Part shown: positions 1 through 64,000 of the stretch, one piece after another | Numbering within the stretch: position 1 is the first letter of the stretch | Layout of the letters: each line of letters opens with the position of its first letter | Assembly: GCA_035640355.1 (NCBI GenBank) | Contig: DASQWI010000009.1 | Span: forward strand, 62,001 to 126,000 | DNA: 64,000 bases | Reading direction: 5' to 3' | Source: Actinomycetota bacterium | Lineage (GTDB): Bacteria; Actinomycetota; UBA4738; HRBIN12 | Program-made: the position numbers and the translations under genes | Notes under the pieces: model-generated | What the model saw: only the letters and a program-made list of their open reading frames with translations | Told to the model about the DNA's origin: nothing | Databases searched by the model: none

Positions 1-761
1 GAGACGCGCTGCACGAGCGCGGGGATCTGCCGAAACAGGTCCTCTTGGTCGTCGAACGCGATCAACTCCGCGTTTGGCATGAGGTCGGACAGGATGCGCG
101 CCACCTCGGCCAGGTGAACCTCGTCGCCCTCGATCGACACGATCAACGTGGGGATACGAACCTCTCGGAGGAGCTCTCGATCCGGGATCGGGAAATCGGT
201 GACGGCTCCACGGATCGCGCGAGCGAGTCCGTCCGGGTCGCCGTGCTCCCACAGGACGCGGTCGAACTCCAGGCGCCACGGCGTCTCCAGATACCGAGCG
301 ACTCGCTGCGGGTCGTTCAGCACCGCGTCGAGCGTTTCCTGCGGGGTCTTGCCCTCGAGATCGCCGGCCAACCGCTGGTACCGATCGGCGAGCGTGAACG
401 GGCGGTCGAGCCCCGCGGGTAGCAGCCACACCATCCGCTCGAACCGGTCCGGAACGCGACAGACCAGGTTCCCCAGCGCACCCGCACCGAGCGACGTTCC
501 GACGGCGACGGTCGCGCCGAACACATTCGCCACGGCGTCCACGTCGCGAGCGAGGTCGGCGAACCGGTACCCGTCGGGGGGGCTGCTCGAGCGACCGTGT
601 CCCCGGAAGTCGAAGCGAACCTTCGTCCCAGGCACGAGCGGTGTGAACGCCGCGAGCTCGTTGCGGTTGTTCGTCAGTCCGTGCGCTAGCACGGTGACGG
701 GCTCCCCCTCGCCCTCGACCTCGCAGAACAGGGTGGCGTCGTCGGTCCGGATCTCCGGCAC
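1..761 (-). CDS. Alpha/beta hydrolase, partial (3' end beyond window)
   Basis: The reading frame is open from a GTG at 761 to the left edge, giving about 253 residues without a stop. It has the alpha/beta hydrolase layout: an oxyanion-loop HG pair in VLAHGLT near residue 27, the FDFRGHGRS segment near 51-58, and a nucleophile elbow VGTSLGAG with Ser about 90. A candidate acid sits in the late strand VSIEGDEVH. The catalytic His would lie beyond the edge. The family covers esterases, peroxidases and C-C hydrolases, and the substrate cannot be read. The next gene is divergent, with 39 bases between the two starts. Confidence 0.85.
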   Translation of the reverse strand, partial: MPEIRTDDATLFCEVEGEGEPVTVLAHGLTNNRNELAAFTPLVPGTKVRFDFRGHGRSSSPPDGYRFADLARDVDAVANVFGATVAVGTSLGAGALGNLVCRVPDRFERMVWLLPAGLDRPFTLADRYQRLAGDLEGKTPQETLDAVLNDPQRVARYLETPWRLEFDRVLWEHGDPDGLARAIRGAVTDFPIPDRELLREVRIPTLIVSIEGDEVHLAEVARILSDLMPNAELIAFDDQEDLFRQIPALVQRV

Positions 762-800
762 GGCATAAGGGTACGGGCGGGCTCGTAGGATCCTCGGTCC

Positions 801-1094
801 GTGCCCGAGATCACCGTCCGACCAATCGACCGCCAGTCAGACATGTCCACGTTTCACGTCGACATCCGCGACGAGGAGTCGAGCACGGAACACGAGGTCA
901 CGCTCTCCGCGCGCGACTACGACAGGCTCGGCACGGAGTACGGAACGCCCGAGGAATTCGTCCGCGCGTGCTTCGAGTTCCTGCTGGACCGGGAACCGAA
1001 AGAGTCGATCCTTCCCGGCTTCGACGTCTCGATGATCTCGAGGTACTTCCCGGAGTTCGAGTCGACGATCCAGGGGTTCGATCCGACGTCGTAG
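801..1094 (+). CDS. Small conserved-looking protein, function unknown
   Basis: This is a 97-residue soluble acidic protein. GTG at 801 is the first start; an ATG at 843 would give an 83-residue form beginning MSTFHVDIRD. The N-terminal half looks like a beta-rich extension and the C-terminal half is helical, ending in EPKESILPGFD and ISRYFPEFE. It has no signal peptide or membrane segment. I do not recognise a named family, although the codon use and the tidy placement opposite the hydrolase gene support a real gene. It converges on the DinB gene 19 bases downstream. Confidence 0.7.
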   Translation: MPEITVRPIDRQSDMSTFHVDIRDEESSTEHEVTLSARDYDRLGTEYGTPEEFVRACFEFLLDREPKESILPGFDVSMISRYFPEFESTIQGFDPTS

Positions 1095-1109
1095 CCGCCT
1101 CGCGGGCGG
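1095..1109. terminator. Weak hairpin between convergent genes
   Basis: CCGCC at 1095-1099 and GGCGG at 1105-1109 form a 5-bp GC stem with a 5-base loop. It lies in the 19-base gap between the convergent small gene and the DinB gene. No clear T-run follows on either side, so termination is only suggested. Confidence 0.3.
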
Positions 1110-1113
1110 TTGC

Positions 1114-1647
1114 CTAGACGCGAGCGGCTTCCAGGGCGCGGCGGCCCTGCGCCAGATGGAACCGGTCGTGCCCCGCGATCATGCGGAACAGGAGGTCGAA
1201 GCTCTCGTTCCCGCGTTCGGCATGGACCCCGAACCGTTGGCGCTCGGCCTGGGACGATCGTCGCCACAGCTCGATGTTCGAGGCGCGAAGCGCGACCAGA
1301 ACCTCGAGCAGCCTTTGAGGGTCGTCGTCGCGGTGCCGGAGACGATCGACCCAGAGATCTTGGTCGTAACCGATGAGCGCCGGCCGGTCGTGCGCCACGA
1401 TCCATCGGTACCTCGCGGACGTCACGATCTCGGCGTCCACGGCGTGACCGACACATTCGAGCACGGACCATTCCTTCGGCTCGGGCCTCTCACGAAGTCG
1501 GTCTCCGGCCTCATCGACAAGCGAGCGCCATGCCGCCGGCGCGGTCGCCTGGGCATCCGCCGGGTCGTCGTCACAGAGGAGCCCGAGCAGGTGTTGAACG
1601 TACTCCGCGGCCTGGCTGACGGGATCCGGTGACGGAGGACCCGGCAT
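1114..1647 (-). CDS. DinB-family (DinB_2-like) four-helix protein
   Basis: A 177-residue all-helical protein of the DinB/YfiT-like superfamily. Members are small four-helix bundles with a metal site made of three histidines; several are thiol-dependent transferases and many have no known role. Visible features are the WSVLECVGHAVDAE segment and, near the C terminus, MIAGHDRFHLAQ, which supply the expected His ligands. The ATG at 1647 shares its A with the TGA stop of the upstream membrane gene, so translation is probably coupled. It is the last gene of the minus-strand phosphoesterase operon. Confidence 0.85.
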   Translation of the reverse strand: MPGPPSPDPVSQAAEYVQHLLGLLCDDDPADAQATAPAAWRSLVDEAGDRLRERPEPKEWSVLECVGHAVDAEIVTSARYRWIVAHDRPALIGYDQDLWVDRLRHRDDDPQRLLEVLVALRASNIELWRRSSQAERQRFGVHAERGNESFDLLFRMIAGHDRFHLAQGRRALEAARV

Positions 1648-4600
1648 CAGCGCGCCTCCACCAGATCGTCCTGTGGCGCAAGCTCGTCTCGGATCGCGCG
1701 TGCCCACCGAGCGATCAATGCCGTGAGCAGGAGGAAGACCGCGCCCGATGCAACGAGCAGGGCGCCGGCCCGTCCTTCGTCCCACACGAGAACCAAGATG
1801 AAGGCAGGGACGATGAAGCCGAGGTTGTACGCGATGTCGAACAGCGCGAACGCACGTCCGCGGAAGTCGTCCGGCATGGCCTGCTGAACGATCGTGTCCG
1901 CCGAGATCTTCCCCAGGAAGAATGCGAAGAACCCACAGAACAGGAGGGCCGCGAACCCCGCGACGCTCACCCAGAACCCGAACACGAACGAGCTCGCGCC
2001 GAGTAGGAGCATCGAGCCGAGGAGGAGCCGTATCGGCGGAATGCGGTCCTTCCACCGCTGCGCGAGGACCAGGCCGAGACCTCCGCCGACGAGACCGCCC
2101 CCGCCGACGAGCCCCAGCGCCACCGTGTCGACGTCGCCGCCGGCGATCAACGAGCGCGCGTACAACGCGAACACACCGAGGGTGAATCCCCAGAACTGGT
2201 AGCGCAGCATCTGGAAGGACGACAGACCGAGCGCCGCGGCCGGACGGCGCGCGACCTCGCGGATGCCGTTCACGATGTCGCCGATCACTCGCTTGGCCTC
2301 TTGGGCGAACGACGTCTCGTGGGGCGACGCCTCCATCCGCCGGATCCGTCCTGCAACGACGGCCGCGACGACGAGCGCCGCCCCGCCGAGGACCACGACG
2401 ATCCACGCCGGCACAGCGCCGCCGGCGCCGAATGCGACGCCCGCGCCGAGCACCTGGAACAGGGCGCCGCCCGCCTGCGACAGGCCGTTGCCGTTCAGCA
2501 GGTCGCGCCCGCGCAGGACACCGGGGAGCGCGGCGGACTTCGCGGCGAGCATGACCCTCACGCAGGCCTGCATCACGAGCATCGCGACGACGAGGCCGGC
2601 GGTCGCGGCGACGTTGCCCTCGGAGGTGTCGTCGCCGAGCGGGACGAGGATGGCGATCGCGAGCAGCGTCGTCACGACGGCGGTCGCGACGCTCGACACG
2701 GCCAGCACTCGCCGACGCTCGAACCGGTCGATGAGCACGCCGATGAACGGGGACAGGAATGTGTACGGCACGTAGAGCGCCAGCACGACCTTCAACAGGT
2801 AGTCGGCCGACGGGACCGTCGTGATGTCGAACCCCTCCTGACCGCCGAACGCGATGGACTTGGCGATCGCCCCCCGGACCAGACCGTCGGCGGCGAGGAC
2901 GAGGAACTGCACGCCCATCAGCGCGGCGAAGTCCGCGTTCGAGAACGTCGAGAACATCCGGTTGAAGAACTCACCGAATGCGTTCAGCACTCGGAGGATC
3001 GGGCGCTCGCCGACGCGAAGGGCGCCGCCGAACGCCGTCGCGAGCGCAAGCGACACCCACCCGTCGGCCGTTCCGAACGGCACGCGGTGCACCGCCACGA
3101 CGATCACGCCGGCGATAACCGTGAGCGCGATCGAGATGCCCGGGATCAGCGCGACCCTCAGCCACCAGTCGTCCAGTCCGACGAACCGCGCGGCGAGCGC
3201 ACCGGGGACGACGAGCAACAGCCCAAGCGCGACGATCACCCACAGGTTGTGGCCGACGTTCCCGAACGCGTTCGGGTGCTCAGCGTAGAACTCGGCGACC
3301 TCCGCCTCGGCCGCGCGCGCCGCGTCCACCGAGTCTGCGGATGGGGTCGCTAGGCCCTCACCCGTCACGACCGCGACGTCGGCGCCCAGCGGCAGAAGCG
3401 ACTCGTCGCCCGAGTCGAGCAGCTCCTCGTTGGCCGTACCCTCGTTGAACTGCCGGACGAGGAACACGACGGGCTCGCCGGGATACTCCTCGCGCACACG
3501 CGTGAGCTCGTCGTGGAACGCGCGGGACATCCGGTTGTAGGTCGGGTCGGTGAGGACCGTCGGCTCGTCGGCAAGGAACGAGTTCAGCGCGCCGAAGTAC
3601 GTCATGGACCGCTTGACGGCATCGCCGGGCACTCCGGTCTTCGAGACGTTCGTGAACGTCTTCGACCATCCGTACGCCTGATACGTGTCGCCGAAGTCGA
3701 CGATGAACACGAGCGGCGAATCGTCCGGGCGTGATTCGGCGATCGCCGTGGTCGCCGCGAGCGCCGTTCGCGTGGGCTGGTCGATCCACTGGCTGTTGGG
3801 GTCCGCCCAGTTCGACGCCTGGCGCCCGTTCACCCAGATGTAGCCGATCGAAGCGACGATCAGCACCGATGCGACGACGCCAGCGATCCGGGCGGCGCCC
3901 ACGCGCCCGAGCAGCCACCTGATCGCGACGTACGCGCCGAGGCCGGTCAGTGCGAACAGCGCGACCGTCGCGTTCATGAACCGGTAGTACGGATACGCGG
4001 CGCCCGTGACCCAACCGAGGCACCCGATCAACGGCAGAAGAAGGACGGTCGAGATCGTGCCGAAGCCATCCGACGGCTGCCGGTCCCTCCTCGCGCGCCA
4101 GATCGTCCAGCCGATCGCGAGCAGGATGAGCGGAACGACGATCGCCGGCTGGAGCGAGTCGATCCAGCTGTCCAGCCGCTTCATGAAGACCTCGCGCGTG
4201 TACGGCGGCGGAAGCGCAGCGTCGGCGAGGGAGCCGGCCACGCCCCACGGCGCCGTCAGCCACGTCGCGAGGCCGAAGATCATCCCGAAGCCGGTCGCCA
4301 TGAGCGAGGGCCCGAGCTCTTTCAAGGCGGGTCCCAGGTGGAATCGGCTCGTCAAGACGCGCAGGCCGAACAGCGCAGTCAACGATGCCCCGAACACGAC
4401 GCACGTCGTCGGGTGCGTGTACGCGGCGGCGATCCCCAGCACGAACAGCGCGACCCGTGCGCCCCACGAGGTTCGAGCCGGTTCAAAGAAGGCGAGTATC
4501 AACGAGAGGAAGTACAGGACGACGAGGTTGTCCAGGTAGCCGACGTACGGCGTCGTCATGAACAACGCCGCCGTGGCCAGCATCACCAGAAGGAACAACA

Positions 4601-5015
4601 GCGGGTCGCGATGTCGCCGCCAGCTGAACGCGCCGAGCGCGAGCCCCGTGAGCGCGGGGACGCCGACCATCATGAACGTGCTGAACGTGTACAGGTCGAT
4701 CCCGGCCACGCGTTGGAGGATCGAGCCGTACAGCGGGACCGAGACGCGGTACCCGCCGCCGAACATGTGAAGCGGACCCCAGTCGCCGGCGACGAGACCG
4801 GGATCGTCGTTCATGATCAGGTTCGAACGCCACGTGTACCAGGCGGGGTCGCGCGTCGGAGCGCTGATCGAAGGGTCCTGGAGGAACGTCCAGCCAAACG
4901 CCACCAGGACGATCAGCGTCGCCAGAAGCGGAACCGCCGGTGAGGCGAAGACGCTCGTGCGATCGGTCTCGGTCGTCCGAACGACCTGCCCCGGACGGTC
5001 CTTCGTCAGCGCCAA
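1647..5015 (-). CDS. Giant membrane protein: polytopic GT-C-like half fused to an MFS transporter
   Basis: 1122 residues. Residues about 25-385 hold many membrane helices in the style of GT-C mannosyltransferase-like proteins (a DPAWYTWRSN loop, then repeated hydrophobic segments). About 400-570 is a soluble, probably extracytoplasmic insert. After more helices (about 575-680), residues about 715-1105 read as a major facilitator fold, with the typical cytoplasmic loop GVLIDRFERRRVL and a second-half loop RWKDRIPP. The start is a TTG at 5015, preceded by GGGGCGAGGGAG 21 bases after the phosphoesterase stop. The membrane half may handle a lipid-linked or polymer substrate that the MFS half moves; this is inference. 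It is co-transcribed with three secreted phosphoesterases. Confidence 0.8.
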   Translation of the reverse strand: MALTKDRPGQVVRTTETDRTSVFASPAVPLLATLIVLVAFGWTFLQDPSISAPTRDPAWYTWRSNLIMNDDPGLVAGDWGPLHMFGGGYRVSVPLYGSILQRVAGIDLYTFSTFMMVGVPALTGLALGAFSWRRHRDPLLFLLVMLATAALFMTTPYVGYLDNLVVLYFLSLILAFFEPARTSWGARVALFVLGIAAAYTHPTTCVVFGASLTALFGLRVLTSRFHLGPALKELGPSLMATGFGMIFGLATWLTAPWGVAGSLADAALPPPYTREVFMKRLDSWIDSLQPAIVVPLILLAIGWTIWRARRDRQPSDGFGTISTVLLLPLIGCLGWVTGAAYPYYRFMNATVALFALTGLGAYVAIRWLLGRVGAARIAGVVASVLIVASIGYIWVNGRQASNWADPNSQWIDQPTRTALAATTAIAESRPDDSPLVFIVDFGDTYQAYGWSKTFTNVSKTGVPGDAVKRSMTYFGALNSFLADEPTVLTDPTYNRMSRAFHDELTRVREEYPGEPVVFLVRQFNEGTANEELLDSGDESLLPLGADVAVVTGEGLATPSADSVDAARAAEAEVAEFYAEHPNAFGNVGHNLWVIVALGLLLVVPGALAARFVGLDDWWLRVALIPGISIALTVIAGVIVVAVHRVPFGTADGWVSLALATAFGGALRVGERPILRVLNAFGEFFNRMFSTFSNADFAALMGVQFLVLAADGLVRGAIAKSIAFGGQEGFDITTVPSADYLLKVVLALYVPYTFLSPFIGVLIDRFERRRVLAVSSVATAVVTTLLAIAILVPLGDDTSEGNVAATAGLVVAMLVMQACVRVMLAAKSAALPGVLRGRDLLNGNGLSQAGGALFQVLGAGVAFGAGGAVPAWIVVVLGGAALVVAAVVAGRIRRMEASPHETSFAQEAKRVIGDIVNGIREVARRPAAALGLSSFQMLRYQFWGFTLGVFALYARSLIAGGDVDTVALGLVGGGGLVGGGLGLVLAQRWKDRIPPIRLLLGSMLLLGASSFVFGFWVSVAGFAALLFCGFFAFFLGKISADTIVQQAMPDDFRGRAFALFDIAYNLGFIVPAFILVLVWDEGRAGALLVASGAVFLLLTALIARWARAIRDELAPQDDLVEAR

Positions 5016-5036
5016 CGCGTGCGGTCTCCCTCGCCC

Positions 5037-6731
5037 CTACGAAGAACTCCCGCTGACACACGGGAGCGCCGCAAGGATAGACGACGGAAGGGCCGCGGCG
5101 AACACGCGCTCGTTCTCGTGCCCCGGGTCCGGGACGTTCTGGTTCTTGAACGTGTCCGCCTGCGTCAGCTCGAGCAGCCACTGCGACACGTCGGCGAGTG
5201 TGTGCCCGTTGTCGCGCAGCTCGTCTCGGTCGAGCCAGATCTCCGACGGGCGGACGCGTTCGACGACGGCGACGTCGTCGCCGTCGTCGAACGCGTCGCT
5301 GAGGCCGGTCTCCAGCTTGGCCACGTCGATCTGGAACGCGCCGGACACCTCTGGGTCCGGCTGCGTGCCGTGGTCCGCGGCAAGCACCATGACCCACTCG
5401 CCACGACCCACGGTTCGATCGAGGAACTCGACGAATCGTTCGAGCGCAGCGTCCTGCGTGGCGACGGCATCGGACATCTCGATTCCGTCAGCGCTGAACA
5501 AGTGCCCGATCGTGTCGATCGCCTTGTAGTTCACGTACAGGAGGTCGGGGACGTCGTCCACGCCGAAGCGCTCGCGCTCGACCAGCCGCTCGACCAGAGC
5601 TTGCTGGAACGGCGTTCGCGCCGGCGTGTCGAAGCCGTTGGAGAGCTGCTCGATGGAGTTCCCCCGCCACATGCCGTCGCGGGCGCCATCGGCCCGATCG
5701 ACCTCTTCGACGTAGCGCGACAACGGGGGAAGGTCGTTCACGTACGACGGCAGCTCGTAGAACGGCGCCATCCCGCTGGTGAGGTTCCACTGGACGCTCT
5801 CGGCTCCCGCGGTCTCGCCGAACTCCTTCTCGCGGGTCACCGCGAGATCGCGGTCGGCCCCGCCCCACTGTGAGCCGTGGCTCATCATCATCACGTGCGC
5901 CGCGAGCGTCGCGATCGCTCCGACTTTCGGGCGGTTGCCCATCGCCCGGTCGTAGAGATCGGCCAACGTCGGCTCCAGCAGAAAGGCCGGCCCGTTCGCG
6001 TTCGGCTTCTGGAGGAACCCATTCACGCGCATGTATTCGTCGACGAAACCGTTGTGAACGGGAAAGGCGCCCGTACCGATCGTCGCGTGGCCGATCGGCG
6101 TGTTCGACGGCGACGCGCCGACGGTCGCGTTCGTGAACCACGCACCGTGGGGCACGAGCGACGCGAGGTACGGCCAGCTGTCCGGCCACCGCTCGAGCAC
6201 GTTCGTCCCGCCCGAGTCCCAGATCAACGTGACCACCAGGCGCGGGAGGTCACGCTCGTCGTCGGGAAGCAGGGCCTGCGTCTGTGCGGCCCCGTCCGGT
6301 GCGACGAAGGGGAACTTCAGCAGCGCCGCCGTGGTCGGCGCAACGTCCGCGAGCGTGATCGGCGCGTCGTAGGTCCCGGGACGAACGAACCCCGGCCCAT
6401 ACAGGAAGACGGGGACTTCCTGCGTGTAATCGAACGGCGTGGCGTGGGTGAGACCGCCCGAGACGAAGTTCGGCTCGATGGGGATGATCTGAACGTCCCC
6501 GCTTCGATCGAGCCGAACCCCGCGCCACGTCCGAAGCAGCACGTCGCGATCGATCGTGCGACACGCGTCCCCGGCCAACGAGCTCTCGCGGGCGACCGGC
6601 GACGTAGCCGTAGTCGGTGGCGTGGTGGCGCGGCGCTGCGGCGAGGGGGACGGCGATCCACCGTTTCCGGTGCACGCGACGAGGACGAGAACCAGCGCCA
6701 GAGCGGCGCCGGTAGGAACGCGCGGCGTCAC
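5037..6731 (-). CDS. Lipoprotein phosphoesterase, alkaline phosphatase superfamily (paralog 1)
   Basis: 564 residues from a GTG at 6731 that overlaps the upstream TGA as GTGA. The N terminus is a lipoprotein signal with lipobox LVAC. A Thr/Pro-rich linker follows, and then the type I phosphodiesterase/nucleotide pyrophosphatase-like domain. Visible metal-site elements are LIWDSGG (first Asp), the nucleophile region SSPSNTPIGHATIGTG, KAIDTIGH (Asp and His) and AADHG (Asp and His). In the position equivalent to the NPP nucleophile Thr this protein has Ser. It probably acts outside the membrane on a phosphodiester or phosphomonoester, substrate unknown. It is one of three tandem paralogs at 5037-10041. 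Confidence 0.85.
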   Translation of the reverse strand: MTPRVPTGAALALVLVLVACTGNGGSPSPSPQRRATTPPTTATSPVARESSLAGDACRTIDRDVLLRTWRGVRLDRSGDVQIIPIEPNFVSGGLTHATPFDYTQEVPVFLYGPGFVRPGTYDAPITLADVAPTTAALLKFPFVAPDGAAQTQALLPDDERDLPRLVVTLIWDSGGTNVLERWPDSWPYLASLVPHGAWFTNATVGASPSNTPIGHATIGTGAFPVHNGFVDEYMRVNGFLQKPNANGPAFLLEPTLADLYDRAMGNRPKVGAIATLAAHVMMMSHGSQWGGADRDLAVTREKEFGETAGAESVQWNLTSGMAPFYELPSYVNDLPPLSRYVEEVDRADGARDGMWRGNSIEQLSNGFDTPARTPFQQALVERLVERERFGVDDVPDLLYVNYKAIDTIGHLFSADGIEMSDAVATQDAALERFVEFLDRTVGRGEWVMVLAADHGTQPDPEVSGAFQIDVAKLETGLSDAFDDGDDVAVVERVRPSEIWLDRDELRDNGHTLADVSQWLLELTQADTFKNQNVPDPGHENERVFAAALPSSILAALPCVSGSSS

Positions 6732-8362
6732 GCTCGCGCCTCGGGCAGGCACTCCAGGGTCGGCAAGTCCTGGATCGGGAACGCCGCGGCGAACACCCGG
6801 TCGTCGCGTTCGGATTCGGGAACGACGCTCGGATCGGAAGCGCCCTGCGCCTTCGTGTACTCCAGGAGGAACCGGGCGATATCCTCGAACGTGTAGCCGC
6901 TCGCGCGCATCGCCGGTTCGTTCACGTAGATCTGGCTGGTTCGGACCGCCTGGAACACCGACCCCTCGGTGGACGAGGGGAACGCCCCCTCCAGGTCTTG
7001 CTCGAGCTGTCCGGGAGTGACCTGGAATGCGCCGGAGACGCGCGGGTCGTACTGCGCGCCGTGATCCGCCGTGAGCACGAGCGCCCACCGGCCGCGGCCG
7101 ACGGTCTCGTTCAGGAACCGGATGAACCGTCCGAGGTCCTCGTCCTGCGCTCGAAGCGTGTCCCGCATCTCCGGGCTGTTCACGCTCCAGATGTGGCTCA
7201 CGTGATCGATGGCCTTAAAGTTCACGAACAGCAGGTCCGGGACGTCGTCCGCGCCGAATCCCTCTCGGTCGATCACCTCGGCCACCATGTCGCCCTGGTA
7301 GGGGATCCGTGCCGGCGTCGCCCATCCCTCCTCGTATTGCTCGATGGAGTTCGTGCGCCACTTGCCGTCGAGCGCACCGTCCGCGCGATCCACCGCGTCC
7401 ACGTAGGAAGACAAGGGCGGCAGGTCGTTCACGTACTCGGGGAACGTGAAGAACGGGACGTTCTTGCCCTGGAGGTTCCACTCCGTCCCCTCGGCGCCCT
7501 CGTTGATCGAGCGTCCGGGGACCCGGAGCACGGCGATGTCGCGATCGCCGCCACCCCACAGGGCGCCGTGGCTCGCCATGTTGAGGTGCCACGTGACCGA
7601 CGCCAGCGCTCCCACGAGCGGCTCGTTGCCCATCGAGCGGTCGTAGAGGTCGGCAAGCGTCGGCCGCATCAACAGCAGCGGGCCGAGCGCTCCGGCCCGG
7701 ACGAGGTCGGGACCGATGCGGAACTCGGCGTCCGTCTGTCCCGTTCGCATGGGGAAGGCGCCGGTGCCGATCGTCGCGTGCGTGGCCGGCGTGATCGACG
7801 GGCTCGAACCGACGGTCGCGTTCTCATACCAGACGCCGCCGTCGACGAGAGACCGAAGAACGGGCCAGTCGTTGGGAAAGGTGTCGAGGACGCCGATGCC
7901 GCCCGCGTCCCATACGAGCGTCACGATGAGCGCCGGAGGCGTTCGCGGCGCGGGGATCTCCTCGAGCGCGACGCCGTCCGGGGCGCGGAACTCGAAGTCG
8001 AGGAGCCCCGCCTGGGTCGGCGCGATGTCGGCGATCGTCACCGGGCGCTCGACGCGGCCAACCGCGGGGATGATCCCCGGGCCGTACCAGAGCAGCGGAA
8101 CGTCCTGCAGGTAGTCCCACGGACCGGAATGCGGAAAGTTCGAGCCGACGAAGTTCGGCTCCTGCGGCACGAACGCGATCTGCCCGGAACGACTGGGATC
8201 GGTGCCGCGCCAAACTCTGACTAGGTACTCGTGGGGCATCGCGCATGCCGCACCTTCGATATCGTCCGAAACGGCTCGCACCGGCGCCGCGGGGACGAAC
8301 ACACTTGCCGCGGCGGTGACGAAGGCCGCAGCTGCCAAGGCCGTGAGCGCGAGCGGTCTCAC
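6728..8362 (-). CDS. Secreted phosphoesterase, alkaline phosphatase superfamily (paralog 2)
   Basis: 544 residues. The GTG at 8362 overlaps the upstream stop as GTGA, the same junction used by the next paralog, and is followed at once by a signal peptide ending near PAAPVRA. An ATG 21 bases further upstream is possible but would overlap the previous gene by 25 bases. Conserved elements are VWDAGG, SSPSITPATHATIGTG, FKAIDHVSHIW and TADHG, so the two-metal site looks intact. Unlike its neighbours it has no lipobox Cys, so it is probably released rather than lipid-anchored. The start SDDIEGAACAMPHEYL matches paralog 3, showing recent tandem duplication. Confidence 0.85.
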   Translation of the reverse strand: MRPLALTALAAAAFVTAAASVFVPAAPVRAVSDDIEGAACAMPHEYLVRVWRGTDPSRSGQIAFVPQEPNFVGSNFPHSGPWDYLQDVPLLWYGPGIIPAVGRVERPVTIADIAPTQAGLLDFEFRAPDGVALEEIPAPRTPPALIVTLVWDAGGIGVLDTFPNDWPVLRSLVDGGVWYENATVGSSPSITPATHATIGTGAFPMRTGQTDAEFRIGPDLVRAGALGPLLLMRPTLADLYDRSMGNEPLVGALASVTWHLNMASHGALWGGGDRDIAVLRVPGRSINEGAEGTEWNLQGKNVPFFTFPEYVNDLPPLSSYVDAVDRADGALDGKWRTNSIEQYEEGWATPARIPYQGDMVAEVIDREGFGADDVPDLLFVNFKAIDHVSHIWSVNSPEMRDTLRAQDEDLGRFIRFLNETVGRGRWALVLTADHGAQYDPRVSGAFQVTPGQLEQDLEGAFPSSTEGSVFQAVRTSQIYVNEPAMRASGYTFEDIARFLLEYTKAQGASDPSVVPESERDDRVFAAAFPIQDLPTLECLPEARA

Positions 8363-10041
8363 GTTCTCGCTTCGGGAAGACACTCGAGCTGCGACATGAT
8401 CGCGGACGGGAACGCCGCCTGGAACACAGGGTCATCCGCTTCCGAGGCCGGTACGACCACGCCTGGCAGCTTCGTGTCGGCCTTGGTCAGCCCCATGATC
8501 CACTCGCTCATCTCCTCGAGCGTGTGACCGTTCTGGCGAAGCTCGGTCTCGTTCACGAAGATCTGTGTCGGCTGGACGAGCTCGATGAGCCGCACATCGT
8601 CCTGATCGTCGAAGCGACGCGCGAGCCCGTTGACGATCGAGGTCGTAGAGATCTGGAACGCGCCGGTGACGTCGGGGTCCGGGAGCGACCCGTGATCGGC
8701 GGTGAGGACGAACGCCCATTGACCCTCGCCCACGGTTTCGTCGAGGAACTCCACGAGGACCTGGAGCTGTTCGTCCTGCGCCTCGACCGCGTCGCGCATC
8801 TCCGGACTGTTCACCGTCCAGACGTGGCTGATGTAGTCGATCATCTTGAAGTTCACGTAGAGCAGGTCGGGGATGACGTCGTCGCCGAACCCCTCGCGTT
8901 CGATCAGCTCCATCAACACGCGCGTCTGGTAGGGGATTCGCGCGGGAGTGTCGAACCCACGAAGGAGCGGCTCGATGTCGTTGTTGCGCCACCGGCCGTC
9001 GATGCGCCCGTCGGCCGCGTCGACGGCCCGCACGTCGGCCTCGAACCCGCCGACCTCGTTCAGGTACTCGGGGAACCGGTAGTACGAACGGAGAGCAGGC
9101 GTGAGGTTCCATTCGAAACCCTCGGCGCCGAGCGTTTCGGCGCCGACCTTCTCCCGGACCACGGCGATATCCTGGTCGCCTCCGCCCCACATCGATCCGT
9201 GACCGAGCATGCCGAGATGGATCGACACCGTGCCGAGCTCGCCGACGACGGGGTCGTTGGCCATGGCCAGGTCGTATACGTCCGCGAGCGTCGGGTCGAT
9301 CAGGTAGGTGGGTCCGCGCGCCCACGGCGTGGTCAGGTCTTCGCCGATGCGCAGCCGGTGCGCCACGATGCCGTGGTTGTCAGGGAACGTGCCGGTCCCG
9401 ATCGTGGCGTGCGTCTGCGCGGTGGACGTCGGTGACGATCCAACCGTGGCGTTGTCGTACCACGTGCCGTTCGGGATGAGCGAGTCGAGGAACGGCCACG
9501 CGTTCGGCCATCGCTTCAGGACGTTTCGTCCGCCCGCGTCCCAGACGATGGTGAGGATCAGCCTCGGCGGGTCGGCGGAGCTGATGAGCGCCTCGTGCAT
9601 CGGCGAGCCGTCCGGAGTCCTGAACGGAAAGTCGAGCAGCGCCGCCTGCGTCGGCGCAACTCCGGCGAGCGTCACCGGACGCTCGACCACGCCGGCCGGA
9701 GCGATGTGCCCTTCGCCGTACCAGAACATCGGAATATCCTGCGCGTAGGGCCACGGACCGACGTGTGGAAGCCCTGAACCAACGAAGTTCGGCTCGATCG
9801 GGAGGATCTGCAGCTCGGCGCTCCTATCGTTCCGGTTGCCGCGCCACGTCGCGAGCAACCACTCGTGCGGGATCGAGCACGCGAGCTCGGCCAGCTCACC
9901 CGTCGCCGTTTGAGCCACTCCAGCGCGAGCGGCTCCTGGCTCGTCGAACGGTTGTGCCGCGCACGCCGAGACGAGGAGCGATGCGGCCGCGGCCAGCGCG
10001 AGACAGGGGGAGGCGGCCACAGACGGCATACGAAACACCAC
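8359..10041 (-). CDS. Lipoprotein phosphoesterase, alkaline phosphatase superfamily (paralog 3)
   Basis: 560 residues from GTG at 10041; an ATG at 10029 is an equally good start. It is a lipoprotein with lipobox VSAC. The catalytic domain has VWDAGG, SSPTSTAQTHATIGTG (nucleophile Thr retained), FKMIDYISHVW and TADHG. It shares with its two downstream paralogs long blocks such as the WPNAWPFLDSL region and the YLNEVGGF/DVRAVDAADG region. It is the first gene of an operon running 7 kb leftward through two paralogs, the MFS fusion and DinB. A degenerate fourth copy starts only 45 bases away on the other strand. Confidence 0.87.
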   Translation of the reverse strand: MVFRMPSVAASPCLALAAAASLLVSACAAQPFDEPGAARAGVAQTATGELAELACSIPHEWLLATWRGNRNDRSAELQILPIEPNFVGSGLPHVGPWPYAQDIPMFWYGEGHIAPAGVVERPVTLAGVAPTQAALLDFPFRTPDGSPMHEALISSADPPRLILTIVWDAGGRNVLKRWPNAWPFLDSLIPNGTWYDNATVGSSPTSTAQTHATIGTGTFPDNHGIVAHRLRIGEDLTTPWARGPTYLIDPTLADVYDLAMANDPVVGELGTVSIHLGMLGHGSMWGGGDQDIAVVREKVGAETLGAEGFEWNLTPALRSYYRFPEYLNEVGGFEADVRAVDAADGRIDGRWRNNDIEPLLRGFDTPARIPYQTRVLMELIEREGFGDDVIPDLLYVNFKMIDYISHVWTVNSPEMRDAVEAQDEQLQVLVEFLDETVGEGQWAFVLTADHGSLPDPDVTGAFQISTTSIVNGLARRFDDQDDVRLIELVQPTQIFVNETELRQNGHTLEEMSEWIMGLTKADTKLPGVVVPASEADDPVFQAAFPSAIMSQLECLPEART

Positions 10042-10047
10042 CGTGCG

Positions 10048-10062
10048 TGGAACGACAACCCA
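10048..10062. promoter_or_regulatory. Imperfect palindrome in the divergent promoter region (possible Zur-like site)
   Basis: A 15-base imperfect palindrome beginning TGGAACG and ending CAACCCA lies in the 45-base space between the phosphoesterase operon and the divergent pseudophosphatase/permease operon. Its outer TGG/CCA arms resemble the candidate Zur site upstream of znuA, but only four of seven positions pair. It is recorded as a weak candidate because of its position. Confidence 0.25.
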
Positions 10063-10086
10063 CCCACCGGTTTACCGTGGACGAAC

Positions 10087-11424
10087 GTGAACACGCGCAG
10101 GTTGCTCGTCCTGCTCGCGGTCATCGCGGCGATCGGCCTGCCGGCGGCCGCGCTGCAAGCGCTCTGTGTCGGCCGATCCTGCGATGCGGGAACGAACGAG
10201 ACGCCGCGCGTGCCGTTCTGCCCCCTCGACGCCAAGCTCCGCCAGCTGATCGCGAACGGGTATCGCGAGGGACGCTCCGCCGACGTTCTCGGCGTAGCGG
10301 GTGACGTACCGATCTTCACCGAGCTCGGCGGCACGAGGATCGCGTGGCCGAGCGCCACCGCCGACACCCGTGTGCCCATGGTGTTCTGGGGCTCGGGCGT
10401 CGCGTCGGGCGCGGCCATGCCGCGGAACGTCGGGCTCGACGGGATCGCGCCGACAGTGAGCGAGATCCTCGCGTTCCACCGGCCGTTCCCGGACGTTCGT
10501 TCCGGAGAGAGAATCCAACGAGTGGCGGCGCGAAAGGGATCGCGACCGCGCCTGGTCTTGCTTATCGCGTGGGCGTCGACGGGAGCGGCGGACCTCGAGG
10601 ACAACCCAAACGCGTGGCCGTACCTCCGATCGCTCATGGACGACGGCGTCGGAACCCTCGACGCGACAACGGGGTCCTTGCCGCTCGATCCCGCTGCGAC
10701 GCTCACGACGATCGGGACGGGTGGGCTCCCGTCCCAGCACGGCATCACCGGCTCGTTTGTCCGGAACGACGTGTCCGGCTCTCACGCCGGCGAGGTGCAT
10801 GAAGCGTTCTCCGACGGTGCCCCGGTCCACGTGATCGCCACGCTCGCCGATGATCTCGAGGAACACTCCGACCCGCGAACGCTCGTCGGTCTGATCGCGG
10901 CGGACGAGCGCGACCGCGGGTTGGTCGGCGGCGGGTGGTATCCGGGCCAGGATCCCGTCGACGTGGTGTACGGCGACGCCGCTGCGGCCCCCCTGGCGTT
11001 CGACGTGGACCTCGCGTCCGGCTACGGGGCGGACGCCGTCTCCGACCTCATCGGCGTCGTGCTTCACGGTGGCATCCACCGCCTCGATCGGTTGACGCGG
11101 GAGATCGTCCGTTCGGCCGAACGCGCGACGAATCGTTCCGTCCTGGTCGTCGTGGCCGGCACCGGGACCAGCGAGAGACATCGACTCGCGATGCCCGACA
11201 CGACGCTCGTCCACGCCGTCGAGGACGCTGTTCCCGGCACCCGCCGTGCCGTCGAGGCGACGGTCGCCGGCGGGGTCTACCTCGATCAAGCCGTGCTCAC
11301 CGAAACGGCCGTAACGGGCCGGGCCGCTGCCGACGCGATGTTGGACGTGACGAGCTCGAACGGGGAGACGATGATGGTTGACGCCTTCCAGGGGTTCGCC
11401 GTCTCGTTCTCGAGGTACTGCTGA
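10087..11424 (+). CDS. Degenerate phosphoesterase paralog, probable pseudoenzyme
   Basis: 445 residues from GTG at 10087, with an N-terminal hydrophobic signal or anchor. It aligns in order with the three phosphoesterases: RLVLLIAW, DNPNAWPYLRSLMDDG, TTIGTGGLPSQHGI and VLVVVAGTG. The key residues are gone, however. WDAGG has become WASTG, the nucleophile segment reads PLDPAATL, the Asp/His pair reads VVLHGGIHRL, and the ADHG metal motif is GTGTSERH. The frame is intact and the length sensible, so this looks like a maintained non-catalytic homolog, perhaps a binding or scaffold protein. Its TGA overlaps the ATG of the permease gene (TGATG), suggesting coupled expression. Confidence 0.8.
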   Translation: MNTRRLLVLLAVIAAIGLPAAALQALCVGRSCDAGTNETPRVPFCPLDAKLRQLIANGYREGRSADVLGVAGDVPIFTELGGTRIAWPSATADTRVPMVFWGSGVASGAAMPRNVGLDGIAPTVSEILAFHRPFPDVRSGERIQRVAARKGSRPRLVLLIAWASTGAADLEDNPNAWPYLRSLMDDGVGTLDATTGSLPLDPAATLTTIGTGGLPSQHGITGSFVRNDVSGSHAGEVHEAFSDGAPVHVIATLADDLEEHSDPRTLVGLIAADERDRGLVGGGWYPGQDPVDVVYGDAAAAPLAFDVDLASGYGADAVSDLIGVVLHGGIHRLDRLTREIVRSAERATNRSVLVVVAGTGTSERHRLAMPDTTLVHAVEDAVPGTRRAVEATVAGGVYLDQAVLTETAVTGRAAADAMLDVTSSNGETMMVDAFQGFAVSFSRYC

Positions 11425-12428
11425 TGGCACTCGCCGCACCTCATTCCCGTCCGGTCACGGCGCGCACGGTGATGCTCGTTGCGACCGCACTCGTCCTCGG
11501 GACCCTCTCGCTCCGCGCGCTCGACCCCCAGCGCGTGGCGTGGATCCGTTCCTACATCGTGATCTTCGGATCGCTCCTCGTTCAGGCGCTGCCGTTCGTG
11601 ACGCTTGGCTCCCTCGCCGCCGCGTTCGTCGAGGTGTTCGTGCCGATCGGAACGCTCGAGCGGCTCGCCCGACTGCCGCGTCCCCTGCAGCTTCCGGCCG
11701 CCGCGCTCGCGGGAGTCGCGTTTCCCATTTGCGAATGCGGTTCCGTCCCGGTCGCGCGACGGCTCGCACAACGAGGGCTCATGCCGTCCGCGGCTGTCAC
11801 GTTCATGCTCGCGGCGCCGGTCGTGAACCCCGTCGTCATCGCGTCGACGTTCGTCGCGTATCGGGCGCGGCCGTCGACGTGGACGATGGTGGGCGGGCGG
11901 TTCGCGCTCGGCATGCTCGTCGCCATCGCCGTCGGCTGGGTGATCGGCAACCGGTCTGTCGATGAGCTCCTCAAACCGAATCCCGAGGACGTGCACGAGC
12001 GGCATCTGCGGGTCGAACGGCCCGAGGCACGCTGGCGGCGGTTCTTCTCACACCTCGGCAACGACTTCCTGTTCATGGGCCGCTATCTGATCCTCGGCGT
12101 GACGATCGCCGCCGCGATCCAGACGTTCCTGCCCGCATCTGCGCTCACGAGCGTTTCCGGCGTTCCGATCGTTTCGATCGTCGTAATGATGGTTCTCGCC
12201 GCGGCCCTGTCGCTGTGCTCGGAGTCCGACGCGTTCGTCGCCGCCTCGTTCGTGCAGTTCGGACCCGCGGCGCAGCTTGCGTTCCTCGTCTCCGGACCGA
12301 TGGTCGACACGAAGCTGCTGGCCCTCTACGCAGGCACCTTTCGCCGGGGGTTCGTTCGCGCCGTTGTCGCCGTCGTCTTCGTGACGACGCTGGTCTCGAC
12401 GTTGTGGCTCGGAGTGATAACTGGATGA
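11424..12428 (+). CDS. PF03773-family permease (YraQ/ArsP-like)
   Basis: 334 residues with about eight membrane helices. It shows the two diagnostic repeats of the family: FPICECGSVPVARRL in the first half (Cys pair C-E-C) and LCSESDAFVAASF in the second half, each followed by a GLMPSAA- or FGPAAQL-type helix. The family exports or handles metals, metalloids or organoarsenicals. The usual partner is a DUF1980 protein, and that is exactly the next gene (ATGA overlap). In several bacteria this pair belongs to the zinc-repressor regulon. The neighbouring ZnuABC and Fur-family genes fit that, so a zinc-related role is my inference. Confidence 0.88.
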   Translation: MALAAPHSRPVTARTVMLVATALVLGTLSLRALDPQRVAWIRSYIVIFGSLLVQALPFVTLGSLAAAFVEVFVPIGTLERLARLPRPLQLPAAALAGVAFPICECGSVPVARRLAQRGLMPSAAVTFMLAAPVVNPVVIASTFVAYRARPSTWTMVGGRFALGMLVAIAVGWVIGNRSVDELLKPNPEDVHERHLRVERPEARWRRFFSHLGNDFLFMGRYLILGVTIAAAIQTFLPASALTSVSGVPIVSIVVMMVLAAALSLCSESDAFVAASFVQFGPAAQLAFLVSGPMVDTKLLALYAGTFRRGFVRAVVAVVFVTTLVSTLWLGVITG

Positions 12429-13183
12429 GCGAGGTCGTCGAACACGGCGGCATCGGCGTCCGGGCGGCGCACTCGACGCGACAGCGCTGGAGCGCGGTTC
12501 GCGTGGCCGGGGCCGTCGCTCTCGGCGCGTGGGCGGCGGCGTTCTGGTTCCTGCTCGTCACGGGACGCGATGCGCTGTACCTGTCGACGCGGACGGAGTG
12601 GGTCGTGCCCGTCGCCGCAGGGCTGCTCTCCGCGGCGACGTTCGGCCGTCTCGCGTCCGCTCGATCGAGCCACTCCGAACCGCTCGGCCGTCGAGAGCTC
12701 GGCGTCGTCGTCGCCACGATCGTTCCGGTCCTCGTGCTGACGGCCCTGCCGGCGACGACGCTCGGCTCGTACTCGGCCGGTACCCGTTCACCGGTTTCTG
12801 GTTCGCGGTTCTCGGCGTCGCCCGGCGACGTCGCCACCGGCGAGCTCTCGCTCGTGGACGTGGCCGCCGCGCAGACGACGCCCGAGGCTGAACGAGCGCT
12901 GGCCGGCCGAGCCGGCGAGACGGTGACCTTCGTGGGCTTCGTCGCTCGGTACGGCAGCACCCTGGCCGACGAGTTCATGCTCACCCGGTACGTGGTGTCG
13001 TGCTGCGTGGCAGATGCCACCGTGGCATCGGTTCGCGTCGTCAACGTCACGCCGGGACGGTTAGACGAGAACGATTGGGTCGAGGTGACCGGCACGATCT
13101 ACCCGATCGGTCGAGAGGTGATCGTCGACGCCACGTCGGTGGGCGGCGTCCCTCGACCGGACCGGCCTTACCTCTCGGCCTGA
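12425..13183 (+). CDS. DUF1980 / TIGR03943-family protein, partner of the permease
   Basis: 252 residues from the ATG at 12425, which overlaps the permease stop as ATGA. It has two N-terminal membrane helices (about 25-45 and 58-75), a third near 90-110, then an extracytoplasmic domain. That domain carries the family signature of a Cys pair in YVVSCCVADAT and ends in the VTGTIYPIGREVI strand region. Members are nearly always encoded beside a PF03773 permease and are thought to form a complex with it; the biochemical role is unproven. The gene's 3' end overlaps the convergent Fur-family gene by 16 bases. Confidence 0.85.
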   Translation: MSEVVEHGGIGVRAAHSTRQRWSAVRVAGAVALGAWAAAFWFLLVTGRDALYLSTRTEWVVPVAAGLLSAATFGRLASARSSHSEPLGRRELGVVVATIVPVLVLTALPATTLGSYSAGTRSPVSGSRFSASPGDVATGELSLVDVAAAQTTPEAERALAGRAGETVTFVGFVARYGSTLADEFMLTRYVVSCCVADATVASVRVVNVTPGRLDENDWVEVTGTIYPIGREVIVDATSVGGVPRPDRPYLSA

Positions 13184-13641
13184 CGAGACGCCGTTGCGCG
13201 GCTTCTGTTCCCCGCGCATCGGCGACACGTGCCGATCACGTCGAGCCGGTGTCCTGCGGCGGAGAATCCGCTCCTGCCTGCGACGTCGGACACCGTCTGC
13301 GCCATGAAGCGCTCGAAGCTCGGCGGCACCGTCACGTCCTCGACCGTCCCGCAGCTGCGGCACACCAGATGGTGATGGTGCTCCGTCAGGTCCTCGGCGA
13401 GCTCGTATCGCGTGAACTCCTCGCCAGTGACGACGCGGTGCACGACGCCAGCATGCTCGAGCACGACGAGGTTCCGATACACGGAGCTCTGGGGCAGCCC
13501 ACTCGGCCCACCCGAGAGATCTGGTGTCGCGACCGGGTTCCCCGCCTGCCGTAGCGCCTCGACGAGCGCGCGGCGCTTCGGCGTGTAGCGTTGACCTACG
13601 GCGCGGAGCCGCGCCTCGACCACCTCGTCGATCCGACTCAT
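13168..13641 (-). CDS. zur: Fur-family transcriptional repressor, probably Zur
   Basis: 157 residues. The winged-helix DNA-binding domain occupies about residues 10-85, with QRYTPKRRALVEAL and PQSSVYRNLVVLEHAG. The dimerisation domain has the regulatory HHHH cluster followed by CRSCG, and a second CRRC pair near the C terminus. Together these form the structural zinc site. Because it is the distal gene of a znuCB operon (ATGA overlap with the permease) and a Zur-like palindrome precedes znuA, zinc-responsive repression is much more likely than iron. The start ATG at 13641 is set by that overlap. Confidence 0.88.
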   Translation of the reverse strand: MSRIDEVVEARLRAVGQRYTPKRRALVEALRQAGNPVATPDLSGGPSGLPQSSVYRNLVVLEHAGVVHRVVTGEEFTRYELAEDLTEHHHHLVCRSCGTVEDVTVPPSFERFMAQTVSDVAGRSGFSAAGHRLDVIGTCRRCAGNRSRATASRQAER

Positions 13642-14474
13642 GGACCTGACCCCTCCGCGCGAAGTCGCGGCACCCTCCCTCTCTTCACGAGCGCGATTAC
13701 GGCGAACGACGCCGATGCCAACAGGACGATCGTCCCGCTCGGCGCGAGCCCCCAGATGCGCGACGCGGCGAGGCCGAGCACGACCGCCGCCACGCCGATG
13801 ACGACGCTCGACCAGAGGGTTCCGCGGAACGAGCGAGCGAGCAGCTGACCGCTCGCGACGGGGAGCACCATCATCGCGGCCACAAGGAGGATCCCAACGA
13901 TCCGCATCGCCGCGACCACGGACACGGCGATCAGGACCGCCAGAAGCGCGTTCACGAAACCGACCGGCAAACCTGCGACGCGCGACCACTCCTCGTCCGT
14001 GACCACAGCGAACAGCACGCGCCTGAGGAACAGCATGATGAGCACGATCCCCGTACCGAGCCCGAGGATGACGGCGATCTCGGAACCGTCGACCGTGAGC
14101 GGCTGGCCGAACAGATAGGTGAGCAGGTTGGCGTCGAGTCCGCCTCCCAGACCAACGAGAACGACTCCGGCGGCGATCCCGGAAAAGAAGAAGAGCGCGA
14201 GCGCGACGTCCCCGGACGCCGAGCCGCGGGCGCGCAGCCACTCGAGCCCGAGCGATCCCACGACCGCGACGGCGAGCGCGCCCCATACCGGCCAAATGCC
14301 CGCGACGAGTCCCAGGCCGACGCCGGCGAACGCGAGATGGCCTATCCCGTCACCGATCAGCGACATCCTGCGCTGAACAGCGAAGGTTCCGATCATCGGC
14401 GCGAACACGCCGACCGCGACGCCAGCGACGAGCGCGCGCTGCATGAACGACAGCTCGAACGGATACGGCAGCAC
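13638..14474 (-). CDS. znuB: Zinc ABC transporter permease (ZnuB-like)
   Basis: 278 residues with seven or eight membrane helices, of the ABC-3 family of metal permeases. It has the MSLIGDGIGHLAFAGVG segment near residue 37 typical of Znu/Mnt permeases, and a conserved late segment VGILLVAAMMVLPVA. A GTG at 14474 is used; an internal ATG at residue 11 is an alternative. The gene follows the ATPase by 26 bases and overlaps the repressor start as ATGA. It forms the membrane channel that passes zinc delivered by the ZnuA lipoprotein. Confidence 0.92.
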   Translation of the reverse strand: MLPYPFELSFMQRALVAGVAVGVFAPMIGTFAVQRRMSLIGDGIGHLAFAGVGLGLVAGIWPVWGALAVAVVGSLGLEWLRARGSASGDVALALFFFSGIAAGVVLVGLGGGLDANLLTYLFGQPLTVDGSEIAVILGLGTGIVLIMLFLRRVLFAVVTDEEWSRVAGLPVGFVNALLAVLIAVSVVAAMRIVGILLVAAMMVLPVASGQLLARSFRGTLWSSVVIGVAAVVLGLAASRIWGLAPSGTIVLLASASFAVIALVKRGRVPRLRAEGSGP

Positions 14475-14500
14475 GTCGATCGCTCGAGCGAAAGGAGAGA

Positions 14501-15292
14501 TCAGCGGAGGCCCTCGAGCCAGAGGGGCAGGTCCTCGTGGTGGATCCCCAGGCTCACACCGGAGGCGGCGAGGTCCGACGGCTTGCCGTCGAACAGCACG
14601 CGCCGCTTCAAGACGATGACGCGGTCGAGCTCGCGCGCAACGGCCGACAGCTCGTGAGAGACGAGCAACACGCCGGCGCCGTGTTCGTCGATCAGGTGCG
14701 TCAGCGACTCCCTGAACCGGCGCTGCGATTCGGCGTCGACGCCGGCGATCGGTTCGTCCAGCAGCAGGAGCTCCGGCTCACTGGCGAACGCCCGCGCGAT
14801 GAACGCTCGTTGCTGCTGACCTCCCGACAGCTCGTTCAGCGGCCGGCGCGCGAGGTCCTTCAGCCCGACCGACGCGAGCGCGTGGTCGATCTCCTCGCGG
14901 TCCTCTCGACGGAACGCGCGCCACCATCCACGACGAGCGAGGCGTCCCGCGCCGACGATCTCGTCGACCGTTGCGGGAACCTCCGAATCGAGCACGGGGC
15001 GCTGTGGAACGTATCCGATGCGAGCCCGCTCGCCGACGCGCGCCGGCGGCTTTCCGAACAACCGAACGCTTCCCTCCCACGGCGCGATCGAACCGAGGAG
15101 CACCTTGAGCAGTGTCGACTTCCCCGAACCGTTCGGCCCGACGAGCGCGACGAACTCCCCGCGCCGCACGACGAGGTCGACGCCCTCCACGACGGGAGTT
15201 CTGCCGTACCCGAACGTGACGCCTTCGGCCTGAACGAGGACGTCGTCGACTAGGTCGGTCCGAACGGCGACATGTCGGTCAGGCGCAGCCAA
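14501..15292 (-). CDS. znuC: Zinc ABC transporter ATP-binding protein (ZnuC-like)
   Basis: 263 residues with the full ABC set: Walker A GPNGSGKST, Q-loop region YVPQRP, signature LSGGQQQR, Walker B LLLLDEP with the following D-loop, and the switch His in LLVSHELS. The TTG at 15292 is preferred because GAGGA lies five bases upstream and it overlaps the end of znuA by only 14 bases; a further TTG at 15310 lacks a ribosome site. Encoded between the binding protein and the permease, it energises zinc import. Confidence 0.92.
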   Translation of the reverse strand: MAAPDRHVAVRTDLVDDVLVQAEGVTFGYGRTPVVEGVDLVVRRGEFVALVGPNGSGKSTLLKVLLGSIAPWEGSVRLFGKPPARVGERARIGYVPQRPVLDSEVPATVDEIVGAGRLARRGWWRAFRREDREEIDHALASVGLKDLARRPLNELSGGQQQRAFIARAFASEPELLLLDEPIAGVDAESQRRFRESLTHLIDEHGAGVLLVSHELSAVARELDRVIVLKRRVLFDGKPSDLAASGVSLGIHHEDLPLWLEGLR

Positions 15293-16250
15293 GTCCGTCC
15301 TCGAGAGCAACGAGGTTTTCCCGCATCACCGAAAGGTAATCCTCGCCGGCGTCGACCTGCTCCTCCGTGAGACCTTCGAGCGGATTCAACACCGCGGTCC
15401 GGACGCCGGCCTCAGCGGCGAGCGTCTCGGCGACCTCCGGCGACGCGAGCGCCTCGGTGAAGATCGTCGTGACGCCTTCGCGCTCGACGAGGTCGCGAAG
15501 GTCCGCGAGGTGCGCTGGATCGATCTCCGCCTCGGGCGAGATCCCGGAGATGGGGTGCTGCTCGAGCCCGTACGCTTGGGCCAGATATCCGAACGCCGCG
15601 TGGTTCACCACGAGCGGACGGCCGGCGCAGCTCTCCAGACCCGCGCGGTAGTCCTCGTCGAGCGAACGAAGCTCGGCGACGAACGTCTCGGCGTTCTCGC
15701 GGACCACGTCCGCCCGCTCGGGCGACACGGCGGCGAAGACGTCGGCCACATGATCGACGATCTGCGCGTACAGGATCGGGTCGAGCCACACGTGTGGATC
15801 CGCGGTGAGCTCCGCCTCACCGTGGTCTTCTTCGCCCTGGTGCACCTCGTCCTCCGGTGGCGGTTCGAGCGTCTGGATCCCCTCGAGGGCGTCGAGGGCG
15901 CGCCCCTCCACGTCCGCGATCGCGTCCTCGACCGCGGGCTGGAACCCGGCCCCGACGTACAGGACGACGTCGGCGGTGAGAATGAGCTCGAGATCGTCGG
16001 GGGCGAGCTCGAGGTCGTGAGGCTCGACACCGGGTGGCGTCAGGTTGTGGATCGTCACGTCGGGTCCTCCGACGCGGCGAGCCGCCTCGGCGAGCGGGTA
16101 GAAGCTGGCCACGACGACGACATCTCCTTCCCCGTCCTCCGCAGCACCACTCCCGCACGCCGCAAACGAAACGGCGACGAGGAGCGCCACCCCGACCGCG
16201 ATGAACCGCGCCGGAACGCTTCGCCACTTCGATGGCTGGAGTTTGGTCAC
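15279..16250 (-). CDS. znuA: Zinc ABC transporter substrate-binding lipoprotein (ZnuA-like)
   Basis: 323 residues of the cluster A-I metal-binding family. It has an N-terminal signal with a slightly atypical lipobox FAAC and an SFYPLAEAARRVGG segment. Zinc ligands are visible in GVEPHDLEL, in the acidic/His loop DEVHQGEEDHGE followed by ADPHVWLDP, in VVNHAAFGYL and in a late acidic segment. The GTG at 16250 is chosen over one at 16274 because the latter would place the Zur-like operator inside the coding region. It is the first gene of znuACB-zur. Confidence 0.92.
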   Translation of the reverse strand: MTKLQPSKWRSVPARFIAVGVALLVAVSFAACGSGAAEDGEGDVVVVASFYPLAEAARRVGGPDVTIHNLTPPGVEPHDLELAPDDLELILTADVVLYVGAGFQPAVEDAIADVEGRALDALEGIQTLEPPPEDEVHQGEEDHGEAELTADPHVWLDPILYAQIVDHVADVFAAVSPERADVVRENAETFVAELRSLDEDYRAGLESCAGRPLVVNHAAFGYLAQAYGLEQHPISGISPEAEIDPAHLADLRDLVEREGVTTIFTEALASPEVAETLAAEAGVRTAVLNPLEGLTEEQVDAGEDYLSVMRENLVALEDGLGCA

Positions 16251-16258
16251 ACGCGTAA

Positions 16259-16273
16259 TGAGAACGATTCCCA
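16259..16273. promoter_or_regulatory. Candidate Zur operator upstream of znuA
   Basis: A 15-base imperfect palindrome TGAGAACGATTCCCA lies 9-23 bases before the preferred znuA start. Five of seven positions pair between the two arms. It resembles the actinobacterial Zur/FurB box of the TGAAAA-n-TTTTCA type. Binding of the zinc-loaded repressor here would block the ribosome site or promoter of the whole znuACB-zur operon. Confidence 0.6.
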
Positions 16274-16356
16274 CTATCAGTGTTGGAACATACGTCTACC
16301 CCGTGGTGGTCGTCAACGGTTGTAGCGACCGCTCAGATGGCCGAGTGGCGAGACGA

Positions 16357-17202
16357 TCAGTCAGCGAGCCGAACGCGGCCGGTCGGGCGTCCGACTCGCG
16401 CCGCAGCGTCGGCGACGACGAGTCCGTCGCGAACGAGAGCACCGATCGCGTCGACGATCCGTTCGATCGGGAAACCCGACTGTGCCGCGAGCTCGCCGAC
16501 GCTTGCTCCTCGTCGCCGCAGGACGCGCACGATCCCGCCCCGCACCTGTCGCATCGAACCCTCGAACGGGGCGGCCCGACGCTGTGCTATCCGCCCGCGT
16601 CGGGACCTCGAACGCGCCCGGCAATCGGCGGCGATCGGACACGCCTCGCATCGCGGTTCCGGCCGGCAGACTTCGCGACCCAGATCCATGAGCGCCTGGT
16701 TCCACTCGGCTGGGTGACCGCGGTCCAGCCAGCGCACGGCCTCGTCGTCGATGGTGTCCCGCCGCACTTCTCCCGGCTCCCGTCCGAGTCGAGCGCGCGC
16801 AACGACGCGTCGCACGTTCGTGTCGACCGCCGCGATCGTCGCGCCGTAGGCAAACGACGCAATCGCGGCCGCCGTGTACGGACCGACCCCGGGAAGCCGC
16901 TTCAGCTCGTCGGGATCTGCGGGCACTCGTCCACCGTGATCGCGGACGATCGCACGTGCGGCTCCCGAAAGAGCGACGGGGCGGCGGTTGTACCCGAGCC
17001 CCTCCCAAGCGCGCACCACGTCGGCTCGCGACGCGTCCGCGAGCGCGGCAACGGTTGGGAACCGGCCGAGGAACCGTTCGAACGCCGGCACGACGCGGGC
17101 GGCCTGGGTCTGCTGAAGCATGATCTCTGAGACGAGGACAGCGTAGGGATCGCTCGTCCCGCGCCACGGATACGCGTGGCGTCGCGGCTCGAACCACTTC
17201 AT
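16357..17202 (-). CDS. mutY: A/G-specific adenine glycosylase (MutY)
   Basis: 281 residues. It removes adenine mispaired with 8-oxoguanine. The helix-hairpin-helix motif LPGVGPYTAAA and catalytic Asp in AAVDTNVRRV are present, as is the catalytic Glu in SEIMLQQTQ. An iron-sulfur cluster loop follows with four Cys (VCRPEPRC, EAC, ADC). The spacing is C-x5-C-x2-C-x5-C, one residue shorter than the usual x6 in the first gap. The C-terminal NUDIX-like oxoG-recognition domain of E. coli MutY is missing; only about 60 extra residues of winged-helix character follow. The ATG at 17202 begins directly at the MKWFEPRRH helix. Confidence 0.92.
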   Translation of the reverse strand: MKWFEPRRHAYPWRGTSDPYAVLVSEIMLQQTQAARVVPAFERFLGRFPTVAALADASRADVVRAWEGLGYNRRPVALSGAARAIVRDHGGRVPADPDELKRLPGVGPYTAAAIASFAYGATIAAVDTNVRRVVARARLGREPGEVRRDTIDDEAVRWLDRGHPAEWNQALMDLGREVCRPEPRCEACPIAADCRARSRSRRGRIAQRRAAPFEGSMRQVRGGIVRVLRRRGASVGELAAQSGFPIERIVDAIGALVRDGLVVADAAARVGRPTGRVRLAD

Positions 17203-17250
17203 GAGGGGTTCCGCGAGGCTCGTTGCACCGTTACGCTTCGCGGGAGGGTC

Positions 17251-17619
17251 ATGGCCACGATCCGGGACGTCATGACGAGCGAGCTCGTGACGGTCGAGCC
17301 GGGAACGACCGTCGCGGAGGCGGCCACCATCATGGGTGCGCATCACGTCGGCTCCGCGCTCGTCTTCGGCGACGGCGGGATGGCCGGCATCTTCACCGAA
17401 CGCGACATCCTCCGGGCCCTGGCGAGCGACTTCGACGCGGCCCGGCACGCGGTCGAGCAGTGGATGACTCCCCATCCCGCGACCATCGTCGCGGACGCCG
17501 GTCTCCGCGAGGCCCGCGACCTGATGCTCGAGCGCGGGTTCCGGCATCTCCCGGTGCTGGACGGCGACGACGTGGTAGGGATCGTCTCCCTTCGGGATCT
17601 CTCGCGCTCGGACTCGTAA
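17251..17619 (+). CDS. Two-CBS-domain protein
   Basis: 122 residues made of a tandem pair of CBS domains (about 7-60 and 70-122). Typical turns are VMTSELVTVEPG, GIFTERDILRAL, WMTPHPATIVAD and VGIVSLRDLSR. Such stand-alone Bateman modules bind adenosine nucleotides and modulate partners that cannot be named from sequence. A strong GGGAGGG ribosome site precedes the ATG at 17251. It is divergent from mutY. Confidence 0.92.
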   Translation: MATIRDVMTSELVTVEPGTTVAEAATIMGAHHVGSALVFGDGGMAGIFTERDILRALASDFDAARHAVEQWMTPHPATIVADAGLREARDLMLERGFRHLPVLDGDDVVGIVSLRDLSRSDS

Positions 17620-17635
17620 CCGCGACGACGTCGGC

Positions 17636-17824
17636 TCAGAAGCCGGTCCGTGCGCGCTCCGGAAGCTCCGCGGCAGCCTCCTTCAGTGCGGCGAAGACCT
17701 CCTTGAACACCTGTCCCGGATAGGACGCCGGCTGGCTGGTCTGTCCGCCCAACGAGCCGCGGACGGCCGACGCCGTGATCTCTACCGCCTTCTCGAACAG
17801 GATCCAGTCGAACTCTCGAGCCAT
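17636..17824 (-). CDS. Small helical protein, function unknown
   Basis: 62 residues, start ATG at 17824, beginning MAREFDWILFEKAVEI and ending with an amphipathic helix about FKEVFAALKEAAAELPERAR. It lacks a signal peptide and cysteines. Its codon use matches its neighbours and it fills the gap between the CBS gene (convergent) and the acyl-CoA dehydrogenase (upstream, same strand). I do not recognise a characterised family. Confidence 0.6.
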   Translation of the reverse strand: MAREFDWILFEKAVEITASAVRGSLGGQTSQPASYPGQVFKEVFAALKEAAAELPERARTGF

Positions 17825-17906
17825 GCAACGCCTCCCACTCCGTGTCGGACGACGCCGCGAACGACCGGAAGGGCGCGCGGCGGGCGAAAGGCTACCGAAC
17901 GGCCCT

Positions 17907-19076
17907 CTACTCGTACGCGCGAAGGCCGGTGAGCGCCTCGCCGACGATCAGCGTGTGGATCTCGTTCGTGCCCTCGTAGGTGAGGACCGATTCGAGGTTG
18001 TTCATGTGACGGATCACGGGGTACTCGAGCGTGATGCCGCTCGCGCCGAGGATCCCGCGCGCTTCGCGTGCAATCGCCAGCGCCTCACGCACGTTGTTCA
18101 GCTTGCCCATGCTCACCTGCTGCGGGAGCAGTCGACCCTCGTCCTTCATGCGGCCGAGATGAACCGCAAGGAGCGTGCCCTTGTTGAGCTCGACGGCCAT
18201 GTCGGCGAGCTTGCGCTGCGTCAACTGGAACGCGCCGATGGGACTTCCCCACTGTACGCGCGTGGTGGCGTATTCGAGCGCGCTCTGGAAGCACGCGCGC
18301 GCGGCGCCCATCGCGCCCCAGATGATCCCGTACCGCGCTTCGGTGAGACACGACAGCGGTCCCTTCATGCCGGTGACGCCGGGCAGCACCGCGTCTTGGG
18401 GAACGTGGACGTCGTCGAGCGTCAACTCTGACGTGACCGACGCGCGGAGCGACAGCTTGCGGTGGATGTCCTTGGCGGAGAAGCCGGCCGTATCCGTCGG
18501 CACCAGAAACCCCCGGATGCCGTCGTCCGTCTTCGCCCAGATGACCGCGAGGTCGGCGATGCCGCCGTTCGTGATCCACGTCTTCGTGCCGTTCAGGACC
18601 CACTCGTCGCCGTCGCGTTTGGCGCTCGTGCGCATCCCGCTCGGGTCGGAACCGAAGTCCGGTTCGGTTAGGCCGAAGCAACCGATGACTTCACCTCGAG
18701 ACATCGGCGGCAGCCAGCGCTCCTTCTGCTCCTCGCTGGCGAAGGCGCGGATGGGGAACATGCACAACGATCCCTGCACCGAGACGAACGATCGGAACCC
18801 CGAATCGCCGTACTCGAGCTCCATGCAGGCGAGCCCGTACGAGACCGCGCTCGTCCCCGGAAGGCCGTAGCCCTCGAGATGCATCCCCAGGAGGCCGAGC
18901 TGGGCGAGTCCGTTCGCGACGTCTCGAGGGAACTCGCCGCGCTCGAACCACTCGCCGACGTCCGGGACGATCCGTTCGCTGACGAACTGGCGGACGGCGT
19001 CTTGGATCGCGCGTTCCTCGTCCGAAAGCAGGCGCTCGATGTCCAAGAAGTCCAGCGGATCGATCGACCGCGCCAT
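17907..19076 (-). CDS. Glutaryl-CoA dehydrogenase-like acyl-CoA dehydrogenase
   Basis: 389 residues, full-length acyl-CoA dehydrogenase. The N-terminal helical domain is followed by the FAD-binding segment CFGLTEPDFGSDPSGMRTSA, the middle beta domain (about 135-230), and the C-terminal helices with catalytic Glu in TYEGTNEIH (about residue 368). The GSDPSGMRT stretch and the YEGTNEIHTLIVG ending are typical of glutaryl-CoA dehydrogenase, which converts glutaryl-CoA to crotonyl-CoA in lysine/tryptophan breakdown. No electron-transfer partner or pathway gene is adjacent, so the substrate is assigned from motifs only. Confidence 0.88.
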   Translation of the reverse strand: MARSIDPLDFLDIERLLSDEERAIQDAVRQFVSERIVPDVGEWFERGEFPRDVANGLAQLGLLGMHLEGYGLPGTSAVSYGLACMELEYGDSGFRSFVSVQGSLCMFPIRAFASEEQKERWLPPMSRGEVIGCFGLTEPDFGSDPSGMRTSAKRDGDEWVLNGTKTWITNGGIADLAVIWAKTDDGIRGFLVPTDTAGFSAKDIHRKLSLRASVTSELTLDDVHVPQDAVLPGVTGMKGPLSCLTEARYGIIWGAMGAARACFQSALEYATTRVQWGSPIGAFQLTQRKLADMAVELNKGTLLAVHLGRMKDEGRLLPQQVSMGKLNNVREALAIAREARGILGASGITLEYPVIRHMNNLESVLTYEGTNEIHTLIVGEALTGLRAYE

Positions 19077-19173
19077 GTCGTTCGGCTAGCCTAGCCGCAA
19101 CGAGAAACCCATGGCCGCCCTTGGGCGGTCTGATCGATGGCCCCACATCGAACGGACCGTTAAAGGACAATTG

Positions 19174-20601
19174 ATGCTCTTCCCCACCACGGATTTCGCC
19201 ATCTTCTTCGCGATCGCCTTCGCGATGCACTGGGTGCTGAATCCGTACCCCCGGGGTCGGAAGTGGTTCCTCCTCGTCGCGAGCTACGTGTTCTACGCGT
19301 GGTGGGACTGGCGGCTCGTGTGGCTGCTCGTGGCGGTGAGCGCGATCGCGCAGCTCGGCGCGCTGTGGGTCGAGCGCCAGGAGGAACAGGCCTCGCGCAC
19401 GCGCCGGGCGGTCGTCGCTTCGCTGGCATTGCTCCTCCCGCTCGCCTGGTTCAAGTACTACGGATTCTTCGCGTTGAGCCTGGCCAACGCGTTCGAGAGG
19501 ATCGGTCTGTCGCCGCCGCTCCCACTGCTGCAGTTCGTTCTTCCGGTCGGGATCTCCTTCTACACGTTCATGGCGATCAGCTATGTCGTGGACGTGTCGC
19601 GACTGGAGATCACACCGGCGTCCTGGCTCGACGCGTTCGTGTACCTCTCATTCTTCCCGCATCTCGTCGCCGGTCCGATCGTCCGCGGAGAGGAGCTGTT
19701 GCCACAGATCCGCAGGCGTCGCGATCCGGAGAGGATCGACGTCTCACGCGCTGCCTTCCTGATCCTCGGCGGGTTGTTCAAGAAGGTCGTCGTGTCGAGC
19801 TTCCTGGCCGCGCAGATCGTCGATCCCGTGTTCGGCGCACCGGGCGCCCACTCGGCGCTCGAGACGCTGGTCGCGATCTACGGCTACGCGATCGTGATCT
19901 ACACCGACTTCAGCGGCTACACCGACATCGCGATCGGCGTGGCGCTGCTGCTGGGGTTCGAGTTCCCGGTGAACTTCGACCGGCCGTACGCGGCCGTCTC
20001 GCTCCGCGACTTCTGGCAGCGCTGGCACATCACTCTCTCGAGATGGCTGCGCGACTACCTTTACGTCCCGCTCGGCGGCAGCAAGCGCGGCGAGGTCCGG
20101 ACCGCGATCAACGTGATGATCACGATGCTGCTCGGCGGGCTGTGGCACGGGGCGGGTTGGACGTTCGTCGCGTGGGGTGGCCTGCACGGGATCGGACAGG
20201 TCGTTGGTCGGTGGCGGCGACGCCGCCGCGAACGACTGGGGTTGCCGTTGGACCCGGCATCGGTGACCGCCGTGCTTCGAGCCCGCGTCGTTACGTTCCA
20301 CCTGATCTGCCTGGGTTGGGTGTTCTTCCGCGCGGGTTCGATCGAGCGCGCGTTCGACGTTCTCGATCGCTTGGTGACCGGGTGGGCCGAGCCGTCGACG
20401 CTCGTCACGCCGCTCGTCGTCGCGGCGATCGCGGGCATGTTGCTGCTCCAGAACGTCCCGCGGACGCCGGCGCCGGTGGTGCTGCGGACGTTCTCGCGGC
20501 TCGCGCCGGTGATGCAAGGTGCGGCACTGGCGGTCGTGCTGTTCGCCATCACAACGTTGGGGCCGAACGGCGTCGCGCCGTTCATCTACTTCCGGTTCTG
20601 A
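19174..20601 (+). CDS. MBOAT-family O-acyltransferase (AlgI-like)
   Basis: 475 residues with about eleven membrane helices. The ATG at 19174 (TTGATG, preceded by AAAGGAC) starts at MLFPTTDFAIFF, as in AlgI/PatA/DltB-type proteins. Signatures are FYTFMAISYVVDV, SFFPHLVAGPIVR, DFSGYTDIAIG and the active-site His in LLGGLWHGAGW (about residue 325). These proteins pass an acyl group, often acetyl, across the membrane to a partner that modifies an exported polymer. The next gene, one base downstream of the stop, encodes an extracytoplasmic SGNH protein, the classic partner. The polymer is unknown and no polymer-synthesis genes are nearby. Confidence 0.92.
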   Translation: MLFPTTDFAIFFAIAFAMHWVLNPYPRGRKWFLLVASYVFYAWWDWRLVWLLVAVSAIAQLGALWVERQEEQASRTRRAVVASLALLLPLAWFKYYGFFALSLANAFERIGLSPPLPLLQFVLPVGISFYTFMAISYVVDVSRLEITPASWLDAFVYLSFFPHLVAGPIVRGEELLPQIRRRRDPERIDVSRAAFLILGGLFKKVVVSSFLAAQIVDPVFGAPGAHSALETLVAIYGYAIVIYTDFSGYTDIAIGVALLLGFEFPVNFDRPYAAVSLRDFWQRWHITLSRWLRDYLYVPLGGSKRGEVRTAINVMITMLLGGLWHGAGWTFVAWGGLHGIGQVVGRWRRRRRERLGLPLDPASVTAVLRARVVTFHLICLGWVFFRAGSIERAFDVLDRLVTGWAEPSTLVTPLVVAAIAGMLLLQNVPRTPAPVVLRTFSRLAPVMQGAALAVVLFAITTLGPNGVAPFIYFRF

Positions 20602-20602
20602 C

Positions 20603-21778
20603 ATGGCGGCCGAAGAGCTCCCTCCCGAACTCGCCACACTCGTGGACCCGGACCGGGACCCGGACCGGGCCCCGCGCGAGGACGCCGACCGCGGCCGACG
20701 GGTGACTCCGATGCAGGCCGGCGTGACGCTCGCCGTCTGCCTGGCGCTGTGGGCGATGGCGTTTGCTCCGACGCTGGAGAGAACCGCACACACCGCGCCA
20801 CCAGGGGCACGGCGCGACGCCGCCCTGGCCATCCTCCGGCCGGTCGCCGTGATCTCGGACGTGCTCGCCGTCGGCGACGCGGCGGAGGGCGCGATGCGAG
20901 CGCTCGGCCACGACCCGAACGGACCACCGGGCGGCGAGCTGGTCATCCCCGAACTCGAGACGCCGGATTTCCGCCTGCAACCGGGCTTGTCCAACGAGAC
21001 GCCGACCCCAACGACGACGCAGCCCAGGTCTCCCACGACCTCGAGGCCGACGGAAGGCGGGCGGCGCCGGCCGAGCCCTCCGGTCGACGTAGCCCTCCCT
21101 TCCGACATCAGGATCCCCACCGAACGCGATCGTCTCCGCGTCGTCGTGGTCGGCGACTCGCTCTCCCAAGGTCTCGCTCCGGCTCTCGCGGAGCTGTTCG
21201 ACCCGTCGAGCGCCCGTGTGCTGTCGCTGGGAAGGATCTCCACCGGACTTGCGCGTCCCGATTACTTCAACTGGCAGGGGGCCCTGCGAAGGATCGTCGA
21301 CGAGGTCCGGCCGGACGTCGTGTTCGTCCTTCTTGGTACGAACGACGACCAGCCCATCGTCACGAGCGAGGGAACGGTCGATCTCGGCACCACCGACTGG
21401 ACGTACGCGTACCGCGAGCGGGCGGCGGCGTTCCTTCGCGAGGCGACCTCGGCGGGCACGCGCGTCGTCTGGGTAGGCATCCCGGTGGTGGCAGAGCGGG
21501 ACCGATGGGATTTCTACCGCCGCCTGAACGACGTCTACGCGGACACGGCCGCTGCCGATCCGCTCGCGGCGTACGTCGACTCGTGGCGACTTCTCGAGAC
21601 GCGCGATGGCGGCTACGCCGCGTACCTTCGGAACGAACGCGGAGTGCTACAGGAGATGCGCGCTGGCGACGGCTTCCACTTCACGCCCAACGGCTATCTC
21701 TATCTCGGCCGCGCCGCGATCCGCGCGGCGGTCGAGGCGTTCGGCCTGGCCCCGGCGTCGCTCGAGTTCAGGATCTGA
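20603..21778 (+). CDS. Membrane-anchored SGNH-fold (DUF459-like) esterase/acetyltransferase
   Basis: 391 residues. A short cytoplasmic stretch, which includes a DPDRDPDR repeat, precedes one membrane helix (about 38-55). A Pro/Thr linker (about 130-165) leads to an SGNH hydrolase domain: block I VVVGDSLSQG with Ser about 186, an LLGTND block with Asn, and the C-terminal GDGFHFTPNGY block with Asp and His. It starts one base after the MBOAT stop. By analogy with AlgJ/PatB-type partners it should complete acyl transfer outside the cell; plain esterase activity is the alternative. Confidence 0.88.
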   Translation: MAAEELPPELATLVDPDRDPDRAPREDADRGRRVTPMQAGVTLAVCLALWAMAFAPTLERTAHTAPPGARRDAALAILRPVAVISDVLAVGDAAEGAMRALGHDPNGPPGGELVIPELETPDFRLQPGLSNETPTPTTTQPRSPTTSRPTEGGRRRPSPPVDVALPSDIRIPTERDRLRVVVVGDSLSQGLAPALAELFDPSSARVLSLGRISTGLARPDYFNWQGALRRIVDEVRPDVVFVLLGTNDDQPIVTSEGTVDLGTTDWTYAYRERAAAFLREATSAGTRVVWVGIPVVAERDRWDFYRRLNDVYADTAAADPLAAYVDSWRLLETRDGGYAAYLRNERGVLQEMRAGDGFHFTPNGYLYLGRAAIRAAVEAFGLAPASLEFRI

Positions 21779-21875
21779 GCGAGGAGAATCTCGGACCGGC
21801 TGTCGAAATTGGGTCCTTGCGCTCGTCGCTAGGCTGACCACGGGATCGGGGAAGTCCAACGAGAAGGAGGCACGG

Positions 21876-22235
21876 ATGCGGTATCTGCTGCTGATCTACG
21901 GCGACGAGTCGGCGTGGGGTGACATGACACCGACGCCCGAGGCCCTCCAGGGGGAGATGAAGCGATGGGGGGACTACACGGATTGGTTGAAGCAGAACGG
22001 CTGGCATCTCGGCGGAGAGGCGCTCGAGCCCACGTCGGATGCGACGACGGTCCGTGAGCAGAACGGCAAGGTCATGACGACCGACGGGCCCTTCGCCGAG
22101 ACGAAGGAGCAGCTCGGCGGGTACTACCTGATCGACGCGCCGAACCTCGACGACGCGATCGAAGCGGCGTCGAAGATGCCGAACATCCCCACCGGCGGCT
22201 CGGTCGAGGTACGACCGATCCAGGAGTTCGACTAG
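21876..22235 (+). CDS. DGPF-domain (YCII-related) protein
   Basis: 119 residues with a ferredoxin-like fold. It contains the name-giving motif in TTDGPFAETKEQLGGYYLID near residue 70. A strong GAGAAGGAGG ribosome site precedes the ATG at 21876. Genes of this family are the hallmark neighbours of ECF42-type sigma factors, which is what follows here without a gap. Their biochemical function is unproven. Confidence 0.92.
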   Translation: MRYLLLIYGDESAWGDMTPTPEALQGEMKRWGDYTDWLKQNGWHLGGEALEPTSDATTVREQNGKVMTTDGPFAETKEQLGGYYLIDAPNLDDAIEAASKMPNIPTGGSVEVRPIQEFD

Positions 22236-22237
22236 CC

Positions 22238-23491
22238 GTCGTCGCGACGCACGCGCGCGGGGTCGTCGAGCGCCTGTTCCGCGAGGAGCAGGGACGGGCC
22301 GTCGCGACCCTGATCAGGATCCTCGGTGACTTCGATCTCGCCGAGGACGCCGTCCAGGAGGCGTTCGCCGAGGCGCTCAGGACATGGCCCTCTCGCGGGG
22401 TGCCGGCGACGCCGGGCGCGTGGATCACGACGACCGCCCGCAACCGTGCCATCGACCGAATCAGACGAGAGCGAACGCTTCGCGAGAAGAACGTCGCGAT
22501 CGCGCGGCTCGCCGAGCTCGAGGCGCTGGCCGGCGACGAGACGGACGTGAGCGGCATCCCGGACGACCGACTTCGTTTGATCTTCACGTGCTGTCATCCG
22601 TCGCTCCCGCTCGACGCGCGCGTCGCGCTGACGTTGAAGACGCTGGGCGGGCTGTCGACCGGCGAGATCGCCCGCGCGTTCCTCGTCGCCGAGACGGCGA
22701 TGGCGCAGCGGATCGTCCGCGCCAAGCGGAAGATCCGAGCGGCCGGAATCCCGTACCGCGTTCCGCCACCATCGCTCCTGCCCGAACGTCTTCCGAGCGT
22801 GCTCGCCGTCGTCTACCTCGTGTTCAACGAGGGGTATTCCGCGACGACCGGCACGCTCGTGCGCACAGCGCTCTGCGACGAGGCCATCCGACTCGGCCGC
22901 GTCCTTCGCGCGTTGATGCCGCGCGAGCCCGAGATCGAAGGGCTGCTCGCCCTGATGCTGCTCCAGCACTCAAGGCGCGAAGCGCGTGTCTCGGGTGACG
23001 CCGAGCTCGTCGTGCTCGAGGAGCAGGACCGCGCGAGGTGGGATCACGACATGATCGACGAGGGCCTTGAACTGCTCGACGAGGCGCTCGCGCGACGTCG
23101 AGCGGGCCCGTATCAGTTGCAGGCGGCGATCGCTGCGCTCCACGCTCGCGCGCCTCGAGCCGAGGACACCGATTGGCCGCAGATCGTCGCACTGTACGTG
23201 GCGCTCCGTGCCCAGTCCCCGAGCCCCGTCGTCGACCTGAACCACGCCGTGGCCGTGGCGATGGCAGACGGACCCGATCTCGGTCTGCCGCTCGTCGAGA
23301 CGCTCGCGTCGGAGCTCGACGGATACCTCCACTTCCACTCCGCTCGCGCGGACCTGCTCCGCCGACTCGGGCGTTTCGACGAAGCCGCGAGCGCCTACCG
23401 ACGAGCGCTGGAACTCGCGACGAACGAGACGGAGACGTCGTACCTGCGACGTCGCCTCGACGAGGTCACAGCTCCTTCGTCCACATCGTGA
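22238..23491 (+). CDS. ECF42-type RNA polymerase sigma factor with C-terminal TPR-like domain; start unresolved
   Basis: About 415 residues. Sigma region 2 is clear (VVERLFREEQGRAVATL, then LAEDAVQEAFAEAL), followed by the region 2.4 helix ARNRAIDRIRRERTLREKN. Region 4 follows near LKTLGGLSTGEIARAFLV, then the long helical C-terminal domain of ECF42 (YLVFNEGYSA; HARAPRAEDTDW; DLNHAVAVAMADGP). No ATG, GTG or TTG occurs in frame between an upstream in-frame stop near 22055 and a GTG at 22400; that GTG would remove most of region 2. The true start may be a rare codon near 22238-22274, or a base may be lost or gained there. It probably works with the DGPF protein. Confidence 0.85.
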   Translation, partial: VVATHARGVVERLFREEQGRAVATLIRILGDFDLAEDAVQEAFAEALRTWPSRGVPATPGAWITTTARNRAIDRIRRERTLREKNVAIARLAELEALAGDETDVSGIPDDRLRLIFTCCHPSLPLDARVALTLKTLGGLSTGEIARAFLVAETAMAQRIVRAKRKIRAAGIPYRVPPPSLLPERLPSVLAVVYLVFNEGYSATTGTLVRTALCDEAIRLGRVLRALMPREPEIEGLLALMLLQHSRREARVSGDAELVVLEEQDRARWDHDMIDEGLELLDEALARRRAGPYQLQAAIAALHARAPRAEDTDWPQIVALYVALRAQSPSPVVDLNHAVAVAMADGPDLGLPLVETLASELDGYLHFHSARADLLRRLGRFDEAASAYRRALELATNETETSYLRRRLDEVTAPSSTS

Positions 23492-23966
23492 CCACGTCGC
23501 ACCAGCTCGCGGGATCGGCGTCGGGCGGCGGGGCCGCGGAGATGATGTACGGCTCGGGCCGCTCGACGTAACCGAGGCGACGGTACAGCCGCCTGGCCGC
23601 GGCGTAACCGGGGCCCGTTCCCGTGTCGAGCGCGATCCCCGAAGGTCGGCAGCCCGCCCCGCCGCCTCCACCTGGAGCATCAGCGCGAGACCGATGCCGA
23701 GGCGGCGGCTGCGCGGCATGACCCAGAGGTCCTCCACGTGCGCTCGACCCCGCCACTCCAGCAATGAGTCGATCCTCCGGTCGTCGGGGAACGCCAACCC
23801 CACGTGCCCGACCGCGGTGCCGCCGAGCCACGCGCCGAAGTAGCGGAATGTCCCGCGTTCCTGGGAGCGGATCCGTCGTTCGTGGAGGCCTCGGTCGCTC
23901 GCGGAGGTCCTGGCAGATCACGTCGAGCTCGGCCGCGACGAACGGACGGATCTCGACGTGGCTCAG
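23466..23966 (-). pseudogene. GNAT acetyltransferase gene with two compensating frameshifts
   Basis: A GNAT domain is spread over two frames. The N terminus (EIRPFVAAELDVICQDLRER) and C terminus (GIALDTGTGPGYAAARRLY to the TGA at 23466) are in one frame. The middle, including motif A (EDLWVMPRSRRLGIGLALML), is in another. The shifts lie at about 23885-23910 and about 23640-23652. The middle frame has no start of its own before a GTG at 23803. The only start-like codon at the 5' end is a CTG at 23966 overlapping the trpB2 stop (CTGA). Either a decaying gene or two single-base errors in the assembly. Confidence 0.7.
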
Positions 23967-25342
23967 CCGATCGGCACCTCCGGCAGGCGCGCCAGCGCCG
24001 CCTCCTCCTGCGCCGGATCGAACTCGACCTCCGGCAGTCGCGCGTTCAGGTAGTCGTCGTACGCCTGCATGTCGAAGTGCCCATGGCCCGATAGCCCGAT
24101 GAGGATCACGCGCGACGCACCCGCCTCGCGCGCCGCCACCGCCTCGTCGATGGCTCCCCGGATTGCGTGCGCCGACTCCGGCGCCGGCACGATCCCCTGC
24201 GCCTTGGCGAACTGCACCGCCGCGTCGAACACCTCGTTCTGCGAGTAGGCCCGCGCCTCCATGTGCCCCTCGCGAACGAGCAGCGAGAGGGACGGCGAGT
24301 CGCCGTGATACCGGAGTCCGCCCGCGTGAACCGGCGCGGGGACGAAGTCGTGACCGAGCGTGTACATCGGAAGAAGCGGCGTCATCTGCCCGGTGTCGCC
24401 GAAGTCGTACGCGAACCGTCCTCTGGTAAGCGTCGGGCAGGCCGTCGGCTCCGTCGCCAGGAAGCGCATGTTCGGCCGGTCGCCTCTCAGGCGATCGGCC
24501 ATGAACGGGTACGCGAGGCCCCCGTAGTTAGAACCGCCGCCGACGCAACCGACGACGACGTCGGGAACCTCGCCCGTCATCTCCATCTGCTCCTTGGCCT
24601 CGAGCCCGACGACGGTCTGGTGGAGCAGGACGTGGTTCAGGCACGAGCCGATCGAGTAGTTCGTGTCGTGGTTCGTCGCGGCGACCTCGATCGCCTCGCT
24701 GATGGCGATCCCGAGCGAGCCGGTCGAGTCGGGGTTCTCCTCGAGGATCTTCTTCCCTGTCTGGGTCGTCGACGTCGGCGAGGGGCGAACCTCTCCGCCG
24801 AACGTCTCGATGAAGATCCGGCGGTACGGCTTCTGCTCGTATGACGCCTTCACCATGAACACCAGGCAGTCGAGATCGAAGAACGAACACGCCATCGCCA
24901 GCGAAGACCCCCATTGCCCGGCGCCGGTCTCGGTGGCCAGCCGCTTCGCCCCGGCTTGCTTGTTGTAGAAGGCCTGCGCCACGGCGGTGTTCGGCTTGTG
25001 CGACCCCGCGGGCGACACGCCCTCGTACTTGAAATAGATGTGCGCCGGCGTGTCGAGCGCGCGCTCGAGCCGCGTCGCCCGATGAAGCGGCGAGGGTCGC
25101 CACAGCCGGTAGACGTCGATCACCTCGCCGGGGATGTCGATCCACTCGTCGCTCGAGACCTCCTGCAGGATCAGTTGCTCGGGGAACAGCGGCGCAAGCA
25201 GGTCGGGCGTGACCGGTTGCTTGGTCCCGGGATGCAGCGGGGGGAGGAGTTGGATGCCCGCACGGGCCATCACCGGCAACAGGTTCTGCCACGCAGCCGG
25301 GATGAGGTTAGGCGGTAGGTCGAAACGGGTGCGATCGGTCAC
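23963..25342 (-). CDS. trpB2: Tryptophan synthase beta-like protein, TrpB2 type
   Basis: 459 residues, a fold-type II PLP enzyme. The PLP Lys lies in GSHKPNTA (Lys about 116), the phosphate-binding glycine loop is [12 protein letters not shown], and there is a long N-terminal extension with [15 protein letters not shown]. Length and motifs fit the TrpB2 subgroup, which makes tryptophan from indole and serine and often lacks a TrpA partner. Indeed no trpA is nearby. Indole salvage or serine deaminase side activity are the usual proposals. Confidence 0.92.
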
Positions 25343-25400
25343 GGGAGAGCCTCCTCGCTGGGGAACGCGAAGCCTAGCGACCGATGCCGGACACCGCTAC

Positions 25401-26879
25401 TCAACGAGCGACGTTGGGGATCCGGAACATCCCGGTCATGTTGTCCGCGGCGTCGCGCTGGCCCGTGAGGTGCCACGTGCGCGGAGCGATCAGCTGCTCG
25501 GCCTCGGGCGGTCCCCATGTCCCCTTCGCGTAGTGGACGATGGGGGGCGGCTTCTCCATGACCGGCTGGAGGATCTCCCATGCGCGCTCGACGGCGTCCT
25601 CGCGGATGAATAGGGAGTGATCACCCTCCATCGCCTCCAGGAGCAGCAGCTCGTACGCGTCGAGGATCTCTTGCTGCGCGAAGTCCTCCGCATAGTCGAA
25701 CTCCATCGTCACTCGGCCGAGCTCCATCTCGGGCCCAGGCTTCTTCGCGTTGAACGCGATGGTGATCCCCTCGTTCGGCTGGATTCGGATGGTCAGGTGG
25801 TCCCGCTTGCCGAGCTCGAAGCCTGATCCCTTGAGCACGTCGAACGGAACGCGGCGGAACTTCAGCGTGATCTCGCTCACCTTGTCCTTGAGCGCCTTTC
25901 CCGTTCGGAGGAAGAAGGGCACGCCCGCCCACCTCCAGTTCTCGATGTCGAGCTCCATCGCCGAGAACGTCTCGACCGTCGAATCCGGCGCGACGTCGGG
26001 CTCTTTCCGATACCCCCGGTACTGCCCTCGGACTACCTTCGACGGGTCGCAGACTCGCGTGGAGCGGAGCGCCTTCACCGTCTCGTCGCGCAGGCGTTCC
26101 GGGTCGAACGAGACCGGCGGCTCCATCGCGACGAACGTCATCGTTTGAAACAGGTGTGTCGACATCATGTCGCGGATGTTCCCGGTCTCTTCGTAGAACG
26201 CGCCCCGGCCCTCGATCCCGATCTTCTCGGCCACCGTGATCTGTACGTGATCGATGTACCTGCGGTTCCAGATCGGTTCGAACATCCCGTTGGCGAACCG
26301 GAACATCAGGATGTTCTGCACCGTCTCCTTGCCCAGGTAGTGGTCGATGCGGAAGACCTGCGACTCGTCGAAGACCTCGTGGATCGTGGCGTTCAGCTCG
26401 CTCGCACTCTCGAGGTCTCGGCCGAACGGCTTCTCGAACACGATCTTCGCGTTCTGGTGCAGACCGACCTCGCCGATCCTGTGGATGATGTCGGGGTATG
26501 CCGAGGGGGGCGTCGCGCAGTAGAAAAACCGCCCACCGCCGGTGCCGTGTCGCTCGTCGACACGCTCGAGGTGCTCGACGAGCGGCTTCATCGCCATCGG
26601 GTCGGAGAAGCCGAGCGGGCAATACGAGAGGTGACTCGCGAATTCCGTCCATCGGGCGCCGTCCACGCCCTGCTTCGAGAACTCCGCGATGTGTTCCCGC
26701 GCCTGCTCAACGAACTGCTCGTCGGACATCTCGGTTCGAGCCGACCCGACGATCGCCCACCGCGTGGGGAGTCGGTCAATGAGGAAGAGGTGATAGAAGG
26801 CCGGCAAGAGCTTCCGCTTGGTGAGATCGCCCGAGGCGCCGAAGATCACCACGGCCTGCGGGAGCAACTCGGTGCGCAT
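25401..26879 (-). CDS. zwf: Glucose-6-phosphate 1-dehydrogenase
   Basis: 492 residues. The start is the ATG at 26879 with an ideal GGAGG site. The NADP-binding motif GASGDLTKRKLLPAF is at the N terminus, followed by EKPFGRDL and the active-site peptide RIDHYLGKE (about 177-185, with the catalytic His in the family). The C-terminal domain carries TGKALKDK and the phosphate-binding region. It oxidises glucose 6-phosphate to the lactone in the oxidative pentose phosphate pathway. No gnd or pgl gene is adjacent in this window. Confidence 0.95.
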   Translation of the reverse strand: MRTELLPQAVVIFGASGDLTKRKLLPAFYHLFLIDRLPTRWAIVGSARTEMSDEQFVEQAREHIAEFSKQGVDGARWTEFASHLSYCPLGFSDPMAMKPLVEHLERVDERHGTGGGRFFYCATPPSAYPDIIHRIGEVGLHQNAKIVFEKPFGRDLESASELNATIHEVFDESQVFRIDHYLGKETVQNILMFRFANGMFEPIWNRRYIDHVQITVAEKIGIEGRGAFYEETGNIRDMMSTHLFQTMTFVAMEPPVSFDPERLRDETVKALRSTRVCDPSKVVRGQYRGYRKEPDVAPDSTVETFSAMELDIENWRWAGVPFFLRTGKALKDKVSEITLKFRRVPFDVLKGSGFELGKRDHLTIRIQPNEGITIAFNAKKPGPEMELGRVTMEFDYAEDFAQQEILDAYELLLLEAMEGDHSLFIREDAVERAWEILQPVMEKPPPIVHYAKGTWGPPEAEQLIAPRTWHLTGQRDAADNMTGMFRIPNVAR

Positions 26880-26907
26880 CTCGTCCTCCTGCTTCGTGAA
26901 GCGTTCC

Positions 26908-27288
26908 TCAGACCGGAACGTCCGCCGGCGGTCCGATCTCGATCCACTCATCGTGCACCCGAACCGCGAACACGGTCACCGGATCGAGCGCGGGTCCATC
27001 GAGCGGTTCGCCGGTATGAAGGTCGAACGCGCTTCCGTCGCCCGGGCAGACCACCGCGTCCTCGTTCGCGTCGAGCTCACCTTCGGAGAGCGAGCCGAGA
27101 TCGTGCGGGCACTCGTCGGCAAGCGCGAAGATCTCCTGCTCGACGTGGACCACGGCGACGCGTCCAAGCGTGAGGTCGAACGCGCGCAGCTCGCCCTCGG
27201 GGACCTCCGCGAGCGACGCGACCCGTTGATAGTGCTGCTCCGCCGTTTTTACCTCACCATCCGGGCGTGGTCGGTCTGCATCTTCCAC
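26908..27288 (-). CDS. Rieske-like ferredoxin with one cluster ligand replaced
   Basis: 126 residues from a GTG at 27288 with GAGGA upstream. The fold matches NirD/ferredoxin-type Rieske proteins: VASLAEVPEGELRAF at the start, cluster box 1 CPHDLGSL (Cys60, His62), and box 2 CPGDGSAFDLHTGEP (Cys81). In box 2 the usual C-x2-H reads C-P-G-D, so the second His ligand is Asp84. The protein may bind an altered cluster, use the downstream His in DLHTG, or no longer bind one. No oxygenase or reductase partner is adjacent. Confidence 0.82.
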   Translation of the reverse strand: MEDADRPRPDGEVKTAEQHYQRVASLAEVPEGELRAFDLTLGRVAVVHVEQEIFALADECPHDLGSLSEGELDANEDAVVCPGDGSAFDLHTGEPLDGPALDPVTVFAVRVHDEWIEIGPPADVPV

Positions 27289-27322
27289 GATGCGTCCTCG
27301 GCTCGAGCCACCGCGTGCGCGT

Positions 27323-28036
27323 TCAACCTCCGGCCTCGGTTCGCGCCAGTGCCGCCCACCCTCGCTGCAGGACGGTCACGCCCCCGAGCACGGTGAGGAC
27401 GGCCAGCGCCGGAAGCAGCGCACCGGGGACGGGGAGACCGATCATCATCGCGATGTAGCGCTCGAGTCGCTGGAAGTAGCCTTCTGAAAGCGTGACGCCC
27501 GCGGCCTCGGCCTCGGCACGGATGTGGCTGACGAAGAGAGCGATCACCAGTGTCGCCAGCGCGAGCGCCGCTTCGACGGTATCTCCCTGACCGGCGAGCG
27601 ACCAGTACAGGCACCCGAACAGGATCAGGTCCGAGACGCGATCGAGGACCGAATCGAGGAACGCGCCGAGGCGGCTGTCCTCGTGGCGGAGGCGCGCGAC
27701 CGCGCCGTCGAGGATGTCGAACAGTCCGGCCGGGATGAGCAGCAAACCGGGGACCAGCCGGTCGCCGCGGAGGAGCAGCACACCGACCCACACGTTCGTC
27801 GCCAGTGCAAGGAGCGTCAACTGCCACGGCTTGAACCCCGCGCGGTATACGCCGGCGAGCGCGACTCGATACGGCCAGGTGAACACCCACCGCATCGGTT
27901 TCGCGGCAAGGCCGGTAGCGCTCCGCGGCGCCGGCATGTCCTTGACTCGGGGGGCCAACGCTCGCTCATCCGCGCTCGCTTCTTCGCGCCTTCGCATGCC
28001 CCGAACGCGATGGGAGCCGCCGCCTCGATCCGTCAC
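27323..28036 (-). CDS. CDP-alcohol phosphatidyltransferase family membrane enzyme
   Basis: 237 residues with about six membrane helices after a charged N-terminal tail of about 45 residues. The CDP-alcohol transferase signature is complete and correctly spaced: D107-x2-DG-x2-AR-x8-G-x3-D-x3-D132. It should make a phospholipid from CDP-diacylglycerol and an alcohol or inositol phosphate; the alcohol cannot be told. GTG at 28036 lacks a convincing ribosome site, so an internal start at the ATG of residue 14 or 34 is possible. Confidence 0.88.
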   Translation of the reverse strand: MTDRGGGSHRVRGMRRREEASADERALAPRVKDMPAPRSATGLAAKPMRWVFTWPYRVALAGVYRAGFKPWQLTLLALATNVWVGVLLLRGDRLVPGLLLIPAGLFDILDGAVARLRHEDSRLGAFLDSVLDRVSDLILFGCLYWSLAGQGDTVEAALALATLVIALFVSHIRAEAEAAGVTLSEGYFQRLERYIAMMIGLPVPGALLPALAVLTVLGGVTVLQRGWAALARTEAGG

Positions 28037-28071
28037 TTCGGTGAGGCTACTCCGCGATGGATCGCGAGTTC

Positions 28072-28605
28072 CTACGCGCGCGGCTCGAGCCGCATGACGA
28101 CGTAGTGGAACGTGCCTCCGGGAGCCTCGTACGCGACCTTCTCCTCCAGGCGAGCTCCGAGGATCGCGCTGCCGAGCGGTGAGGTGGTCGTGATGGTCCG
28201 AACGCCGTTCGCGCGCTCCTCCGCGGACTCCGCAAGGAGGTAGGTCTCGTCCTCGGGATCGTCGTCGTCGAGCGGACGGAGCGTGACGAGCATGCCGGGC
28301 GTGACCACCTCGGATGCGGGAGGTGCCTCGACGATCTCGGGGTCGCGGAGCATGCGTTCGAGCGTGCGGATACGCGATTCCATCAACGCCTGCTCGTTCT
28401 TGGCGGCGTCGTACTCGGCGTTCTCGCGGATGTCGCCGTGTTCCCGCGCCTCCTTGAGGCGCTCGGCGATGTGCGCTCGGCCGGACGAGGTGAGCTCGTC
28501 GAGCTCAACTCTCAGCCGCTGGTAGGCGTCGAGCGTCAGCGTCGCCGTCGGGTCCGAGCCGGCTTTTCGAGGCGGACGTGATGCAAGCTCTTCGGGGAGT
28601 TCCAT
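28072..28605 (-). CDS. greA: Transcription elongation factor GreA
   Basis: 177 residues. The N-terminal coiled coil has the diagnostic tip sequence EHGDIRENAEYDAAKNEQ, whose acidic residues help the polymerase cut backtracked RNA. The C-terminal FKBP-like domain begins near VVTPGMLVTLRP and ends HYVVMRLEPRA. The ATG at 28605 gives a 25-residue tail before the first coiled-coil helix, longer than in E. coli GreA but usual for high-GC relatives. Confidence 0.93.
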   Translation of the reverse strand: MELPEELASRPPRKAGSDPTATLTLDAYQRLRVELDELTSSGRAHIAERLKEAREHGDIRENAEYDAAKNEQALMESRIRTLERMLRDPEIVEAPPASEVVTPGMLVTLRPLDDDDPEDETYLLAESAEERANGVRTITTTSPLGSAILGARLEEKVAYEAPGGTFHYVVMRLEPRA

Positions 28606-28661
28606 GGGATGCGTCGAGCCTACCAACGGAGGCGCGGCGTCAGCACGCGCTCGGCGGAGCT

Positions 28662-30101
28662 CTACAGCTCGGAGAAGAACACGTTCTTCACCTCGGTGTA
28701 GAGGTTGACCGCGTGCATCCCCATCTCGCGCCCGATCCCGCTCTGCTTGTATCCGCCGAACGGCGCCTCGGTGTGCACGCTGTGCGCGGTGTTCACCGAG
28801 AGCACGCCGGTGCGGATGCCCTTCGCCACTCTGATCGCGCGTCCGAGGTCGCGCGTCCAGATCGAGCCGGAGAGCCCGTAGAGCGTGTCGTTGGCGAGCC
28901 GGATCGCGTCCTCCTCGGTGTCGAAGGGCATGACGCACACCACCGGCCCGAAGATCTCCTCGCGCGCGACGCGCCACGAGTTGTCGACGTCCGCGAGGAT
29001 CGCCGGCCTGATGTAGAACCCGTTCGGCGGCTCGGGCGGAACGTCGCCGCCCGTGACGAGCCGCGCACCTTCGTCGATACCGATGTTGATGTAGTCGAGA
29101 GACGTCTGGCGCTGACTGGCGGAGATCATGGGGCCGAGATCGGTCGTCTCGTCCTCGGGCCGCCCGACGTGCAGCTCGGCCGTGCGCTTGGCGAAACGCT
29201 CGATGAACTCGTCGTACACCGGTCGCTCGACGAACATGCGGGAGCGTGACGTGCAGTCCTGACCGGTGTTGTCGAAGATCGACCACATCGACTTCTCGAC
29301 GCACAGGTCCATGTCGGCGTCGGCGAACACCACGTTCGCGGACTTCCCGCCGAGCTCGAGCGACACGCGCGTGATGTTGTCGGCCGCCTGCCGCATGATC
29401 TCGGCGCCGACCGCTGTCGAGCCCGTGAACCCGACCTTGTTGATTCGGGGATCCGTCACGAGTGCCGTGCCGGCCGTCTTTCCCGGTCCCGGCAGAACGC
29501 TCATCGTCTCGGGTGGCAGACCGGCCTCGACCAGCAGATCCGCCAGCATGAGAACCGTGAGCGGCGTGTAGGTCGCGGGCTTGACGATAATGGCGTTCCC
29601 GCACGCGAGCGACGGCGCGATCTTCCACGTCGCGATGACGAGCGGGAAGTTCCACGGCGTGATGAGCGCGCACACACCGACTGGTTCGCGCAGCGACACG
29701 TCGAGGCCGGGGTCTTGGACGGGGATCGTCTCGCCGAAGATCTTGTTCGCCGCGCCGCCCCAGTACTCCAACGTGTTCGCCACGATCCCCATCTCGCCGC
29801 GGGCAGCGTTGATCGGCTTGCCGGCGTTCCGGCTCTCGGCCGCCGCAAAGGTCTCGAGCCGCTCGCGGAACAGCGCCGAGGCTCGCAGGAGCACCCGACC
29901 GCGTTCGGTCGCGCTCATCCTGCGCCACGCACCCTCCTCGAAGGCTCGAACGGCGATGTCCACGGCACGCTTCGCATCCTCGGCGCCGGCCTCGGCGACG
30001 TCGACCATCGGTCCGCCCGTACCGGGCTCGATCACCTCGAACGTCGAACCGTCCGCTGCTTCCTTCCGCTCACCTGCCAGGACGAGAAGTTCGGTCGCCA
30101 T
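28662..30101 (-). CDS. NAD(P)-dependent aldehyde dehydrogenase
   Basis: 479 residues, complete ALDH. It has ITPWNFPLVIATWK, the nucleotide loop GFTGSTAVG, catalytic Glu249 in SLELGGKSANVV and catalytic Cys283 in NTGQDCTSR. The C-terminal PFGGYKQSGIGREMG signature is present. It resembles betaine-aldehyde and gamma-glutamyl-aminobutyraldehyde (PuuC-like) dehydrogenases. Given the gamma-glutamylation island from 35.6 kb, it could oxidise the aldehyde products made there, but it lies outside that cluster and is divergent from the SDR gene; this is inference. Confidence 0.92.
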   Translation of the reverse strand: MATELLVLAGERKEAADGSTFEVIEPGTGGPMVDVAEAGAEDAKRAVDIAVRAFEEGAWRRMSATERGRVLLRASALFRERLETFAAAESRNAGKPINAARGEMGIVANTLEYWGGAANKIFGETIPVQDPGLDVSLREPVGVCALITPWNFPLVIATWKIAPSLACGNAIIVKPATYTPLTVLMLADLLVEAGLPPETMSVLPGPGKTAGTALVTDPRINKVGFTGSTAVGAEIMRQAADNITRVSLELGGKSANVVFADADMDLCVEKSMWSIFDNTGQDCTSRSRMFVERPVYDEFIERFAKRTAELHVGRPEDETTDLGPMISASQRQTSLDYINIGIDEGARLVTGGDVPPEPPNGFYIRPAILADVDNSWRVAREEIFGPVVCVMPFDTEEDAIRLANDTLYGLSGSIWTRDLGRAIRVAKGIRTGVLSVNTAHSVHTEAPFGGYKQSGIGREMGMHAVNLYTEVKNVFFSEL

Positions 30102-30199
30102 ACGTATGCCTCCTCTACCGAGGTCACGATGATAGGCACGACGCGATGGCAGCGTTCGGCACGCTCGGTAGCGCTCGTGCGCCCGTATGCTCGCGCCGC

Positions 30200-30979
30200 A
30201 TGGGACGTCTCGACGGCAAGGTCGCCCTGATCACCGGCGGCGCGAGCGGGATGGGGATGGTCGCGTCCACGCTGTTCGCGGCGGAGGGCGCTCGCGTCGT
30301 CCTCACCGACGTCGCCGACGAAGCGGGTGAAACGGTCGCCAGGGAGATCGCCGAGGCGGGCGGGGAGGCCGCGTACGTCCACGCCGACGTCTCCCGGGAA
30401 GCTGACGCCCGCTCGATGGTCGAGGCCGCGATCGAGCGGTTCGGTGCCTTGCACGTCCTGTACAACAACGCGGGCGTGATGCTCGCCGACGACGGATCGG
30501 TCGATTCGACGGATGAGTCGATATGGGATCGAACGTTGGCGATCAACGTCAAGGGCGTCGCTTTCGGCTGCAAGTTCGGAATCCCGGCGATGGTCGAGTC
30601 GGGCGGCGGGTCGATCATCAACGTCGCCTCGTTCGTCGCGTGGATGGGAGCGGCGACCTCGCAGACCGCGTACACGGCGTCGAAGGGCGCCGTGCTCTCG
30701 ATGACGCGAGAGATAGCCGTCGAGTACGCGCGACGCGGCATCAGGTGCAACGCGCTATGTCCCGGACCCATCGACACGCCGCTGCTCGCGGAGCTGTTGA
30801 GCGATCCGACCCGCCGCCAGCGACGGTTCGTCCACATCCCAATGGGACGGCTCGGGCAGGCCGAGGAGCTCGCCAAAGCCGCGCTGTTCCTCGCGAGCGA
30901 CGACTCGTCCTACATGACCGGTGCGTCGCTCGTCGTCGACGGCGGGATCACCGCGGCGTACGTGACTCCGGAGGACTGA
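30200..30979 (+). CDS. Short-chain dehydrogenase/reductase
   Basis: 259 residues from ATG 30200. Classical SDR: cofactor loop TGGASGMG (12-19), NNAG at 89-92, catalytic Ser144, Tyr158 and Lys162 in YTASK, and the CPGPIDTPL turn. The C terminus YMTGASLVVDGG is typical of enzymes acting on hydroxy-acids, sugars or steroids. Asp after the second strand (VVLTDVAD) favours NAD over NADP. Substrate unknown. Confidence 0.92.
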   Translation: MGRLDGKVALITGGASGMGMVASTLFAAEGARVVLTDVADEAGETVAREIAEAGGEAAYVHADVSREADARSMVEAAIERFGALHVLYNNAGVMLADDGSVDSTDESIWDRTLAINVKGVAFGCKFGIPAMVESGGGSIINVASFVAWMGAATSQTAYTASKGAVLSMTREIAVEYARRGIRCNALCPGPIDTPLLAELLSDPTRRQRRFVHIPMGRLGQAEELAKAALFLASDDSSYMTGASLVVDGGITAAYVTPED

Positions 30980-31014
30980 ACCGCCGGTCGGAAGATGCCG
31001 ATTACCCTCCCGTG

Positions 31015-31296
31015 ATGGAGGTCATCGGCTTCGGCGTGCCGGGCTGGTCCCGGCCGGGTTCGTCCTCGTACGACTGGTGGCCGCTGGTCTTGCCAGTCGT
31101 GGCCATCCTCGTTTCCGCCTGGCCGTTCGGCCTGCGTCTCACGAGGCGATCCGCCGTCGCCCTGGCGGTCGGCGGGATCCTGACGGGATGGCTCGCTGCC
31201 TCGGTTGGGCTCGTGACGGCCGTAGCGCTCGGCGTCTTGGTGCTCGCCCTGGCGTCGGTCGTGTCCAGGCGTCGAACGAGACCCAGTCGCAACTGA
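31015..31296 (+). CDS. Small membrane protein, function unknown
   Basis: 93 residues from the ATG at 31015. Two or three hydrophobic segments (about 23-40, 48-65 and 66-83) are followed by a basic tail RRRTRPSRN, suggesting the C terminus stays in the cytoplasm. No ribosome site is obvious. It lies 35 bases after the SDR gene and ends six bases before the convergent kinase gene. No known family is recognised. Confidence 0.55.
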   Translation: MEVIGFGVPGWSRPGSSSYDWWPLVLPVVAILVSAWPFGLRLTRRSAVALAVGGILTGWLAASVGLVTAVALGVLVLALASVVSRRRTRPSRN

Positions 31297-31302
31297 GCGG
31301 CC

Positions 31303-32823
31303 TCAGGTGCCGAAGACGGGCTTGAGCGCGGAGTACACGTCGCGGTACCGGCGGTACGCGTCGTCGTAGGCTGCGCGCCGCTCGGCGTCCGGCTCGTGCT
31401 CGTCGGGCTGGAACGCCACGAACGCCTCGACCGCGCCGGCCACCGAACCGTGAACGCCCGATGCGACGGCCGCAAGGATCGCCGCGCCCGTTGCGGTGGT
31501 CTCGACGTTGACCGGCACGCGGACGGGGAGACCGGTGACGTCGGCCTTGATCTGCCGCCACAGCGGTCCCTTCGCCCCGCCGCCGACGATCGTCAGTCGC
31601 CGGACGTCCAGCCCCGCAGCGGTCATCGCCTCCAGGATGTCGCGGAGACCGAACGCGCTTCCCTCGAGCACGGCGCGTGTCATGTGCGCGCGCGTGTGCG
31701 CGAGCGTCAGGCCGTAGAAGACGCCGCGGGCCGAGCCGTTCCACTCCGGCGCCATCGCGCCCTGCATCGCCGGCAGGAACACCAGGCCCTCCGCGCCCGG
31801 CTCGATCCGTTCCGCCTGGTGCGACAGTAGGTCGTACGCGTCGCCCAGTCCCTCGGCCTCCGCGCCGCGCTCGATCGGCGCGAACTGGTCTCGCCACCAC
31901 CGGAGGTTCCCTCCGGATACGAACCCCGGATTCTCGAGCAGCCACGCATCGGGGTCGGCGTGCGGATGACACTCGACGAGCATCGTCGGATCCTCGCGCG
32001 GTTCGGCGGACGCCGCGCATACCGGTTCGGCCGTGCCCACGACGTCGCACACCTCGCCGGGGGCGAAGACACCGGCGCCCAGCGTCGCGGCCATCTCGTC
32101 GCCGCACCCGATCGCCACGAGCGTCGACGGATCGAGTCCCGACGCCTCGGCGAACGCGGCGGTCACGTGACCGATCGGGTCGGTGCCGCCGCCGAGCTCC
32201 GGCAACATCGATTCCGGCACGTCGACCGCCGCAAGCACCTCTGACGACCATTTCCGCGAGCGGGGGTCGAGCAGCGCGAGTGACGACGCGTTCGAGTAGT
32301 CCACGGCGATCGGCCCGGCGACCTCGCGGAGAACGAACGTCCCCGGCGACATCAACCACGAAGCCTTCGCCCAGATCTCCGGCTCCTCGTCTCGCACCCA
32401 CAGGGCCTTGAACACCGCGTGCGAGGAGTCGAGGTTCGCGCCGACGGATCGGTAGAAGTCCTCGCGAGAGATGTGCTCCGCGACGCGCGCCGCCTGGGCT
32501 TCGGCTCGCCTGTCCATCCAGATCATCGCGGGACGGAGCGCGCGGCCGGCCTCGTCGCACACGACCATGCCGTCCAGCTGGGAGCCGAACGAGATGCCCT
32601 TGACCGCGGACGGGCCCTCGGGAACCACAGACAGAACCTCGCGGACGCCGGCCGCGACGGCGTGCGGCCAGGCGTCGGCGTCCTGTTCCGCCGCGCCAGG
32701 AAACGGAAACGACGGGTCATAGGACTGATACGACGACGCGACGAGCTCCCCGTCGGCGGAGTACAGGGCGACGTTCGTGCCCTGCGACCCAACGTCACAC
32801 CCGATCACATACGGCGGGCTCAC
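31303..32823 (-). CDS. FGGY-family carbohydrate kinase (xylulokinase-like)
   Basis: 506 residues with both FGGY domains. The N-terminal phosphate loop is GCDVGSQGTNVALY, FGSQLDG follows, and the second domain carries GCGDEMAATLGAG (catalytic Asp region) and the nucleotide-binding stretch TIVGGGAKGPLWRQI with DVTGLPVRVP. It phosphorylates a ketose or polyol using ATP. It is the last gene of the GntR-aldolase-dehydrogenase-kinase operon (GTGA overlap), so the likely flow is polyol to ketose to ketose phosphate to cleavage. The exact sugar is not decidable. Confidence 0.9.
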   Translation of the reverse strand: MSPPYVIGCDVGSQGTNVALYSADGELVASSYQSYDPSFPFPGAAEQDADAWPHAVAAGVREVLSVVPEGPSAVKGISFGSQLDGMVVCDEAGRALRPAMIWMDRRAEAQAARVAEHISREDFYRSVGANLDSSHAVFKALWVRDEEPEIWAKASWLMSPGTFVLREVAGPIAVDYSNASSLALLDPRSRKWSSEVLAAVDVPESMLPELGGGTDPIGHVTAAFAEASGLDPSTLVAIGCGDEMAATLGAGVFAPGEVCDVVGTAEPVCAASAEPREDPTMLVECHPHADPDAWLLENPGFVSGGNLRWWRDQFAPIERGAEAEGLGDAYDLLSHQAERIEPGAEGLVFLPAMQGAMAPEWNGSARGVFYGLTLAHTRAHMTRAVLEGSAFGLRDILEAMTAAGLDVRRLTIVGGGAKGPLWRQIKADVTGLPVRVPVNVETTATGAAILAAVASGVHGSVAGAVEAFVAFQPDEHEPDAERRAAYDDAYRRYRDVYSALKPVFGT

Positions 32824-33875
32824 GGGACGATCACCATCTTCAATCCGGTCCCATCCCGGATCGTCGCGAACGCCTCCCCGATCCGCTCGAGCGGGAACCG
32901 GTGCGTTACGACCGGCGCGAGATCGTCCTTCCGCCTGTTCAGGTAGTCCATCGTGATTCGGTACTGGCGATGGGTCGCCCCATACGCGCCGAGGATCGCC
33001 AGCTCCTTGTAGTGCAGCTGGTTCATGTCCAGCGGACTGACGGGGTCGTGCTTCGGCAGCCCGGCGAAGTACACGACGCGAGCGCGCTTGGCAGCCATCT
33101 CCAGCGCCGCCTGCTGGGCCTGCTTCGACGGCGCGGCGACGCTCACACGGTCGGCGCCGCGACCATCGGTTCGTGACACGACCTGCTGGACGCCGTCGTC
33201 GTCCTCACCGGTGACCCATGCGTCGTCGACGAACCGACCGACCACCCCGAGCGCCACGTCGAGACGGTCCTTGTTCACGTCGGTCATGTAGATCGTGCTC
33301 GCGCCTCGGTCCCTGCACATCACCGCCTGCCAACACCCGATCGGACCGGTCCCCAGGATCACGACGACGTCGCCGAGACGAACGTCGAGCATCTCGACGC
33401 CGTTCAGCGCGCAGGCGAACGGATCGGCGACCGTCGCGAGATCGGACGGCAGCTCGTCCGGCAGAGGGATGAGGTTCTTGGTCGCGATCGGCGGAACGAG
33501 CGCCCACTCCGCGTACGCGCCCGGAAAAGGATCGTAGCCGTAGAGCAGGTGCCGCTCGCACAGGTTGTGGAACCCGTCGACGCACCAGCGGCACTCACCG
33601 CACGTGAGGATCGAGCCCAGGAACACGCGGTCGCCGCGCCGGACGTCGGGCGGCAGGTCCGCGTCCGGACCGACCTCCTCGAGTACCCCTACCGGCTCGT
33701 GCCCGAGCTGCCACGGGACGGGCGCCCGGGGATCGCCGTTGAAGAAGGTTCGCGCATCGGTTCCGCAGATGCCGCATGCCTCGACCTTCAAGACCGCGCC
33801 GGCCGGGTCGGGCTTGGGCTCCTCGACGTCACGGACCTCGACGGCGTTCACATCGGTCATGAACGCCGCCCTCAC
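32820..33875 (-). CDS. Zinc-dependent medium-chain alcohol/polyol dehydrogenase
   Basis: 351 residues from a GTG at 33875 overlapping the aldolase stop (GTGA). The catalytic zinc site is in CGICGTD (Cys37) and GHE (His59-Glu60). The structural zinc Cys4 set is in TCGECRWC and NLC (92, 95, 98, 106). The NAD fold follows with VVILGTGPIGCWQAV. It resembles sorbitol and threonine dehydrogenases and, by context, oxidises a polyol for the kinase encoded next. Confidence 0.92.
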   Translation of the reverse strand: MRAAFMTDVNAVEVRDVEEPKPDPAGAVLKVEACGICGTDARTFFNGDPRAPVPWQLGHEPVGVLEEVGPDADLPPDVRRGDRVFLGSILTCGECRWCVDGFHNLCERHLLYGYDPFPGAYAEWALVPPIATKNLIPLPDELPSDLATVADPFACALNGVEMLDVRLGDVVVILGTGPIGCWQAVMCRDRGASTIYMTDVNKDRLDVALGVVGRFVDDAWVTGEDDDGVQQVVSRTDGRGADRVSVAAPSKQAQQAALEMAAKRARVVYFAGLPKHDPVSPLDMNQLHYKELAILGAYGATHRQYRITMDYLNRRKDDLAPVVTHRFPLERIGEAFATIRDGTGLKMVIVP

Positions 33876-34714
33876 GAGGCGACCCCAGTGCTCAGCTCCC
33901 CCACGAGGGCGTCGTGCGCCTTGTCGGCGCTCCACCGTTCGCGGATGACCCGCGAGAGCGCCCGCGTGATCGCCTCTGGCGACTCGTGCATGAAGATGTT
34001 CCGTCCCACCGAGCAGCCGATCGCTCCGGCTTCAATGGCGACCTGCATCCGCCACAAGAGCTCCTTGTCCTCCAAACGCGAGCCGCCGGCGAGCACGACG
34101 GGGATCCCATTGGCCGCCTCGACCAGCCTGCCGAACGAGTCGGCCTCTCCGGGCCAGTTCGTCTTGACGATGTCGGCGCCGAGCTCCGCGCACAACCGCA
34201 CGTTCCGACGCAGGTACTCGAACCCGTACTGCTGTTTGAGCACTTCGACCGTTGCGTACGTGGTGGGGAACTCCGCCTCGGCGATGAACGGCATGCCGAG
34301 CGCGGCACACTCTCGACCTACTCCCGCCAAGATCTCGATCATGCCGGGCTCGGTGTCGCCTCCGAGCGCGGTGAACAGGACGACGGCGTCGGCGCCCAAC
34401 ACGAGCGCCTCTTCGACCTCGGCGATCTGAACGATCTGCGGCCGGTCCCCGTCGGGACTCCCCGACGCCGATAGCAACAACGCGAGCGAAGTCGTCGGCG
34501 CGAACGCCGGCTCCGCGACTCGGATCATGCCCTTGCTCATCATGATCACGTTCGCGCCGCCCATCACCGCCTCGGCCGTTCGCGACGCGATGTCGGCGAG
34601 CGGTTCGAGGAACGTTGGCGACGTCATCCCGTGATCGAGCGCGCAGATGATCGAGACGCCGGTCGGATCGATGACGCGCTTCAGGCGGATCGTCTTCCCA
34701 ACGTGAGCCGTCAC
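33872..34714 (-). CDS. Class I (Schiff-base) aldolase of the DeoC/FbaB/LsrF-like family
   Basis: 280 residues, TIM barrel. It has CALDHGM (Asp27-His28), strand-end motifs GANVIMMSKG and GADAVVLFTALGG, the probable Schiff-base Lys184 in DIVKTNWPG, and the phosphate-binding loops VLAGGSRL and GCSVGRNIF. Such enzymes cleave phosphorylated ketoses or make aminoshikimate-type precursors. In this operon, with a dehydrogenase and a sugar kinase, cleavage of a ketose phosphate is most likely. The GTG at 34714 overlaps the regulator stop as GTGA. Confidence 0.87.
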   Translation of the reverse strand: MTAHVGKTIRLKRVIDPTGVSIICALDHGMTSPTFLEPLADIASRTAEAVMGGANVIMMSKGMIRVAEPAFAPTTSLALLLSASGSPDGDRPQIVQIAEVEEALVLGADAVVLFTALGGDTEPGMIEILAGVGRECAALGMPFIAEAEFPTTYATVEVLKQQYGFEYLRRNVRLCAELGADIVKTNWPGEADSFGRLVEAANGIPVVLAGGSRLEDKELLWRMQVAIEAGAIGCSVGRNIFMHESPEAITRALSRVIRERWSADKAHDALVGELSTGVAS

Positions 34715-35451
34715 GAATACCTCCTTCCGGGCCCACGTCGGACCACGGAGAACTCGAACACCTCGGCCAGGTGGTGCTCGTGCGACGAGAGCACCGCCCG
34801 GCCGGAGGCCTCGTAATCGACCTGACGGATGTACAGGAGAAGCGTCCCGCGGGGGACGTCGAGCCTCGACGCGACGTGCCCGTCCGCTTGCGTCGGCTGG
34901 AACGTCGCGAACCCGTGGTGGACGACGATCCCGAGGTCGTGCTCGAGGGCCTCGTAGATCGAGACGCTGTCCAATCGCTCCACGACCGACTCGTCGCTGC
35001 GCGCGAGCCGGAGCGGGAATATGTCCCGCGAGAGCACGACCGGGCGCCCGTCCGCAGTTCGCGTTCGATCCAGCACGACGACGTCCTCGCCCGGCTGCAG
35101 CTCGAGACGTTCTGCCTCGTCTGCCGAGGCGGCCTCGATCCGCGCGGTCGCGTTCACCGTTCCCGGCACCATCCCCGATGAACTGATTGCGTCGGTCACG
35201 CCGAAGTTCGCATCGAGGTTGTTCGCCATGCGCGGACGCTCGGCGACGAACGTGCCAGCGCCGCGCGTTCTCCGGACTAGTCCTTCGTCCTCGAGAGAGC
35301 GGAGCGCCTCACGAAGTGTCGACCTGGAGACCCCGAGCTCGGCTGCCAGTTCGGGCTCCGGCGGCAGCTGGCTGCCCGGAGGAACGTCGCTGATGCGGGA
35401 AACGATGTTGCCGCGAGCCGAAACGGTCTTCGATCTCGATCGTTCGGTCAC
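34711..35451 (-). CDS. GntR-family (HutC/UTRA subfamily) transcriptional regulator
   Basis: 246 residues. The N-terminal winged helix has PPEPELAAELGVSRSTLREAL and LVRRTRGAGTFVAE. A C-terminal UTRA effector domain (about 80-240) has DRTRTADGRPVVLSRDIFPL and the final strand LLLYIRQVDYEASGRAVLSS. GTG at 35451 is preceded by GGGGAGGGG; the open frame upstream (to 35550) is Arg-rich noise. It heads the aldolase-dehydrogenase-kinase operon and probably controls it in response to a sugar phosphate. Confidence 0.9.
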   Translation of the reverse strand: MTERSRSKTVSARGNIVSRISDVPPGSQLPPEPELAAELGVSRSTLREALRSLEDEGLVRRTRGAGTFVAERPRMANNLDANFGVTDAISSSGMVPGTVNATARIEAASADEAERLELQPGEDVVVLDRTRTADGRPVVLSRDIFPLRLARSDESVVERLDSVSIYEALEHDLGIVVHHGFATFQPTQADGHVASRLDVPRGTLLLYIRQVDYEASGRAVLSSHEHHLAEVFEFSVVRRGPGRRYS

Positions 35452-35627
35452 GCTGCCCCTCCCCGGCAGCAGTATTTGTCGGACAAGCGCGAGCGTCAAG
35501 CGGCGACGCGGTACGCAGTCGCACCAGCGAGGCCGCCAAGTCGCGCGCACGTCTGTTTGACATGAATCGCCCGTTCGAGGCTCAATACGGCCGCGAACGT
35601 CCTACGTCGCCAAAGGAGGGGTGGCAC

Positions 35628-37253
35628 GTGGCTGAACGCAAGGTGGGCTCGGTTACCTACCGGGAGGTCGACGAGGAGTACTTCAAGCAACGGGGCCTCA
35701 GGCGCCATGCCGGCGTCTGGGCGCTCTGGGCGCTCGGTGTCGGCGCCGTCATCTCCGGCGACTTCTACGGCTGGAACTTCGGCCTGTCGACCGCGGGCTT
35801 CGGGGGCCTGGTCATCGCGACGGTTCTCATCGCCGTCATGTACTACGGCCTCTGTTACAGCATCGCCGAGATGTCGCCGGCCCTGCCACATACGGGCGGC
35901 GCGTATTCGTTCGCGCGGTCGGCGATGGGCCCGTGGGGCGGGTTCCTGACCGGTCTGGCCGAGAACATGGAGTACGTGATCACACCGGCGGTCGTCGTCG
36001 GCGCGATGGGTTTGCTTATGCAGTCCCTCGTCGTGTCGATCTTCGACGTCGCCGGCGACCCATGGTGGAACAGCGAGCCCGTCTGGTGGGCGATCTTCTA
36101 CGTCATCTTCGTCGGGATCAACATCATCGGCATCGAGGCGACGATGCGGTTCACAATCGCGATCACCGTCCTGGCGCTCGCGGTCCTGGCCATCTTCTAC
36201 GTCGCGGCACTGGTCAGCGGAGACTTCGACACGAACCTCTGGTTCAACATTCCCAAGGACTGGGCAGCGACCCCCGAAACGACCAACCAGCTACTCGCGG
36301 AAGGCGGCGGGCCGTTCCTCCCGTACGGCATCGGCGGGATCTTCAAGGCCTTGCCGTTCGCCATCTGGTTCTACCTCGCAATCGAGGAGATCCCGCTCGC
36401 GGCCGAGGAATCGATGGACCCTCGGCGTGACGTCCCCAAGGGAACGATCTGGGGGATGCACACGCTGGTCCTGACGGGCGCGCTCATCCTCCTGCTGAAC
36501 AGCGGGGTCGGCGGCGGCGCCGGCGCCATCGGCATCTCCGGAACCCCTCTCTTCGACGGTTTCATCGGCATCTTCGGCGAGGGCTTCGCCGCGGAGCTGC
36601 TCGCGCTGTTCGGACTGATCGGTCTCATCGCGAGCTTCTTCACGATCATCTACGCCTACGGCCGGAACACGTTCTCGCTGTCGCGCGCCGGGTACTTCCC
36701 GAAGTTCCTCTCGGTCACGCACGGCGTGAGGCAGACCCCGCACGTGGCGCTGATCGCCGGAGCCGTCGTTGGATACCTCGTGGCGCTCATCGTCTGGTAC
36801 CTCGGGCGTCAGGAGGGCGACTACGCGGCGCAGATCGTCGCGGCGTTGCTCTACATGGCGGTCTTCGGTGCCGTCATCTCGTACGCGCTGCAGTGCCTCT
36901 CGTTCATCATGCTGAGACGGAACCTGCCGAACATCGACCGGCCGTACCGCAGCAAGTGGGGGGTTCCGGGCGCAGCCGTGGCAGGCATCATCGCGCTGGT
37001 CTCCCTCGTGACGATGTTCACGAACGACGACTACCGTCCCGGCCTGTACGGGGTGGCCATCTACTACGTCCTCGGCGTGCTCTACTTCGCCATCGCCGGA
37101 CGCCACCGCCTGGTGCTGTCGCCCGAGGAGGAGTTCGCGCTGACGAAGGGAGAACGCGGGGTTCCGCAGAAGTCATACGAGACATCGGAGGCAGCACAAG
37201 AGGAGATTCTGCGAGGCGCACGCGAGGAGACGCCTCGACAGGTCCCGAACTGA
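35628..37253 (+). CDS. APC-superfamily ethanolamine-type permease
   Basis: 541 residues, about twelve membrane helices. The GTG at 35628 sits eight bases after AAAGGAGGGG; upstream in-frame starts lack a site. The N-terminal DEEYFKQRGLRRHAGVWALWALGVGAVISGDFYGWNFG region and helix 6-7 IWFYLAIEEIPLAAEES are characteristic of the ethanolamine permease (EutP/Eat) branch. The adjacent gamma-glutamyl ligase after a strong hairpin supports amine uptake for gamma-glutamylation. Related short amines cannot be excluded. Confidence 0.88.
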   Translation: MAERKVGSVTYREVDEEYFKQRGLRRHAGVWALWALGVGAVISGDFYGWNFGLSTAGFGGLVIATVLIAVMYYGLCYSIAEMSPALPHTGGAYSFARSAMGPWGGFLTGLAENMEYVITPAVVVGAMGLLMQSLVVSIFDVAGDPWWNSEPVWWAIFYVIFVGINIIGIEATMRFTIAITVLALAVLAIFYVAALVSGDFDTNLWFNIPKDWAATPETTNQLLAEGGGPFLPYGIGGIFKALPFAIWFYLAIEEIPLAAEESMDPRRDVPKGTIWGMHTLVLTGALILLLNSGVGGGAGAIGISGTPLFDGFIGIFGEGFAAELLALFGLIGLIASFFTIIYAYGRNTFSLSRAGYFPKFLSVTHGVRQTPHVALIAGAVVGYLVALIVWYLGRQEGDYAAQIVAALLYMAVFGAVISYALQCLSFIMLRRNLPNIDRPYRSKWGVPGAAVAGIIALVSLVTMFTNDDYRPGLYGVAIYYVLGVLYFAIAGRHRLVLSPEEEFALTKGERGVPQKSYETSEAAQEEILRGAREETPRQVPN

Positions 37254-37276
37254 GCGCTCGAGCGAACGGATCGATT

Positions 37277-37312
37277 CGGACGGCGGGCCCGCGAACGCGG
37301 GCCCGCCGTCCG
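37277..37312 (+). terminator. Very strong GC hairpin between permease and GS-like gene
   Basis: Arms 37277-37293 and 37296-37312 are perfect 17-base inverted repeats around a central AA (CGGACGGCGGGCCCGCG and its complement). Only GTTTG follows, so it is not a textbook T-tract terminator. It may end or attenuate the permease transcript before the gamma-glutamyl ligase operon. Confidence 0.75.
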
Positions 37313-37371
37313 TTTGACAGCCCGAGCGCACCGTTCTCTCATAGCCGCGATCCCGATCCGCGGAGGCGAAC

Positions 37372-38757
37372 GTGACAGCGAACACCGGAACGCTCGACGC
37401 CAAGCAACTCGAGGAGCTTGCCGAGCTGGGCCAAGTCGACACGGTCCTGTGCATGTTCACCGACCTCCAAGGGCGGTTCATGGGCAAGCGCGTCGTGCCC
37501 CACTTCTTCCTGGAGGAGATCCTCGGCGAGGAAGGGCTCCACGCCTGCCTGTACCTGCTGGCCATCGACATGGAGATGGAGCCGCTCCCCGGCTACCAGT
37601 ACGCGAGCTGGGAGACGGGCTACGGCGACTTCCGAATGATCCCGGACCTGTCGACGCTCCGGTGGTGCCCCTGGCTCGATAAGACGGTCATGGTGATCTG
37701 CGACATCGCGGACGAGGAGACGCGCGAGCCGGTCGAGGTGTCGCCTCGGCAGATCCTGAAGCGGCAGATCGAGCGCGCCGCCGCGGCCGGCTACACGATC
37801 AAGACTGGATCCGAGCTCGAGTTCTACCTGTTCCAAGACGGATTTCGAGAGCTAGCGGAACGCGGGTACCGCGGTCTGCGTCCCTCCTCTCCGTACATCA
37901 TGGACTACCACATGCTCCAAACCACTCGCGACGAGTGGGTCATCCGTCAGATCCGCAACGGCATGTTGGGCGCCGGCATCCCCGTGGAGTTCAGCAAGGG
38001 TGAGTTCGGCCGGGGCCAGCACGAGATCAACATCACGTTCTCCGACGCGCTGTCGAACGCCGACCACCACGCGCTCTACAAGCACGGCGTGAAGGAGATC
38101 GCCGAGATCAACGGCGTCGCCGCCACGTTCATGGCCAAGTGGACGATGGCCGAGGCGGGTTCGAGCTGTCACCTGCACTCGAGCGTGTGGAACGCCGACG
38201 GCTCCGAGAGCCTCATGTGGGACGAGAACGGCGAGCACCACATGAGCGACACGTACAGGTGGTACCTCGGCGGCCTCATGGCGTGCGCCCGAGAGATGGC
38301 GTGGATGTACGCGCCGTTCGTGAACTCCTACAAGCGCTACCAGCTCGGGTCGTGGGCACCGACAGCCATCGTGTGGAGCCGTGACAACCGCACGTGCGGA
38401 TTCCGAACGGTCGGGGAACACAAGGGCTCGCGCGTCGAGTCGCGCATACCCGGCGCCGACGCGAACCCCTACCTCGCGTTCGCGGCGACGATCGCCGCCG
38501 GACTGTGGGGCATCGAGAACAAGATCGAGCCACCGGCGATCTTCCGGGGCAACGCGTACGAGGCGAAGGATGTGCCGCGCGTGCCGTTCTCGCTGCACGA
38601 GGCGATCGAGACCTTCCGCGACAGCCAGGTGGCGCAGAAGGCGTTCGGCACGTTCGTGTTCGAGCACCTGTTGAACACCGCCGTCCAGGAGCAGGTCATC
38701 TTCGACAACACGACGGTGACGGATTGGGAGCTCGCCAGGTACTTCGAGCGCGGCTGA
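37372..38757 (+). CDS. Glutamine-synthetase-like gamma-glutamyl ligase, probably gamma-glutamylethanolamide synthetase
   Basis: 461 residues, GS fold. Metal and ATP residues are kept: GSELEFYL, KGEFGRGQHEINI, the flexible SSCHLHSSVW segment with His, NSYKRY, and the C-terminal RVESRIPGADANPYL with Glu and Arg. The N-terminal beta-grasp begins VDTVLCMFTDLQGRFMGKR. Such GlnA3/GlnA4-type enzymes attach glutamate to amines rather than ammonia. The ethanolamine-type permease upstream and the amidotransferase-fold hydrolase downstream suggest the substrate is ethanolamine or a similar amine, as for Streptomyces GlnA4; that is inference. Confidence 0.87.
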   Translation: MTANTGTLDAKQLEELAELGQVDTVLCMFTDLQGRFMGKRVVPHFFLEEILGEEGLHACLYLLAIDMEMEPLPGYQYASWETGYGDFRMIPDLSTLRWCPWLDKTVMVICDIADEETREPVEVSPRQILKRQIERAAAAGYTIKTGSELEFYLFQDGFRELAERGYRGLRPSSPYIMDYHMLQTTRDEWVIRQIRNGMLGAGIPVEFSKGEFGRGQHEINITFSDALSNADHHALYKHGVKEIAEINGVAATFMAKWTMAEAGSSCHLHSSVWNADGSESLMWDENGEHHMSDTYRWYLGGLMACAREMAWMYAPFVNSYKRYQLGSWAPTAIVWSRDNRTCGFRTVGEHKGSRVESRIPGADANPYLAFAATIAAGLWGIENKIEPPAIFRGNAYEAKDVPRVPFSLHEAIETFRDSQVAQKAFGTFVFEHLLNTAVQEQVIFDNTTVTDWELARYFERG

Positions 38758-38782
38758 CGACTGTCGGCGGTACGGTTACGGC

Positions 38783-39508
38783 GTGACGCCGATCCTGCTC
38801 GTCCGCAATGACGGGTTCGAGACCTTCGGCGTGGCTCCCGGCGCGCTCGCCCGCGCGGGCATGGACCTCGTCACGGCGAACCTGACCGACCCGACTGTCG
38901 AACTGCCTCCGCTCGACGACGTCGCCGGCGTCATCACGTTCGGGGGAACCGTCAACGTCGACCAGGTCGACCAGTACCCGCAGCTCGGCGCGGTGCGGCA
39001 GTACACGCGCGAGGCCATCGACCGCGGCGTGCCGTACCTCGGCATCTGTCTTGGATCGCAGATCCTTGCCCGAGCGCTCGGGACCGAGGTCGTGAAGGGC
39101 CCAGTCAAGGAGGTCGGGTTCGAGCCGGTGCGGCTCACATCCGACGCGAAGGAGGACGCGCTCCTCTCGTTCCTCGAACCGGAGGAACGAGTGATGCAGT
39201 GGCACGAGGACACGTATGCCCTCCCGGAGGGTGCAACGCTGCTCATCACCGGAGACCGCATCCCGGTTCAGGCATTTCGCGTCGGCGAGACCGCGTGGGG
39301 CGTGCAATTCCACCTCGAGGTCGAGGCGTGGGAGCTCGCCTGGTGGATCGAGTCGGCGGACGCCGCGATGGACCTCAAGTCCACGTGGGGCAAGTCGGCC
39401 GATGAGATCCGGGCGGAGGCCGAACGCCACATCGAGCGGCACGAGGAACGGGGACGGGAGATCTTCGCGCGCTTCACCGACGTCGTGCGTACGAACACAC
39501 AGGGATAG
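38783..39508 (+). CDS. Class I glutamine amidotransferase-like hydrolase (A)
   Basis: 241 residues with a complete Cys-His-Glu triad: Cys89 in LGICLGSQILA, His177 and Glu179 in GVQFHLEVEAW. It has no synthetase domain, so it hydrolyses or transfers a gamma-glutamyl group by itself. Encoded 25 bases after the gamma-glutamyl ligase, it probably releases glutamate from gamma-glutamyl products of the pathway. The oxyanion Gly region is TFGGTVNVDQ. The alternative is a free GMP-synthase-like amidotransferase domain of unknown role. Confidence 0.87.
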   Translation: MTPILLVRNDGFETFGVAPGALARAGMDLVTANLTDPTVELPPLDDVAGVITFGGTVNVDQVDQYPQLGAVRQYTREAIDRGVPYLGICLGSQILARALGTEVVKGPVKEVGFEPVRLTSDAKEDALLSFLEPEERVMQWHEDTYALPEGATLLITGDRIPVQAFRVGETAWGVQFHLEVEAWELAWWIESADAAMDLKSTWGKSADEIRAEAERHIERHEERGREIFARFTDVVRTNTQG

Positions 39509-39547
39509 GATCGCCGAGCCTTACCAGGCCGCGAAGGAGGACAGGCG

Positions 39548-40567
39548 ATGACCGACCTGAACGTCGTCACGTATCGCCCCGAGCGCGCCGAGTACGCGTG
39601 GACCTTCGGCGGCGCCGCACCCGTGATGAAGGTCAAGCCCGGCGACGTCTTGGAGCTGTGGACCGACGACTGCTTCGGCGGCCTGATCGAGACCGTCGAT
39701 GACATGCCTTCGGACAAGATCACCGCATTCAACCCTCAGACTGGACCGTTCCACGTCGAGGGCGCCGAACCAGGCGACACGCTCGCGTTGCACTTCGTGT
39801 CGCTCGAACCCGCGCGGGACTGGGCGGTGTCGACGACGTTCCCGCTGTTCGGCTCGCTCACGTCGACCCTTCGAACGGTGACCTTGCAGGACGCCCTTCC
39901 GGAGATCGTGTGGCGCTACGAGGTCGACCGTTCACGCGGCACGGTTCGGTACGAAGCGCGGAACGGCGACCAGACCATTGATCTTCCCCTCGAGCCGATG
40001 CACGGGACCGTCGGCGTCGCGCCGGCAGGGGGCGAGGCGCGTTCGTCGCTGGTCCCCGACGCGCACGGCGGCAACATGGATACGCCCGAGATGTGCGCCG
40101 GCTCGACGTGTTACCTCGGCGTCAACGTCGAAGGCGCCCTGTTCTCGATCGGCGACGGTCACTACCGGCAGGGCGAGGGCGAGACCTGCGGCGTCGCCGT
40201 GGAAGGCGCGATGAACACCGTCCTCGTCGTGGACCTGATCCCCAGCCGAGCGACGCCATGGCCGCGCCTGGAGAACGACGACTACATCATGTCGACGGGT
40301 TCGGCGCGCCCGCTCGAGGACGCGTTCCGGATCGCGCACGGCGACCTGGTGATGTGGCTCGCCGAGGAGTTCGGGTTCGAGAAGCTCGACGCCTACCAGC
40401 TCGTCTCGCAGATCTCCGAGAGCCCGGTGGCGAACGTCTGTGACCCCAACTACACGTTCGTGGCGAAGGCTCCGAAGCGGTACCTGCCGCGCTCGGACGT
40501 CTACGCCTCGACCCGGGGCCGCCTGAAGGAGATGGCAGCCGAGTACATGAGCCGGCGCGACGCCTAG
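39548..40567 (+). CDS. Acetamidase/formamidase family protein
   Basis: 339 residues of the FmdA/AmdA family. Conserved features are the N-terminal VKPGDVLELWTDDCFGG, the PHGGNMD-like DAHGGNMDTPEM segment, CYLGVNVEGALFSIGDGH, and GVAVEGAMN. Catalysis in this family needs a bound zinc and a Glu. AAGGAGG precedes the ATG at 39548. It releases ammonia from short amides; within the amine island it may deal with a formamide or amide by-product. Confidence 0.9.
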   Translation: MTDLNVVTYRPERAEYAWTFGGAAPVMKVKPGDVLELWTDDCFGGLIETVDDMPSDKITAFNPQTGPFHVEGAEPGDTLALHFVSLEPARDWAVSTTFPLFGSLTSTLRTVTLQDALPEIVWRYEVDRSRGTVRYEARNGDQTIDLPLEPMHGTVGVAPAGGEARSSLVPDAHGGNMDTPEMCAGSTCYLGVNVEGALFSIGDGHYRQGEGETCGVAVEGAMNTVLVVDLIPSRATPWPRLENDDYIMSTGSARPLEDAFRIAHGDLVMWLAEEFGFEKLDAYQLVSQISESPVANVCDPNYTFVAKAPKRYLPRSDVYASTRGRLKEMAAEYMSRRDA

Positions 40568-40568
40568 A

Positions 40569-40603
40569 GCGGCTTGGCTGGACAGCCGCACCGCTTGCGG
40601 TGC
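40569..40603 (+). terminator. Two adjoining hairpins after the formamidase gene
   Basis: GCGGCT (40569-40574) pairs with AGCCGC (40584-40589), and GCACCGC (40588-40594) pairs perfectly with GCGGTGC (40597-40603). The two stems overlap by two bases, so they are alternative or stacked. No T-run follows. Partial termination before the permease gene is plausible. Confidence 0.45.
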
Positions 40604-40669
40604 AGGATTCTCTGAACGAGGCCTGGGCGGCGGCTCGGCCGACCGTCCCGTCACAGGGAGGGGTGTTGC

Positions 40670-42244
40670 ATGGCTACGAAAGCCGACGAGCACATGATCT
40701 CCGAGAGGGTCGCGCCGGTCCTCGTCGCCAGGACGCTCGGGGCCTTCGACCTTGTGGTGATCTTCGTTGCAATTGTGCTGTTCATCAACAACGCGGCCGG
40801 CGTGCAGTTCGCTGGACCGTCCGTGTTCATCTTCTGGATCCTCGCGTTCCTGACGTTCCTCATCACTGGTGCCTTTGTGACCGCGCAGCTCGGGCGGATG
40901 TTCCCGGAGGAGGGATCGCTGTACGTCTGGACGCACAAGGTGCTCGGACCGTTCTGGGGGTTCTTTGCCGGCTTCGTCGCGTGGTGGCCCGGCCCGATCT
41001 CGCTGGTGTTCATCGGAGTCCTCTTCGCCAACTACCTGCAGCAAGCCGCCGTGTTCATCAACCCGGATTGCGAGTTTCCGTGCCTCTTCACGGAGAACTG
41101 GCAGATCGGTGTTGTCGTCCTGGTCGTGATCTGGTTCAGCGCGCTGATGTCTTATCTGAAGATGCGCGTCACGATGAACTACGTGAACGTCCAATTCTTC
41201 GCGTACGTCACGGCGATCTTCCTGATCGGGTTCGCCGGGGTGTGGTGGCTGCTCCAGGGCAACGGCACGTCCACGGACTTCGGCGCGGGATGGAACCCCT
41301 TCCACGGTGAAACGTTGGCCCTTGGCCTGCCGGCGAATCTCACGTTCTTCTCGTTCGCGATCCTCGCGCTGTTGGGGATCGAGACGCCGCTGAACATGGG
41401 CGTCGAGGTATCGGGCGGCGAGCGCGCTATCCGAACGTTCCTGCTCTGGGGCTGCGTGATCGTGATCGCCGCATACCTCTGGGCGACTTGGGGGAACATG
41501 GTCGTCATCGAGGCCGGCGGCGCGAACGGGACCACCGGCGGGATCGAGACCGTCGGTCTCGCGCTCGGCAGATGGCTCGGTGCGGCGGTCGGGCTCGTCC
41601 TGGCGTGGGTCGTGTTGACGGTCGCGGTCGTCTACAACTTCTCGTTCGGACGCCTGCTGTTCGTCTCCGGACTCGAGCGTCGCCTGCCCCACCAGATCGG
41701 GAAGGTCAACCGCAATCAGGTGCCCGCTATCGCGATCACGCTCCAGAGCGTGATCTCCACGGTGATCGCGGTCGTCGTGTTCATCATCCTTGGCGCAGGC
41801 GAAAGCGACCCGTACCGATACTTCTACGCGCTCTACGCCGGCGTGACGATCGTGTGGTGCTTCTCGACCGCGCTGCTGTTCCTGGACATCTTCTTCGCGG
41901 AACGCGCAGCCCCGCGACGGTTCGAGGAGGCGCGTCGCGTTTCCCGGTCGGTCCTGAACCTCAGCGGGGCCATCGGGTTCATCGCGAACATCCTGGCGGT
42001 CCTGTTCATCTTCGTGGGCTCGTGGTACCCGATCTCCGATGCGAACCCGACCGGCTGGGAGCTCGGGGATTGGAACGTATGGATGGTGGGGATCACCGTG
42101 GTGTCGGTCGTCACCGGCATCGTGATCTACCTCATCTCCCAACAGACCCGCCGCCGCATGAGCGACGAGGAGCTGATAGCGCGGGGTGTCGCCCAGGAGG
42201 AGATCGCCCAGGACATGCCGCGCGGCGTCGAGCCGACGACGTGA
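40670..42244 (+). CDS. APC-superfamily amino acid/amine permease
   Basis: 524 residues, about twelve to fourteen membrane helices; AGGGAGGGG precedes the ATG. Helix 1 is LGAFDLVVIFVAIVLFINNAAG and helix 6 is FFSFAILALLGIETPLNMGVEVSGGERA, which place it among glutamate/GABA-antiporter or YfnA-like APC transporters. It is distinct from the ethanolamine-type permease at 35.6 kb and may import another amine, or exchange a product for substrate. Two Cys (about 131 and 135) lie in an external loop. Confidence 0.9.
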   Translation: MATKADEHMISERVAPVLVARTLGAFDLVVIFVAIVLFINNAAGVQFAGPSVFIFWILAFLTFLITGAFVTAQLGRMFPEEGSLYVWTHKVLGPFWGFFAGFVAWWPGPISLVFIGVLFANYLQQAAVFINPDCEFPCLFTENWQIGVVVLVVIWFSALMSYLKMRVTMNYVNVQFFAYVTAIFLIGFAGVWWLLQGNGTSTDFGAGWNPFHGETLALGLPANLTFFSFAILALLGIETPLNMGVEVSGGERAIRTFLLWGCVIVIAAYLWATWGNMVVIEAGGANGTTGGIETVGLALGRWLGAAVGLVLAWVVLTVAVVYNFSFGRLLFVSGLERRLPHQIGKVNRNQVPAIAITLQSVISTVIAVVVFIILGAGESDPYRYFYALYAGVTIVWCFSTALLFLDIFFAERAAPRRFEEARRVSRSVLNLSGAIGFIANILAVLFIFVGSWYPISDANPTGWELGDWNVWMVGITVVSVVTGIVIYLISQQTRRRMSDEELIARGVAQEEIAQDMPRGVEPTT

Positions 42245-42253
42245 CCTGGACGA

Positions 42254-42285
42254 GGCCGGCGCCCGCCCGCGCGCGGGCGCCGGCC
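42254..42285. terminator. Bidirectional GC hairpin between convergent permease and amidohydrolase genes
   Basis: A 13-bp perfect stem: GGCCGGCGCCCGC at 42254-42266 pairs with 42273-42285 around the loop CCGCGC. It fills the 43-base gap between the two convergent stops and should stop both transcripts. Confidence 0.75.
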
Positions 42286-42287
42286 CG

Positions 42288-43463
42288 CTATACCGTCAGG
42301 CCATGGAGCCGGCGGCAGGCGCCGGCGAGGACGAACGCCCCCAGCGTGTGCGCTTCGTCCGCGGTGACGTAGTCGCGATCGACGAATCCTGACAATGCCC
42401 GTTCGAGGCACGATCGGGCGAGCAAGGCGGACGCCCAGAACGCCTCCGGCTCTCCGGCCTCGTCCGAGCCGTACAGCAGCTTCGCCGCCGGAACGGTTCC
42501 CACCAGCATCTCCAGAGCCCACTCGACCTGTCCCCATCCCCATGGGATCAGCTCGGAGAGCTCGAGATAGACGTTCGGCAGGACCGAGGCGACGTATGCC
42601 GCCTCGCGCACCCACGGGTAGCCCGAGTGGATGAGAACGACGGGTTGATCCTGAACGTCGACGAGAAGCGGAAAGATCGATATCGGCGATGCGTGCGCGA
42701 GGTTGATGTCGGGATCGCCACCGCCGCAGTGGAAGTGGAACGGCCGGTCGTGCTTCTTCGCGATCTCGAGGGTCCGCCGGATCAGGAAATCGCGGACCGG
42801 CTTGGCGTGCTGTCGCTTCTCCGTCCACGAGTCGTTGCGCCAACGGGAGAACGCGTCCGCAGCCTCCGTCGCGCTCGGGTCGCCGACGTCCAGACCGGTG
42901 CGGTAAGCGACGATCGACTTGAACGCGACGCAGTTCGGATCGGACGCCGCGTCGGTCGCCTCGGCTTCGACGCCACCGATGAGCTCGTCGAACGAGCCGT
43001 CCCGGTGAAGGAGGATCCACGGCTCGAGCCGCGCGACGCGATGAACGGTTACGCCGACCGTCTTGGAGAACTCGTCGGCCGGGATGGGCGGCTGCGGGAA
43101 GCCCTCGTCGGAAAGCACGGCGACGATGCCTGCTGCATCGAGCAGCCCCTTGGTGTACCCGGCGGCGTCGTTCTCGATCGCCCCGGCGCGCGCCGTGGTG
43201 ACCGCGTCTCGCGTCGGCTCGCACCCGAGGTGCTCGGCGAGCCATCGCCGCATCGCCAACGCGAAGACTGTGGAATCGGTGAACGAGTCGGCGATCGACC
43301 ACAGGTCGTCGTGGACGTGAGAGGACGACGAGAACGCTTCGCCGAGGAACATCATCCGCGTGTCGAAACCCTCCGACGAACGCGAGACGAGGTCATCGAG
43401 GCGGTAGGGATGGACGTGCGCGTCGACGATCTCCACCTCGGAGAGGTCAATCGTCTTCGCCAT
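42288..43463 (-). CDS. Amidohydrolase related to the FluG N-terminal domain
   Basis: 391 residues, TIM-barrel amidohydrolase (COG2159-like). Metal motif VDAHVHPY is near residue 14, FHFHCGGGDPD supplies a strand-5/6 His, VLIHSGYPW a further His, and LLYGSDEAGEP the final Asp. It starts at the base after the stop of the upstream GS-like gene (TAGATG). In FluG-type proteins the same amidohydrolase and GS domains are fused, so these two genes look like the split form. Likely action on a gamma-glutamyl or amide intermediate is inference. Confidence 0.87.
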   Translation of the reverse strand: MAKTIDLSEVEIVDAHVHPYRLDDLVSRSSEGFDTRMMFLGEAFSSSSHVHDDLWSIADSFTDSTVFALAMRRWLAEHLGCEPTRDAVTTARAGAIENDAAGYTKGLLDAAGIVAVLSDEGFPQPPIPADEFSKTVGVTVHRVARLEPWILLHRDGSFDELIGGVEAEATDAASDPNCVAFKSIVAYRTGLDVGDPSATEAADAFSRWRNDSWTEKRQHAKPVRDFLIRRTLEIAKKHDRPFHFHCGGGDPDINLAHASPISIFPLLVDVQDQPVVLIHSGYPWVREAAYVASVLPNVYLELSELIPWGWGQVEWALEMLVGTVPAAKLLYGSDEAGEPEAFWASALLARSCLERALSGFVDRDYVTADEAHTLGAFVLAGACRRLHGLTV

Positions 43464-44945
43464 CTAGTACTTCCACCGATGCGCGCGAACCGCTTCTTCC
43501 GGATCCATGTCCTCGTAGGCGTCGCGTTCGGCGCGACGCGTCGCGACGAACGCGTCGAACAGCACGTCGCCCATCGCGCGACGGAGCATCTCCGACGCCT
43601 CGAGCTCCTTGATCGCCTCACCGAGCGTCGCAGGTAGCTGACGGACACCGAGCCGCCGCCGCGCCTGTTCGTCCAGGTCGGCGGGATCGTCGAGCACGGG
43701 CTGGGGAAGCGACAGGTCGCGTTCGAGCCCGTCGATGCCGGCAGCGACGATCGCTCCGAGTGCCAGGTACGGGTTCGCCGCCGGATCCATCGACTTCACT
43801 TCGAGGTTGGCGGCTTGCGCGCGGCCGCCGACCATTCCCGTGATGAACCGCAGTGCAGCTTCGCGGTTCTCCCTCCCCCACGCCGCCCACGGCCCGCTCC
43901 AGCGATGCGGCTGGAGGCGCTGGTAGCTCACCACCGAAGGAGCCGTGATCGCGGTGAGCGCCGGCAGCGCGTCGAGGATCCCCGCGGTGAACGCCTCGGC
44001 CTCGCGCGTCATCCCTTCGGGTCCGCGACCTCTGTCGAACAGGTTCCGCCCTCGACGGTCCCAGATGCTCAGATGCAGATGGGCGCCGTTCCCGACGAGC
44101 CCCGCCCACACGACCGGTGCGAACGACGCCGCGAAGCCGTGCGTCCTGGCGACGGCGCGGATGGTGTGCCGGACGACCAGGTTCGTGTCGGCGATCGAGA
44201 TGCCCGGAACGTGAGGCACCGACAGCTCGAGCTGCCCGGTCGAGTACTCGGGATGGAACTGCATCACGCCTGTGCCCTGCGCCTCGAACGCGCGGATCAG
44301 CGAGGTGGCGAACGGCTCGACGTCGACGAGCGCGATCGACCCGTAGGCCGGGCCGTTGTGAGCCGGAACGGGATCGGTCTCGCCCTCGGAGGTGAAGGTT
44401 CGCCGGCCGAGGAAGAACTCCACCTCGTAGCCGCCGCGCAGCTCGAATCCCGCCGCTCCGAGGCGATCAATCGTCGTGCGAGCGAACGTGCGTGGACAGG
44501 CCGGGTACTCCTTACCCTCCTGATCGAGCTGGTCCACCGGCGCGAGCGCCCAGCCCGGGCTCGCCGCGAGCGGGACGGTCGCTGACGGATCGGGCATCAG
44601 CCGGGTGTCGCCGACGGGTCCGTGGATGTGCGGCGACGAGGTGATGTTGTCGTCGAACAGGAACACGCTGAATACGGGCGACAATCCGATACCGAAGCGC
44701 ACGGCTTCTTCGAAACGACGCAGCGGGATCGTCTTCACGAGCGTCACGCCGGCCGTATCGACGATCGGCAGTGCCACGGCCTCGACGCCGGCGGCGGCGA
44801 GCCGGCGGGCGACCCGCGCCGCCGCGTCCGAACGAGTTCGTGCGCCGCGACGAGTCGACGTTCCGCGTCGAGGCGAAGGCCCGACTCTGCGCGTGGAGGA
44901 GGCGCTCTTGCGAGTCGTTCGGCGGCGGCCTGCGCCGTCCGTCAT
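43464..44945 (-). CDS. Glutamine-synthetase-like ligase of the FluG type
   Basis: 493 residues. A basic, Arg/Ser-rich tail of about 38 residues precedes the beta-grasp. Catalytic-domain landmarks are GGYEVEFFL, GQLELSVPHV, the HLHLSIW segment, HRWSGPWAAWGRENREAALRF and LEVKSMDPAANPYLAL. In the last motif the usual E-x-R of glutamine synthetases reads E-V-K. It lies second in a minus-strand trio with another GS-like gene upstream and the amidohydrolase downstream. It should ligate glutamate to an amine other than ammonia. Confidence 0.86.
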   Translation of the reverse strand: MTDGAGRRRTTRKSASSTRRVGPSPRRGTSTRRGARTRSDAAARVARRLAAAGVEAVALPIVDTAGVTLVKTIPLRRFEEAVRFGIGLSPVFSVFLFDDNITSSPHIHGPVGDTRLMPDPSATVPLAASPGWALAPVDQLDQEGKEYPACPRTFARTTIDRLGAAGFELRGGYEVEFFLGRRTFTSEGETDPVPAHNGPAYGSIALVDVEPFATSLIRAFEAQGTGVMQFHPEYSTGQLELSVPHVPGISIADTNLVVRHTIRAVARTHGFAASFAPVVWAGLVGNGAHLHLSIWDRRGRNLFDRGRGPEGMTREAEAFTAGILDALPALTAITAPSVVSYQRLQPHRWSGPWAAWGRENREAALRFITGMVGGRAQAANLEVKSMDPAANPYLALGAIVAAGIDGLERDLSLPQPVLDDPADLDEQARRRLGVRQLPATLGEAIKELEASEMLRRAMGDVLFDAFVATRRAERDAYEDMDPEEAVRAHRWKY

Positions 44946-44960
44946 GGTCAGGCAGCTCCC

Positions 44961-46289
44961 TCAGAACAGCTCGAGGTACTCGGTCCGCTCCCAGTCCGAG
45001 ACCGCATCCTTGAACCGCGACAGCTCGTACCGCCGCATCGTCGTGTACGCGGCAACGAACTCCTCACCGAAGAACTCCTTTGCCGCCGGCTCCTGCTCGA
45101 GCGCGTCCAGGGACTCCTCGAGGTCGGTCGGCAGCTTCTCGAACGAGTCGTCGTCCTCCGCCGGCACGCCGGGCTTCGAAGGCTCGGGAGCGGGAAGGCC
45201 CTCCTCGATCCCTCGGAGACCGGCTTGGATGAGCGCAGCGCCCACGAGATACGGGTTCGACAGCGCCGATGGCGCACGGTATTCGACGTGCCTGCTTTCC
45301 GGCGTGCCCCCCTTCACTCGCACGAGCGCCGAACGATCCTCTTGACCCCACGAGATGTTCGTGGGGCTGAACGTGTGGCGCCGCCTGCGACGCAGGCAGT
45401 TCACCGTCGGCGCGATGACTGCGTCGATCTCCCGGGCGTACTTGAGCAATCCGCCGATGAACGACCGAGCCGCTTCGGTCAACCCGTCGGCCGCATCTGG
45501 ATCACCGAACGCGTTCTCCCCGGACTCGGCGTTCACGAGCGAGAGGTGCGTGTGGCACCCGCTCCCGGCCGAATCGCTCCACGGCTTGCTCATGAACGTC
45601 GCGAGGTAGCCGTCCTGCTTGGCGATCTCCTTCACGCCGTTCTTGAACGTGAACGCATCGTCCGGCCCGGCGAGCCCGCTGCCGGGAGCGAAGTTGATCT
45701 CCCACTGCGAGCCGGCGTACTCACAGTTCGACGTGATGATGTCGACCCCTGCCTGTGGCATCTCGTCGAGGATCCGCCTGATCGTCGGGACGTAGTCGTT
45801 CCGAACGGTGTTGAAGATCTGGTACCCCGAGAACAGCGGCTCGTGCGTCTCGGGCGTGAGGAGGTAGAACTCGAACTCAGAACCCATTACCGGCTCGAAC
45901 CCCATCGAACGGGCCTTTTCGAGCGCCCGACGGAACACGTGACGCGGGGTCGCCGCGAGCGGCTGACCGTCGTACCACGTCGCGTCGCAGATGAACCGAG
46001 CCGTTCGGTCAGCCCACGGGATCACCGTCGCCGAATTCGGATCGGGAAACAGCAGCTGGTCCCCGTATCCGCGCTCCTCGTGGTAGAGCGTGCTCGGCAC
46101 GACGTCGGAACGCGAATCGAGCACGCTGGTCCCCCCGTACATGTTCAGCCCTCGCGAGGCGTAATCGGTCGCGTGGGCGATCGGGATCGTCTTCGACCGC
46201 GAGATCCCGTGCATGTCCGGGAGCTCGAAACGGACGTATCCGATCCCGTCCTTCCGCCAGTCCTCGAGGACCTGCTCGACCTCCGCCAT
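44961..46289 (-). CDS. Glutamine-synthetase-like gamma-glutamyl ligase
   Basis: 442 residues. The ATG at 46289 has a GAGGAGGAG site. The beta-grasp YVRFELPDMHGISRSKTIP leads to GSEFEFYL, EYAGSQWEINF and SGCHTHLSL, then an unusual run of Arg in NCLRRRRRHTFSP, and finally HVEYRAPSALSNPYL. All main metal-binding Glu and His are present. It is the first gene of the minus-strand trio and is divergent from the aminotransferase operon at 46401. Substrate unknown; the Arg cluster at the ammonium/amine side may reflect an anionic or larger amine. Confidence 0.87.
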   Translation of the reverse strand: MAEVEQVLEDWRKDGIGYVRFELPDMHGISRSKTIPIAHATDYASRGLNMYGGTSVLDSRSDVVPSTLYHEERGYGDQLLFPDPNSATVIPWADRTARFICDATWYDGQPLAATPRHVFRRALEKARSMGFEPVMGSEFEFYLLTPETHEPLFSGYQIFNTVRNDYVPTIRRILDEMPQAGVDIITSNCEYAGSQWEINFAPGSGLAGPDDAFTFKNGVKEIAKQDGYLATFMSKPWSDSAGSGCHTHLSLVNAESGENAFGDPDAADGLTEAARSFIGGLLKYAREIDAVIAPTVNCLRRRRRHTFSPTNISWGQEDRSALVRVKGGTPESRHVEYRAPSALSNPYLVGAALIQAGLRGIEEGLPAPEPSKPGVPAEDDDSFEKLPTDLEESLDALEQEPAAKEFFGEEFVAAYTTMRRYELSRFKDAVSDWERTEYLELF

Positions 46290-46400
46290 ACCTCGGCTCC
46301 TCCTCGCGGTCGCGACAACGGTTCGGTGGCTCGGTATAGCGTGAGGACGGGCGAACGTGCAACGCGAGTACGCTCATGAGGTTCGAGGAGGGCGGGTCAG

Positions 46401-47771
46401 GTGCCTGAGACGTTCATTGAGAGCCGGCGTTCGCACGTGTTGCCTCTCGAGCTAACCAAGCCCATGCCGGTCGTCGCTCGCGGCGAGGGCGTGTGGATCG
46501 AGGACTCGTCCGGCCGCCGTTACCTCGACGCGATGAGCGGCGGCTCCATGGCGGCCACGCTCGGACACGGGCGCCGCGACATCGTCGCTGCGGCCCGGGC
46601 ACAGGCCGAGAAGCTCGCGTTCGTCCACAACGAACGGCTGACGAACCCGCTGCAGGAACGGCTCGCAGCCGAGCTCGTCGACGTCGCGCCCGAGGGGTTC
46701 ACGCGGGTGCGCTTCACGGTGAGCGGTGCCGACGCCAACGAGATGGCGATCCAGCTCGCGCGGAGCTATCACGTCGAGCGCGGCGAGCCCGAGCGGTGGC
46801 AGGTGATCTCGCCGACGCAGGCGTACCACGGGCCCACTATGGAAACGCTGGCGCTCACCGGACGACCTGGATTGCACGGCCCGTTCGGCCCGTACATGCC
46901 TGATCACCTCCACATCCCGCCGAGCACGTGGCGGTTCGACCCGTCCGGCCGGGCGGCGCTCGACGCGCTCGATGCGGCGATCGACGAGGCTGACGGAACA
47001 ATCTCGGCGTTCTTCTGCGAACCGATCAGCGCCGCCGCACTCCCGGCATACACGCCGCCGGGCCGATTCTGGGAAGGACTCGCGGAGCGGCGTGAACGCC
47101 ACAGGTTCCTCGTCTGCTTCGACGAGGTCGTCACCGGCGTGGGGCGAACGGGAGGATGGTTTGCCGGGGCGGCAACGGCGTGCCCGCCGGACATCATCGC
47201 TACTGCCAAGGGCCTCGGGGCGGGGTACGCCGCCATCGGAGCCGTCCTCGTGCGCGATCGCGTGTACGACGCGATCGCGAACGGCTCCCGGAAGTTCACT
47301 CTGGGGCACACGTGGGACGGCGCGCCGCTCTCGTGCGCCGTCGGTCTGGCCGTGCTGAACGCGCTCCGGTCGGAGGGCCTGATCGAACGCGTCGCCGACC
47401 GCGGCCCTCGTCTGCGGGACGAGCTCGAGCGTTCGATCGGGGACGTCGCCATGGTCCGCGAGGTTCGAGGCCACGGCTACCTGCTCGGCGTCTCGTTCGT
47501 CGACCCTCGCGACGGCGAGAGCTTCCTGCCGCGCGAACTGCGGGTGGGCGGTCGCATCGACGAGGCGGCGTTCGAGAACGGACTGATCACCTTGTCCACG
47601 CAGCCGACCCGCGACGGCTACGCCGCCGACCAGACCCTGTTCGCGCCGGCGTTCACGGCGACCGACGACGACTTGGACGAGATGGTGTCGCGGTTCGCCG
47701 ACACCGTTCACCACGTGGCGAAAGAGATCGAGGCGGAGCTGGGGATGCTCTCGCCGACGGGAGGTTCCTAG
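46401..47771 (+). CDS. Class III PLP-dependent aminotransferase (paralog A)
   Basis: 456 residues. PLP residues: Asp241 in LVCFDEVVTGVGRTG and the Schiff-base Lys270 in ATAKGLGAGYA. Substrate-binding features include the FTVSGADANEMAIQLAR helix. GAGGAGG precedes the GTG at 46401. The enzyme is a close relative of paralog B at 48522: both share the VERGEPERW and PSTWRFDPSG blocks. Omega-amino substrates such as putrescine-, GABA- or beta-alanine-like amines fit the family. It heads an operon of aminotransferase, hydrolase, aminotransferase, ligase and hydrolase. Confidence 0.92.
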   Translation: MPETFIESRRSHVLPLELTKPMPVVARGEGVWIEDSSGRRYLDAMSGGSMAATLGHGRRDIVAAARAQAEKLAFVHNERLTNPLQERLAAELVDVAPEGFTRVRFTVSGADANEMAIQLARSYHVERGEPERWQVISPTQAYHGPTMETLALTGRPGLHGPFGPYMPDHLHIPPSTWRFDPSGRAALDALDAAIDEADGTISAFFCEPISAAALPAYTPPGRFWEGLAERRERHRFLVCFDEVVTGVGRTGGWFAGAATACPPDIIATAKGLGAGYAAIGAVLVRDRVYDAIANGSRKFTLGHTWDGAPLSCAVGLAVLNALRSEGLIERVADRGPRLRDELERSIGDVAMVREVRGHGYLLGVSFVDPRDGESFLPRELRVGGRIDEAAFENGLITLSTQPTRDGYAADQTLFAPAFTATDDDLDEMVSRFADTVHHVAKEIEAELGMLSPTGGS

Positions 47772-48503
47772 ATGGGGTCGACCGACCGACGCAAGCTGCG
47801 CGCGCTGATCCTTCAGCACGAGGATCCAACCCCGCCTGGCCACGTCATGGAGTGGCTCCGCTCACACGACGCCGAGATCGAGATCCTCCGGATCGACCTC
47901 GAGGACCGCGAGATCGATCCGACCGACTACGACCTCATCGTCTCGCTCGGATCGGAGTACGCAGCGTTCGACGACACGAAGACGTTCGTCGTCCGCGAGG
48001 CGACGCTGATGCGCCGAGCCGTCGACGATGACGTACCGATCCTGGGTTTGTGCTTCGGCGGCCAGCTGCTCGCTCGGGTGCTCGGTGCAGAGAACTACCG
48101 GGGCGAGGTGGCTGAGATCGGTTGGCTCCCCGTGCGGAGCGAGGACGCGCAGCTCGTTCCGGAGGGGCCGTGGTTCCAGTGGCACTTCGACACGTTCACC
48201 AAGCCACCCGGCGCGACGGTCATCGCAACGACCGACGCCGGATTGCAGGCGTTCGTGGCGGGTCGTTCGCTCGGACTGCAGTTCCACCCCGAGGTGACCA
48301 TGGACATCATGGACGAGTGGGTCCGCGTCTACCGCCATGAACTGGACGGCGACGGTGTCGATCCAGATGCGCTACTGGAGGAGACCAAACGGCTGGCGGA
48401 CGCGAGCAAACAAAACGCCTTGCAGCTGTTCGAGCACTTTTACAGCGACGTGGCCAAGCTCGATGAACGCGCCGAGGCCACGGACGAGCGCGCGGCGGGC
48501 TGA
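47772..48503 (+). CDS. Class I glutamine amidotransferase-like hydrolase (B)
   Basis: 243 residues; triad Cys94 in LGLCFGGQLLARVLG, His172 and Glu174 in LQFHPEVTMD. The ATG immediately follows the previous stop (TAGATG). It has no fused synthetase. Sandwiched between two aminotransferases and upstream of a gamma-glutamyl ligase, it is best explained as a gamma-glutamyl amide hydrolase that releases the product amine or acid from glutamate. The C-terminal 60 residues are helical and acidic. Confidence 0.87.
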   Translation: MGSTDRRKLRALILQHEDPTPPGHVMEWLRSHDAEIEILRIDLEDREIDPTDYDLIVSLGSEYAAFDDTKTFVVREATLMRRAVDDDVPILGLCFGGQLLARVLGAENYRGEVAEIGWLPVRSEDAQLVPEGPWFQWHFDTFTKPPGATVIATTDAGLQAFVAGRSLGLQFHPEVTMDIMDEWVRVYRHELDGDGVDPDALLEETKRLADASKQNALQLFEHFYSDVAKLDERAEATDERAAG

Positions 48504-48521
48504 CTCGGAGAGCCACGAAAC

Positions 48522-49862
48522 GTGACCGGGACGATCACATCCGACCGAACGAGCGTCTTCCCGCGATTCCTCGACCTTCCGTACCCGAACGTCGAACGCG
48601 GCGAAGGCGTATGGCTCGTCACCTCGGAAGGCGAACGCGTCATCGACGCGTCGTCCGGCGGGGCGATGGTGACGTGCCTCGGATACGGCGTCCCCGAGAT
48701 CGTTGCCGCGGCAGCCGAGCAGGCCGATCGCATCGCGTACTTCTACAACCATCACTTCACGAGCGAACCTGCCGAGCGTTACGCCGACCGCCTGCTCGAG
48801 GTCGCCGCCCCAGAGATGTCGCGGGTGCGGTTCGTCTCGGGAGGTTCAGAGGCGAATGAGACCGCTCTGCAGCTCGCTCGCCTGTATCAGGTAGAACGCG
48901 GCGAGCCCGAACGCTGGCGGGTGATCTCGCCGGCACAGAGCTACCACGGCTCGACGATGGGAACGCTCGCGCTGAGCGGTAGAAGCGCCGTGCAGGAGCC
49001 CTACGCCCCGTATCTGGCGAACCACCTGCACATCTCGCCGAGCACGTGGCGGTTCGATCCGTCGGGGGAAGCGGCTCTTCGCGAGCTCGACCGAGCGCTC
49101 CAAGAGGCGCAGGGCACGGTCGCCGCCTTCTTCTGCGAACCGATCAGCGCGGCCGCGCTTCCCGCCTACTCGGCCCCGGATGCGTTCTGGCTGGGACTCG
49201 ACGAACGGCGCCGAGAGCACGGGTTCCTCGTTTGCTTCGACGAGGTGGTCACGGGTTTCGGCCGGGTGGGGAGTTGGCTCGCCGCTCACCAGCTGCCGAT
49301 CGAGCCCGACATCGTCGCGGTCGGCAAGAGCCTTGGCGCGGGCTACGCGCCGCTTGGGGGCGTGATGTGCCGTCGACACGTCTACGACGCGATCGAGGCC
49401 GGCTCCGGAGAGTTCGACCTCGGTCACACCTGGGACGGCGCGCCCCTTTCGACGGCGGTCGGCCTGGCGGTCCTCGAGGCGATGGTCGAGAAGGCGCTGG
49501 TCGACCGCGTTCGCGGCCGTGGACCGCGTCTGCGACAGGAGCTCGAGGCGGCCGTCGGTTCGTTTGAGATCGTCCGGGAGGTTCGCGGCCGCGGGTTCTT
49601 GCTCGGGATCGAGCTCGTCGATCCTCGCGACGGCGGATCCTTCTTGCCCGTCGAGCTCCCCGTCGACGAGCTCGTCGATCGGACCGCGTTCGAGCACGGC
49701 GTGCTCGTGACGTCGACCCATCCGCAGGCGGACGGGCTGGCCGGCGATCAGGTCCTCCTTGCGCCTGCCTACGTGAGCACCGACGACGAGCTCTCTCAGA
49801 TGATCGAGCGCTTCTCTGCGGCCCTAAACGTCGTCGAGAGAAAGATCAAGGCCTCCCTGTGA
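48522..49862 (+). CDS. Class III PLP-dependent aminotransferase (paralog B)
   Basis: 446 residues. Asp240 in LVCFDEVVTGFGRVG and Lys269 in AVGKSLGAGYA bind PLP. Sequence blocks are shared with paralog A along the whole length, so the pair arose by duplication with the hydrolase gene between them. Differences near the active site (FYNHHFTSE here, VHNERLTNP in paralog A) suggest different substrates. It overlaps the downstream ligase start as GTGA. Confidence 0.92.
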   Translation: MTGTITSDRTSVFPRFLDLPYPNVERGEGVWLVTSEGERVIDASSGGAMVTCLGYGVPEIVAAAAEQADRIAYFYNHHFTSEPAERYADRLLEVAAPEMSRVRFVSGGSEANETALQLARLYQVERGEPERWRVISPAQSYHGSTMGTLALSGRSAVQEPYAPYLANHLHISPSTWRFDPSGEAALRELDRALQEAQGTVAAFFCEPISAAALPAYSAPDAFWLGLDERRREHGFLVCFDEVVTGFGRVGSWLAAHQLPIEPDIVAVGKSLGAGYAPLGGVMCRRHVYDAIEAGSGEFDLGHTWDGAPLSTAVGLAVLEAMVEKALVDRVRGRGPRLRQELEAAVGSFEIVREVRGRGFLLGIELVDPRDGGSFLPVELPVDELVDRTAFEHGVLVTSTHPQADGLAGDQVLLAPAYVSTDDELSQMIERFSAALNVVERKIKASL

Positions 49863-51145
49863 CCACGCGCGAGGAGTTCGTCCTGCTCGGCGTTCCCGAC
49901 GTGCACGGCCAGATCCGGGGGAAGGCGCTTCGGCCGGACGCGTTCGAGACCGCCGTCGAGCGCGGCACCGTGATGACGGACCTGATCCTGGGGCTCGATC
50001 CAGTGGACGCGCCGATCACCGACTACGAGCGGTTCGGCATCAAAACGGGCGCGGCGGACCTGATCGTTCGTCCCGACACGGACACGTTGCGCGAGCTCGC
50101 GTGGCGGCCGGGATGGCGCGTGTGTCTCGCCACGCCGAGCTGGCCCGACGGGTCGCCGTGTGAGCTCTCATCACGCGAGGTCTTCCGGTCCATCGTCCAC
50201 GACGTTTCGTCGCTCGGGCACGAGGTGATGTCGGCGATCGAGTACGAGATCCGGATCTGGGACGCGCAGGGCGCGCCGACCTCGACGGGCGTCAGCTACT
50301 CGCTTCAGGAGATCGGCGGCTACGAGGGATTCCTGGCCGACCTCGTTCCCGCGCTCGAGAGCCTCGGGATCGAACTGTCGGCGGTTCACACCGAGGCGGG
50401 GCCGGGTCTTCTCGAGCTCAACGTGAAGCCTCGACGGGGGATCGCTGCGGCCGACGACGCCGCGCTGTTGAAGTTCGGGGTCAAGCACGTCGCCGCGTCA
50501 CGCGGGCTCCGCGCCAGCTTCCTGGCGAAGACGAACCCGGGCGAGGAAGGGTCGAGCGGCCACGTCCACATGTCGTGCTGGACGGACGACACGAACGCGT
50601 TCGCGGCGGGAGATCCCTCGGCCGAGGCCCCCGCGGTGTTCGCTTCGGCGATCGGCGGCGTGGTCGAGCACCTCCCGGCAGCTTCGCTCCTCCTCAATCC
50701 CACCGTGAATTCCTATAAGCGCCTCGTCCCCGGTTGGTTCGCCCCGATCAACGCGACGTGGGGGTACGAGAACCGGTCGTGCGCCGTCCGCGCGATCCGT
50801 TCTGAGCGAGAAGACCTGTGGCGGTTCGAGTGCCGAAGGCCGGGAGCCGACGCGAACCCGTATCTGGCGCTCGCGGCGATCGCGGCATCCGCGGCCGACG
50901 GCATCCGAAGGCAAGCCAAGCCGCCGGAGCCGATCGAGGGCGACGCGTACGCGCGACCCGATCTCCCGGGGCTACCGGGTTCGCTCGAAGCCTCTCTGCG
51001 TGCGTTCGAAGCCGATGCCGTCCTCCGACGGGCGTTGGGCGAGGGCTTCAGCGAGTACTACGCCACGTCTCGCGCGTGGGAGTTGAAGGCATGGCGCGAG
51101 ACGGTGACCGACTGGGAGCGAGAGCGGTACGAGCGGGCGGTATAG
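49859..51145 (+). CDS. Glutamine-synthetase-like gamma-glutamyl ligase
   Basis: 428 residues. The short beta-grasp begins EEFVLLGVPDVHGQIRGKAL. Catalytic landmarks are AIEYEIRIW, GPGLLELNVKPRRG, the SGHVHMSCW segment, NSYKRLVPGW and FECRRPGADANPYLAL, so Glu and Arg residues are kept. It is the shortest of the four GS-like proteins in the window. In a standard gamma-glutamylation route it would act first, capping the amine before the aminotransferases act and hydrolases remove the cap. Confidence 0.87.
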   Translation: MTTREEFVLLGVPDVHGQIRGKALRPDAFETAVERGTVMTDLILGLDPVDAPITDYERFGIKTGAADLIVRPDTDTLRELAWRPGWRVCLATPSWPDGSPCELSSREVFRSIVHDVSSLGHEVMSAIEYEIRIWDAQGAPTSTGVSYSLQEIGGYEGFLADLVPALESLGIELSAVHTEAGPGLLELNVKPRRGIAAADDAALLKFGVKHVAASRGLRASFLAKTNPGEEGSSGHVHMSCWTDDTNAFAAGDPSAEAPAVFASAIGGVVEHLPAASLLLNPTVNSYKRLVPGWFAPINATWGYENRSCAVRAIRSEREDLWRFECRRPGADANPYLALAAIAASAADGIRRQAKPPEPIEGDAYARPDLPGLPGSLEASLRAFEADAVLRRALGEGFSEYYATSRAWELKAWRETVTDWERERYERAV

Positions 51146-51151
51146 CCGAGG

Positions 51152-52471
51152 GTGACCGGGTACCGGCCGCTCGTCGCCGTCGTCGCGTATCACCTCGCGG
51201 ACGATCGCGTTCCCCGGTGGCCACACGGCGGATACGGGGTTCCGGGACCGTATCTCGATCGGTTGCGTGCGGCGGGCGCTCGCACCGCGATCATCTCGCC
51301 GAGCGAGAGCGGCGCCGCCGAGGAGATCCTCGAACCGTTCGACGGGCTGATGCTGGTCGGCGGCGGTGACGTGGACCCCAGCCGCTACGGACAGGAGCCG
51401 AGCGAGAACATCTACGGCGTCGAGCCCGACCGAGACGCGCTCGAGATCGACGTCCTGCACGCGGCGGACGAGCTCGGCATCCCCACGCTCTGCATCTGTC
51501 GCGGCATGCAGATCATGAACGTGGCGTTCGGCGGCACGCTCCTGCAGCACCTTCCGGAAGTTCCGGGGACCCAGGAGCACGGCACGCCGGTCGCGGACGA
51601 ACGCACCCTGCACGAGGTTCGTAGCGACGAACGGAGCCACCTGCGCGCCACGACGGGGGTCGAGGTGATCTCGTGCTCGTCACACCATCATCAAGCGCCC
51701 GACCGGATCGGTGAAGGCCTCCTCGCCACGGGATGGACGGCCGACGGCATCGTGGAGGCGATCGAACGCGAGCGCGACGACCAAGACGAGCGTCCGTACG
51801 AGGCGGGGTGGATGCTCGGCGTTCAGTGGCACCCGGAGGACACTGCTGCGAGTGATCCGGCACAGCAGTCGTTGTTCGATGCGCTGTCGAACCTGGCGCG
51901 GTGGCGTGGCTCACGCGCGAAGCCGGGCGTCCGCGGCGGACGCAACCGCGAGTACGGGCTCGTCGACTACGACACGGCGTGGCCGACGATGTTCGAGGAG
52001 GAGTCCGCGCGGATTCGCGCGGCGCTCGGTGACGTCGCCGCGCGTATCGAGCACGTCGGATCGACAGCGGTACCGGGTCTCGCCGCCAAGCCCGTGATCG
52101 ACATCCAGGTCTCGGTGCGATCGATGATGCCTCGGGACCGGTTCGTCGCTCCCCTCGTCGGACTCGGGTACGAGTTCCGGCCCGACCCCATCGACACGGA
52201 GCACGAGTACTTCAAGAAAGAAGAGAACGGGGTCCCGACGTACCAGATCCACGTGTGTCCCGTGGGAAGCGAGTGGGAACGGCGGCATCTGGCGTTCCGC
52301 GACCATCTCCGGGTGAATCCCGTCGACGCTGTTCGATACGCGGAGCTGAAGCGGCGCCTGGCGGCGGAACATCCGCGCGACATCATTGCGTACGTCGAGG
52401 GCAAGACGCCCTTCATCCGCGAGGTCGAGCGGCAACGGGTCGGTTCAGCGGAGCGAAGGCTCGGGTCGTAG
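51152..52471 (+). CDS. PuuD-like gamma-glutamyl hydrolase fused to a GrpB domain
   Basis: 439 residues, two domains. Residues 1-255 are a peptidase C26 class I amidotransferase domain: VGGGDVDPSRYG, nucleophile Cys116 in LCICRGMQIMN, HHHQAPD, and His227-Glu229 in VQWHPED, as in gamma-glutamyl-GABA hydrolase PuuD. Residues about 268-430 are a GrpB (UPF0157) nucleotidyltransferase-fold domain: VDYDTAW, EHVGSTAVPGLAAKPVIDI and the final helices. The frame is continuous. GrpB domains usually stand alone or join CoaE, so the fusion is unusual. It closes the aminotransferase operon. Confidence 0.9.
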   Translation: MTGYRPLVAVVAYHLADDRVPRWPHGGYGVPGPYLDRLRAAGARTAIISPSESGAAEEILEPFDGLMLVGGGDVDPSRYGQEPSENIYGVEPDRDALEIDVLHAADELGIPTLCICRGMQIMNVAFGGTLLQHLPEVPGTQEHGTPVADERTLHEVRSDERSHLRATTGVEVISCSSHHHQAPDRIGEGLLATGWTADGIVEAIERERDDQDERPYEAGWMLGVQWHPEDTAASDPAQQSLFDALSNLARWRGSRAKPGVRGGRNREYGLVDYDTAWPTMFEEESARIRAALGDVAARIEHVGSTAVPGLAAKPVIDIQVSVRSMMPRDRFVAPLVGLGYEFRPDPIDTEHEYFKKEENGVPTYQIHVCPVGSEWERRHLAFRDHLRVNPVDAVRYAELKRRLAAEHPRDIIAYVEGKTPFIREVERQRVGSAERRLGS

Positions 52472-52528
52472 AACTCGCCGCCCACCGGCCCCTTTCGAAT
52501 CATCTCCGGCACGCTCGGGGTCGCGGCT

Positions 52529-52544
52529 AGCCGCACGAGCGGCT
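52529..52544 (+). terminator. Small hairpin after the PuuD-GrpB gene
   Basis: AGCCGC at 52529-52534 and GCGGCT at 52539-52544 form a perfect 6-bp stem with the loop ACGA, 57 bases after the stop. A TTTT occurs about 24 bases further on. A weak terminator is possible. Confidence 0.4.
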
Positions 52545-52659
52545 CCGCCCGGGCTTATGTGAGCGAATTTTCATGAACCGTCCGAGTGGCTGATGCGTAC
52601 GGGGGTAGCGCTGCTTCCGGAAGGACGCACCCCGTGTCCGCTCCTGATCGGAGGGCAGG
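52545..52659 (+). promoter_or_regulatory. Leader region of the Q/N-rich protein gene
   Basis: This 115-base stretch holds no gene. It contains an AT-richer patch (GCGAATTTTCATGAA at about 52563-52577) that could carry a promoter. A possible closed domain follows: CGTCC at 52580-52584 can pair with GGACG at 52623-52627, enclosing a CTTCCGGAAG palindrome. GGAGGG lies before the ATG at 52660. No known riboswitch class is recognised. Confidence 0.3.
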
Positions 52660-54030
52660 ATGAAAGCTTCGCGGCTCGTCAGGTTGGCTGCGACAGTTGC
52701 GCTCACGTTGACCGCGGCCCTAACGACGGTCGCAGCGCCGGCGGCGAGCGCGGATGGCGTTCCAGATCTCTCGACGAGGGAGGCCATCGAAGCCTACCTC
52801 ATCTCCATTGGCGTCGATCCAGCGGACGCCGTCTGGCAGGAGGGCCGCCGCAACTACGCCGGTCCCAGGTGCCCCGGCGCCGAGTGGAACTGCGTCGCCG
52901 CGACCACTCCCATCGTCCAGATCGCCAACGCCGGTGGATTCAACCTGTTCGCGTGCGGTGGCCTCGATTGCGTGGTGGTCCAGGTGGCGCTGAACGGGGG
53001 GCAGAACGGCAGCGCCTGCGACCGCGGAGACAACCAGAGCAACAGTCAGGTTCAGGTCTGTGACATCACGCAGGTCAACGGGGGAGACAACCCGAACAGC
53101 ACGAACGCGGCCGCCATCGCGCAGAATATCCAACAGAACGGGGGGTCTACCCAGAAGGCGAGGCAGGTCGCCCGCATCAGGCAGGAGAACACCCTCGGGA
53201 AGAACATCTCGACGATTAACCAGGTGATCGGCCAGTCCCAGAACGCTAGGGGCGGGACCACAATCATGCAATCGCAGGAGGCCCATCAGGGCGCCACGGT
53301 GAACCAGGGGACAACCGAGGGCGGGAACGTATCTAACGTCACCCAGCGCCAGGACCAGTCCCAGCGCGCCTCTAGAGTCGCCACGCTGCTCACGCAGGAG
53401 CAGAACGCGGCGCTCGGAACCGACTTCAATCTGCTGCTTTGCGACGACCCTGACGATTTAATGTTCGATCAGGACAAGAACCAGTGTGCTGACGTGGACC
53501 AGGTTTCGGTGAGCGGAACACTCAAGTCCAACCTACGCCAGCTAATCAACGAGACCCAGAGCGCTTCGGGGTCACCGAGCGTGACCCAGGTCCAAGGAAC
53601 GGCACCGACGACGGGCGGTCAGAACGGAACCGTTGACCATCTCAGTTCTGGCCTGGCGGCGAACGTCGCGGACGAGGACATGTTCCAGAGTCAAACGGCG
53701 GCCGGCGCCACGACGCTCTCCCAGACCAAGTTCACCGGTGACCCGCGATGCTGTCAGACACAGGGGACGAATACGGGCGACACATCGAGCATCGACCAGA
53801 CGACGAATCAGTTCGCTTCCGATCCTGATGCGTTACAGAACGCGACATTGTCAAGCCACTGCGTCACGACTGGGAACTGCGACGTGATGCAGTCCTCCAC
53901 GATCAACGGAGTGACCAATACGGAAGAGTGCACGGGATCCGTCTGTGAGGAGACGCTCACCTGCACGCAGGCCGGAGGCGAGGGCGGCTGCTCCACAACC
54001 GAACCGTCGCCGGGGCCCGACCTCACGTAG
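52660..54030 (+). CDS. Secreted Q/N-rich repeat protein, possible fibre-forming or surface protein
   Basis: 456 residues. A clear Sec signal peptide ends near APAASA (about 31). The N-terminal part (about 35-120) has a DLSTREAIEAYLISIGV helix and paired Cys. From about 125 the chain is rich in Gln, Asn, Ser and Thr, with a degenerate repeat around Q-x-Q-x-A (GQSQNA, QSQEA, DQSQRA, QEQNA, QSQTA). Several copies are followed by GAT and another Gln about seven residues later. At least fifteen Cys suggest disulfides outside the cell. Codons are visibly less GC-rich than in neighbours. No known family is recognised; the Gln ladder recalls curlin-like or beta-solenoid proteins. Confidence 0.8.
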   Translation: MKASRLVRLAATVALTLTAALTTVAAPAASADGVPDLSTREAIEAYLISIGVDPADAVWQEGRRNYAGPRCPGAEWNCVAATTPIVQIANAGGFNLFACGGLDCVVVQVALNGGQNGSACDRGDNQSNSQVQVCDITQVNGGDNPNSTNAAAIAQNIQQNGGSTQKARQVARIRQENTLGKNISTINQVIGQSQNARGGTTIMQSQEAHQGATVNQGTTEGGNVSNVTQRQDQSQRASRVATLLTQEQNAALGTDFNLLLCDDPDDLMFDQDKNQCADVDQVSVSGTLKSNLRQLINETQSASGSPSVTQVQGTAPTTGGQNGTVDHLSSGLAANVADEDMFQSQTAAGATTLSQTKFTGDPRCCQTQGTNTGDTSSIDQTTNQFASDPDALQNATLSSHCVTTGNCDVMQSSTINGVTNTEECTGSVCEETLTCTQAGGEGGCSTTEPSPGPDLT

Positions 54031-54042
54031 AAGATCGGTACA

Positions 54043-54071
54043 CGAGGGGGCCGGCTCAGCCGGTCCCCTCG
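54043..54071. terminator. Bidirectional terminator hairpin overlapping the cyclase stop codon
   Basis: CGAGGGGGCCGGCT (54043-54056) pairs with AGCCGGTCCCCTCG (54058-54071) around a single C; 13 Watson-Crick pairs and one G-T. The stop codon of the minus-strand cyclase gene (54056-54058) sits at the loop. It separates two convergent genes only 25 bases apart. Confidence 0.75.
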
Positions 54072-57000
54072 CCGTACGCGACGGCAGCCGCGTCGGCGAG
54101 AGCGATCAGGGTCCGGGCCTCCGTTCCTTGAAGGGAGGCCCGGACGTCGTTGAAGTGACGCCTCGCCTCGTCGGCCCGCCCCTGCTTGCCGAGGATCCTT
54201 GCGCACGAGATGCGAGCCTCGGCCAGCTCGATGGGCACGCTCTGTTCCGCCATGAGCTCGAGCGCTTGAGCCATCTTCGCAGTCGCCGATTCGTCGCCTT
54301 CCGCTGCGGAGATCAGAGCGGCCGACAGGAGCGACTCGGCCCTTGCGAACGCGTCTTCCTCGGGGACGGCTTCGGCCGCGACCGAAGCAGCAGCCCACGC
54401 GGCGTCCAACTCTCCGTCGAGCAACAAGACCTCGACGAGATACCGGTTGGTCTCGACGAGCAACCAGCCACCCACGTCGACAGCCATTGGTACTGCCTCC
54501 CGGATCCATCGCGCCGCCTCGTCAAGTGCGCCGCGGGTGAGCGTGAGCCTGCCGAGCAGCAGCAGGTTCTGGATCTGGAAGTACCGGTCGCCGGTGCGTT
54601 CGAGCCATTCGGCCGCGCGGGCCGCGAGCGGCTCGGCGTCCACCGGCCGACCGAGATAGTTCCTTACGTAGGCCAGGAGGTACGCAGCTCGAGCGTCGTC
54701 GCGAAGGCTGCCCGTCTGTTCGGCCAGCCGAGCGCATCGTTCGAGGTGGGCCTCTGCGTCGCGGAGCCTTCCCGCCGTCGCCAGGATCGTTCCGATCCGG
54801 AGGTGGCCCTCGATGCGAAGCGAGAGGTCGCCCAACTCGTCCGCGGTCTCGAGGCCCGACGAGAGATCGCCGACGGCGCCATCGACCTCACCTTCGAAAT
54901 CTGCTCGGATCGCGGCGGACTCGTACGCGGTCCGGACCTTCAGCCATGGATCTGCGATCGCGTCGGCGATCGCGGCGGCCTCCGATACATGACCGCGGGC
55001 CTGCGTGGCCTGGCCGCGCTTCTGAGCCACGTTGGCCAGGCCGACCAGCGCACGACCTTGCAGGTCGAGACGACCGAACGAGACGGCCTCGTCGGCGACG
55101 CGGAGGAGGACTTCCGTCGCCTCCTTCGACTGACCGAGGGCGATGAGCGTTCGGGACCGGCGCAGACGAAGTTCGGTCACCGCTTCCTCGTGTTCCTCGC
55201 CGACCAGGTCGAGGGCTCGAGCGAAGAAGCGATCGGCTTCGGCGGTTCCCTCGCGACGCTCGGCTTTCTCAGCAGCCCGGGACAGCGCCTCCGCGGCGCG
55301 CCGGCGTGATTCCGCGGGTGCTCCCGGCCCAAGCTCTCGTGCCAGCGTGCACGCCGACTCGAGGTGGTACGCGACGATCTCGATCAGTTCGTCGTCGGTC
55401 CCCGAGAGCCGGGAGACCCAGTCGGCGCATCTGGCGTGGAGCTCCGATCGCCTCTTCTTCGGCAGTCGGCTGTACGCGACGTCCCGGATGAGTGCGTGCT
55501 TGAACGCGAACTCTCGTTCGTCGGCGATGCTCGACTCCGGATGCGGACGCACGAGATCGCGCGCCTCCAACCGGCCGATGGCGTCGAGGACGTCGCCGCC
55601 ACCCCGCAGATCGCTCACCAGCCCAGACCAGAACACCAACCCCACCACAGAGGAAAGTTGCGCGACGCGACGGTCGTCGTCCGGCAGGAGATCCAGACGC
55701 GAGCCGATGAGTCCGTGGATGCTCCCGGGCACTGGCACGCTCTCCTCGAGATGAAGACCGCGTTCGTCGAGCAGCCCGGCGTCCGCGAGCATCCCCACCA
55801 TCTCCTCGAGGAAGAGCGGGTTGCCCGCGGCAGCACGAAGGACCGCGTTGAGCGGCTCCCGCCCACTCACTCCCGCCGGGAGAAGCGTCCCGATCAACGA
55901 CTCGCTCTCCTCGGTCGAGAGCGCGTCGAGCAGGATCAGCCGTCGATCTCCGTTGGCCCGGGCCGAGCTCCATGAGTCCGCGAGCTCCGGGCGTCCCGAC
56001 CCGAGAACGAGGATGGCTCCGGTGGCATCGTCGGTCACGAGATCCAGCAGCTCGAGCAACGTCGGCTCCGCCCAGTGAAGGTCCTCGAACAGGAGGACGA
56101 GCGGGGACGCGGATGCCTTCAGCTCGAACAGCCGGCGGATCCCCCAATGAAGCTCACCGCGCGTGATCGTCGCGGCGCGATACGTGCCCCTTGGCGTCGC
56201 CGGAACCGCCAGCAACGACGAGAGCGCGGTGGCGATGGTCTGCAGTTCGTCGCGGTCCGTCGTCCGAAGCGCCTGGACGAGGCGCCCGAGCTTCGCCGAC
56301 GTCGTGGCCTCGTCGTCGTCGTGCAGGATGCCGGCCGAGCCCATCACCATCTCGATGACCGGCCAGTACGTGATGCCCTCCCCGTACGGCAGGCAACGCC
56401 CGCGCAGCAGGCCGGCAGCCGTGCCCATCCGGTCGACGAACTCACCGAGCAGACGCGTCTTCCCGATGCCAGGAGGGCCGAGCACCAGCGCTCGAGCAGG
56501 CCGGGCTTTTCGCCGCACGCCGCTCCACAGATCCATGAGTTCGCCCAGCTCGGAGACCCGGCCGATGAGCGGGGTCGTGCCGATCGGTCGCTCCGTCGGA
56601 AGCGGCGAGACCTCGACGACCTCCCAGACAGTCAGGGGTTCGGACTTCCCCTTCGCCGTGACCGGGTCGGCAGGACGGCTCACGACGGCATTACGCGTGG
56701 CGCGGTACGTCTCCTTCGCCATGTAGATGAAGCCCGCCGGCGCGGCGCTCATGAGCCGCGCTGCGGTATTGGTCGTATCCCCCATGGCCGTGTAGTCGCG
56801 GGCCTCGTCCGGTCCGATCAGACCGGCCATCGTCTCGCCGGTGTTGATGCCAACGTGGAGCTCGAGTCTCTTCGGAGCTCCCTCGACTGCGGCGATGCGC
56901 TGCCGCATCGCGACGGCCGCTCGAACCGCGCGCTCGGGGTCGTCCTCGTGAGCGATTGGCGCTCCGAAGAGCGCCATGATCGCGTCACCCATCACGCTGG

Positions 57001-57370
57001 AAACGGTGCCACCGAACCGACGCACTTCCGCGCTCATCAGTCCGGCGCAGTGCTCTGCCAACGCTTTCACGGCTTCGGGATCCATGCCCTCGGACATCGA
57101 GGTGAACCCCGCGAGGTCGGCGAAGAGAACCGTCACCAGTCGCCGTTCCTCCTCCGCACGGGAAGGTGTCGTGGCGCCGACCGTGGCCGGCTGCATGCGG
57201 TCGGCCCGCGCGCCATCGTCGAGCTGAGCCCCGCACTGGCCGCAGAAGCGCTCGTCCGCCTCGTTCGAAGTGCCACAAACGGAGCAAAGGAGCGAGAGCG
57301 CCGCTCCGCAGCCCGAGCAGAACTTTCGACCGTCGCGGTTGTCCGTACCGCAGCTCGAGCAACGCATCAC
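54056..57370 (-). CDS. Class III adenylate/guanylate cyclase with AAA ATPase and TPR regions
   Basis: 1104 residues. Two zinc ribbons lie at the N terminus (Cys 4, 7, 18, 21 and 29, 32, 43, 46). A class III cyclase domain (about 78-250) has metal Asp85 in FADLAGFTS and Asp129 in VMGDAIMALFG, plus the TAMGDTTNTAARL helix. An ATPase of the AAA_16/STAND type has Walker A GPPGIGKT (298-305) and Walker B-like LVLLFEDLHW. From about 690 to the end there are TPR-like helical pairs. GTG at 57370 and ATG at 57367 are equivalent starts. Such proteins are multidomain signalling ATPases; the input signal is unknown. Confidence 0.9.
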   Translation of the reverse strand: MMRCSSCGTDNRDGRKFCSGCGAALSLLCSVCGTSNEADERFCGQCGAQLDDGARADRMQPATVGATTPSRAEEERRLVTVLFADLAGFTSMSEGMDPEAVKALAEHCAGLMSAEVRRFGGTVSSVMGDAIMALFGAPIAHEDDPERAVRAAVAMRQRIAAVEGAPKRLELHVGINTGETMAGLIGPDEARDYTAMGDTTNTAARLMSAAPAGFIYMAKETYRATRNAVVSRPADPVTAKGKSEPLTVWEVVEVSPLPTERPIGTTPLIGRVSELGELMDLWSGVRRKARPARALVLGPPGIGKTRLLGEFVDRMGTAAGLLRGRCLPYGEGITYWPVIEMVMGSAGILHDDDEATTSAKLGRLVQALRTTDRDELQTIATALSSLLAVPATPRGTYRAATITRGELHWGIRRLFELKASASPLVLLFEDLHWAEPTLLELLDLVTDDATGAILVLGSGRPELADSWSSARANGDRRLILLDALSTEESESLIGTLLPAGVSGREPLNAVLRAAAGNPLFLEEMVGMLADAGLLDERGLHLEESVPVPGSIHGLIGSRLDLLPDDDRRVAQLSSVVGLVFWSGLVSDLRGGGDVLDAIGRLEARDLVRPHPESSIADEREFAFKHALIRDVAYSRLPKKRRSELHARCADWVSRLSGTDDELIEIVAYHLESACTLARELGPGAPAESRRRAAEALSRAAEKAERREGTAEADRFFARALDLVGEEHEEAVTELRLRRSRTLIALGQSKEATEVLLRVADEAVSFGRLDLQGRALVGLANVAQKRGQATQARGHVSEAAAIADAIADPWLKVRTAYESAAIRADFEGEVDGAVGDLSSGLETADELGDLSLRIEGHLRIGTILATAGRLRDAEAHLERCARLAEQTGSLRDDARAAYLLAYVRNYLGRPVDAEPLAARAAEWLERTGDRYFQIQNLLLLGRLTLTRGALDEAARWIREAVPMAVDVGGWLLVETNRYLVEVLLLDGELDAAWAAASVAAEAVPEEDAFARAESLLSAALISAAEGDESATAKMAQALELMAEQSVPIELAEARISCARILGKQGRADEARRHFNDVRASLQGTEARTLIALADAAAVAYGEGTG

Positions 57371-57440
57371 GGCCGCACCATAGCCTCATCGACCATCCCG
57401 TCTAGCGGCTACGCTTCGCCTCAGCCATGGAGCGTGACCG

Positions 57441-58559
57441 GTGACCGAGCTGCGTGTCGTCAGAGCCGAGGGCGATCCAAACGCGCGTGGGGTACGCATC
57501 GGCCGCGAGCTCCGGGACCTGATCAACGAGTCGCTCGACTTCTACCACGGCTACTTCGCCCGCCGAGGGGTCAGCTCGCGCGAGCTCCAGGAGCTGCTCA
57601 CGCCGTTCCTTGTCGCCGCCGAGACGCAATTCCCGAACCACGTCGCCACGCTCAAGGGGATGGCCGCGGGCGCGACCGTCCCCGTGCTCGAGCTGTTCGC
57701 GGTCAACGCGTTCGAGGAGCTCGAGCCGATGCTGGAGACGCCGGAAGGCGGCATGCCGTTCCTTCAGAGGAAGGAGGGGCACGTGGTCGCGCCAAAGCGA
57801 TCGAGTGGAACACCGGACCGATGCACGAGCTTCGCGGTGTGCACGCCGGAAGCGACGTTCGTCGCGCACAGCGAGCACTGGCTGGCCGGCGATCTTGGAA
57901 ACGTGGCGGTTGTGATCGCCGTACCCAACGACCGGCCCGTGCGCGTCGCGTCGCCGACCGTCGCATGCTGCCTCCCCGCTGTCGGCGTCAACAGCCATCG
58001 CGCCGGTGTCGGAGTCACGTCGCTAACAGCTAATGACGACGGCATCGGCGTGCCGCGCGTGTTGGCGTCCCGTCACGTGCTCGACTCGGCGGACCGTTTG
58101 GACGCGATCGCCAGAGCCGACCTTCCGGGTCGGTCGGGCGGCTACGGATACACGTTCGCCTTCGCCGGCGGTGATGCGTTCACGCTCGAGACAACCGCGA
58201 CAAGGATCTCGGTGCTCGAAGAGCGAACGCACACGAACCACTACGTCGACGCCGAGCTCGCGTCGATCGGCGCCGAGCCGTCGGCCGGCAGCCGCGCACG
58301 GCTCGACCGTGTCACGGAGCTCCTCGCCACCGACCCGAGAACGGTCGAAGACATCATGGAGATCCTTCGCGATCACGGATCGTCGCCGCAGGCGATCTGC
58401 CTCCACCCTGACCCGGCCGAGGGCGACGAGGCATCCGCGGTCATGTTCGCCATGGTCGCCGAGCTCGAACGGGGAAGGATGTGGGTCGCGCAGGGCAACC
58501 CGTGCCAGAACGACTTCGAGGAGATCGATATGGACGGAGTGCTCACGGGAGGGGCATGA
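57441..58559 (+). CDS. C45-type Ntn hydrolase (acyl-CoA:6-APA acyltransferase-like)
   Basis: 372 residues. It has the fold signature of the AAT/C45 family: an N-terminal helical segment (about 20-110), then the candidate nucleophile Cys128 in DRCTSFAV, a SEHWLAGD segment and GVNSHRAGVGVTSLTAND, where strand residues contact the nucleophile. If activated as in the family, cleavage before Cys128 would free it. These enzymes act on amides, peptides or beta-lactam side chains. It is four bases upstream of a creatininase-family gene and an oligopeptide-type ABC importer, so amide or peptide breakdown is likely. Confidence 0.82.
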   Translation: MTELRVVRAEGDPNARGVRIGRELRDLINESLDFYHGYFARRGVSSRELQELLTPFLVAAETQFPNHVATLKGMAAGATVPVLELFAVNAFEELEPMLETPEGGMPFLQRKEGHVVAPKRSSGTPDRCTSFAVCTPEATFVAHSEHWLAGDLGNVAVVIAVPNDRPVRVASPTVACCLPAVGVNSHRAGVGVTSLTANDDGIGVPRVLASRHVLDSADRLDAIARADLPGRSGGYGYTFAFAGGDAFTLETTATRISVLEERTHTNHYVDAELASIGAEPSAGSRARLDRVTELLATDPRTVEDIMEILRDHGSSPQAICLHPDPAEGDEASAVMFAMVAELERGRMWVAQGNPCQNDFEEIDMDGVLTGGA

Positions 58560-58563
58560 CCTG

Positions 58564-59391
58564 ATGGCGTGGACGACTCCCCTTCTGTACGAGCGGCTCA
58601 CGTGGCCCGAAGTGCGGCGCGCGGTCGACGAGGACCGCGTCTGCCTCATCCCGGCGGGGACCCTCGAGGATCACGGCCCGCACCTGCCGATCGACTGCGA
58701 TACGCGCATCGCGTCCGAGATCTGCCTTCGAGCGGCTTCGGAGATCCCCGACGAGGTCGTCCTATTACCGCCGGTGACGCACGGCTACACGCCGCACCAC
58801 ATGGACTTCCCCGGCCCGATCACGATCGGCTGGGAGACCTTTACGAAGTACTGCGTCGACATCGGCACGTCGCTCGCGCGCCACGGGTTCAAGCGCATCC
58901 TGTTCCTGAACGGCCACGGCTCGAACATCCCGCTCGTGAACATGGCCGCGCGGCTGATCGGCCTCCAACACGCGGACGTGCTCGCCGCGGCGGCGTTCTA
59001 CTTGACGAGCGCCGAGGGGGGTCGCGTCATCGCCGACGTCCGCGAGTCCGAGCAGGGTGGCATGGGCCACGCGTGCGAGCTGGAGACGTCGATCTACCTC
59101 GCCCTCGACCCGGACGCCGTATTCATGGACAAAGCCGTGGACGAGAACTCGTTCCCGGAGGGTCCTCACGCGTGGATGGACTGGTCCGACGGCCCGCTGC
59201 AAATCATGCCGTGGTGGAACGCGATCTCCAGGACCGGGGTGCACGGCGACGCAACGAAGGCAACCGCCGAGAAGGGGGCGCTTCTGCTCGACGCCGCTGT
59301 GAAGGAGTGCGTCGAGTTCGTCCGGGAGCTCCGCGAGAAGCCGCTCCCCGTTCGCTGGGAGCCGTCCGAGCGGCCACCCTCAGCGCTCTGA
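58564..59391 (+). CDS. Creatininase-family amidohydrolase
   Basis: 275 residues of the creatininase/MftE fold. Metal motifs are AGTLEDHGPHLPIDCDT (Glu35, His37, Asp44 or 46), FLNGHGSN and the Glu of GHACELETS. GGAGGGG lies upstream of ATG 58564. Members open or cleave small amide rings, including creatinine and formamidopyrimidines. It is the second gene of the probable amide-utilisation operon; no mycofactocin genes are nearby, so MftE is unlikely. Confidence 0.9.
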   Translation: MAWTTPLLYERLTWPEVRRAVDEDRVCLIPAGTLEDHGPHLPIDCDTRIASEICLRAASEIPDEVVLLPPVTHGYTPHHMDFPGPITIGWETFTKYCVDIGTSLARHGFKRILFLNGHGSNIPLVNMAARLIGLQHADVLAAAAFYLTSAEGGRVIADVRESEQGGMGHACELETSIYLALDPDAVFMDKAVDENSFPEGPHAWMDWSDGPLQIMPWWNAISRTGVHGDATKATAEKGALLLDAAVKECVEFVRELREKPLPVRWEPSERPPSAL

Positions 59392-59493
59392 GGCTCGGGC
59401 GCTTGCCTTTCGCTCCCGCCGAGCACCGTGCTAGCGTTCGGCCAAGCTGAACCGCTGGTCAAATACATCATCTCGATGACCAAGGAGGGCGCG

Positions 59494-61296
59494 ATGCGGC
59501 GCTGGCTCAGGCTCTTGGCGGCGACAACTGCGATCGCCGTGGCGGCGGGCATCGCCACGGCCGTTGGGGCGTTTGCGCAAGAGGAGTCGCCGTCCGGCGC
59601 GCAAGAGAAGGTGACGTTCACGGTCGGTTCGACCAACGACGCGATCACGTTCAACCCGATGTTCATGATCGAGACCCCCGAGTACAACACCGCGGACCTC
59701 GTCTACGACAAGCTCCTCAGCTGGTCGCAGGAGGACTTCAGCACGGTGCCCGATCTGGCGACGGACTGGGAGCAGAGCGACGACGGACTCACGTGGACGT
59801 TCACGATCCGCGACGACGCCACGTGGCATGACGGGACGCCGCTCACTGCTCGCGACATTGCGTTCACGTTCAACTGGATCATCGGGGAAGGCGCCGGCAA
59901 CCTCCTCAGCTATTTCCCTTTCACAGAGGCGGGCGACATCACCGCGCCTGACGACACGACGCTCGTCTGGACGACCTCGACGCCAACGAGCGCGCCGGCT
60001 TACCCGCCGTACGTCTACGTGCTGCCTGAATCCGTCCTCAGCCAGTACGAGGACAAGGCCGACTTCCGGACATGGAAGGGCTTCCCGGACCCGGTCGGTT
60101 CCGGACCGTTCAAGCTCGTCGAGTGGCGGCGCGGTGACTTCTGGCGCCTGCAAGCCAACCCCGACTACTACGGCGGCGCACCGCACATCGATGAGTTCAT
60201 CTTTCGCGTCTTCCAGAACGAAGACGCGATGATCGAGGCTCTCAAACAGGGCGAGATCGACTTCGCCGACGACGTCAGTTCGAACTTCTTCGAGTCGATC
60301 CAGAACGAACCCAACATCGCGACGAATGTCGGGAATCCAACGCGCTTCGTGCAGATGAGCTTCAACCAGTGCACGAACGAGGTGGATTACTGCCGTAGCG
60401 AGGGGTTCAACCATCACCCAGCGACGACCGATCCACAGTTCAGGCTGGCCGTCGAGTACGCGATCGATCGGGAGGCGCTGGTCGAGCGGGTCAAGCTCGG
60501 CTATGCCTCACCGAGCGTGACCGTGATTCTGGCACCGAAGTGGCATCACGATCCGCCCGAAGTCATCACGTACGACCCCGATGAAGCGAATCGGATCCTC
60601 GACGAGGCCGGTTACATCGATACGGACAACGACGGGATTCGCGAGACGCCTGACGGTCAACCGCTCGAGCTTCGGTTCATCGTCAGAACGGAGTCGCCGG
60701 AGACGATCACTGCCGGTGAGTTCATCGTCGAATGGCTCCGCGACGTCGGGATCCGTCTGAACACGGAGGCGATCAACGACAACAAGCTGACCGACGTCTG
60801 GTATGCCAACGATTACGACATGTACATCTGGGGGTGGGGCGTCGAGCCGGACCCGGACTTCCAGCTCTCGACGTACGCGACTTTCCAGTGCGGCGTGTGG
60901 AGTGACACGTGCTACTCCAATCCCCAATACGACCAGCTGTACAAGGACCAGCAGCGAGCGACATCCATCGAGGAGCGGGCACAGATCGTCGATCAGATGC
61001 AGCAGATCATCTATGAGGACCGCCCCGAGCTCGTCCTGTGGTACGACAACTACCTGCAGGCTTATCGACGCGATCTGTGGACGGGCTTCGTGAAGCAGCC
61101 CACCGAGGGCGGCTCGATCCTCTTCCAGTACGGCCACTACTCGGACCTGAACGTCCGGCCGACCTCAGCGGCGGCGGGCGGAGGAGATGAGGGCGGCGTC
61201 CCGGCCCTCGTGTGGATCGCTGTCGCCGCGGTCGTCCTCGTGGTCGTCGGCGTGGTCTTCAGTCGACGCCGGCGCGCCGAGGAGGAGGTCGCCTAG
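59494..61296 (+). CDS. Peptide/oligopeptide-type ABC substrate-binding protein, membrane-anchored
   Basis: 600 residues from ATG 59494 (AAGGAGGG just upstream); ATG 59476 is an alternative. Signal peptide to about GAFAQ, then the SBP_bac_5 fold: VGSTNDAITFNP, DLATDWEQSDDGLTWTFTIRDDATWHDG, RLAVEYAIDREALV and YDMYIWGWGVEPDPD. Unusually the C terminus carries a membrane helix (VPALVWIAVAAVVLVVVG) and a basic/acidic tail after a Gly-rich linker, so the protein is held to the membrane by that helix and not by a lipobox. Solute unknown; probably a peptide or amide. Confidence 0.92.
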   Translation: MRRWLRLLAATTAIAVAAGIATAVGAFAQEESPSGAQEKVTFTVGSTNDAITFNPMFMIETPEYNTADLVYDKLLSWSQEDFSTVPDLATDWEQSDDGLTWTFTIRDDATWHDGTPLTARDIAFTFNWIIGEGAGNLLSYFPFTEAGDITAPDDTTLVWTTSTPTSAPAYPPYVYVLPESVLSQYEDKADFRTWKGFPDPVGSGPFKLVEWRRGDFWRLQANPDYYGGAPHIDEFIFRVFQNEDAMIEALKQGEIDFADDVSSNFFESIQNEPNIATNVGNPTRFVQMSFNQCTNEVDYCRSEGFNHHPATTDPQFRLAVEYAIDREALVERVKLGYASPSVTVILAPKWHHDPPEVITYDPDEANRILDEAGYIDTDNDGIRETPDGQPLELRFIVRTESPETITAGEFIVEWLRDVGIRLNTEAINDNKLTDVWYANDYDMYIWGWGVEPDPDFQLSTYATFQCGVWSDTCYSNPQYDQLYKDQQRATSIEERAQIVDQMQQIIYEDRPELVLWYDNYLQAYRRDLWTGFVKQPTEGGSILFQYGHYSDLNVRPTSAAAGGGDEGGVPALVWIAVAAVVLVVVGVVFSRRRRAEEEVA

Positions 61297-61316
61297 AAGG
61301 AGCCTGGTCGCGAGCG

Positions 61317-62303
61317 GTGGGAACACGGCAGTACGTCCTGCTGAAGATCGTCCAAGCGTTCATCACGCTGGTCGCGATCCTCGTGTTCAACTTCTTCTTG
61401 TTCCGCGTGTGGTCCCCTGGCGACCCGGTGTCGTTTCTCACCCGCGGCCAGGGCTTCAACATCTCGGTCGACGAACGAGCCGAGCTCATCCGGGAGTACG
61501 GTCTGGATAAGTCCACATGGGGTCAGTTCACCGAGTACATGACGGACACGTTCACGGGAAAGCTCGGCGCCTCGAGCTTCTACCAGGGCGAGGCGGTGAG
61601 GTCCGTCATCCTTCGATTTCTTCCACCAACCCTGCTGCTCGTCGGCATCTCCACCATCCTCTCGATGATCCTCGGGATCTGGATGGGGATCCGGTCCGGC
61701 TGGCGGCGTGGAAGCGCGTTCGACCGCGTCTCCATGTTCTCCTCGCTCGTGCTGTACTCGATGCCGGAGTTCTGGCTTGGCATGCTGCTTCTGCTGCTCT
61801 TCTCGACGGCGCTCGGATGGTTCCCAGTTGGTGGTCGGATCTCAACGAACGTCAGCGAGCTCGGAACACTCCAGTACGTCCTCGACGTGGCCGAACACCT
61901 CTTCCTTCCCGTGTTGACGCTGACGCTCGCGTATCTCGGCGAGTTCTATCTCGTGATGCGGTCGTCGCTTCTGGATGTCCTGGGCGAGGACTACATCACG
62001 ACGGCTCGCGCGAAGGGGGTACCGGAGCGCCACGTTCTCAACCGGCACGCGGTCCGCAACGCGCTCCTGCCGACCGTCACGCTCGTCGCCCTGTCGTTCG
62101 GCTATGTCATCGGAGGCGCAATCACCGTCGAGGTCGTCTTCTCCTACCAGGGAGTCGGCCTGCTGACGTACACGGCGATCGTCGCGAAGGACTATTGGTT
62201 GCTCCAGTCGCTATTCCTGTTACTGACACTCGCCGTGATCGTGTTCAATCTCATCTCCGATCTCGTGTACGCCTATCTGGACCCGAGGGTCCGGGAAGCC
62301 TAG
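61317..62303 (+). CDS. Oligopeptide-type ABC permease (DppB-like)
   Basis: 328 residues, six membrane helices. It begins QYVLLKIVQAFITLVAILVFNFFLF and carries the EAA loop DYITTARAKGVPERHVLNRHAVRNALLP. GTG at 61317 is the only sensible start; an AAGGAG lies rather far upstream (spacing about 14). It pairs with the DppC-like protein encoded four bases downstream. Confidence 0.93.
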   Translation: MGTRQYVLLKIVQAFITLVAILVFNFFLFRVWSPGDPVSFLTRGQGFNISVDERAELIREYGLDKSTWGQFTEYMTDTFTGKLGASSFYQGEAVRSVILRFLPPTLLLVGISTILSMILGIWMGIRSGWRRGSAFDRVSMFSSLVLYSMPEFWLGMLLLLLFSTALGWFPVGGRISTNVSELGTLQYVLDVAEHLFLPVLTLTLAYLGEFYLVMRSSLLDVLGEDYITTARAKGVPERHVLNRHAVRNALLPTVTLVALSFGYVIGGAITVEVVFSYQGVGLLTYTAIVAKDYWLLQSLFLLLTLAVIVFNLISDLVYAYLDPRVREA

Positions 62304-62307
62304 TCCG

Positions 62308-63267
62308 ATGCAGACTCCACCGCTCCACGTCGGTGCCGAGGCACCGGTCGCGCCCGAGGAGGAGATCGGCCGGCCGCCGATCGGCTCACCCCGCCGCATC
62401 AAGTGGGACCGGCGCCGCCGATCGTTCCGCAGGTTCTGGAAGGCGTATCGGCGCGACCGGATGGGATTGGCTGGCCTCTTCATCCTCGGATTCTTCGTCG
62501 CTGTCGCGACCTTCGCGATCTTCGCGAACGACAGCGGGACGCGCATCACTGAGGCGACCGGACCCCGACTAGCATCTCCGAGCGCGGACTATCCGCTCGG
62601 TACGGACGACCAAGGGCGCTCGGTTCTTACGCTGACCATCCACGGCGCCCAGGTGTCCTTGCTCGTCGGCCTGACCGCCACCGCTATCACCATGGTGATC
62701 GGATCGGCGATCGGGCTCGTCGCGGGTTTCCGCGGCGGGTGGGTCGATCAGCTCCTCATGCGGATCACCGACTGGGGCTTGGTCATCCCTTGGTTGGTGT
62801 TGGCCATCTCGCTTGCGTCGATCTTTGGGCAATCGCTCTTCGTCATCATTCTGGTGATCGGTTTGACGACGTGGCCGAGCACCGCACGCCTCGTTCGCTC
62901 GCAAACGCTCTCTGTGAAGGAGCGGCCATACGTCGAACGAGCCCGCGCGCTCGGCGCGAGCAGCTGGCACCTCGTCACTCGCCACATCCTGCCGAACGTG
63001 ATGCCGGTCATCATGGCGAACACGGTTCTGATCGTGGCGATCGCGATCCTGTCCGAAACGGCGCTGTCCTTTCTCGGCCTGGGAGATCCCTTCAGCATCT
63101 CGTGGGGTCAGATCCTCGAACAGGCGTCGAACGGCGGCGCCGCCACGCAGGGCGCGTGGTGGTGGTTGGGCGCGCCGGGCGTTTGCATCGTCCTCGTGGT
63201 CTTGGCGTTCACGATGATCGGGTTCGCGCTCGACGAAATCATCAACCCAAAGATCCGCGAGCGATGA
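62308..63267 (+). CDS. Oligopeptide-type ABC permease (DppC-like)
   Basis: 319 residues. A cytoplasmic N-terminal segment of about 50 residues with a basic patch precedes six helices; the [14 protein letters not shown] motif and the EAA loop [25 protein letters not shown] are typical of DppC/OppC. The TGA at 63265-63267 overlaps an ATG (ATGA) that now starts only a seven-codon mini-ORF (see the repeat entry). Confidence 0.94.
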
Positions 63268-63297
63268 GCGTTCTCGAAGCTCGATGAGCGTTCTCGA
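63262..63297 (+). repeat. Short tandem duplication at the start of the ABC ATPase gene
   Basis: The 16 bases CGATGAGCGTTCTCGA occur at 63262-63277 and again at 63282-63297, 20 bases apart. The first copy carries the ATG that overlaps the DppC stop, but it reads MSVLEAR and then hits TGA. That TGA overlaps the second ATG at 63284, which is the real gene start. The frame shift caused by a 20-base unit explains the mini-ORF. Confidence 0.85.
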
Positions 63298-64000
63298 GGT
63301 CCGCGACCTCCACGTCACGTACCGGACGCAGGGCGGGGACGTCCCCGCCGTGCGGGGGGTCGACCTCGACGTCGCGCGCGGCGAGGTGCTCGGGCTGGCC
63401 GGCGAATCGGGGTGCGGAAAAACGACGATCGCCGGCGCGATTCTCCGCTTGCTCCCGAAGCGAACGAAGACCGAAGGGACGATCTCGCTCGATGGCGAGA
63501 ACGTCCTCGAGATGAAGGCCAAGCGCCTTCGAGCGGTCCGATGGACAGGTGCGTCGATCATCTTCCAGGGGGCGATGCACGCGCTGAACCCGGTCCGGCG
63601 CGTGGGCGACCAGATCGCGGAGGCGATCGTCATGCACCAGCAGTCGAGCGAGCAGGACGCGATCGTCCGCGTCGGGTCGCTCCTCGAGGAGGTGGGACTG
63701 CCGCCCAGGAGGCTGCGCGACTATCCGCACGAGCTGTCGGGGGGTCAGCGTCAACGCGTGATGATCGCCATGGCCCTCGCGTGCGGCCCGAACCTCGTCA
63801 TCGCCGATGAGCCGACGACGGCGCTCGACGTGATGGTGCAGGCCCAGGTCCTGGCGTTGCTCAAGAATCTCCAGCGAGAGCTCGGCCTGGCGATGCTGTT
63901 CATCACGCACGACCTGTCGGTCCTCGTCGAGGTTTCCGACCGTCTAGCGGTCATGTATGCGGGCAAGGTCGTCGAGCAGGGACCGTCGCGAGCGGTATTC
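63284..64000 (+). CDS. Oligopeptide-type ABC ATP-binding protein (DppD-like), partial at right edge
   Basis: 239 codons are visible and the frame is open at the window end. Walker A is GESGCGKTT, then [18 protein letters not shown] (DppD/OppD-type Q-loop region), signature LSGGQRQR, Walker [13 protein letters not shown] and the switch His in LFITHDLSV. Translation probably re-initiates from the mini-ORF through the ATGA overlap at 63284. A second ATPase (DppF-like) would be expected beyond the edge. Confidence 0.94.

Follow-up and report, generated by a model that had tools for sequence, protein, structure and literature searches.

A probable amine-catabolism island with bundled gamma-glutamylation routes in an uncultured actinobacterial order

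Bacteria that degrade amines through gamma-glutamyl intermediates can carry several of the ligases concerned. Pseudomonas aeruginosa carries the parallel gamma-glutamyl ligases PauA1-A7 (PMC5403932), and Streptomyces coelicolor has GlnA2, GlnA3 and GlnA4 (PMC8998196, PMC6529630); the ammonia site of glutamine synthetase (GS) is lost in PauA7 and GlnA4 (PMC6529630). The premise of the original prediction for the locus described here, that a known route has a single ligase and a single hydrolase, was therefore too narrow: several ligases per organism are already known, and the unusual trait is their bundling.

We analysed a 64-kb window (the whole stretch of DNA considered) from the 2.8-Mb genome of an uncultured actinobacterium of soil type. 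The region from ~28662 to 52471 is probably an amine-catabolism island with parallel gamma-glutamylation routes, including the three (A-C) proposed below (Table 1). This reading is supported by gene identities, ammonia-site loss, kept gene order and an operator-like palindrome, all read directly from the sequence, together with a ligase tree and homology to known clusters. The predicted genes were confirmed at their positions by an ORF check, and Pfam assigned Gln-synt_C to GS1-GS4 (280-316 bits), GATase/Peptidase_C26 to GAT1-GAT3, Aminotran_3 to AT1 and AT2, AA_permease_2 to perm1 (35562/35628) and perm2, FmdA_AmdA to the amidase and Amidohydro_2 to the amidohydrolase. An ORF at 30124-30876(-) was discarded as the antisense of the SDR gene. 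The borders first drawn, 35628-52471, were too tight, as the conserved unit extends left through 28662-35550 (SDR, ALDH, GntR and a kinase/aldolase/ADH unit). Nor do the hydrolases lack synthetase partners, as had been thought: each stands in a gene run containing a ligase. The whole genome holds seven GS-family genes, four of them inside 14 kb of the island. Of 149 Actinomycetota genomes surveyed, seven from the host family carry 6-10 such genes and two others from it carry 2-3; outside that family the number is mostly 1-3 and never exceeds 6.

Table 1 Features of the island (window coordinates).
Feature	Coordinates	Strand	Evidence
ALDH, PuuC / gamma-glutamyl-aminoaldehyde type	28662..30101	-	PF00171, 568 bits
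SDR dehydrogenase, probable gamma-glutamylethanolamide dehydrogenase	30146..30979, likely start ~30200	+	PF13561, 223 bits
FGGY carbohydrate kinase	31303..32823	-	PF00370/PF02782
Zinc alcohol dehydrogenase (Zn-ADH), threonine/polyol dehydrogenase-like	32820..33935	-	PF08240/PF00107
Class I DhnA/LsrF-type aldolase	33872..34714	-	PF01791
GntR/UTRA transcription regulator	34711..35550, true start probably ~35460	-	PF00392 + PF07702
Candidate GntR operator ATTTGTCGGACAAGC	35474..35488	.	Sole exact TTTGTCNGACAA of window and genome
perm1, ethanolamine-permease-family APC transporter	35628..37253	+	TIGR00908, 367 bits (cut-off 382)
GS1, predicted gamma-glutamyl-amine ligase, ethanolamine (GlnA4-like) type	37372..38757	+	Tree; E327 -> W
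GAT1, class I GATase-fold, probable gamma-glutamylglycine (gamma-glutamyl amide) hydrolase	38783..39508	+	PF00117
FmdA/AmdA-family amidase	39548..40567	+	PF03069; 5ubu homologue
perm2, APC permease	40670..42244	+	PF13520
Amidohydrolase-2, GS2 partner (FluG N-terminal / SCO6961-like)	42288..43463	-	PF04909; 2qpx homologue
GS2, predicted GlnA3/PauA7/FluG-C-type gamma-glutamylpolyamine ligase	43464..44945	-	Tree; PDB match 4hpp
GS3, predicted gamma-glutamyl-amine ligase, own clade	44961..46289	-	Tree 100/99
AT1, class III aminotransferase	46401..47771	+	PF00202; catalytic Lys motif
GAT2, class I GATase-fold hydrolase	47772..48503	+	PF00117; between AT1 and AT2 in relatives
AT2, class III aminotransferase	48522..49862	+	PF00202; paralogue of AT1
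GS4, predicted gamma-glutamyl-amine ligase, new clade	49859..51145	+	Tree 100/100
GAT3, PuuD-type C26 gamma-glutamyl hydrolase + GrpB fusion	51152..52471	+	PF07722, 166 bits; PF04229, 170 bits

Alignment of GS1-GS4 revealed that E327 is replaced by W or F (W in GS1) and that the ammonia-type D50 site is absent; close to position 50, in a stretch of uncertain alignment, GS2 does have a D. The metal/ATP residues E129, E131, E212, E220, H269, H271, R339, R344 and E357 are kept in all four. The two GS genes on contig C19 retain both D50 and E327. In a tree built without PauA7 and the C. salexigens sequences, GlnA/GlnA2 branched apart from GS1-GS4 (support 100/97), so that the grouping with ammonia-using GlnA that would have refuted the original prediction was not seen and the predicted activity of all four is that of non-ammonia ligases. 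GS1 clustered with the ethanolamine-type GS of S. meliloti and T. roseum (97/93), and with GlnA4-like GS at just 87/69. GS2 paired with a GlnA3-like protein of S. hokutonensis (100/100, 48% identity), and its top PDB match is PauA7. The GS3 clade joined Rhizobium sp. ACO-34A at 100/98, and the GS4 clade, on a long branch (1.62), fell with IpuC and ethanolamine types (96/83); the PuuA branch was long and weakly placed (48/15). GS3 and GS4 represent two uncharacterised ligase clades with conserved operon partners.

For the routes that follow, we infer the substrates, the order of steps and the sharing of one ALDH from sequence. Of the substrates first guessed, an ethanolamine type can be assigned quite specifically: perm1, GS1, SDR, ALDH and GAT1 appear to make up a complete GlnA4-type amino-alcohol set with a putative substrate, complete because the SDR and ALDH of the left flank fill the missing steps. 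In this route A, perm1 would bring in ethanolamine or a near amino alcohol, and GS1 would couple it to glutamate at the expense of ATP. Oxidation of the hydroxyl end to a carboxylate would fall to the SDR, followed by the ALDH, and GAT1 would cleave off glutamate, freeing glycine or an analogue. perm1, 15 bits below the ethanolamine-permease cut-off, is 54% identical to the annotated eat of T. roseum. The SDR is 61% identical to that of the T. roseum GS-SDR-eat cluster and 50% to that of the Streptomyces GlnA4-like GS-ALDH-SDR cluster. The ALDH is 49% identical to the one beside the GlnA4-like GS of Streptomyces hokutonensis, 43% to the YJN-5 plasmid ALDH and 38% to PuuC. The motifs of the catalytic Cys and of His/Glu are present in GAT1 as GICLGSQ and GVQFHLE. 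The corresponding S. meliloti cluster reads FGAH-permease-GS-ALDH-FeADH; its FGAH has no match among the island proteins, a class I GATase standing in its place. An ethanolamine-type nitrogen/carbon route is thereby assigned to a little-studied uncultured order, in a host genome in which no EutB was found.

The operon at 46401-51145 resembles a diamine route of the Puu type in which aminotransferases replace the oxidase (route B). GS4, and probably GS3, would cap a diamine-like substrate at one amine; AT1 would transaminate the remaining free amine, standing in for the PuuB oxidase; the common ALDH would oxidise the resulting aldehyde; GAT2 or GAT3 would take off the glutamate; and AT2 would transaminate the omega-amino acid so formed. 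AT1 and AT2 are 57% identical paralogues, and the start of GS4 overlaps the stop of AT2. AT1 is 53% identical to the aminotransferase of the YJN-5 ALDH-AT-GS module, where it adjoins a GS-like gene, and a Paenarthrobacter plasmid combines ALDH-AT-GS with a C26 hydrolase. GAT3 has a PuuD-like GVQWHPE motif and 32% identity to PuuD, and a hydrolase followed by GrpB also occurs in two relatives (G003 and G007). No PuuB-type FAD oxidase matched among the island proteins, and the PDB relatives of AT1 gave generic substrate hints only. A role for GS4 like that of IpuC, on isopropylamine, was dropped because no oxygenase was found: Pfam detected neither P450 nor ferredoxin among the scanned island proteins.

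GS2 and its amidohydrolase (42288-44945) are, judged by homology, a GlnA3/FluG-type pair, and would form a polyamine (or aromatic amine) route (route C). The amidohydrolase homologue 2qpx is a structure that also matches FluG-N (PMC6478659). The claim that the combination corresponds to no described pathway consequently fails for this pair, which matches the described GlnA3/SCO6961 one. The "formamidase" is named at the level of the FmdA/AmdA family only: its FmdA score reaches 63 bits where the cut-off is 500, which rejects formamidase proper.

GntR, the aldolase, Zn-ADH and FGGY kinase form a divergent unit left of perm1. The palindrome between them is a candidate GntR operator, through which GntR would govern perm1 and its own operon. 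TTTGTCNGACAA occurs exactly once in the window (0.01 expected) and once in the genome; 12 other genomes have the palindrome at their GntR/permease promoter too, and in one relative (G008), where perm1 and GntR lie ~25 kb apart, one site precedes each. No second operator was found ahead of AT1 in the window. The closest solved relatives of the kinase are xylulose kinase and AI-2 kinase, and those of the aldolase MJ0400 and LsrF, again generic as substrate hints; the aldolase had no tblastn match against plasmids, and a literature search returned no kinase/aldolase/GS combination. The three enzymes have no part in routes A-C, which counts against our explanation. This tie between amine gamma-glutamylation and a kinase/aldolase operon of sugar type, with a single GntR operator, is widely conserved.

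The AT1-GAT2-AT2-GS4 order is kept in the host's order, in two Thermoleophilia and in many Chloroflexota genomes, so the genes are not scattered in all relatives, an outcome that would have refuted the original prediction. That the island is merely a loose neighbourhood, unrelated amine, amide and sugar genes of a nitrogen-scavenging region co-inherited without a joint pathway, is unlikely. It would account for the variable presence of GS2/amidohydrolase/perm2, the FmdA-family gene and GAT3 among relatives, and for the splitting of the set over separate contigs in three of them (G007, G010, G013), but not for a four-gene order with overlapping genes fixed at phylum-level distance, a single conserved operator, or the shifting of an ALDH from one module to the other.

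Those same links might instead reflect one pathway for one substrate, in which perm1, GS1, GS4, the aminotransferases and the aldolase-ADH-FGGY trio jointly break down an amino-polyol (or an amino sugar alcohol); we consider this quite unlikely. With the amine under a gamma-glutamate cap, ADH would oxidise the carbon chain, FGGY would phosphorylate it and the aldolase would split it into DHAP and a gamma-glutamyl aminoaldehyde, which ALDH and a GAT would finish. The trio shares an operon with AT1-GS4 in Chloroflexota and is divergent from perm1 elsewhere. Five Chloroflexota genomes have GntR-aldolase-ADH-FGGY-AT1-GAT2-AT2-GS4 as one operon, with FGGY and AT1 overlapping or nearly so; perm1 heads AT1-GAT2-AT2-GS4 in three genomes (L057, L069, L070), a further one (L046) has the single run perm1-GS1-AT1-GAT2-AT2-GS4, and the operator connects perm1 with the aldolase operon. 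Against this, five genomes outside the host's order (f5, f16) have perm1 adjoining the trio without AT1 or GS4, the Thermoleophilia have AT1-GAT2-GntR-AT2-GS4-GS3 without the trio, and no known compound needs such an enzyme set. Its fuller form, with Zn-ADH, FGGY and a DhnA-type aldolase acting on the chain of the glutamate-capped amine and the sister aminotransferases and GS4 on a second amine, in one regulon of Actinomycetota and Chloroflexota, is distinctly unlikely. Hardly credible is a reading of the GS-like proteins as glutamine synthetases or as biosynthetic gamma-glutamyl ligases (natural-product or solute amidoligases), towards which point NCBIfam matches to GlnA, GlnA type III and PuuA, all sub-cut-off: the lost ammonia-site residues and the position outside GlnA rule out ammonia-using GlnA, and importers, hydrolases, ALDH and aminotransferases lie nearby while a biosynthetic core is absent.

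Parallel bundled routes, as originally proposed, remain the preferred reading. Like the GlnA4-type pathway (S. coelicolor, PMC6529630; C. salexigens/Phaeobacter, PMC10132767), the island has a permease, a GS-like ligase without the ammonia site, an alcohol dehydrogenase, an ALDH and a gamma-glutamyl hydrolase, and the Streptomyces set includes homologues of its SDR, ALDH and GS. It differs in its class I GATase hydrolase, that of known ethanolamine clusters being of the N-formylglutamate-amidohydrolase (FGAH) type, and in adding GntR, the aldolase/ADH/FGGY operon and three more ligases. With the E. coli Puu putrescine pathway it shares a GS-like ligase, a PuuC-family ALDH, a PuuD-type C26 hydrolase (GAT3) and a class III aminotransferase; unlike that pathway, it lacks a homologue of the PuuB oxidase, carries a pair of sister aminotransferases and has GS4 in a clade of its own. 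GS4 is ~36% identical to IpuC, and AT1 resembles the plasmid aminotransferase of YJN-5, whereas the island is without the P450/ferredoxin oxygenase, and gene order and the second aminotransferase differ. GS2, like GlnA3-SCO6961 of S. coelicolor and FluG, is associated with an Amidohydro_2 protein, but where fungal FluG is a fusion the island has two separate genes, the amidohydrolase just downstream, within a larger island. P. aeruginosa likewise has many parallel ligases in one organism (PMC5403932); the actinobacterial island packs four into 14 kb.

The source genome (2.79 Mb; the window, part of contig C9, has a GC content of 67%) carries seven GS-family genes, four of them within the island. 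Among 149 sampled Actinomycetota genomes, the window's family has 6–10 such genes in seven members and 2–3 in two; outside the family most genomes have 1–3, and those with the maximum of six are ~6 Mb in size. The closest relatives among the genomes compared are metagenome-assembled Actinomycetota, including AC_66, KatS3mg013 and bacterium HR12. All genes named in the original prediction were found at their coordinates, while the kinase/aldolase operon divergent from the permease gene perm1 (GntR-aldolase-ADH-FGGY kinase) had been overlooked there.

Coordinates of features in the window and in compared loci
Feature	Sequence	Position	Strand
ALDH	window	28662	
SDR	window	30146	
FGGY kinase	window	31303	-
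Zn-ADH	window	32820	-
aldolase	window	33872	-
GntR	window	34711	-
perm1, APC permease	window	35628	
GS1, GS-like	window	37372	+
GAT1, hydrolase	window	38783	
GS2, GS-like	window	43464	-
GS3, GS-like	window	44961	-
AT1, aminotransferase	window	46401	
GAT2, hydrolase	window	47772	
AT2, aminotransferase	window	48522	
GS4, GS-like	window	49859	+
C26 hydrolase-GrpB	window	51152-52471	
1104-aa protein	window	54056-57370	-
Fifth GS-like gene (L005)	G000:C17	2929-3897	
Second GS2/amidohydrolase pair	G005, L022	18209-19150, 16698-18029	
Divergent amidohydrolase	G010, L026	2287-3270	
ALDH, contig ends	G004, L024; L025	1-757; 8392-9153	
Duplicated module, plasmid pYJN5-2	L074	12579-24060	

GS1–GS4 were aligned with E. 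coli GlnA. Metal and ATP residues are retained, save R359 to K in GS2; E327 is W or F in all four, and D50 and Y179 are substituted, apart from a D in GS2 where the alignment is uncertain. Both GS genes on contig C19 retain every residue checked, including these three. Identical losses have served as an argument for amine ligase function in GlnA4 and PauA7 (PMC6529630). GS1–GS4 are thus predicted to be other than glutamine synthetases. As the proposed amine pathway had implied, none of the four grouped with ammonia-using GlnA in an IQ-TREE phylogeny, where GlnA/GlnA2 separate from the rest (100/97). GS1 groups with GS-like proteins of S. meliloti and T. roseum (97/93), GS2 with a GlnA3-like protein of S. 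hokutonensis (100/100; 48% identity) and GS3 with a Rhizobium plasmid protein (100/98); GS4 forms its own long-branched clade (100/100) close to IpuC and ethanolamine types (96/83). Off the island, a fifth divergent GS-like gene has lost E327, carries N for H271 and sits on a very long branch.

The S. meliloti relative of GS1 lies in an RpiR-FGAH-permease-GS-ALDH-FeADH neighbourhood, the architecture described for ethanolamine γ-glutamylation (PMC10132767, PMC6529630), and that of T. roseum (55%) in GS-SDR-eat. All parts of such a route are in the window: GS1, the hydrolase GAT1, perm1 (54% to T. roseum eat), an SDR (61% to the T. roseum SDR, 50% to one adjoining a Streptomyces GlnA4-like GS) and an ALDH (49% to that of the Streptomyces GlnA4-like set). 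No EutB was found in the genome. We infer a route for ethanolamine or a close amino alcohol.

The order AT1-GAT2-AT2-GS4 is kept in the window's taxonomic order (G003, G004, G007, G008, G010, G011, G013 and others). It recurs in two Thermoleophilia MAGs and at least 10 Chloroflexota MAGs, with a GntR gene inserted between GAT2 and AT2 in both of the former and in one of the latter. AT1 and AT2 are paralogues (57% identity). GS3 follows GS4 in Thermoleophilia, one Chloroflexota genome and G026. The window, Thermoleophilia and several Chloroflexota have a C26 (PuuD-type) hydrolase either after GS4 or facing it. These genes are most simply read as a Puu-like diamine route, in which a transaminase would replace PuuB and the omega-amino acid would be the substrate of AT2. 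An ALDH presumably common to both modules adjoins GS4 in G004, G007 and G008; in the window and in G003 it stands next to the SDR. Both contig ends in G004 hold an ALDH gene ~80% identical to the window's, which suggests that two near-identical copies, one per module, broke the assembly. The window's C26 hydrolase is fused in frame to a GrpB (UPF0157) domain; in G003 (L018) and G007 (L096) GrpB likewise comes after the hydrolase, and in G008 it was not found. Directly right of the island, a 1104-aa protein combines a zinc ribbon, a nucleotide cyclase domain, AAA_16 and TPR repeats. A Paenarthrobacter plasmid, pYJN5-2 of Paenarthrobacter sp. YJN-5, has a simpler ALDH-AT-GS module with a C26 hydrolase near; the module occurs there as an inverted duplicate between 5-oxoprolinase PxpA genes, with IS21 elements close by.

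The aldolase-ADH-FGGY trio faces or adjoins perm1 in most members of the window's family and in one further genome of its order; five genomes from two other families show it too. In five Chloroflexota genomes, GntR-aldolase-ADH-FGGY-AT1-GAT2-AT2-GS4 is a single unit by gene order, with genes overlapping or nearly so. Between GntR and perm1 lies a palindrome, TTTGTCNGACAA, whose single occurrence in the window (0.01 expected) is also its only one in the genome as a whole. Near-identical palindromes occupy the equivalent position in 12 other genomes; in G008, with the two operons widely separated, each has its own site ahead of it. These sites tie perm1 to the kinase/aldolase operon. Speculatively, an amino-polyol substrate would account for these enzymes.

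GS2 and its Amidohydro_2 gene, present as a pair in some relatives and absent from others, match GlnA3-SCO6961 in arrangement and correspond to the two halves of FluG (PMC5403932, PMC6478659). A second, more divergent pair adjoins the first in G005, and a divergent amidohydrolase adjoins GS2 in G010, suggesting local duplication or exchange of this GlnA3-type route.

Gene identities and conservation give good support to a bundle of several putative parallel γ-glutamylation routes here, in line with the original proposal of parallel or sequential ones. The interest of the island lies in the GS4 operon and its kinase/aldolase link; several such ligases in one organism are already known (PauA1–A7; GlnA2/3/4), so that the island is a variation on a known theme.

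What the first reader, a model, noticed from the sequence alone, without database searches (positions are those of the whole stretch)
52660..54030. Secreted Gln/Asn-rich repeat protein with a Q-x-Q-x-A ladder
After a signal peptide the protein carries repeated Q-x-Q-x-A elements, several followed by GAT and a further Gln, with at least fifteen Cys and no known domain. Composition and base use differ from neighbours. The regular Gln/Asn ladder resembles curlin-type amyloid or beta-solenoid proteins and could form extracellular fibres, but no curli export genes are present. It may be a new family of actinobacterial surface fibre.
Basis: partly seen in the sequence, partly recalled or inferred. 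Interest (0 to 1): 0.62.

Follow-up and report, generated by a model that had tools for sequence, protein, structure and literature searches.

The report
Secreted Gln-ladder protein with cyclase partner
A secreted soil-bacterium protein built from 41-residue glutamine-rich repeats, probably a stacked beta-strand rod reminiscent of curli fibres, is found side by side with one particular signalling enzyme in distantly related bacteria of two phyla, which points to a two-gene system that has not been named.

Summary
Window 52660-54030 (+) encodes a 456-residue exported-looking protein with a real repeat. The unit is 41 residues: strand A (QxAxQxAx[VI]xQ), six residues, strand B (NxSx[VI]xQx3Qx3A). 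Self-alignment beats all of 200 shuffles. AlphaFold2 gives a beta-solenoid-like core for residues ~41-240; the C-terminal part is low confidence. Foldseek finds nothing significant; the realignment puts curli CsgA (Z 14.2) level with SufB (Z 14.2).

It is not a curlin: no Pfam match, no profile similarity to CsgA/CsgB, and a 41- not 22-residue unit.

Six relatives were found, in Actinomycetota and Chloroflexota, sharing a Cys/Trp head.

The main result was not in the finding. In 6 of 6 loci with sequence beyond the gene's 3' end, the next gene is a zinc-ribbon/class III cyclase/AAA ATPase/TPR protein. These cyclases form one clade (100/100). Among 396 sampled Actinomycetota, the three ladder genomes hold the three best cyclase matches.

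Best reading: an extracellular beta-solenoid surface or matrix protein working with its own cyclase regulator. The fold is predicted, the pairing shown; fibre formation and regulation are inferred.

The parts
52660..54030 (+). Ladder protein gene, 456 aa, secreted-looking
   Evidence: family of seven
52660..52752 (+). Putative Sec signal peptide (residues 1-31, read by eye)
   Evidence: no predictor run
52765..53061 (+). Conserved head (about residues 36-134): one helix plus strands, NYAGPxCPGxxWxC; Cys71, 78, 120, 134 and Trp76 invariant in seven members
   Evidence: pLDDT 81-89 for residues 41-120
53152..53184 (+). Strand A, copy 1: QKARQVARIRQ (165-175)
53203..53247 (+). Strand B, copy 1: NISTINQVIGQSQNA (182-196)
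53275..53307 (+). Strand A, copy 2: QEAHQGATVNQ (206-216), 41 residues after copy 1
53326..53370 (+). Strand B, copy 2: NVSNVTQRQDQSQRA (223-237), 41 residues after copy 1
53710..54027 (+). C-terminal tail (about residues 351-456), Cys-rich, low model confidence
   Evidence: pLDDT < 50 in most of 351-456
54043..54072 (.). Strong hairpin at the convergent junction, overlapping the 3' end of the cyclase gene; terminator-like but without a T run
   Evidence: -36.2 kcal/mol, z -5.06
54056..57370 (-). Partner gene, 1104 aa: double zinc ribbon, class III cyclase, AAA_16 ATPase, TPR

Best explanation
The gene encodes an exported surface or matrix protein. A (probably disulfide-bonded) N-terminal head carries a beta-solenoid of 41-residue rungs, each with two long strands whose inward faces stack Gln/Asn ladders with Ala/Val/Ile, like a wider form of the curli cross-section. 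Subunits then assemble or display as an extracellular rod or fibre, held by a variable C-terminal part. The neighbouring cytosolic zinc-ribbon/cyclase/AAA/TPR protein is its dedicated regulator, and the two genes are kept or moved together as a module. Shown: gene, 41-residue repeat, relatives, adjacency to a monophyletic cyclase. Predicted: beta-solenoid, export. Inferred: fibre formation, regulation by the cyclase.
For: Repeat of 41 residues, with QxAx[QE]xAx[VI]xQ twice at a spacing of 41 in 5 of 7 members, 40 in one more under a relaxed pattern, and none in G060. AlphaFold2: all-beta core, blocks of ten at pLDDT 70-91 over residues 41-240 except one at 58; similar core for the Chloroflexota member. 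Realignment: curli CsgA 8c50 Z 14.2, tied with SufB 5awg Z 14.2 for the window model; 8c50 Z 11.7, second, for the other. Partner: 6 of 6 loci with sequence past the ladder 3' end. Unbroken ladder-adjacent cyclases score 743-844 bits, 43-47% identity, against at most 394 bits for other paralogues of the same five genomes. Clade support 100/100 among 25 rows. Co-occurrence: 3 of 3 ladder genomes among only 4 of 396 passing E <= 1e-130.
Against: Foldseek gives no significant structural match for either model (best E 0.67 and 1.4), and the Z values stand near what repeats can give by arrangement alone (note). Mean pLDDT is only 59.7 and 62.7, on 7 sequences. A folded head may cap one end and block polymerisation. 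No wall anchor or export partner was identified. In the window the usual adenine-binding Lys of the cyclase (recalled) is Ser, so its product is doubtful. Convergent genes are not co-transcribed; a regulatory link is inference. G060 is too diverged to show the repeat (p 0.38). A statistic on alternating inward faces was not significant (p 0.10).
Confidence: 0.42

Rival explanations
1. A monomeric, capped beta-solenoid adhesin or ligand-binding surface protein that never polymerises; the cyclase pairing still matters.
For: A folded, Cys-containing head precedes the solenoid. Two relatives carry extra C-terminal domains: PKD in G060 and a stretch weakly like DUF3344 in G160. PMC10192328 (passage read) says blocking domains stop other beta-solenoids from polymerising. 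Tailspikes, UpaB and an antifreeze protein also appear among the realignments.
Against: Gln/Asn ladders with N-x-psi-x-psi-x-Q stretches resemble the polymerising curli core.
Confidence: 0.33
2. The two genes travel together (for example in one transferred segment) without acting on each other.
For: Patchy distribution (3 of 396 Actinomycetota; 4 of 177 in the Chloroflexota class) and convergent orientation in five of six loci. Ladder and cyclase share slightly low fourfold GC.
Against: Persistence across two phyla and three Actinomycetota classes, one rearrangement to same-strand order in G060 with the pair still adjacent, and the clade-specific partner. Ten cyclase loci of other clades have no ladder gene in the stretches held.
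Confidence: 0.15
3. The cyclase/AAA/TPR protein is a conflict or defence sensor and the ladder protein its secreted effector or target.
For: The cyclase domain has weak matches to Pycsar cyclase models. PMC7159879 (passages read) describes cNMP cyclases in NTP-dependent conflict systems.
Against: Those cyclase matches reflect the shared domain. No PADLOC family matches the ladder protein, and no known effector was seen beside it.
Confidence: 0.05
4. Low-complexity, mostly disordered secreted Gln/Asn-rich protein; the repeat is compositional.
For: About 38% of residues of the window model lie under pLDDT 50 (173 of 456).
Against: Fixed 41-residue register, invariant Q/G/N positions across two phyla, confident beta core.
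Confidence: 0.05

Closest known systems
Curlin CsgA/CsgB (curli)
   Same: Secreted, Gln/Asn ladder, N-x-psi-x-psi-x-Q stretches (3 in the window; 5 and 6 in E. coli CsgA and CsgB), predicted two-sheet beta-solenoid.
   Different: 41-residue unit with strands of 11-15 residues instead of about 22-23 residues with 7-residue motifs (PMC10192328); Cys/Trp head; no profile similarity; different neighbour.
SufB/SufD-type flattened beta-helix
   Same: Realignment of the window model with the same Z as curli and a lower rmsd (5awg, Z 14.2, rmsd 3.7, 211 residues).
   Different: Cytosolic Fe-S assembly proteins (recalled); no sequence similarity found.
Chaplins and rodlins of Streptomyces
   Same: Exported actinobacterial amyloid-type surface proteins; chaplins have GN motifs and a Cys pair (PMC7766987, passages read).
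   Different: Chaplins are highly hydrophobic; no Pfam match of the ladder protein.
Class III cyclase with AAA and TPR (TOMM kinase/cyclase fusion TIGR03903 and related)
   Same: Partner has cyclase, AAA_16 and TPR; TIGR03903 aligned over residues 53-686.
   Different: 218 bits against a cut-off of 705.75; own clade with zinc ribbon, tied to the ladder gene.

Membership tests
Curlin (CsgA) | Match to a curated curlin repeat model | tested here: not met
   Pfam scan, 0 families for the window protein at E <= 10; no curlin match for four Chloroflexota members. That Pfam holds a curlin model is recalled.
Curlin (CsgA) | Repeat of about 22-23 residues with two N-x-psi-x-psi-x-Q motifs | tested here: not met
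   Offset 41 in the window, 40-47 in five others, 38 not significant in G060; CsgB control 22, CsgA control 45. The strict motif alone is enriched in 2 of 7 members.
Curlin (CsgA) | Sequence-profile similarity to CsgA/CsgB | tested here: not met
   hhalign probability 0.2%
Curlin (CsgA) | Beta-solenoid fold | tested here: inconclusive
   Predicted all-beta solenoid-like core; Foldseek not significant; 8c50 Z 14.2 and 11.7 in the second look
Curlin (CsgA) | csg export genes (CsgG and others) | not tested
   No genome-wide search was made for them
Curlin (CsgA) | Amyloid fibres | not testable with these tools
   Needs purified protein
Class III nucleotide cyclase (partner) | Cyclase domain with two metal Asp and catalytic Asn/Arg (residue roles recalled) | tested here: met
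   PF00211 75 bits against cut-off 21.9; Asp85, Asp129, Asn201, Arg205 invariant in three proteins
Class III nucleotide cyclase (partner) | Adenine-selecting Lys (recalled; marks adenylate cyclases, not the whole class) | tested here: not met
   Ser in the window; Lys in G160, G060 and G396
TOMM kinase/cyclase fusion (TIGR03903) | Score above curated cut-off | tested here: not met
   218.3 against 705.75 bits
Pycsar cyclase (PycC) | Cyclase of the Pycsar family with a cognate effector | tested here: inconclusive
   Domain-level matches down to E 2.8e-17; no effector sought beyond the neighbouring genes

The most novel reading that the evidence does not exclude
A curli-independent extracellular amyloid-type fibre of soil bacteria, in which each solenoid rung is about twice as wide as a curlin rung (41 residues, two long Gln-ladder strands), produced under control of a dedicated cyclic-nucleotide enzyme with which it has spread between Actinomycetota and Chloroflexota.
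Probability: 0.2. Interest if true: 0.82.

Novelty: new variant of a known kind. Interest (0 to 1): 0.56.

Why it matters
Functional amyloids outside the known groups are found mostly by similarity to a few prototypes. This family escapes those models, has a different rung length, and comes with a clade-specific signalling partner, so both a new fibre architecture and a cyclic-nucleotide-linked matrix system could be tested directly in two genes. It also gives a function lead for one clade of the many cyclase/AAA/TPR proteins of these bacteria.

Tried and rejected
Full-length searches were too weak. In 100 relatives only the window's own genome and a 24%-identity fragment in G044 (E 0.005) passed; the fragment's locus, L002, was not matched by the ladder profile. 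The first genome-contig scan found none. The head-domain search listed 14 of 396 genomes at E <= 0.01; only 3 survived the profile at E <= 0.001, the other 11 are taken as chance. Class-wide searches added none: for the window's class with the head of the protein, 3 of 27 listed, two of them at E 0.003-0.005 and not confirmed; with the profile, 1 of 24 and 1 of 3. Phages: no match. Plasmids with the G160 protein: one weak DUF3344 match. Viral contigs: none.

Curlin membership was rejected. Simple Q autocorrelation and the inward-face statistic were not significant. The motif patterns were chosen after seeing the repeats, so their shuffle frequencies are not independent tests; the self-alignment test needed no chosen pattern. 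The ladder tree is unresolved, so agreement with the cyclase tree could not be tested. L026 is cut inside the ladder gene and says nothing on the partner; its genome G533 showed no cyclase of the clade (best 38%). The cyclases of L024 and L025 were left out of the tree because they are fragments, so four of the six partner proteins were in it.

Papers: search listings; passages only of PMC10192328, PMC7766987 and PMC7159879. None of the listings or passages seen describes this pair; this is not a claim about all literature.

Full report
Observation. Window 52660-54030 (+) encodes a 456-residue protein with a leader read by eye as a Sec signal peptide and a GGAGGG stretch just upstream of the ATG. 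It has 16 Cys, 9.9% Gln and 7.5% Asn. Five Q-x-Q-x-A elements are present against 0.42 expected, none of 2000 shuffles reaching five. Pfam finds nothing at E <= 10, NCBIfam nothing relevant, and the sequences of solved structures nothing significant (profile).

The repeat. Simple autocorrelation was weak. Ungapped self-alignment gives offset 41 in the window (score 66; best of 200 shuffles 64), and offsets of 40-47 in five of the six relatives aligned; the sixth, G060, is not significant. In the window each 41-residue unit is QxAxQxAx[VI]xQ, six residues, NxSx[VI]xQxxxQxxxA, then a short loop; both strands recur at exactly 41 residues. Q-x-Q-x-A lies where strand B ends (192, 233) or strand A begins (204). 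E. coli CsgA and CsgB, run as controls, show offsets 45 and 22 and no such strands.

Relatives. A head-domain search of 396 Actinomycetota genomes and a three-row profile leave 3 of 396: the window's genome, G160 and G060. A genome-contig scan returned six loci: G160 (Actinomycetota bacterium 0813_bin28), G060 (Actinomycetes bacterium LS_FP_2_bin.162) and four Chloroflexi MAGs. A seven-row profile finds 4 of 177 genomes in the class of one of these, the same four. That makes seven ladder genomes in all, the window's included. Invariant in all seven: NxAGP, CPGxxW, four Cys, and Q/G/N positions along the ladder.

The partner. Directly 3' of the ladder gene lies a gene for a zinc-ribbon, class III cyclase, AAA_16 and TPR protein (for the window, G160 and G060). 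It is there in the window (25 bases between the stops), G160, G060, L025 and L027. In L024 the 205 bases left on the contig encode its C-terminus on the opposite strand, and another contig of that genome holds its first 115 residues at 88% identity. That is 6 of 6 loci with readable sequence; L026 ends inside the ladder gene. Five are convergent, G060 is same-strand. Outer neighbours differ between the loci as far as I can tell by eye; those of the window were identified by Pfam. The L025 and L027 copies look broken: an unknown base in L025, a frame change in L027.

Specificity. With the window partner as query, the unbroken ladder-adjacent cyclases score 743-844 bits; the best other cyclase in the same five genomes scores 394. 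At E <= 1e-130, 4 of 396 Actinomycetota genomes pass: the three ladder genomes and G017 (451 bits). Given the window's own genome, the chance that both other ladder genomes fall among the three others is 3/77,815 by hand, ignoring kinship. Ten cyclase loci of other clades (G017, and nine loci of eight Chloroflexota-class genomes) have no ladder gene in the stretches held, some of them short contigs. In a tree of 25 rows the four ladder-adjacent cyclases form one group, support 100/100.

Structure. AlphaFold2 on seven sequences: mean pLDDT 62.7 and 59.7, but blocks of about 70-91 across most of residues 41-240 of the window model, all beta after a short helix. Foldseek gives no significant match. 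In the second look the window model aligns best with Pontibacter curli CsgA 8c50 (Z 14.2, rmsd 8.5, 227 residues) and SufB 5awg (Z 14.2, rmsd 3.7, 211); the Chloroflexota model with 4dn7 (Z 14.5) and 8c50 (Z 11.7). Repeats can reach Z 13 by arrangement alone (note), so this supports a beta-solenoid, not kinship with curlin.

Mechanism. PMC10192328 (passages) describes the curlin motif as N-x-psi-x-psi-x-Q with inward Gln/Asn ladders. The window has three such stretches (mean 0.64 in shuffles, p 0.026), G160 four (p 0.0025), the other five members no significant excess. I propose a wider solenoid of the same principle, exported, capped by the head, attached through a variable tail, and controlled by the partner. 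Export, fibre formation and control are inferred. In the window the cyclase has Ser where G160, G060 and G396 have the Lys recalled to select adenine, so its product is uncertain; P-loop and metal Asp are present.

Verdict. It works like a curli-type beta-solenoid at most; it is not a curlin by the tests made. The new and better supported part is the conserved two-gene module.

Noticed in passing
window 54056-57370 (-): The window's cyclase domain has Ser (GGTVSSVMGD) where G160, G060 and G396 have Lys, the residue recalled to select adenine; possibly altered specificity or a non-catalytic cyclase.
   Followed up: partly
window 54043-54072; L017 around 9217-9245: Strong hairpins at the convergent junction of ladder and cyclase genes: z -5.06 in the window; in G160 a hairpin-like stretch with a T run is visible in the sequence, not folded.
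   Followed up: partly
window 51152-52471 (+): Single ORF fusing Peptidase_C26 (residues 6-229) and GrpB (270-427).
   Followed up: no
L027 1681-4833 and L025 3490-5699: The cyclase genes of two Chloroflexota relatives look broken: a frame change within the TPR region in L027, an unknown base in L025; assembly error or decay not separated.
   Followed up: partly
L026 6-3356 (-): Beside the truncated ladder gene a 1117-residue stretch with Amidase_2 and Ig-like domains; another large exported-looking protein.
   Followed up: no
L017 7106-9202 and L018 4958-7258: Two relatives extend the ladder with other C-terminal parts: a stretch weakly like DUF3344 in G160 and PKD in G060.
   Followed up: partly
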